Origin: a virus
Direction: 5' to 3' (one strand)
Virus record (IMG/VR): IMGVR_UViG_3300036985_001843
Location: 1-22,259 of that record
DNA: 22,259 bases
Shown: in pieces, positions 1 through 22,259 of the stretch
Layout: each line of letters opens with the position of its first letter
Numbering within the stretch: position 1 is the first letter of the stretch
The notes under the pieces: generated by a model
Database searches by the model: none
What the model was told of the DNA's origin: nothing
The model's input: only the letters and a program-made list of their open reading frames with translations
Position numbers and translations under genes: made by a program

Positions 1-1
1 T

Positions 2-814
2 GAGGGTGACACAGAAGAAGACAGAGAGAACCTTCGAGCCGCGCGCCGTGAAGAAAGGCGCCTGAAGAAGGACCTGACGAAGCAACGCGAGGTTAGCGCA
101 AAGCATAAGATCAGTTCACTGGAACGCCGCAACGAGACCCTTGAGCGCCGGTTGGCCCAAGTGGAAAACGCCGCAGTAGGATTCCAGTTTGCACAGATCG
201 ACCGCTTGTTGGAAGACGAGTCTACGCGTGTAGAGTACGCGAAGATGAAGGCAACGCAGGCCGCGCAAGCTGGCAACGTGGCCGAGCAAATGGAATACAT
301 GGAGCAGTTTCACAACGCCAAGACAAAATTGGCGCAGGTGCAAATGCTTAAACAGCGTCAGTTGGAAGAGGCTAAACAGCCCCGCAACAACGTGCCGAGC
401 CCCGCAACAGAGACGGTTCAGCAAAACGCTACGGACTGGTTACATTCAAACCGTTGGTATGATCCAAGCGGTAAAGACACAGACAGCCGCATTGCCAAGG
501 TAGTTGACAATGCGCTGGCAAGCGAAGGTTGGGACCCAGCAGACCCAGAGTACTGGGACGAGTTGGACAATCGATTGAAAGAACGTTTACCCCATCGGTA
601 CACGGGCAAAACAGGCGGAGACCGTAACCGCCGTAGCGGAACCTCAAGTGGTCGCACAGACGTGAGTGGTAGTTCTATAAAGAACACCTTCACACTGAGC
701 AGAGACCGCGTGCAGGCGCTCAAGGACGCAGGAATGTGGGATGACCCATCCAAGCGTGCTAAAGCGATCCGAAGCTACGCAGATTTTGACCGTAAGAACC
801 GAGTAACGAAATAA
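2..814 (+). CDS. Scaffold-like coiled-coil head protein, 5' partial
   Basis: The frame is open from base 2, so the gene starts upstream of the window; 270 residues are visible. A TTG at 152 could be called a start, but the same frame continues upstream with highly charged helical sequence, so I treat the gene as truncated by the window edge. The first 120 or so visible residues are rich in Glu, Arg, Lys and Gln and should form coiled coil. A middle segment (WLHSNRWYD, then DPADPEYWDELDNRLKERLP) resembles a motif I recall in phage scaffold-type proteins. The C-terminus is basic and ends in a helix. Its position two genes before decoration and capsid genes fits a scaffold or other head morphogenesis factor. 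The role is inferred from composition and context; no catalytic motif is visible. Confidence 0.6.
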   Translation, partial: EGDTEEDRENLRAARREERRLKKDLTKQREVSAKHKISSLERRNETLERRLAQVENAAVGFQFAQIDRLLEDESTRVEYAKMKATQAAQAGNVAEQMEYMEQFHNAKTKLAQVQMLKQRQLEEAKQPRNNVPSPATETVQQNATDWLHSNRWYDPSGKDTDSRIAKVVDNALASEGWDPADPEYWDELDNRLKERLPHRYTGKTGGDRNRRSGTSSGRTDVSGSSIKNTFTLSRDRVQALKDAGMWDDPSKRAKAIRSYADFDRKNRVTK

Positions 815-824
815 GGGGTAAGAC

Positions 825-1379
825 ATGGCTAACAATCGAATTACACGAGATTTAGACGACCGCCTGCAAGGGCGTGTTGATGAACTGAAGGCGCGGAATG
901 AAATGTCCTCGCCTGATGAAGCAGTGAAGCGTGAAAGGCTGGAGGCTTTTCGGGACAAATGGTCCAACAACGCACTGCCGGACGTACCGGGTGGGTTAGT
1001 GCCCGGTATGCACCTCTGCTGGCTGTCAACGACAAACCAGTATGATTCAATCGACAAACGCATCGCGTTGGGTTATGAGCCAGTGAAAGCCGCCGATTTA
1101 GGAAAAGGCTTTGAACACTTAGGCAAGATGAGCTCGGGCAAGTTTGAAGGTTGTATATCTTGTAATGAGATGATCTTATTCAAGATCCCGGAAGACATTT
1201 ATCAGGAAGTGGCAAAAATGCTTCACCACGATGATCCTTTGGAACACCAGCGTAACATTACGTCGCAGGTTCGTTCACAGGCTGAAGGTGGTAAAGGTGG
1301 ACGCTCCATTCTGGAAGGTGGCCTCTTGGAGATGGAAAAAGATGCACACAGATCCGCAAATAATTTGCGGTTTAGTTAA
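825..1379 (+). CDS. Conserved phage head-region protein of unknown function
   Basis: Protein of 184 aa whose ATG is preceded by AAGGGG. It begins with a charged helical segment of about 45 residues, followed by a compact middle domain containing GMHLCWLSTTNQYDSIDKR and then a CISC pair (C110, C113) with a further cysteine at C65. The C-terminal 40 residues are Gly/Lys-rich and look flexible. The three cysteines could bind a metal, but a fourth ligand is not obvious, so this is only a possibility. It sits between the scaffold-like gene and the decoration-like gene with about 10-20 bp spacing, so it is probably co-transcribed and involved in head assembly. I do not recognise a named family. Confidence 0.6.
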   Translation: MANNRITRDLDDRLQGRVDELKARNEMSSPDEAVKRERLEAFRDKWSNNALPDVPGGLVPGMHLCWLSTTNQYDSIDKRIALGYEPVKAADLGKGFEHLGKMSSGKFEGCISCNEMILFKIPEDIYQEVAKMLHHDDPLEHQRNITSQVRSQAEGGKGGRSILEGGLLEMEKDAHRSANNLRFS

Positions 1380-1400
1380 ACAACTTTAAGGAACCAATAA

Positions 1401-2000
1401 ATGAGTGCAACTTACACTCCCTTTGGCCTGAAGCCCGTATATCATCCTAGCGGCATTATTCGCTCTTTAAACTACACCGGTGTCTATGACGCGGCGGCAG
1501 TTTTTTACAGCGGTACTCCTGTCTCTTTTGATGAAGCTACGACTGCAGGCACATCTACTCTTATCGTCGCTACAGCGGCACCTACAGCAGGTCAGCGTTT
1601 AGCTGGTGTGTTCGGCGGTGTTGAGTATACAGACGCTTCTGGCCGCCGCACTGTCAGCAAATGGTTTGGTCCCGCTTTGGGAACAGCCTCTGACGTCGTG
1701 ATGTGGATTTTTATGGACCCCGAAATTGTGTATGAGATTCAAGCTAACGCTGGTGTCGCTAACACAAAAGTCGGTCAAGAGTTCAACTTCTTGACACCTT
1801 CCGCTGGTCAAATCATCGGCAATGGTGGTCTGGGTACTTCAACCGCAGGTTTGAACCCCGCCGATGTTGCCGTAGGCACACAAGCACAAATGCAAGTCAC
1901 TGGTCTCGGCCGTGAAATCAACAATGCTTGGGGTGATAACGCAACTGTTGTGCAAGTCAAGCTCGCTAACGACGCGTTCGTTGCCGCTAACGTAGAATAA
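1401..2000 (+). CDS. Putative capsid decoration or minor head protein
   Basis: Protein of 199 aa whose start is supported by TAAGGAA about 10 bases upstream. The sequence is beta-rich and low in charge, with Ala, Thr, Gly and Val throughout: an N-terminal strand region (TPFGLKPVYHPSG), a Thr/Ala loop around residues 45-62, and a motif FMDPEIVYEIQAN near residues 105-117. Length, composition and position directly before the major capsid gene fit a capsid-surface or decoration protein. The family is not named with certainty; a beta-barrel head accessory protein is the best guess. Confidence 0.6.
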   Translation: MSATYTPFGLKPVYHPSGIIRSLNYTGVYDAAAVFYSGTPVSFDEATTAGTSTLIVATAAPTAGQRLAGVFGGVEYTDASGRRTVSKWFGPALGTASDVVMWIFMDPEIVYEIQANAGVANTKVGQEFNFLTPSAGQIIGNGGLGTSTAGLNPADVAVGTQAQMQVTGLGREINNAWGDNATVVQVKLANDAFVAANVE

Positions 2001-2020
2001 CTAAAGAAAGGAAGTAGCAC

Positions 2021-2938
2021 ATGGCAACCCCAATGCGCAGTACGGACTTTAGAGCGGTAGTCGAACCTATCCTCAATGAAGTCTTTGATGGTGTATACCA
2101 ACAACGTGATGACGAGTGGAAGGGTTTTGTAACCCAGATCACCGGCATTCCCCGCAACTATCACGAAGAAGTGATGCTGTTCGGTATGAACACAGCCCCT
2201 GAGATGCCTGACGGTACCCCCGTTTCGTATGACCAAGGTGGTACATTGTTCATTACCCGTTTCATCTATAAGATCTATGGTTTGGCATACGCCATGACCA
2301 AAGTCTTGATGGAAGACGGCGATCACATTCGTATCGGCTCGACTTTCTCGAAGCACTTGGCTCAGTCCATGATCGAGACAAAAGAGACATTGTGTGCAAA
2401 CTTGCTGAACTTTGCGTTCACTGCCGGCTATGTCGGTGGCGACGGTAAAACATTGATCGCAAATGACCACCCAATCTCCCAAGGTCGTTCTTTCAGCAAC
2501 CAGTTGTCTACAGCGGCCTCACTTTCACAGACATCTGTGGAACAGTTGCTGATCCAAATCCGCTCTGCGGTGGACAACAACGGTAAGCGTATTCGCCTGA
2601 AGGCGGACCAACTCGTGGTACCTCCTGCTTTGGAATTCCAAGCAGAAGTTATCTTGAAGTCTGTCCTCCGCTCCGGTGGCGCTGACAACGATCTGAACCC
2701 TATCAAGTCAACTGGCATGTTGCCAAACGGCGCCCACGTGGTGACTCGTTTGTCCTCAAGCAAGGCTTGGTTCATTCAGACCGACTGTGATAACGGTTTG
2801 ATGTTGGTCATGCGTCGTCCCTTGGAGCGTAGCTCTGAAGGCGACTTTGAGACTGACAGCATGCGTTACAAGGCCTCTGAGCGTTACGCTACAGGTTGGC
2901 ACGATCCCCGTAATATGTACGGCACGATCGGTTTGTAA
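2021..2938 (+). CDS. Major capsid protein, Mu gpT-like HK97 fold
   Basis: Protein of 305 aa with a strong ribosome-binding site (AAGGAAG). Its pattern matches Mu gpT-like major head subunits: an N-terminal helical region with repeated aromatic and acidic residues (about 10-45), a beta segment around residues 65-100, a long helix with KETLCANLLNFAF (121-133), the signature LIANDHPISQG (145-155) followed by a SN dipeptide, and LVVPPALEFQAEVILKS (198-214), the usual strand-helix element. The C-terminal part (TRLSSSKAWFIQTDCD onward) fits the gpT axial domain. The length is typical of the family. It forms the icosahedral shell. A terminator immediately follows, so this gene probably ends the head transcription unit. 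The HK97-fold assignment is confident; the subfamily is less so. Confidence 0.85.
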   Translation: MATPMRSTDFRAVVEPILNEVFDGVYQQRDDEWKGFVTQITGIPRNYHEEVMLFGMNTAPEMPDGTPVSYDQGGTLFITRFIYKIYGLAYAMTKVLMEDGDHIRIGSTFSKHLAQSMIETKETLCANLLNFAFTAGYVGGDGKTLIANDHPISQGRSFSNQLSTAASLSQTSVEQLLIQIRSAVDNNGKRIRLKADQLVVPPALEFQAEVILKSVLRSGGADNDLNPIKSTGMLPNGAHVVTRLSSSKAWFIQTDCDNGLMLVMRRPLERSSEGDFETDSMRYKASERYATGWHDPRNMYGTIGL

Positions 2939-2949
2939 TCGCAGACCTA

Positions 2950-2970
2950 GCCGGGCGTAAAGACCCCGGC
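2950..2970 (+). terminator. GC-rich hairpin preceding the main terminator
   Basis: Six-base GCCGGG (2950-2955) pairs with CCCGGC (2965-2970) across a 9-base loop, just after the capsid stop codon. It has no T-run of its own and lies 5 bases before the stronger hairpin, so it may protect the 3' end of the capsid mRNA or assist termination. Confidence 0.5.
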
Positions 2971-2974
2971 CCCT

Positions 2975-3009
2975 AAACGCCTCTCCTGAAAAGGAGGGGC
3001 GTTTTTGTT
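2975..3009 (+). terminator. Rho-independent terminator after the capsid gene
   Basis: A 13-bp stem (2975-2987 with 2992-3004, one G-U pair) closes a GAAA tetraloop and runs into TTTTTGTTT. It is a textbook intrinsic terminator, placed 37 bases after the capsid stop and just before a promoter-like site. Confidence 0.9.
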
Positions 3010-3014
3010 TGTGG

Positions 3015-3038
3015 ATATGGGTAATTCTATGTAAGAGC
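3015..3038 (+). promoter_or_regulatory. Promoter-like repeat, copy A (phage RNAP type)
   Basis: The sequence TATGGGTAATTCTATGTAAGA (3016-3036) matches the copy at 18064-18084 at 18 of 21 positions; the differences fall in the CTATAGG core. It lies 6 bases beyond the terminator T-tract and upstream of the gene starting at 3120. By alignment, transcription would begin near 3034. This is the weakest of the three copies. A sigma70-type alternative (TTGTTT at 3005, 17-base spacer, TATGTA) also exists here but is not conserved at the other copies. Confidence 0.5.
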
Positions 3039-3107
3039 TATAATCAGCATCGACCCGTAAAGCTCACGGGCGGACGCCATAGAGACGGTGCTGTAATCTT
3101 TCTATGG
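3035..3107 (+). promoter_or_regulatory. Structured 5' leader of the 3120 gene
   Basis: The leader of about 85 bases holds several possible pairings: GAGCT (3035-3039) with AGCTC (3061-3065); CCCGT (3054-3058) with ACGGG (3066-3070), whose loop contains that AGCTC; and CCATAGA (3077-3083) with TCTATGG (3101-3107), which reaches the GG of the presumed ribosome-binding site GGAAAG. This could modulate translation, but short pairings occur by chance. I see no known riboswitch class. Confidence 0.3.
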
Positions 3108-3119
3108 AAAGTAAACAAA

Positions 3120-3566
3120 ATGTCAAGTACTTTTAACACCCCCATCCGCATTTTTAAGCGGAACAACCCCACAAACGACGGCACAATTGCACCAGATAAC
3201 ACTGGCGCTTCCGTCTGCACACAGCAAAAAGCTTTTGTTGGTGGTACAGCCGCCACGTTGACTTTGCCCGCTGGTGCAATCGTTCACGAAATTCAAGCTT
3301 ACGTAGCCACTGCCGCAGGCTCTCCCGCCTCGACAAACGTTACGTTGGACGCCACAGTGATCGCCACATTGTCTGACGCCGCTGGTGTCAACGCTGGCGC
3401 TTTGGCCGCAGGCCAAGCCGCTTTGCTGGCAAACATTGGCACAGTGGACAAAACATTGAGCTACACAGCCGGCGCCAGCGCAATTGGTGTTTTGAGCGTG
3501 ACCTATACACCTCGCAACCCTGACGGTACAATCACCCCTGTGGGTAACGGCTACACCAACAACTAA
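3120..3566 (+). CDS. Small beta-rich virion-type protein
   Basis: Protein of 148 aa, taken from ATG 3120 because GGAAAG lies 8 bases upstream. The frame is open further back to 3009, but that part overlaps the terminator and promoter-like site and looks non-coding. After a short basic N-terminus (IRIFKRNNP, 9-17) the sequence is dominated by Ala, Thr, Val and Gly with alternating strands (TLTLPAGAIVHEIQAYVATA) and ends in a loop-rich tail. This is typical of small phage surface or neck proteins of a jelly-roll or Ig-like type. It is the first gene after the promoter-like site. The function is not identified. Confidence 0.65.
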   Translation: MSSTFNTPIRIFKRNNPTNDGTIAPDNTGASVCTQQKAFVGGTAATLTLPAGAIVHEIQAYVATAAGSPASTNVTLDATVIATLSDAAGVNAGALAAGQAALLANIGTVDKTLSYTAGASAIGVLSVTYTPRNPDGTITPVGNGYTNN

Positions 3567-3574
3567 GGACTGAC

Positions 3575-3853
3575 ATGCGTCAAGTAACAGTTGGAGCGGA
3601 CGTTCTAGTCCCGATCGACCAGTACATTGCACCAGTTAACGTTACTTACGTTGCCACCGGTTCTGGTACTGTTGAGATCTCTTACACTGATCCATTTCCA
3701 TTGAACGCGCAAGGGTACCCTGTACCTACTGCGCCGGTGATGACTTGGATTGCGGCGCCAGCCAGCCCAATCGTGAACCAGCCCTTCCGGGCTATTCGCG
3801 TTACTGGTGGCACCAGCCCCACACTCACAGTTATCCAAGCTGGAATTCGATAA
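3575..3853 (+). CDS. Small beta-sandwich-like structural protein
   Basis: Protein of 92 aa preceded by TAAGGAC that overlaps the upstream stop. The composition is Val, Thr, Pro and Ala with alternating hydrophobic residues throughout, consistent with a small Ig-like or beta-sandwich domain and no membrane segment. It ends by one-base overlap (TAATG) with the next gene, so translation is probably coupled. Probably a virion accessory protein; the family is not recognised. Confidence 0.6.
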   Translation: MRQVTVGADVLVPIDQYIAPVNVTYVATGSGTVEISYTDPFPLNAQGYPVPTAPVMTWIAAPASPIVNQPFRAIRVTGGTSPTLTVIQAGIR

Positions 3854-4248
3854 TGGGTAACGCCTACTACGGCGGTATCTATTGTGACACGCGCGGGCAG
3901 TCTGTACTGTCCGTCGCTGTCTGCGATCGTTGTAATCGCAAAATGTCGTACACGCTTCTCAAACCAGATCCAAACTATCCCGGTCTCATGGTATGCCCTG
4001 ACGACTTGGATCAGTTCGATCCATGGCGCCTTGCCGCCATTCAAACCGAGAACATCACCCTCAGGCACCCGCGGCCTGACGTTTCCGTCGCCATTCAGGG
4101 CAAAGGCGGACTTATTACTAACGCCCCCAACGTGGCTAATATCAACCAAGGCCCCAACATGCTTGGTGATGGATTGGGTAATTCGTTGACCCCGGCAACA
4201 TACGGCAACACGTCTAGCACACCCACACCCGGCGACATTAAGGTATAA
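3853..4248 (+). CDS. Zinc-ribbon-like small phage protein
   Basis: Protein of 131 aa from ATG 3853, which shares its A with the upstream stop; this is preferred over the GTG- or TTG-type extension back to 3745, which would run inside the previous gene. The N-terminal half has cysteines at 11, 24, 27 and 48 in the arrangement VCDRCNRK ... GLMVCPDDLDQFDP. This resembles a common small phage family with CDRCG...GLxVCPxx...DP, thought to form a zinc ribbon. The C-terminal half is a Asn/Gly/Thr-rich tail with little predicted structure. Such proteins often lie among neck and tail genes; their role is unknown. Zinc binding is an inference from the cysteine spacing. Confidence 0.65.
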   Translation: MGNAYYGGIYCDTRGQSVLSVAVCDRCNRKMSYTLLKPDPNYPGLMVCPDDLDQFDPWRLAAIQTENITLRHPRPDVSVAIQGKGGLITNAPNVANINQGPNMLGDGLGNSLTPATYGNTSSTPTPGDIKV

Positions 4249-4250
4249 AA

Positions 4251-4535
4251 ATGGCTGATATAAGCATACTCCAACTACCACCAGCAACGTACCTAAACGT
4301 CAACGACGTCACGGTTATTGTTCAAGACGGGGTTACAAAGAAGGCCGCCATTGCGCTATTCCAAGGCAGTACTACTTACACTGTAGCCACACTGCCTAAC
4401 GCAACCACCTCTGGGCTTGGTGCTAGGGCTTTTGTTACTAACGCACTGTCCCCTACGTTTGGGTCAACTGTTGTTGGAGGGGGTGCTGTTGCTACGCCTG
4501 TGTATTCGGACGGCACAAACTGGAAGGTTGGATAA
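4251..4535 (+). CDS. Small tail or fibre-type structural protein
   Basis: Protein of 94 aa starting two bases after the previous stop and ending by TAATG overlap with the next gene. The N-terminus (ILQLPPATYLNVNDVTVIVQDGVTKKA) is a repeated type of phage structural segment, and the C-terminus ends in VYSDGTNWKVG, a common terminal motif of phage tail or fibre modules. Probably a virion protein. The assignment rests on these motifs and on the neighbours. Confidence 0.6.
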   Translation: MADISILQLPPATYLNVNDVTVIVQDGVTKKAAIALFQGSTTYTVATLPNATTSGLGARAFVTNALSPTFGSTVVGGGAVATPVYSDGTNWKVG

Positions 4536-4768
4536 TGGACTCGCAGGACCTGTTCAACGCGGCAATCACGCTGTCTGGTGCCTTTGGTGGTTGGATTTTG
4601 AAAACGATCTGGGACGCCATAAAAGATCTCAAATCTGAGATAAAAGAATTAAACCGCGAAGTCAACCAAGACTTTGTGCGACGTGAAGACTTTAAAGACG
4701 CTATTGGTGAAATTAAAGACATGTTGAATAAGATCTTTGACAAATTAGACAACAAGGCGGACAAGTGA
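4535..4768 (+). CDS. Small membrane-anchored coiled-coil protein (lysis cassette)
   Basis: Protein of 77 aa. Residues 7-27 form a hydrophobic, Gly-containing segment that could be one membrane helix. Residues 28-74 are strongly charged with heptad-like spacing (DLKSEIKELNREV ... IKDMLNKIFDKLD), so a cytoplasmic or periplasmic coiled coil is likely. The start overlaps the upstream stop by one base (TAATG) and its own stop overlaps the next start (GTGA). Placed at the head of the lysis genes, it may be a holin regulator or accessory protein; no family name can be given with confidence. Confidence 0.6.
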   Translation: MDSQDLFNAAITLSGAFGGWILKTIWDAIKDLKSEIKELNREVNQDFVRREDFKDAIGEIKDMLNKIFDKLDNKADK

Positions 4769-5058
4769 AATGGATAGTTTTAATACTGATCATTGCTTGT
4801 CTATTAGTTGGTGCCGAGGCTAAAGTTGGTTGCCACGTAAGAGAGTTTTACGGAATAGCGTACACCATACACAACCCTTCAGAACGACACCAACAACTGT
4901 CGATGTGGTTGACAAACAATGTGCAGTTTTGCAGAAGCCAAGACTTGGTTGTAATCTGGAACAACTTGTCAGAGTGGGCGGGGTCTGCGGATTCCGCAGA
5001 AGTCAGGGCCAAAGTAATTCACGGGTACAAAGAGGCGCTTGATAGGGAAAAGAAATGA
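4765..5058 (+). CDS. Secreted small protein with signal peptide
   Basis: Protein of 97 aa starting at GTG 4765, in a GTGA overlap with the preceding stop; the ATG at 4770 is in another frame. Residues 1-19 are a clear signal sequence (Lys-2, hydrophobic core VLILIIACLLVG, then AEA), with likely cleavage after Ala-19. The mature part of about 78 residues has two cysteines (C23 and C56) that could form a disulfide, and it ends in a charged helix. There is no lipobox, so it is not an obvious Rz1-type lipoprotein. The position suggests a periplasmic lysis helper or antiholin-like factor, but that is inference only. Confidence 0.65.
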   Translation: MKWIVLILIIACLLVGAEAKVGCHVREFYGIAYTIHNPSERHQQLSMWLTNNVQFCRSQDLVVIWNNLSEWAGSADSAEVRAKVIHGYKEALDREKK

Positions 5059-5294
5059 AGGTCAGCTACGACAAGTGGTACCCCGTCGTTCAACCCATGG
5101 CTTCAACACAGCAAGAGGTGTTTATCAAACGTATAGAAAAGCGAAACGCCGAACACGCCTTGCAGGTGCAGATTGATAACACGGTGAAAAAGTTTCATCA
5201 GTACGAGTATGAGATTTACGAATACAGAATGAAGCAAGTAACGATGAACATTGAGATTAACAACCTTAAACGTGAGATTGACAAACTTGTATGA
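5055..5294 (+). CDS. Coiled-coil protein in lysis cassette
   Basis: Protein of 79 aa coupled to both neighbours by ATGA overlaps (5055-5058 and 5291-5294). From about residue 20 to the end it is almost entirely helical and charged (IEKRNAEHALQVQIDNTVKK, later INNLKREIDKLV), consistent with a coiled coil. No membrane segment or signal peptide is visible. It could partner the membrane proteins on either side, for example as a cytosolic regulator. No family recognised. Confidence 0.55.
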   Translation: MKVSYDKWYPVVQPMASTQQEVFIKRIEKRNAEHALQVQIDNTVKKFHQYEYEIYEYRMKQVTMNIEINNLKREIDKLV

Positions 5295-5563
5295 TAAAGA
5301 AACCGGCACGCAAACCCTCAATAGAGGTGAAGGACAAACTGACATTGTGGGTCACACTCATGGTAAGCGCGACCCTATGTATCTCCGTGTTGGCCATGGT
5401 GGTCAGCTTTATGTTGGGGCTGTGGGCCAAGGAAGTGGACAACGCGGAAATTTTCAAGATGATTTCACCCGCGTTTTCTACTCTTATCGGCGGCATGATT
5501 GGATTCCTGTCTGGTATCAAGTTGATGCAGAACGAAGACAAAAAACACCCTTGTAAGGATTGA
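5291..5563 (+). CDS. Two-helix membrane protein, possible second holin or antiholin
   Basis: Protein of 90 aa with a basic N-terminus (KKPARKPSIEVKDK), a first membrane segment at about residues 19-44, a short charged linker, a second segment at about 58-78 with Gly-rich packing (STLIGGMIGFLSGI), and a charged tail. Size and topology fit a small class II holin-like protein. As another holin-like gene directly follows, the two may act as a holin/antiholin pair. It is translationally coupled by ATGA at its start and by its TGA to the next gene. Confidence 0.6.
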   Translation: MIKKPARKPSIEVKDKLTLWVTLMVSATLCISVLAMVVSFMLGLWAKEVDNAEIFKMISPAFSTLIGGMIGFLSGIKLMQNEDKKHPCKD

Positions 5564-5565
5564 TG

Positions 5566-6060
5566 ATGTTTGATATTTTATCTGGGGGCTTACTAGGCTC
5601 CATCTTCGGCGGTATCTTCCGTATGGCCCCCGAGGTGCTGAAGTTTTTTGACAAGAAGAACGAGCGCCAGCACGAGTTGTTAATGTTCTCCCGCCAGTGT
5701 GATTTAGAGCAACTAAGAGGCGCGCAGAAACTTGCAGAAATTGGAGCGGTTAGAGAAGCCGCGGTGGACGTGGGTGTTATGGACGCATTTAACAGCGCCA
5801 TTCAACAGCAGGCGGACATGGTCAAAGCCGCAGGTGGATGGGCCGCGTCTTTATCCGCGTCTGTCAGGCCCGTCGTAACGTACTGGGTGCTGTTTATTTG
5901 GTCGTTTATTCACGTTTGGTTTGCATGGAATGCGTGGCTTGCCGGCGCCCTTCCTATCGAAGTTTTTAAAACAATGATGACACCAGACTTCTCGGCCTTG
6001 CTGGCCGGAACTATTAACTTCTGGTTCCTCGACCGTACACTGGCCAAGCGTGGGCTATGA
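5566..6060 (+). CDS. Holin-like protein, three-TM/GTA-holin type
   Basis: Protein of 164 aa. ATG 5566 is chosen because AAGGA (5555-5559) is 6 bases away; ATG 5563 and TTG 5560 are in frame but too close to it. An amphipathic N-terminus (LSGGLLGSIFGGIF) is followed by a charged helical domain (about 22-90), the conserved-looking RPVVTYWVLFIW (101-112) leading into a membrane segment to about 127, and a last hydrophobic segment at 141-156. This layout fits holins of the three-TM family first described for gene transfer agents. It would permeabilise the inner membrane to release the endolysin encoded next, which it overlaps by ATGA. Confidence 0.75.
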   Translation: MFDILSGGLLGSIFGGIFRMAPEVLKFFDKKNERQHELLMFSRQCDLEQLRGAQKLAEIGAVREAAVDVGVMDAFNSAIQQQADMVKAAGGWAASLSASVRPVVTYWVLFIWSFIHVWFAWNAWLAGALPIEVFKTMMTPDFSALLAGTINFWFLDRTLAKRGL

Positions 6061-6497
6061 ACCTAGACCTTGCGGCGGCGTTCTGCCGTCAGTTTGAAGG
6101 ATACCGCGCTAAACCCTACCTGTGCCCTGCCAACGTGGCAACCATAGGGTATGGGTCCACCTACTACGCAGACGGGCGCAAGGTGACCCTAGAGGACGCC
6201 CCAATGGACGAGCCAACGGCTAGGGCGCTCTTGATGACTGAGTTGCACCACAACTACCTACCCGGCGTGTTGCGTAACTGCCCCATTTTGGCGGCGGATG
6301 AGCGCAGGTGTAACGCCATCGTGGACTTCTGTTACAACCTTGGGATCGGCCGTTTACAGACTTCCACCCTCAAGCGCAAGATCAACGCGCAGGATTGGGA
6401 GGGGGCCAAAGAGCAGTTAATGCTCTGGACCAAAGGAGGCGGTAAAGTTTTGCCCGGTTTGGTTAAAAGACGAACGGCCGAATGCGCTTTACTTTAA
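6057..6497 (+). CDS. Endolysin, GH24 lysozyme
   Basis: Protein of 146 aa with the phage-type lysozyme signature: E14 in QFEGYRAKPY, C23 nine residues later and T29 in ATIGYGS, the same E-x8-(D/C)-x5-T spacing as T4 and lambdoid P21 lysozymes. A central helix ADERRCNAIVDFCYNLGIG and the C-terminal LPGLVKRRTAECALL also match the family. It hydrolyses the beta-1,4 bond between MurNAc and GlcNAc of peptidoglycan. There is no signal peptide or SAR segment, so export should need the upstream holin. The start overlaps the holin stop (ATGA) and a terminator overlaps its own stop codon. Confidence 0.93.
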   Translation: MNLDLAAAFCRQFEGYRAKPYLCPANVATIGYGSTYYADGRKVTLEDAPMDEPTARALLMTELHHNYLPGVLRNCPILAADERRCNAIVDFCYNLGIGRLQTSTLKRKINAQDWEGAKEQLMLWTKGGGKVLPGLVKRRTAECALL

Positions 6498-6517
6498 GGG
6501 CATAACGGCCCTTTTTT
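6496..6517 (+). terminator. Rho-independent terminator after endolysin
   Basis: AAGGGC (6496-6501) pairs with GCCCTT (6508-6513) around a 6-base loop and is followed by TTTTTT (6512-6517). The stem begins inside the endolysin stop codon, and its T-run abuts promoter-like copy B, so termination and re-initiation are packed into about 40 bases. Confidence 0.8.
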
Positions 6518-6540
6518 ATGGGTAATTATCTATAGGAGAA
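6516..6540 (+). promoter_or_regulatory. Promoter-like repeat, copy B (phage RNAP type)
   Basis: TATGGGTAATTATCTATAGGA (6517-6537) differs from the copy at 18064 at one position of 21; weaker similarity continues to about 6548. The CTATAGGAGA end resembles the -5 to +6 region of T7-type promoters, which would put transcription start near G6535. The same AGGAG could serve as ribosome-binding site for the ATG at 6548, 9 bases on, giving a very short leader. Confidence 0.6.
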
Positions 6541-6547
6541 CCTAACC

Positions 6548-6853
6548 ATGGCAACAAAATACACACCCCGCATCGACCACTCTAAAAAAGACTACGAGTC
6601 TGAGGCCGCCGACATGGCCCAAGACAAGAAGGTCGTTAAAAAAGCGTTCAAGATGCACGACGAGCAAGCCCACGGTGGCGAGAAGACAGACATGTCCAAG
6701 CTCAAAAAAGGTGGCCGCGCTAAGATGACCACGGGTTCCGTGCGTAATTTCAAGGCCGGTGGTTTGACTGGTGTGAAGAGCATCGACAAACAACCCAACG
6801 CTAAAGCCCCTAAGAAGGTTGCTGAGAAGTACAACAAGGGCGGAATGTGCTAA
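6548..6853 (+). CDS. Basic Lys/Gly-rich small protein
   Basis: Protein of 101 aa with AGGAGA 8-9 bases before the ATG. It is strongly basic, with KKGG-type motifs (SKLKKGGRAKMTTGS, NFKAGGLTG, EKYNKGGMC) and an acidic helical patch near residues 10-25. No membrane or enzyme signature is visible. I recall similar short Lys/Gly proteins in uncultured aquatic phages, usually unnamed. A nucleic-acid-binding or internal virion role is plausible from the charge but unproven. It is the first gene after promoter-like copy B. Confidence 0.6.
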   Translation: MATKYTPRIDHSKKDYESEAADMAQDKKVVKKAFKMHDEQAHGGEKTDMSKLKKGGRAKMTTGSVRNFKAGGLTGVKSIDKQPNAKAPKKVAEKYNKGGMC

Positions 6854-6856
6854 ACA

Positions 6857-7897
6857 ATGGCTAGCAACTACGACAACACCTCTAACACAACTGGTCAAAC
6901 CACCATATCGGTTGACCAGTTGATTTCGTTTGCCTACAAAGAAGCGGGCAAGCTGTCAGAGGAGTTGACACCGGAGTACGTCAACGCGGCCCGTCAGGCG
7001 CTGTGGTACATCCTGATCAACCTGTCAAACCGCGGTGTGAACCTGTGGTTGCTTGAGTACATTGTAATGGGCAGTGAGGCACAACAGCGCGCCTACACCC
7101 TGCCTGTGGGCACCGTAGACATTCGCGAGGCCAACTACCGCACACTGACCACGCCCTCTCCCACAACAGACACAACGTTGGTGTTCAACACAACTACGTT
7201 GGACTTGTCGCATAGTATTGCGGCGGGCGCGTCTGCGTCGGCCTTTTTCAGCGGTAGCCCACGTTTCTTGAGCGCGGGTTTTTATTGCGAAACACCAAAC
7301 AAAACACTGACTGTTGAGTACAGTTACGACAACATTACGTGGGCCACAATTGGCACGGTGAGTAACAGCGCGGTCAACAACTGGGGCTACTTGCAGATTG
7401 ACGGGTCCCCTGCGGCAGGGTACTGGCGTTTCCGCAACACAAGCGCGTCGGCAATTGTTGTTAGAGCCCTGTCATTGGCCTCTGTCCAACAAGACATTCC
7501 CATGGCGCGGATGAACCGCAACGACTACTACAGTCTGCCTAACAAAGACTTCCTCAGTGTGAGGGCGTTGCAGTATTGGATGGATCGTCAGGTAACGCCT
7601 GAGATCAACGTGTGGCCAGTGCCACAAAACGCGTTCCAAGTGTTTCAGTTCATCATTGAGTTGCAACCACAAGACGTTGGTACTTTGACTGACGAGATTG
7701 CTATTCCAGACCGTTGGGTGCCTGCCATCCAAGGCCAGTTGTCACACCGGTTGTCCAAACTGTTGCCCGGTATTGACCCCGCACGAATTCAAATGCTGAA
7801 ACAAGACGCCGCAGAGGCAACGCTGTCGGCCGAAGAAGAGGACCGCGATAAGTCTCCTATTTTCTTCCGTCCTAATGTTTCCTACTACACCCGATAA
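6857..7897 (+). CDS. Tail connector-like protein with inserted beta domain
   Basis: Protein of 346 aa. Residues 17-95 are helical with an aromatic-rich stretch (ISVDQLISFAYKEAG ... YVNAARQALWYIL) and TLPVGTVDIREANYR. Residues 213-300 carry MNRNDYYSLPNKDF, ALQYWMDRQVTPEINVWP and DEIAIPDRWVPAIQGQLSHRL, a pattern shared with podovirus head-tail connector or P22 gp4-like tail accessory proteins. Between them, about residues 97-212, lies a beta-rich segment (YCETPNKTLTVEYSYDNITW ... GYWRFRNTSASAIVVRAL) that looks like a discoidin-type beta-sandwich insertion. It starts three bases after the basic protein. The connector role is inferred from pattern and order; the insertion may bind carbohydrate. 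Confidence 0.6.
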   Translation: MASNYDNTSNTTGQTTISVDQLISFAYKEAGKLSEELTPEYVNAARQALWYILINLSNRGVNLWLLEYIVMGSEAQQRAYTLPVGTVDIREANYRTLTTPSPTTDTTLVFNTTTLDLSHSIAAGASASAFFSGSPRFLSAGFYCETPNKTLTVEYSYDNITWATIGTVSNSAVNNWGYLQIDGSPAAGYWRFRNTSASAIVVRALSLASVQQDIPMARMNRNDYYSLPNKDFLSVRALQYWMDRQVTPEINVWPVPQNAFQVFQFIIELQPQDVGTLTDEIAIPDRWVPAIQGQLSHRLSKLLPGIDPARIQMLKQDAAEATLSAEEEDRDKSPIFFRPNVSYYTR

Positions 7898-7909
7898 GAA
7901 GAAATAACT

Positions 7910-9481
7910 ATGGCACAAGCGGGATACACACCAATTCAACTGTACTTCAGTTCCACCGCGGCGGCGGTGCCCACCACAGGTAATTTGATTACCGGTGAGT
8001 TGGCGCTCAACGCCAACGACGGCAAACTGTATTATAAAAACTCTGCTACTAACACAGTTAGACTTTTGGCTGACGGGGCGACGGCTACGGGTAATTTGCC
8101 CGGTGGTGCAACGGGCTCTGTTGTCTACCAAAGTGCAGTCGGTGTAACAGCCTATTTGCCAATTGGTGGTGCTGGTTCATTGTTGTACTCAACTGGTACG
8201 CTACCTGCGTATGCGTCAATAGGAGCGGCTGGCTCGATTGTTTATTCAAACGGTACATCACCAACTTCAATTGCAATTGGCTCTACTAATTCTTTGTTGT
8301 ACTCCAACGGAACAACTCCAGCGTATGCGTCTATTGGTGCGGCAGGTTCAATTGTTTACTCGACTGGTACAGCACCTACATCACTTGCAATTGGGGCTGT
8401 AGATACTGTTCTAACATCAACAGGATCAGCACCTCAGTTTGTAAGCCAAGCTAGTTTGTCAGTGGGTACAGCCGCCGTAGCAGGTTTTGCAACTACTGCT
8501 GGCGCGGCAACAACAGCGACTACAGCGACTACAGCGACTAACCTTGCTGGTGGTGCGGCAAACAGGGTTGCCTTTCAATCAAGCACAAGCAACACCACGT
8601 TTGTAGCCGCTCCAACAATTGCTGGTACGGTGCTTGGGTGGACTGGATCTTTATTAGATTGGGTAGCCGCCCCAGCCGCCACAACGACAACAAACATTGC
8701 TGGTGGTGCTCAGTATCAGATTCCATTCCAAAGTGGTGTTAGTACAACAGCGTTCAGTTCAAATCTGACGTTCAATTCAAGCACTAATACGGTTGGAACA
8801 ACAAACATTACAGCAACTGGCGCAGTCTCTGGAAACAGTGTTGCATCAACAACAACAGTAGCGGCAACAACAGGTGTTTCTGCAGGCACAACAGTAGCGG
8901 CAGGAACAGCAGTCACTGCGGGAACTTCTGTCACAGCAACAACGTCAGTGACTGGTGCTACTGTTATTGCCAATAAAGCGATTGCCCCAACAGCAACAAC
9001 TGGTGCGCACAGCTACGGAACACTCTCGTACACCGACACAAACATTTTTGAGTCAAGTCAGACGTCTGTTAACAGCTACGCGCAGAAGATTTTACAGAAT
9101 ACCAACAACGGTAGTACTGCGTCGGTAGACTACATTGTTTCAAATGACCTAGGCACTGGAACCACGTACTACGGTGACTTTGGTATGAACAGTTCCACGT
9201 ACAGTGGAGTTGGCCCTTTTCAATTGGCAAACGCGGTGTACTTGTACTCAACGGATTCGGACATTGTTATTGGCACAAAGACAGCGCACAGTTTGCGTCT
9301 TGTCACCAACGACAACTCAGCGGACTCGATGACAATCAGTTCTAACGGCTCGGTAGCCTTTAACGGCAACTTTGGTGTTGCTGGCAAGGTTCTCGGTTCA
9401 AACGGCACGGCAGGGCCACCAACGTGGGTAGACGCTGGTGGCGCACCTTCATTCTTACTTATCAACGCAGGAGTCAGTTAA
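7910..9481 (+). CDS. Tail fibre protein with tandem repeats
   Basis: Protein of 523 aa preceded by AAGAAG. The N-terminus (TGNLITGELALNANDGKLYYKNSA) is a common phage fibre attachment-type motif. Residues about 85-180 hold five copies of a 19-residue repeat (types GSLLYSTGTLPAYASIGAA and GSIVYSNGTSPTSIAIG, alternating). Residues about 205-280 contain TAT runs and NLAGGAANR/NIAGGAQYQ units. Residues 315-356 are six-residue repeats (TTVAAT, TGVSAG, TTVAAG, TAVTAG and so on) that fit a trimeric beta-helical shaft. The C-terminal 150 residues are a more complex beta domain ending in a GKVLGSNGTAGPPTWVDAGG motif. It is likely a trimeric fibre contributing to host contact. Confidence 0.75.
   Translation: MAQAGYTPIQLYFSSTAAAVPTTGNLITGELALNANDGKLYYKNSATNTVRLLADGATATGNLPGGATGSVVYQSAVGVTAYLPIGGAGSLLYSTGTLPAYASIGAAGSIVYSNGTSPTSIAIGSTNSLLYSNGTTPAYASIGAAGSIVYSTGTAPTSLAIGAVDTVLTSTGSAPQFVSQASLSVGTAAVAGFATTAGAATTATTATTATNLAGGAANRVAFQSSTSNTTFVAAPTIAGTVLGWTGSLLDWVAAPAATTTTNIAGGAQYQIPFQSGVSTTAFSSNLTFNSSTNTVGTTNITATGAVSGNSVASTTTVAATTGVSAGTTVAAGTAVTAGTSVTATTSVTGATVIANKAIAPTATTGAHSYGTLSYTDTNIFESSQTSVNSYAQKILQNTNNGSTASVDYIVSNDLGTGTTYYGDFGMNSSTYSGVGPFQLANAVYLYSTDSDIVIGTKTAHSLRLVTNDNSADSMTISSNGSVAFNGNFGVAGKVLGSNGTAGPPTWVDAGGAPSFLLINAGVS
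8164..8450 (+). repeat. 57-bp tandem repeats in tail fibre gene
   Basis: Five imperfect units of about 57 bases encode 19-residue repeats. Units 1 and 3, and units 2 and 4, are most alike, so the array behaves as a duplicated 114-bp block plus one diverged unit. Unit-number change by recombination would lengthen or shorten the fibre in frame. Confidence 0.7.
8513..8539 (+). repeat. Triple 9-bp direct repeat
   Basis: ACAGCGACT occurs three times in perfect tandem (8513-8521, 8522-8530, 8531-8539), encoding a Thr/Ala run in the fibre shaft. Confidence 0.85.
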
Positions 9482-9919
9482 ATGGCAACGAACGCACAAT
9501 ATACAAAAAACGCACGGCAGTCGTCTGTCGTAATTAGTACGGCAAATACAAACCGTGACGGTACAGGAACAATGACCATTCTGTGGACTGCACCTGCTTT
9601 TGTAGACGCCACAAACCCCGGTGGTTCACGCATTGAACGAATTGTCATTCAAGCTACTGGTACCACCACAGCGGGTATGGTGCGTTTGTTTGTAAGTTCT
9701 GACGCACTGAGTAACACTGCTTCTAACACGTTCTTGTACGAAGAGGTACCTGTAACAGCGGCTACACCTTCTACTACAGTGCAGGCTTATTCAGTGGCGC
9801 TTCAAGCTGTGACGTACCAGACACTGTTCCCAATCATGATTGGCCCCGGATGCACTCTGCGTGTGTCCACGGCTAACGCTGAATCTTTTATTGTGACTGC
9901 AATGGGCGGAGACTACTAA
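9482..9919 (+). CDS. Small beta-rich tail or virion protein
   Basis: Protein of 145 aa starting directly after the fibre stop, with AGGAG (9469-9473) 8 bases before the ATG. The sequence alternates short strands (TGTMTILWTAPAF, SRIERIVIQATGTTTAGMVRLFVSS, TLFPIMIGPGCTLRVSTANAESFIVTAMG) and has no long helix, consistent with a single jelly-roll or beta-sandwich domain. It lies between two host-recognition genes and is probably a tail-tip component or fibre partner. No named family. Confidence 0.6.
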   Translation: MATNAQYTKNARQSSVVISTANTNRDGTGTMTILWTAPAFVDATNPGGSRIERIVIQATGTTTAGMVRLFVSSDALSNTASNTFLYEEVPVTAATPSTTVQAYSVALQAVTYQTLFPIMIGPGCTLRVSTANAESFIVTAMGGDY

Positions 9920-9920
9920 A

Positions 9921-12782
9921 ATGGCAAATGGATCTTTTGGACTTAGCGGTTTACCTACCGCACCCACCACTGTTGGCGGCGGTAGCAGTATTGTTAACCC
10001 CTTCACACAAACAGAGGTAACGCTCGCTTCTGTGAACGGTTTTAGCTCTGGCGACTTGGTGTACCAATACAACGGTGACTATCAAGTAATTAGCTCAACT
10101 GCGGCTTCTTCATCGACATTCCCTGTTACCACGCAAACAGTTACAAACATTGGTAGCGGACTGGGAGGTTTTCAGCAAATTCAGTCAAACCGATTTAACA
10201 ATACTACAAAAACTGTAGCTACATTATCAAACGGAAATATTGTTTGGGTTTTTAATAAATATACTGCGTCGGGAATATTCCCATACTTCAAAATTACAGA
10301 TGAAAACAACACGGAAGTTGTTGCGGAAACGGTTATTGAATCCGTTGCAATGCCGAACCAGTCAATTGGCCCAACGGTTTCCGCCTTGTCTGGCGGTGGT
10401 TTTGTTGTTGCATGGGTTAACTCATCAGGTTATATTAGGTACGCTGTTTATTCAAATACAGGAACAGTTACAACAGCGTTGCAAAACGACACTGGCGTAA
10501 CCGCATATTCTGGTAATTATCAATTTGCAGTTGCGTCAAGACCAGTATCTGGCGGTTTTGTTTTTACACTAATGGAAAATTCCTCGTTGATTGTTAAACA
10601 CCGCGTTTACGGTGCAACAGGTACTGCAACATACGCATGGACGTCAAACAACACTTTGCCAAGCGTATATGGATGGCCCCGTGTTGCGGTTCGTAGTGAC
10701 GATAGTTTTGTCGTTATTTCAATGAACGCTTCTGCAAGCACATACATTTACTATTTGTGGGATTCAACAAACAACGCGGTAACAAACGGTAGCTTCTCAG
10801 CATCTCCATCGTCTGCGTTTGGGCAAGATGTATGCGCGTTATCAAATGACGTTTTCATTCTTGTTGCTGGAACTAATACTGGACTTTTTTACAGAACACT
10901 AACTGGCTCAACATTGTCTGGTTCTAGCGTTCGGATAAGTCCCGGCACAAGCTCGTCTTCAAGTGAATACGTTGCTGTTAGACCTCTTACAAACGGTGGT
11001 TGGGCGGTTGTTTATACGACTGCTACTATTGATGATAGTCAACAGTTTTACCAAGGGCTTGTTTACGTAAACGTCTACAACTCGGCTAATACTTTGTTGA
11101 GTGTTACTTATAAAGGATCAACCACTTCATACACGGGTTTCCCGTATAACTTCATTCCCGGTTCTCTTAGCTCAAATACGTATTTTGGCTTAACGGAAAC
11201 AACAAACTATATTCATGTTGTAACTAATGGGTATAACGCTAGTTCCAAAACACAGCAATGGGCTAGGTTTAATAAAACCACGTACTCGCCCGTACCTTTT
11301 ACATCTACAACAGTATCTGCTGTCAATACACCTGCTTTAGCAACAGGGGCGTATGCGCCCGCTGGTTCTACGCCCACTGCGGCGGCTTTTTATGCCGCAA
11401 GTACAAGCACTGCTGGTTGGGAAACACCAAGTTTAACAGAATCAATCATACTTGCCGCTTCTACTACCATTGATACTGCGATAAGCACTATTACCTACAC
11501 TGACTCGGCATCACTATCAACTGGTGGGGCGGTTATAGCTTATTCTGGATATGCACCCGGATCTGTGGGGTATACTAGATTTGCTGTTTATAACGGGGTA
11601 GGCAATCAAATACTTCCAGTTACAGCACTAAATTCCGATGCTGGAGCAGTAAAAGTTATAGGCTTAACTAGCAATAAATTTGCAATGTGGTCAAATAATG
11701 TTTTGTATGTATACAGCAACACTGGCGCGCAATTAACAAGTTTGACTACAAATTTTACCGTTGACGGTTCTCACTCTATAAGTTTAGCGCCATTGCCTAA
11801 CGGAAGATTTGTTGTGTTCGCAAATGCTAGTTCGAGTGAATCATACTATCTTAAATTTACCGTGTATAACGATAGTTTGAACGTTTTATATGGCCCATAC
11901 ACCGTTGATGCTTATAATACATTGCCGTGTCAAGTAGCCACACTTGGTGATAACATTTACGTGATTTACCGACCAAGCGGGCAATCTGGAAATGTTAACC
12001 AAATGACTGAGTTTTTACCAACTGGCACAAATACATGGTCACTTTACGCTAACAATAGTATTACTAGTGGTTATCCAATAAATTCTAGGGCTTTTGGTTT
12101 AAATTCTGGGACATTTATTCGTATATATACGAACAACTCTGGCTCCGGTACTATTCAACAAATGAATTCTACTGGGTCAGCTTTTGCAACTAATAGTTTT
12201 TCGGTTTACAACAACGGCACTAATGTAGATCAAAGCCCACTTCAAATTGCCCCAACTTGCAATGGAAATTACTTTTATCTCGCAACTCCAAATTCAGGCT
12301 CAAATTCATATTTAAATTTTTACTATGGTTTTACCGGAGTTGCTGGGAATAGCGCTAGCGGTATTATTACATCAAATTATCAAACTGCAGGGGCTAAACC
12401 AACAGTAGCAGGATTATCAGGGGAAAAAATGCTAATCGGGTATGTGCCTTACGTCACATCCACTGGTAGAGAATATATGACTGTTGCTATTGTTGATGCT
12501 GGCAGATACCAAGGAACGCAATCTATTGTTGCTGGATCATCTATATCAAATGCTTCTACTGTTTTAAGCCCTTCAACAGGGTTTAGATTGGTTGGCGTAG
12601 CGACATCTACAGCACCCGCTGGTGGCACGGGAACGGTTGTTATTAACGGCAATGCAACACTTAGCAGTAGCTATTCATCCGTAGCATCACCCGGACAAGC
12701 GTTTGACTTCTCTGGCCCCGTGGCGTTTGGTGCGGCTGGAACTGTTATTGGTCGCAATGTAAATCTTCAAGGAAACGTGTAA
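9921..12782 (+). CDS. Large beta-propeller-like receptor-binding candidate
   Basis: Protein of 953 aa preceded by GGCGGAG. Two long regions (roughly residues 60-460 and 540-870) consist of repeated units with a strand like GGFVVAWVNSSGYIRYAVY, then a Ser/Thr/Asn loop with TG; other examples are GGWAVVYTTAT, NGRFVVFANASSSESYYLKF and GGAVIAYSGYAPG. This blade-like spacing suggests two beta-propellers joined by an Ala/Thr-rich linker (about 465-530). The C-terminal 65 residues (VGVATSTAPAGGTGTVVING ... FDFSGPVAFGAAGTVIGR) look like a separate fibre-type cap domain. I read it as a tail adhesin or spike. The gene is visibly AT-rich: bases 12061-12120 are 32 percent GC against 57 percent for 15001-15060. 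No enzymatic motif was found. Confidence 0.65.
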   Translation: MANGSFGLSGLPTAPTTVGGGSSIVNPFTQTEVTLASVNGFSSGDLVYQYNGDYQVISSTAASSSTFPVTTQTVTNIGSGLGGFQQIQSNRFNNTTKTVATLSNGNIVWVFNKYTASGIFPYFKITDENNTEVVAETVIESVAMPNQSIGPTVSALSGGGFVVAWVNSSGYIRYAVYSNTGTVTTALQNDTGVTAYSGNYQFAVASRPVSGGFVFTLMENSSLIVKHRVYGATGTATYAWTSNNTLPSVYGWPRVAVRSDDSFVVISMNASASTYIYYLWDSTNNAVTNGSFSASPSSAFGQDVCALSNDVFILVAGTNTGLFYRTLTGSTLSGSSVRISPGTSSSSSEYVAVRPLTNGGWAVVYTTATIDDSQQFYQGLVYVNVYNSANTLLSVTYKGSTTSYTGFPYNFIPGSLSSNTYFGLTETTNYIHVVTNGYNASSKTQQWARFNKTTYSPVPFTSTTVSAVNTPALATGAYAPAGSTPTAAAFYAASTSTAGWETPSLTESIILAASTTIDTAISTITYTDSASLSTGGAVIAYSGYAPGSVGYTRFAVYNGVGNQILPVTALNSDAGAVKVIGLTSNKFAMWSNNVLYVYSNTGAQLTSLTTNFTVDGSHSISLAPLPNGRFVVFANASSSESYYLKFTVYNDSLNVLYGPYTVDAYNTLPCQVATLGDNIYVIYRPSGQSGNVNQMTEFLPTGTNTWSLYANNSITSGYPINSRAFGLNSGTFIRIYTNNSGSGTIQQMNSTGSAFATNSFSVYNNGTNVDQSPLQIAPTCNGNYFYLATPNSGSNSYLNFYYGFTGVAGNSASGIITSNYQTAGAKPTVAGLSGEKMLIGYVPYVTSTGREYMTVAIVDAGRYQGTQSIVAGSSISNASTVLSPSTGFRLVGVATSTAPAGGTGTVVINGNATLSSSYSSVASPGQAFDFSGPVAFGAAGTVIGRNVNLQGNV

Positions 12783-13597
12783 TGCCTTACATTTCATCAA
12801 CCTCTCAAGTCAACAACCCTGTAAGTGGGGTGTTTGGTACTGGTCAAGTTCGGGTCTTTTCATCCTCTGGTATTTGGGCTGTACCCTCTGGCATTAGCAG
12901 GGTTCGTGTTCGTATGTGGGGCGGAGGCGGTGGTCAGAATACTAGCGGTACTTATTCAGGTTCAGGAAGTGGTTTTGCTTTAAAAGCAATTAACGACTTA
13001 TCTGGTGTTACTAGCATTTCAGTATCAGTGGGAGCCGCAGGCACAAGTGGTAACCCCGGAAACGTTGGTGGTACATCGTCGTTTGGTTCTTACGTTTCTG
13101 CTACTGGCGGTCAAACTGGCCCAGCTTCCACAGCAACAGCGGGAACAGGGGTTGGTGGTGACATTAACACTTCTGGTGGAGTAGGGGTATCAGGAGGTAC
13201 TTCTGGTGGTGGTGGGGCTGGTAATTTATTTGGAAATGGCGGAGACGGCACCAGTAATATTAACGGCAACAACGGCGCTTCTGGTGGTGGTGGCGGTCAA
13301 TCTCAATCAACTAGCGTAAGCTCTGGTGGAAATGGTATTCTTGGTATTGGCGCTAGCCCCTCTGTATACAGCACCTACGGAAACATTTCTCCCCAAATGC
13401 CAACAACAGGACAAGAAGGTGGGTTTTCTATAGACTTTATTGGTACTGGGGGTGGTGGTGGTGCCGCGTCCTCAACTTTAAAAATTAACGGAATTAACGG
13501 CGGTGGTGGTGGCTTTGGCGCTAACGGTGGTTTCCCCGGCGGTGGCGGTGGTTATGGTGGTAGTGCCGCTAATGGCATGGTTATTGTGGAGTGGTAA
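12782..13597 (+). CDS. Glycine-rich tail adhesin
   Basis: Protein of 271 aa whose ATG overlaps the previous stop (TAATG), with AAGGAAA upstream. Residues 24-90 form a beta domain typical of glycine-rich phage tail proteins: FSSSGIWAVPSGISRVRVRMWGGGGG, followed by VTSISVSVGAAGTSG. From residue 109 on there are repeated Gly clusters (SGGGGAG, ASGGGGG, GTGGGGG, INGGGGGFG, FPGGGGGYGG) separated by short variable loops, the pattern expected of polyglycine-II sandwich adhesins such as T-even-like gp38. It ends in MVIVEW. It may form the tip that contacts the receptor, with specificity in the loops. Confidence 0.75.
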   Translation: MPYISSTSQVNNPVSGVFGTGQVRVFSSSGIWAVPSGISRVRVRMWGGGGGQNTSGTYSGSGSGFALKAINDLSGVTSISVSVGAAGTSGNPGNVGGTSSFGSYVSATGGQTGPASTATAGTGVGGDINTSGGVGVSGGTSGGGGAGNLFGNGGDGTSNINGNNGASGGGGGQSQSTSVSSGGNGILGIGASPSVYSTYGNISPQMPTTGQEGGFSIDFIGTGGGGGAASSTLKINGINGGGGGFGANGGFPGGGGGYGGSAANGMVIVEW

Positions 13598-13599
13598 AA

Positions 13600-13785
13600 A
13601 TGAAATTTGCACGAATTACAGACAGTATTGTTGTTGAGTTTTTAGTAGCCCCTAGTGGGTTTTCTTTGAACCAATGTTTCCACCCAGACATTTTGGCGCA
13701 TTGCGTTGAAGTGCCTGATAGCGCCCAAATTGGCGATACATACACACCCCCTGTGGTTGAAGAGACACCCCCTGTAACCGAATAA
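13600..13785 (+). CDS. Small tail-accessory protein
   Basis: Protein of 61 aa from ATG 13600, with GGAG 8 bases upstream; a GTG at 13591 is also in frame but would overlap the adhesin stop. The motif CFHPDILAHCVEVPDSAQIGDTY matches a small domain (FHPDF...CVEVPD...G) found near phage tail-fibre and tail-assembly genes. The C-terminus is Pro/Glu/Thr rich. Possibly a fibre assembly helper or a minor tail protein. Confidence 0.65.
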   Translation: MKFARITDSIVVEFLVAPSGFSLNQCFHPDILAHCVEVPDSAQIGDTYTPPVVEETPPVTE

Positions 13786-13793
13786 GGTAGAAA

Positions 13794-14411
13794 ATGGCCG
13801 CAGAAGCAATGACCTATGACAGCCTCGTTGAGGATGTCATTACTTACTCTGAGCGTGACGACACTTCGTTTGTTGCGCAAATTCCTCGGTTGATCATGTT
13901 GACCGAGCAGAGCATTGCCGCCCAGATCAAAACACTCATGCAGTTAAACGTGGTCAACACCACACTGACTGTCAACGACCCTGTGATTCAAAAGCCGGCA
14001 CGTTGGCGTAAAACGACAAGCATGAAGATCAACGGCCAGCCTGTGCTCAACAGGTCGATGGACTACGTGTCCCAGTTTCAGACAGAGTCCAGTAACGGAC
14101 AACCCTTGTACTACGGAGATTACGACTATGATCACTGGGCTCTTGCTCCAATTCCAAACAGCGCTTACTCGTTGCAAATTATTTATTACAGCCGCATACA
14201 GCCGCTTGATGTCACGAATCAAGAAAACCTCTTAACACGCGAGGCCCCTCAGGCTTTGCTGTACGGCACCTTGCTTCAGGCACAGGGCTTTATTAAGAAC
14301 GCGGACAAGCTTGCAATGTGGAAACAGTACTACGACGAGGCCATTAACGCACTCAAAGGCGAAGATCAGAAACGCATGATCGACCGCAACGCAACAAGAC
14401 AGGAACCTTAA
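13794..14411 (+). CDS. Head-tail adaptor, SU10-type
   Basis: Protein of 205 aa preceded by TAAGGT. N-terminal helices (MTYDSLVEDVITYSERDD, FVAQIPRLIMLTEQSIAAQI) lead into a central beta part (RWRKTTSMKINGQPVL; PLYYGDYDYDHWALAPIPN; YSLQIIYYSRIQPLD) and a C-terminal helical region (EAPQALLYGTLLQAQGFIKN, KLAMWKQYYDEAINAL). Order and motifs match podovirus adaptor or tail-tubular-A-like proteins such as the SU10 adaptor, which forms a ring between portal and nozzle. Length is typical. It stops one base before the next ATG. Confidence 0.78.
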   Translation: MAAEAMTYDSLVEDVITYSERDDTSFVAQIPRLIMLTEQSIAAQIKTLMQLNVVNTTLTVNDPVIQKPARWRKTTSMKINGQPVLNRSMDYVSQFQTESSNGQPLYYGDYDYDHWALAPIPNSAYSLQIIYYSRIQPLDVTNQENLLTREAPQALLYGTLLQAQGFIKNADKLAMWKQYYDEAINALKGEDQKRMIDRNATRQEP

Positions 14412-15686
14412 ATGCCAACATATACCTCCCCGTTTACTGGGAACGTAATCCAACCCACGGACGTAAGTTACGTATCTCTTGCGCTATCGGGCACGGTACA
14501 ACTGTACTGGCCCCAGTACGTCAGCACGGCGGGTCAGCAGGTTGCGGCCCGTATCATGGACGTTGTGTCCACTGCCGGCGGCATTATTAAGTTGCCAGAC
14601 GCACAGCAAGCCTCTGTTGGCCAAGACATTCTGTTCCGCAACCAAGGCGCTAACGCGTTCACTGTGTCTCGCTCAGACGGCACTGGCTCGTTCACCGTGC
14701 CCGTGGGTCAGGCCTACTACACGTACCTGACTAACAACACCACCGCGGTGGGTGTATGGCAGACCGTAGCGTTCGGTGTTGGTACGTCCTTTGCAGACGC
14801 CGCCACACTGGCAGGCAACAGCACAGCGGCCATTCTAGGCAAGCTAGAGAGCACAATCATTACCAACGAGTATTCCTCGTCTATCACGATCAATGACGCG
14901 TCTCGCGCGCAATGTTTTGTGTGGACCGGTGGTGCGGGCTCGACCACGTTGCCCGCTGTGGCTTCGTTGTCTTCTGGTTGGTACATTCTGGTGCGTAACA
15001 ACGGCACAGGCACGCTGACAATCAACACGGCGTCTGCTGGTTCAACCATTGATGGACTGGCTAGCTTGGCCCTCCCCCTTGGTGACTCATGCTTTATCTG
15101 CGTGAACCAAGACCCAATTAAGCAAGACTTTTTTACAGTTGGACGTTCACGCCCTAACAGCCTGACGTTCTCTTCTGCCACGTACGACGTGGACGTGGTG
15201 GCCGGCGGCACACTGAGCCTGATCACCAACACACCAATTATTCAGCGCTACACCGCGCTAAGTGGCACCCGCACAACAACCTTGGCGGTTCAGTTGCCTG
15301 CCGTGACTCAGGTGTACTACCTGCTGAACGACACCAACCAGAGTGGCTACAACGTCACGTTCCAAGTGCAGGGTAGCGCACAACCCCCCTACTCTTTGCC
15401 AACGTCTACACAGGTTATTGTGCTGAGTGACGGCACCAACCTGTACCCTTTGATTCAGACCAACGTTGGTCAATACTTGGCCAACAGGGGCACCGCGGCC
15501 TCTCCTGCGTTCACGTACACACTGGACCCTGTGACGGGTATGTACTCACCCAACAACGGCCAACTGGGCTTCTCTGTTGCGGGCACCAACATTGCCACCA
15601 TGGACGCAACTGCCGGCGTGGGCAACTACGTGACCCGTTTTGTGGGGCGCGTGCAGGCTGACCTGATTTCTGGTGGGGCGTTTTAA
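14412..15686 (+). CDS. Tail-associated protein with triplicated beta domain
   Basis: Protein of 424 aa. Three similar domains can be seen: about residues 57-120 (IIKLPDAQQASVGQDILFRN ... VGVWQTVAFG), 167-245 (TLPAVASLSSGWYILVRNNG ... ICVNQDP) and 285-349 (TTTLAVQLPAVTQVYYLLND ... VIVLSDGTNLYPLI). Each has an LPA start, a strand with RN or ND, a Thr/Gly loop and a final strand. This module is common in phage tail-tip and fibre proteins. The last 75 residues (AASPAFTYTLDPVTGMYSPN ... FVGRVQADLI) resemble a fibre C-terminal segment. The stop overlaps the next start (TAATG), which ties it to the nozzle gene. Exact location in the virion is unknown. Confidence 0.6.
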   Translation: MPTYTSPFTGNVIQPTDVSYVSLALSGTVQLYWPQYVSTAGQQVAARIMDVVSTAGGIIKLPDAQQASVGQDILFRNQGANAFTVSRSDGTGSFTVPVGQAYYTYLTNNTTAVGVWQTVAFGVGTSFADAATLAGNSTAAILGKLESTIITNEYSSSITINDASRAQCFVWTGGAGSTTLPAVASLSSGWYILVRNNGTGTLTINTASAGSTIDGLASLALPLGDSCFICVNQDPIKQDFFTVGRSRPNSLTFSSATYDVDVVAGGTLSLITNTPIIQRYTALSGTRTTTLAVQLPAVTQVYYLLNDTNQSGYNVTFQVQGSAQPPYSLPTSTQVIVLSDGTNLYPLIQTNVGQYLANRGTAASPAFTYTLDPVTGMYSPNNGQLGFSVAGTNIATMDATAGVGNYVTRFVGRVQADLISGGAF

Positions 15687-17812
15687 TGGCCGGCGAACCG
15701 TCCAAAATCTTCACCCTCTTTGTAAAGCCCGGTATCAAGCGGGACGGTACACGCTTTGAGGCTGACGAATATAACGACGGTAAGTGGGTAAGGTTTCAGC
15801 GTGGTAAAGCAAAGAAGATTGGCGGCTACCGCCAAATGTTTGCCTCCCCCACCGGCATCCCACGTGGGATGATCACCAACTCACTGAACGGCGTTAACTA
15901 CATCTACGCGGGCAACTACAAGGGTGTTGAGGTGTTCAACACAGGCACCGACCAAGGTGTGGGTGTGGGCCCGTTCCCTATCGAGTTTAGTAAGACCTAC
16001 GTGGTTGTTCAGGTTAACACATCACCAAGAACAATTCACGTTAAGGGCAACCACGTTGCGGCTTTTCCAAACCCCTCAACGTTTTGGGCATACAACACGT
16101 CTGGTGTTCGTACCAACTTCACAACCGACACAACACCGACGTACAACACCCCCGGCAACTACACCGAGTTACACTTGGTTTCAATCACAGGCATGCAGAC
16201 CACGGTGCCGTTTGAGATTTATGTGCCTAATGGTTTTGCCGCAAGCAACCAACATTTGTGGCAGTTTGACATTGCGTACGACTCCACTGGCACAGGCAAC
16301 TCCAAGCTGTTGGCCCACCCCGGCCACAACCTAGACAACATTGACGCTGGTGTTAACACGTCGCTTTTTGCAGGTAACTTCTTGCCCGACCCAACAACAG
16401 GCAAGTACATCCTGACCGAGGTGGTTGACTCCACTGGCACAACACCAACGTACCTGCCAATTGACGTGAGCGGCGGTGTTGTGGTGCTACACCCGTTTGT
16501 GTTTGTGTACGGCAACTACGGCCTCCTGCGCAACAACAACGTCATCTTTAACTCACCCACGGCCAACGTGCAAACGTTCAGCGACTGGAACGGCACGCTT
16601 GCCAACGAGGTAAACGTGACGGCCGGCAAGATCGTGCGCGGCTTTCCTATTCGCGGTGGTACCTCTTCACCCTCTGGCCTCTTCTGGGCCACAGACTCTT
16701 TGGTGCGTGTGTCCTTTACAGGCACCACGCCCTACTACTGGCGCTACGACACGGTGTCTAACCAGACGTCTATCATGTCGTCTAGCTCAGTGGTTGAGAT
16801 GGACGGCACGTTCTTTTGGATGGGTGTTGACCGCTTCTACCTTTACAACGGCGGCGTTAAGGTCTTGCCCAACGACAAGAACGTCAACTACCTGTTTGAC
16901 AACATTAACTTTGGCGCCCGTCAAAAGGTGTGGGCCACCAAGGTCCCCCGCTACAACGAGATCTGGTTCTTCTACCCGCGCGGTACGGCAACAGAGTGCA
17001 CAGACTGTATTATCTTTAACGTCAAGGATAACGTCTGGTACGACGCCGGCGAGGCTGAAGGCGCGCGCAGGTCCTGTGGTTACGTGACCGAGGTGTTCCC
17101 TCGCCCTGTCTGGGCAGGATGGGACTTTAACGGCCAACTGGGCCAAACGTACACGCTAACCTATGGTCCAAACCGTGCCACGTCACCAGTCACAACAGCC
17201 TATCAGGTGATCGCCCCCGGGGACCTAACAACCAACCCCGCCGGTAGTTTCATGGTGTTTAACACTCAAATTGCAGAGAACTTTGCCTCTGTTAACCAAA
17301 TCACCGCGGCGGTGTTTACAAACAACTCCTCTGGTGGGTACACCACGCTGACCTTTGTGGACATTGTGCCTGTCTCGGTGGTTGCGGGCAGTACCATGAC
17401 ACAGGCCACGGGTGGCTACTCGATATGGGAGCAGGAGTTTGGAAAGAACAAGATCACGGCAACCGAAGAGTATGCTGTTGACTCTTTTGTAGAGACCTGC
17501 GACATCAGTTGGGTGGGAGGCACGCCCGCCTCAGACGAGCCCATGGGCGTCAACAGGCGCATGCACCTGACCCGTATTGAGCCTGACTTTAAGCAGGTCG
17601 GTGACATGGAGCTTACCGTTGTTGGTAGGCCTTTTGCAAACGACGGTGTAGAAGAGAAGGGACCCTTCACCTACACGCCCACGTCCGGCAAAATTGACCT
17701 TCGCGTTGAAGCGCGTCTTGTCAGTTTGCGCTGGCGCAGTAACGTTATTGACGGAGATTATGAGGCCGGTAGAACGCTAATTACCGCCGAGTTTGGCGAC
17801 GAACGGCCTTAA
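15686..17812 (+). CDS. Tail nozzle/P22 gp10-like protein
   Basis: Protein of 708 aa with GGTGGGG upstream. The N-terminus carries FVKPGIKRDGTRFEADEY and VRFQRGKAKKIGGYRQM, a signature I associate with P22 gp10-like stabilisation and podovirus nozzle proteins. The central part (about 260-480) has RGFPIRGGTSSPSGLFWATD, SSSVVEMDGTFFWMGVDRFY, LYNGGVKVLP and KVPRYNEIWFFYPRG, consistent with a beta-propeller nozzle domain. The C-terminal 150 residues form further beta strands. It would continue the tail tube below the adaptor and hold packaged DNA. Adjacent adaptor supports this. Family is fairly sure, the exact homologue is not. Confidence 0.72.
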   Translation: MAGEPSKIFTLFVKPGIKRDGTRFEADEYNDGKWVRFQRGKAKKIGGYRQMFASPTGIPRGMITNSLNGVNYIYAGNYKGVEVFNTGTDQGVGVGPFPIEFSKTYVVVQVNTSPRTIHVKGNHVAAFPNPSTFWAYNTSGVRTNFTTDTTPTYNTPGNYTELHLVSITGMQTTVPFEIYVPNGFAASNQHLWQFDIAYDSTGTGNSKLLAHPGHNLDNIDAGVNTSLFAGNFLPDPTTGKYILTEVVDSTGTTPTYLPIDVSGGVVVLHPFVFVYGNYGLLRNNNVIFNSPTANVQTFSDWNGTLANEVNVTAGKIVRGFPIRGGTSSPSGLFWATDSLVRVSFTGTTPYYWRYDTVSNQTSIMSSSSVVEMDGTFFWMGVDRFYLYNGGVKVLPNDKNVNYLFDNINFGARQKVWATKVPRYNEIWFFYPRGTATECTDCIIFNVKDNVWYDAGEAEGARRSCGYVTEVFPRPVWAGWDFNGQLGQTYTLTYGPNRATSPVTTAYQVIAPGDLTTNPAGSFMVFNTQIAENFASVNQITAAVFTNNSSGGYTTLTFVDIVPVSVVAGSTMTQATGGYSIWEQEFGKNKITATEEYAVDSFVETCDISWVGGTPASDEPMGVNRRMHLTRIEPDFKQVGDMELTVVGRPFANDGVEEKGPFTYTPTSGKIDLRVEARLVSLRWRSNVIDGDYEAGRTLITAEFGDERP

Positions 17813-18052
17813 ATGTTAATCGAATTCTTGCCCGAATATAGCACTTGGGAAGACTGGAACGGGAACTTGCTACACTATTTTGGTGAACAGCAGTTCCCGT
17901 TTTTGCCTGAAGACCAGTGGCGTGAGGTGGCCTACGCGGTTAACTTCAACCCCGTGTTTGATAAGTACGCCATCCCCAACCCTGAAACGTTTGAAACGTG
18001 GCAAGAATGGGCCAACCTGTTGATCACCGCAGTCAACGGCAACGGGGCATAA
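17813..18052 (+). CDS. Small acidic Trp-rich protein
   Basis: Protein of 79 aa starting immediately after the nozzle stop codon with only a weak ribosome-binding site, so coupled translation is likely. It is acidic and rich in Trp, Phe, Tyr and Pro (STWEDWNGNLLHYF, LPEDQWREVAY, FETWQEWANLLITAV), with two short helices. No signal or membrane segment. Probably a tail accessory or chaperone-like protein; not recognised. Confidence 0.6.
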   Translation: MLIEFLPEYSTWEDWNGNLLHYFGEQQFPFLPEDQWREVAYAVNFNPVFDKYAIPNPETFETWQEWANLLITAVNGNGA

Positions 18053-18062
18053 ACACCTCAAA

Positions 18063-18087
18063 TTATGGGTAATTCTCTATAGGAATA
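18063..18087 (+). promoter_or_regulatory. Promoter-like repeat, copy C (phage RNAP type)
   Basis: TATGGGTAATTCTCTATAGGA (18064-18084) is nearly identical to copy B, and similarity extends to about 18095 (28 of 32 positions). Here the AGGA lies about 25 bases before the next ATG, too far for a ribosome-binding site, which argues that the conserved element is a promoter rather than a translation signal. Predicted start near G18082. Confidence 0.62.
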
Positions 18088-18109
18088 CCCAACCAACACG
18101 ACGCACAAA

Positions 18110-19093
18110 ATGGCCTACGAACAAACATACGATACCGCCTCTGAAGACACCAGTGCTCTTGGTGGGTTATCTTCTATTGCCGCGCCAGCCGCCGCTCCCG
18201 CCGCTGTTGCAAGTCTTCCTAGCTACGAGAACGCATACTCCGCGTTTGGTGGAAAAGAAGGCACGGACAGCTTACTTGCACAGTTAAGGGGTATGGGGTT
18301 ATCTGAAGACAATATTGATTCTTCCCTTTCTCCTTATTACACAACAGACCCCACAAACACAGTAGCCGCGCCTGTAACACCTGTAGTAAATAACTATGCA
18401 GGCACTCAAACTGTTGCGGAGCCAGCCCAAATGATCGGTGGGTTAGCGCAAGAGTTAGACACTCAATCTGTTGCTGGACAACCCCAAGTACTTAGTGGGC
18501 TAGCGCAAGCTACACCTTCTAACACAAATAATATTTTGTCTGGGAATATTATGGCTGGCGCAAGTTGGCATAGCCTGAATCCAACATTGGCAGACCAGTT
18601 AACACAAGCCACGGGGCAACAAACACTTAACACTGCTGTTGGTGGATCTACAACATCAGATACCTTACAACAGTTAAACGACTTCACTAGTTCTGGTGGC
18701 TCATTTGCGCCGGGGTCTAACTTGATTTTGCAACAAGGCGGTCTTGATTTTATTAACGGCGTGGATAAAGAACAAACTTTAAACAACCTTGATCAAATTA
18801 TTTCTTACATGAATCAACAAGGCGTCAATGTTGTTTTGGCTGGCTCTCCCTACGCCTCGTCTTTTGCAGATGTAGAATCAAACAACTTTAACCCTGAACT
18901 AGATCAAATTTATAACATCCTTGCTAACAAGTATTCAAATGTAACGCTTGTTGATTCGATGGGAAGAATTTTGCAAGATAAGTCTTTGTTGGCAGACCCA
19001 ATACACCCCAATGCGCGAGGTTGGGAAATGTATAACCAAAGCATTCTTGACGCGTTAAACAACCGAAACCGTATAACCGAACAAGGTTATTGA
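18110..19093 (+). CDS. SGNH/GDSL-hydrolase-like virion protein
   Basis: Protein of 327 aa. Residues 33-78 form a helical module (VASLPSYENAYSAFGGKE ... LSPYYTT) that recurs in the next gene; residues 80-140 are a flexible linker with two GLAQ motifs. Residues 143-320 look like an SGNH hydrolase: block I IMAGASWHS with candidate nucleophile S152, block II NTAVGGSTTSDT, block III LQQGGLDFING, and block V DPIHPNARGW with D296 and H299. Compared with the usual signatures, GDS is GAS and the block III Asn is Leu, so activity may be altered. Such enzymes remove acyl groups from lipids or sugars; in a phage this could act on surface polysaccharide or envelope. No clear Shine-Dalgarno; an in-frame TAG at 18080 leaves this ATG as the first available. 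Confidence 0.68.
   Translation: MAYEQTYDTASEDTSALGGLSSIAAPAAAPAAVASLPSYENAYSAFGGKEGTDSLLAQLRGMGLSEDNIDSSLSPYYTTDPTNTVAAPVTPVVNNYAGTQTVAEPAQMIGGLAQELDTQSVAGQPQVLSGLAQATPSNTNNILSGNIMAGASWHSLNPTLADQLTQATGQQTLNTAVGGSTTSDTLQQLNDFTSSGGSFAPGSNLILQQGGLDFINGVDKEQTLNNLDQIISYMNQQGVNVVLAGSPYASSFADVESNNFNPELDQIYNILANKYSNVTLVDSMGRILQDKSLLADPIHPNARGWEMYNQSILDALNNRNRITEQGY
18200..18255 (+). repeat. Direct repeat, copy 1 (partner at 19195)
   Basis: This 56-base stretch differs from 19195-19250 at only two positions. Offset is 995 bases. Both copies code in frame for the same VASLPSYENAY module near the N-terminus of consecutive genes. Confidence 0.9.
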
Positions 19094-19101
19094 GTTTAAA
19101 T

Positions 19102-22100
19102 ATGGCATTAGACAACTACCGCTCAAACATGTTTGAAGACACAGAAGATGACTTCGGTGGGTTGTCGTCTTTGGGTGGAGAAACAGTTACGCCTGCCGCT
19201 GTTGCAAGTCTTCCTAGCTACGAGAACGCATACACCGCGTTAGGTGGAAAACAATCTGTTGATGATTTAGCTTCCCAGTTTAGGACTATGGGAATGTCTG
19301 AAGATGCAATTGGTTCTGTTTTTTCTCCTTATTACTCAACAGCCACAACAGGTACTACAGGAGGTCTTCCTGCGACTACAACCCCTGCTACAGGCGCAAC
19401 TACAGGCGCAATTACAACCCCTGCTACAGGCGCAACTACAGGCGCAACTACAGGCGCAACTACAGGCGCAACTACGCCGCCAACAATTGCAAGTCTAAAA
19501 GACGCATACAACAAATTAGGCGCTACTTACACCACTTCCGACATTACTGAGGCAGGTGAACAAGTTCATGTGCAATCAAGAGACTTAGGTGGGGGGTGGA
19601 TGGCGTGGGAGAATCCGGGCGCGACCACCCACACTGGCGGTGAAAGTGGAGAAACTATTTCAGCCCCGGCAACCCTTGGTGGTTTTGCAAAACGCAATAC
19701 AGACGGAAACGCCACGGATTATTACGATACAGACGGGAAATTCCTGTTCACTCAAAAAGATGTAAGTTTAACCAGTCAAATCCTACGTGATTTAGGCCCA
19801 GTCATTTCTATGGTTGTGCCTTTTGCGGGCGCTGAATTAGGAACGTTGTTAAATGTATCCGCCGCAACAGGCACTGCAATTGTTAATGCAGGTTTGCAAG
19901 TAGCTAATGGGGCTAGCGTTACAGATGCGTTAAGAGGCTTGGCTGTTTCTCAGGTATCTAGTGGAGTTTCGGGCGCAGTTTCAGGTGAAATAAGCAAGCT
20001 GGTTTCAGACCCTGCAACTGCAAATCTACTGAATAATGTTGCTAACGGACTTACTACAGGTGTTCTGTCTGGTAATACATCAAATCTGGATAAAATGATT
20101 GTTGGGTCTGTCATTGATTCTGTTGTCAGTAATCAAACAGGTAGCAATCTTGCAGGTAAAGCGGCAAGCACTTTATTTACAACTGGAAGCACAGACGCGG
20201 CGGCACAATCACTGGTCGGTGGAATTATTTCTGGGTTGAATACCTCTGGAAAAACTACTGACACCACACAAACGCTAAGTGGTTTAGATTCTTTGGCAAG
20301 CCAAGACACAATTGCCTCCGGTAGTACAGCAGGAGACACAGTAACAGGAAGCACCTTTGCTGGTAAAGATATTGTCTCCAGTATCGGTGACGGCGCAACA
20401 ACGGTAGACTCAATAACCGGCACACCAAACATTTTAGTAGACGCCAGTACGCTTGTTGATAATGAGTTCGGTAACCTGCAGGGCGCTATAGACACTAATG
20501 CGGCGGCGGGTAATAAGGCCACCTCTTTTAACGACACCTTTAATGCTTATCGAACAGCCTTTGGTCCCAACACAACTTTCTCTTGGACCAACCCCGCAAC
20601 AGGCGTTACAGGAACGTACACAACAGGAACAAAAGAAGAAGCTGAAGCGGCCGCAACCGCACAAGGAAACGCGCTTAGTGCAAAAAATCTTGCAAGCCGA
20701 ACACCAGAACAACAAGCGTTAATTGACGCTCAAAACGACACGGCCGCACGAGACGCCGCCGCAAAAGCACTAGCCGCGACCACTTCTGCAAACAATGTAC
20801 TTGCGTCTAACTTAGACTCTACTGGCGGCTATTGGTCCGACACCACAAACGCCACAGACGCCGCAGGTAACTTAGTTGGCGGTGCTCAAGGTGTTGGCAC
20901 GCTCAACACAAACACAACCCTTGGTAAGGTTGTAGACACACTTCAAACTGGTTTAGGTTCCGCTGTACAAACAGGATTAAACACCGGCGCTGGTTTTGTT
21001 GCAGGTGGCGCAAACTTATTAGGCCAACTGGGCACAGGCTACGGGCTTGTAACCGGCGACATGGACAACGCCGCCAGAGATACAGCCGCTCAAATTAAGA
21101 CGTCGTTAAATGATATTTTGACAAGCGACTTTAAGGGCGACCGCACAGCCATGTGGAGTGCAATTCAAAAAGCTGGCGGAGAGGGTCAGTTTGCACAGTT
21201 TGTTGAAACATTCAAACAGTTTGGTTCTAACCCACTTCAACTGGCCGCTTTCTTGGCAGAACAAAGCCCAACACTAATGGTTGGTGCAGGCGCCATGTCT
21301 GTGGCTAAACTGATGGGCGCGGGCATGACAACTGCTGAAACCGCGGCCATTGTCGCTTCTGCAGGAACACAGGGCGCGGACATTGCGAGTGATATTTACA
21401 GAAACAATATAACCGCAGGAAAGTCTAAAGAAGAATCTTTGACCGCCGCTAGAGAAGGCGGTTTCTTGGCCGCTTTAGCGGGCGGTATTGCCAACAGATT
21501 TATCCCCGGCGCGTTGTCCATGGAGACCGCTGTTGCCGCCAAATCCGCGGCCGCAACAAGCTTAAAGACTGCGCTTAGAGGAGAAATTGGCGCAGAAATT
21601 TCCGAAGAAACTTCCGGTAAAGTAATTGAGAATCTTTTCAGCGGCCGCCCATGGAACCAAGACATTGGAACCACGGCGGCGCAGGCTATCATTGCCAGCG
21701 GTGGTTTGACCACCGCAACACACAGCATATTAAGCACACTAGAAAATAACATAAGTAATTCACCAACAACAGAGGGTGCTAATTCTGAAAACTTTCTTTT
21801 GGCCCAAGGTTCTGCGTTTGGTGCCAAGGTTGGAGACACGTCTAATCAAGGTGTTAACCAAATTACGGACGAGCACAATGCTTTTATTGCCGACCAAAAT
21901 CAAGGCAGTGCGACAACTTTCTTAGACAATCTTCGCAATCAAGCCGCAACATTAGGCTTGACTGCCGCGTTAACCTTTGGTGGTATTACTGGCGCAAATG
22001 CGGCAGACACACAAACAACAGAACAAGTTGGATCAGGCGCACAAACCACGTCGCTTTCAAACATCGATTCTGCGATTAGCAACGCAAGTGATAACAACCA

Positions 22101-22259
22101 GAGCTTGCAAGGGGCAATTCTTAATTCTGTAAGTCAGGCTGTTAGTTCTGGAACCAATTCTGCGGCGGCGGTTGATGCCGCGGTGCAGGCCGCGGTAAAC
22201 GCGGGGATGAGCACAACCGACGCACGAAACATTGCTGTAAGTGCGGCGATTAGTGCAAC
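19102..22259 (+). CDS. Giant Ala/Thr/Gly-rich virion protein, 3' partial
   Basis: I translated this frame by hand from ATG 19102 to the right edge and found no stop, so at least 1052 residues are present and the gene is cut by the window. Residues 34-78 repeat the helical module of the SGNH-like protein; residues 80-127 are a TGAT-type linker; a shorter third module copy (IASLKDAYNKLGATYTTSDI) follows at about 129-148. The rest is rich in Ala, Thr, Gly, Ser and Asn. About residues 700-880 include amphipathic or membrane-like stretches (SPTLMVGAGAMSVAKLMGAG, EGGFLAALAGGIANRF). This fits a large internal or ejection protein of a podovirus; a tape measure is the alternative. The ribosome-binding site is weak (GAG 7 bases away). 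No enzyme domain seen in the visible part. Confidence 0.7.
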   Translation, partial: MALDNYRSNMFEDTEDDFGGLSSLGGETVTPAAVASLPSYENAYTALGGKQSVDDLASQFRTMGMSEDAIGSVFSPYYSTATTGTTGGLPATTTPATGATTGAITTPATGATTGATTGATTGATTPPTIASLKDAYNKLGATYTTSDITEAGEQVHVQSRDLGGGWMAWENPGATTHTGGESGETISAPATLGGFAKRNTDGNATDYYDTDGKFLFTQKDVSLTSQILRDLGPVISMVVPFAGAELGTLLNVSAATGTAIVNAGLQVANGASVTDALRGLAVSQVSSGVSGAVSGEISKLVSDPATANLLNNVANGLTTGVLSGNTSNLDKMIVGSVIDSVVSNQTGSNLAGKAASTLFTTGSTDAAAQSLVGGIISGLNTSGKTTDTTQTLSGLDSLASQDTIASGSTAGDTVTGSTFAGKDIVSSIGDGATTVDSITGTPNILVDASTLVDNEFGNLQGAIDTNAAAGNKATSFNDTFNAYRTAFGPNTTFSWTNPATGVTGTYTTGTKEEAEAAATAQGNALSAKNLASRTPEQQALIDAQNDTAARDAAAKALAATTSANNVLASNLDSTGGYWSDTTNATDAAGNLVGGAQGVGTLNTNTTLGKVVDTLQTGLGSAVQTGLNTGAGFVAGGANLLGQLGTGYGLVTGDMDNAARDTAAQIKTSLNDILTSDFKGDRTAMWSAIQKAGGEGQFAQFVETFKQFGSNPLQLAAFLAEQSPTLMVGAGAMSVAKLMGAGMTTAETAAIVASAGTQGADIASDIYRNNITAGKSKEESLTAAREGGFLAALAGGIANRFIPGALSMETAVAAKSAAATSLKTALRGEIGAEISEETSGKVIENLFSGRPWNQDIGTTAAQAIIASGGLTTATHSILSTLENNISNSPTTEGANSENFLLAQGSAFGAKVGDTSNQGVNQITDEHNAFIADQNQGSATTFLDNLRNQAATLGLTAALTFGGITGANAADTQTTEQVGSGAQTTSLSNIDSAISNASDNNQSLQGAILNSVSQAVSSGTNSAAAVDAAVQAAVNAGMSTTDARNIAVSAAISA
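19195..19250 (+). repeat. Direct repeat, copy 2 (partner at 18200)
   Basis: Second copy of the 56-base repeat, at codons about 32-50 of the giant gene. Weaker similarity continues on both sides (GGLSS upstream, SPYY downstream) at the protein level. Confidence 0.9.
19375..19476 (+). repeat. 12-bp tandem repeats coding a TGAT linker
   Basis: Units of ACAGGCGCAACT recur, interrupted once by a variant with ACAACCCCTGCT, giving a Thr-Gly-Ala-Thr linker between two copies of the helical module. The unit is a multiple of three, so gain or loss keeps the frame. Confidence 0.85.

Follow-up and report, generated by a model that had tools for sequence, protein, structure and literature searches.

Two-part promoters and a candidate split sigma factor in a group of freshwater tailed phages

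The 22,259 nucleotides of viral DNA analysed here, which we call the window, carry three copies of a short element (A, B and C), and the question they raise is which RNA polymerase would read them. The preliminary description took the copies for promoters of the T7/SP6 type and predicted that the phage encodes a single-subunit RNA polymerase of its own. We believe that part of this reading stands: the elements are phage-specific, run in the direction of the genes and lie near start codons. The T7/SP6-type RNA polymerase is not supported. We think it likely, from sequence, that the copies are read by host RNA polymerase carrying a phage-made sigma factor in two pieces, which would steer it to the replication and virion genes.

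Three copies and a missing upstream half

The pattern TATGGGTAATTNNCTATAGGA matches the window at 3016 (3 mismatches), 6517 (0) and 18064 (0), always on the plus strand, and has no match in 100 dinucleotide shuffles of the window (chance expectation 0). The three-copy family is borne out by this control, and the claimed identity of 18-20 of 21 positions to the 18064 copy is also right, A sharing 18 and B 20. One detail needs correction: CTATAGGA does not literally occur in copy A, which reads CTATGTAAGA. Copies A and B do follow intrinsic-terminator-like hairpins, as had been claimed. Copy C has no terminator, and its upstream half overlaps the final codons of the preceding gene. That upstream half, a GGGC exactly 15 nt before TATGGG in all three copies, was missed in the preliminary description. 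The GGGC of A and B falls within the terminator hairpin, so the end of one operon would be the beginning of the next. The features are as follows.

2975..3004, plus strand: intrinsic terminator that closes the capsid operon and overlaps the promoter A -35
2997..3000, plus strand: -35-like GGGC of promoter A, within the 3' arm of the terminator that follows the major capsid gene
3016..3036, plus strand: promoter A core, TATGGGTAATTCTATGTAAGA, an extended -10 (TG, hexamer GTAATT) and start region
near A3033, plus strand: predicted +1 of promoter A
3033..3119, plus strand: conserved double-pseudoknot 5' leader RNA, beginning at the predicted promoter A start
3120..3566, plus strand: first gene downstream of promoter A, with a product of 148 aa that matches no family
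6496..6513, plus strand: intrinsic terminator downstream of the lysozyme gene; it overlaps the promoter B -35
6498..6501, plus strand: -35-like GGGC of promoter B
6517..6537, plus strand: promoter B core, TATGGGTAATTATCTATAGGA, predicted +1 near A6534, 14 nt before ATG 6548
6548..6853, plus strand: first gene downstream of promoter B; its lysine-rich product of 101 aa is shared by about 120 related contigs
18045..18048, plus strand: -35-like GGGC of promoter C, inside the end of gene 17813-18052
18064..18084, plus strand: promoter C core, TATGGGTAATTCTCTATAGGA, predicted +1 near A18081, 29 nt before ATG 18110
18110..19093, plus strand: first gene downstream of promoter C, with a product of 327 aa that has a GDSL/SGNH hydrolase domain (PF13472, 2.8e-11)

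The position of promoter A is common to relatives L005-L013. Judged by position, the 148-aa product is probably a virion accessory protein. We read the three copies as promoters that probably serve the middle/late genes of a tailed phage from fresh water. Control of the early genes by host sigma70 is only assumed, because sigma70-like promoters in the early regions are not clearly above shuffles.

The layout of the promoter and the RNA that follows it

Across relatives the motif first found is half of a larger promoter, whose full form is GGGC-N15-TATGGGTNATT-N3-TATAGGA. In all 46 non-redundant sites of clade 1 a GG stands precisely at -19/-18 relative to the motif, and this upstream GG was absent from the pattern used to find them. 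GGKC stands at that spacing in 43 of the 46, against a background of 0.6-1.3% per position. Clade 2 has the same layout with a different -10 block, GGGC-N15-TTTGCATTAGT-N3-TATAGGA, and GGGC at constant spacing in 58 of its 61 sites. Both clades have the TATAGGA block near +1 in common and differ in the block upstream of it. Taking the A of TATAG as +1 would put TG at -15/-14 and GGGC at -36..-33, which are the positions canonical for sigma70. Allowing at most one mismatch, the composite pattern matches in 20 of 24 related records, and a reversed control gives 0. In view of this layout, a -35 joined to an extended -10 at near-constant spacing and directed at genes, the predicted promoter is of the sigma type and not of the T7 type. 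TATAGGA itself was rejected as the sigma -10 box because its spacing to GGGC would be about 27 nt.

The genome-wide check proposed earlier was run on relatives. The 19 sites examined come from the window, G001, G004 and G005, and every one of them precedes the start of a same-strand ORF by 4-88 nt. This bears on the idea that the elements are not promoters but translation enhancers, antitermination sites or processing sites in RNA or DNA. An AGGAG does lie near the ATG at some sites (6534-6548), and there is structured RNA downstream of promoter A. However, this idea does not lead one to expect a -35-like element that keeps a fixed distance from the start block, on its upstream side and within terminators, and the variable distance to the start codon means that the motif is not a ribosome-binding leader. 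We consider it the least probable of the alternatives.

The leader RNA has four helices, GAGCT/AGCTC, CAGCATCG/CGGTGCTG, CCCGT/ACGGG and CCATAGA/TCTATGG. All four form in 21 of 28 homologues, with compensatory changes, and no shuffle reaches the score. It has no match in Rfam; an isrG match in the window, at 20 bits versus a cut-off of 100, is put down to chance. On the start point, which sigma70-family promoters place 6-8 nt beyond the -10, the leader gives an indirect indication: its pairing begins at the second or third transcribed base, in line with the +1 predicted for promoter A. The TATAGGA guessed earlier as the start region agrees with where the conserved RNA leaders begin. The promoter A transcript should open with this double-pseudoknot RNA.

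A single-subunit polymerase or a phage sigma factor

The case for T7/SP6-type promoters, read by a phage single-subunit RNA polymerase of new specificity, has two points in its favour. The TATAGGA start region resembles that of T7-class promoters, and a constant block next to +1 below an upstream block that differs between clades would suit it too. However, the footprint of a T7-class promoter is -17..+6, and T7 and SP6 promoters, unlike these, have no -35 element. Here the invariant GG at -36/-35 (46/46 sites), part of a GGGC beginning at -36, falls outside that range, so the promoter is not the contiguous block of about 23 bp of the T7 class. The predicted polymerase gene was looked for in 11 relatives in place of this phage's own genome, of which 22 kb is known. 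They include G004, a complete 68-kb genome with a 127-bp terminal repeat. The PF00940 search found nothing in them at E<=10, where the T7 positive control scored 9.9e-110, and the non-structural regions of G001 and G004 hold no unassigned ORF of polymerase size. What is encoded instead is a sigma factor. We regard the T7-type reading as largely refuted and very improbable.

The sigma70-family protein of the long relatives has about 175 aa and ends after region 3. Its gene and that of its partner lie outside the 22-kb fragment and were read from relatives, with G001 as proxy (its capsid protein is 99% identical, and its promoter A 40-mer matches the window exactly). Pfam recognizes Sigma70_r2 (1.3e-11, 44.6 bits, cut-off 24) and Sigma70_r3 (1.4e-10, 41.6 bits, cut-off 25.3), and the protein aligns with sigma regions 1.2-3.1 in the PDB at 1e-14. 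Pfam finds no region 4 in the same polypeptide; PF04545 matches are sub-threshold and located within region 3. A region 4 inside the ORF, or lost from it by frameshift, was rejected: in 11 of 11 aligned relatives the ORF stops at one shared position, just past region 3.1. Nor does the 86-aa ORF that overlaps the end of the sigma gene in G001 show a region 4.

Long relatives encode, separately, an unannotated protein of about 97 aa (family n=23) whose appearance is that of the absent region 3.2/4, the -35-binding part. AF2 models residues 41-90 with a pLDDT of about 90. Foldseek matches to the model are mostly sigma region 4 or whole sigmas (3hug, 3vep, 3vfz, 2o8x and 2h27; prob 0.69-0.98, rmsd about 2 A), each sub-threshold, with a best E of 0.27. 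The commonest Pfam match is Sigma70_r4_2, in 13 of 23 members, also sub-threshold (best 0.0034). An hhalign comparison of the family with E. coli RpoD and RpoS is not significant, and single-sequence targets give it little power. The top profile match, a 'circular tendon repeat protein', was discarded as an artefact: its score adds up eight repeats, and no stretch is significant by itself. The assignment to region 4 thus draws on the predicted fold together with weak profile matches, none individually significant.

The promoter co-occurs with the two phage genes across relatives. Among the uncultivated records of at least 50 kb the partner is present in 7/7, the promoter in 6/7 and the sigma half in 4/7; G014 has the partner and no promoter at up to 1 mismatch. 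Caulobacter phage RW, MW202545 and Pelagibacter phage HTVC023P, complete relatives with related capsids, have no sigma, partner or promoter. As for the records themselves, G005 and others look like fragments. Among bacterial genomes, one MAG contig from a betaproteobacterium (L321) carries a 41% relative of the partner and has no promoter match.

Host sigma factors could in principle read these promoters, leaving the phage sigma proteins without a role, and alternative host sigmas are able to read unusual elements. But the elements are unlike the TTGACA/TATAAT of sigma70, the -10 block differs between phage clades, and the presence of the promoter tracks the phage genes. We find this even less probable than a T7-type polymerase.

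How a split sigma factor would work, and what resembles it

The mechanism we favour would run as follows. Early in infection the phage would make the sigma70-family protein (regions about 1.2 to 3.1) and, separately, the small protein (regions about 3.2 and 4), and together they would form a split sigma on the host core RNA polymerase. The first piece would melt the DNA and read the -10 block (part of the extended -10/start sequence TATG-G-GTNATT...TATAGGA), while the second would hold the beta flap and read GGGC at about -36 to -33. Less firmly, we lean to the view that such a bipartite factor, 1.2-3.1 in one protein and 3.2-4 reading the -35 in another, drives the replication and virion operons of the whole freshwater group, with their pseudoknotted leaders.

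The most serious rival, which we consider unlikely, is that the phage sigma (regions 1.2-3) reads the extended -10 alone, and that GGGC is bound by a phage activator, a host factor or a gp33-like small-protein co-activator that does not itself read DNA. Phage T4 provides the precedent: its late transcription uses gp55 and gp33 (with the gp45 clamp), a pair that has been called a split sigma with gp33 as one half (PMC2988020). T4 gp33 sits on the beta flap but has no structural relation to sigma region 4 (PMC7892883). The small protein's homology to region 4 is also sub-threshold in every sequence search. Against this, its predicted fold is most like region 4, the domain that reads the -35. Further, the -35 and the helix-turn-helix stretch VTEKYWRYHF of the small protein are conserved across clades, whereas the -10 and sigma region 2.4 both diverge.

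The split sigma proposed here is like T4 in that two small phage proteins would replace sigma70 on host RNA polymerase and in that gp55 has homology to sigma region 2. It differs in that the first piece also has region 3 and the second is region-4-like. The T4 system also has sliding-clamp-binding tails. As far as is known, T4 late promoters consist of TATAAATA by itself and lack a -35, while those here have a conserved -35 and another -10.

SigO-RsoA of Bacillus subtilis is made of sigma2 and sigma3 (22.5 kDa) plus sigma4 (9.0 kDa) (PMC10141391). It is likewise a sigma split over two proteins, of sizes much like the pair here, and the domain layouts correspond, the region-4 part here being sub-threshold; it is, however, a bacterial acid-stress system. 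Earlier papers on it reportedly assign the domains the other way round. To our knowledge its promoters are unrelated to ours.

The podophages phiEco32 and SU10 have a related adaptor protein (Pfam SU10_adaptor), and their phage sigma (gp36/gp32) drives middle and late genes. That sigma is described as a single ECF-type protein, and its promoter motif, tAATGTATAtA, lies 6-8 nt from the start (PMC4281155). It has no GGGC element, and the consensus here does not agree with tAATGTATAtA. In SPO1, a Gram-positive myovirus, gp33 and gp34 are phage proteins jointly needed for the late promoters, whose -35 and -10 sequences, as far as is known, differ from those here. A published list counts SPO1 gp34 as an indispensable sigma (PMC9429907).

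Split sigmas are uncommon: in T4 the gp33 half mimics region 4 in function only, and SigO-RsoA is a curiosity among bacteria. If true, a phage pair whose two halves can both be recognised as sigma domains would be a ready-made system with about 100 natural promoters, in which a detached region 3.2 could be studied. Two clades with a constant -35 and a changed -10 allow one to ask how recognition of the two elements evolves separately. A T7-like annotation that was plausible but wrong is corrected, and an unrecognised structured RNA is indicated. The promoter model and the two gene families can be used to annotate many uncultivated freshwater phages.

The promoter family

The window, a virus record of 22,259 bases, is a fragment of a genome, and its genes are virion genes (capsid, lysozyme, an SU10-type adaptor and others). 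The preliminary description was right to read a repeated 21-mer as a promoter family; all three copies it claimed are present, and shuffled sequence gives 0 matches. Copy A has 3 mismatched positions and reads CTATGTAAGA where the motif has CTATAGGA.

Promoters of the window (motif position, strand, GGGC position, context)
Promoter A: 3016, + strand, GGGC at 2997; adjoins the 3' side of the capsid operon terminator
Promoter B: 6517, + strand, GGGC at 6498; adjoins the 3' side of the lysozyme gene terminator
Promoter C: 18064, + strand, GGGC at 18045; heads the gene for a GDSL-hydrolase-domain protein

Starting from the window's capsid protein, the analysis reached 80 related viral loci. In close relatives the motif occupies equivalent spots: after the capsid and lysozyme genes, downstream of the large terminase gene, before tail/internal protein genes and, in longer records, on the opposite strand before replication genes. 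A scan of 136 loci (1.7 Mb) counts 47, 55 and 43 sites at 0, 1 and 2 mismatches and 0 for the reversed pattern. Aligning 46 non-redundant sites, which are not independent since they are homologous between phages (contexts inside one genome are unrelated), shows a GG in 46/46, its two bases always 19 and 18 positions ahead of the motif. GGKC occurs at that spacing in 43/46; this element was not part of the search pattern, and its background frequency is about 0.6-1.3% of positions. At promoters A and B the GGGC lies inside the terminator hairpin. The more distant relatives, clade 2, have GGGC-N15-TTTGCATTAGT-N3-TATAGGA, with GGGC in 58/61 sites. If the A of TATAG is taken as +1, the TG of TATG would fall at -15/-14 and GGGC at -36 to -33, and the -10 hexamer would be GTNATT in clade 1 (the window and close relatives) and ATTAGT in clade 2, a canonical sigma70 layout.

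Sigma, partner and the search for a polymerase

The same description had a phage single-subunit RNA polymerase reading the motif. This is wrong: a search of 11 relatives, among them the complete genome G004 (68,390 bases, 127-base terminal repeat), turned up no PF00940 polymerase (T7 positive control, 9.9e-110), and relatives encode a sigma70-family protein instead. The ORF lists for the non-structural regions of G001 and G004 hold no polymerase-sized unassigned gene, though a replication module is present; family search confirms its exonuclease and ssDNA-binding protein, and by our reading it probably also has a DNA polymerase, reductase, primase-helicase and SNF2-like helicase.

The sigma protein of the longer genomes G001 and G004 scores far over cut-off for regions 2 and 3 in family search. 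Bacterial sigmas align with it over their regions 1.2-3.1 (1e-14), and the ORF ends just past region 3.1 in 11/11 aligned relatives. Its region 2.4 diverges between the clades, matching the divergence of the -10.

Searching for region 4 gave sub-threshold matches in several genomes at a conserved ORF of ~97 aa, the partner, which closes the early cluster on its 3' side. All 23 family members have an acidic RLSDE-x2-DP motif, reminiscent of sigma region 3.2, followed by a helical C-terminal half that AlphaFold2 predicts confidently. Compared with the PDB by Foldseek, the model matches mostly sigma structures, either whole factors or region 4 alone (SigL region 4 with probability 0.98 at 2.3 A; also SigD4, SigD, SigC and sigmaE-DNA region 4). 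None reaches E<0.001, as expected of a 60-residue three-helix domain. The commonest weak Pfam match is Sigma70_r4_2 (13/23 members), the recognition-helix stretch is, like GGGC, nearly constant across clades, and no significant relative was found among 50,697 phage records. The case that the partner would be a sigma region 4 is strong, while significant in no single test.

Leader RNAs and neighbouring ORFs

A conserved RNA with a pair of interleaved pseudoknots (window 3033-3119) separates promoter A from the ATG at 3120. All four helices form in 21/28 homologues (L004-L083) of differing sequence, examples being CAGCATCG/CGGTGCTG, GCTGTGC/GCACAGC and ATCTCA/TGAGAT, in a search constrained to the double-pseudoknot topology, and no shuffle, keeping base composition only, reaches any of the 21 scores. 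The compensatory change is strong and persuasive on its own. No Rfam family matches. The first helix's 5' strand begins at predicted transcribed base 2 or 3, indirect but independent support for the start site of promoter A. The RNA perhaps protects the 5' end or controls translation of the next gene.

Other family promoters seem to have conserved, structured-looking leaders of different types from the first base on, namely AAGAGGGAAAAGG... (L017:11037, L137:12214) and ACTCGTCGGGAGACGC... (L308:5619, L316:9716, L317:1957, L232:2966). Pelagibacter phage HTVC023P (L119) has a similar-looking pseudoknotted leader after its capsid gene (~20990-21070). Neither the promoter nor the two sigma proteins occur in this phage, which may mean that the RNA predates the promoter.

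An ORF NAKRLKKEWYERNKELTKERAR..., at a guess homing-endonuclease-like, stands between capsid terminator and promoter/leader in L024, L027, L028, L029, L030, L033 and others; a TATAAT-like box immediately precedes the ORF's ATG. A Hint/intein-like sequence MGIDARTPIPTTAGWQLARFIKPGDEVFD... was spotted by eye at G001:30588-31460 and G004:19360-20241; the ORF directly precedes the large terminase gene and weakly matches the terminase large subunit in PHROGs, which hints at a terminase that carries a domain of this kind as an interruption or a fusion. Successive repetitive Gly/Thr/Ser-rich ORFs at window 7910-13597 (523, 145, 953 and 271 aa) are probably tail fibre or surface proteins.

A proposed split sigma and early-to-late cascade

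The composite promoter occurs in 20/24 related records (reversed control, 0), the partner in 15/24 and sigma in 11/24; in the 7 uncultivated records of at least 50 kb the counts are 6/7, 7/7 and 4/7. None of the three is present in Caulobacter phage RW, MW202545 or HTVC023P, whose capsids are related.

T4 gp55/gp33 has been termed a split sigma (PMC2988020), gp33 being structurally not region 4 (PMC7892883), and B. subtilis SigO-RsoA is a two-subunit sigma (PMC10141391). SU10/phiEco32 use a single ECF sigma with a different motif (PMC4281155). The literature searched, incomplete in coverage, describes no comparable phage pair.

No early promoters were identified. In G001, following the direction of transcription, the sigma and partner genes both precede the first family promoter, the order that an early-to-late cascade needs. 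The best account is of a sigma-type promoter family read by the host RNA polymerase when equipped with a split sigma from the phage, in which sigma and partner would act together and would be expressed before the family promoters fire.
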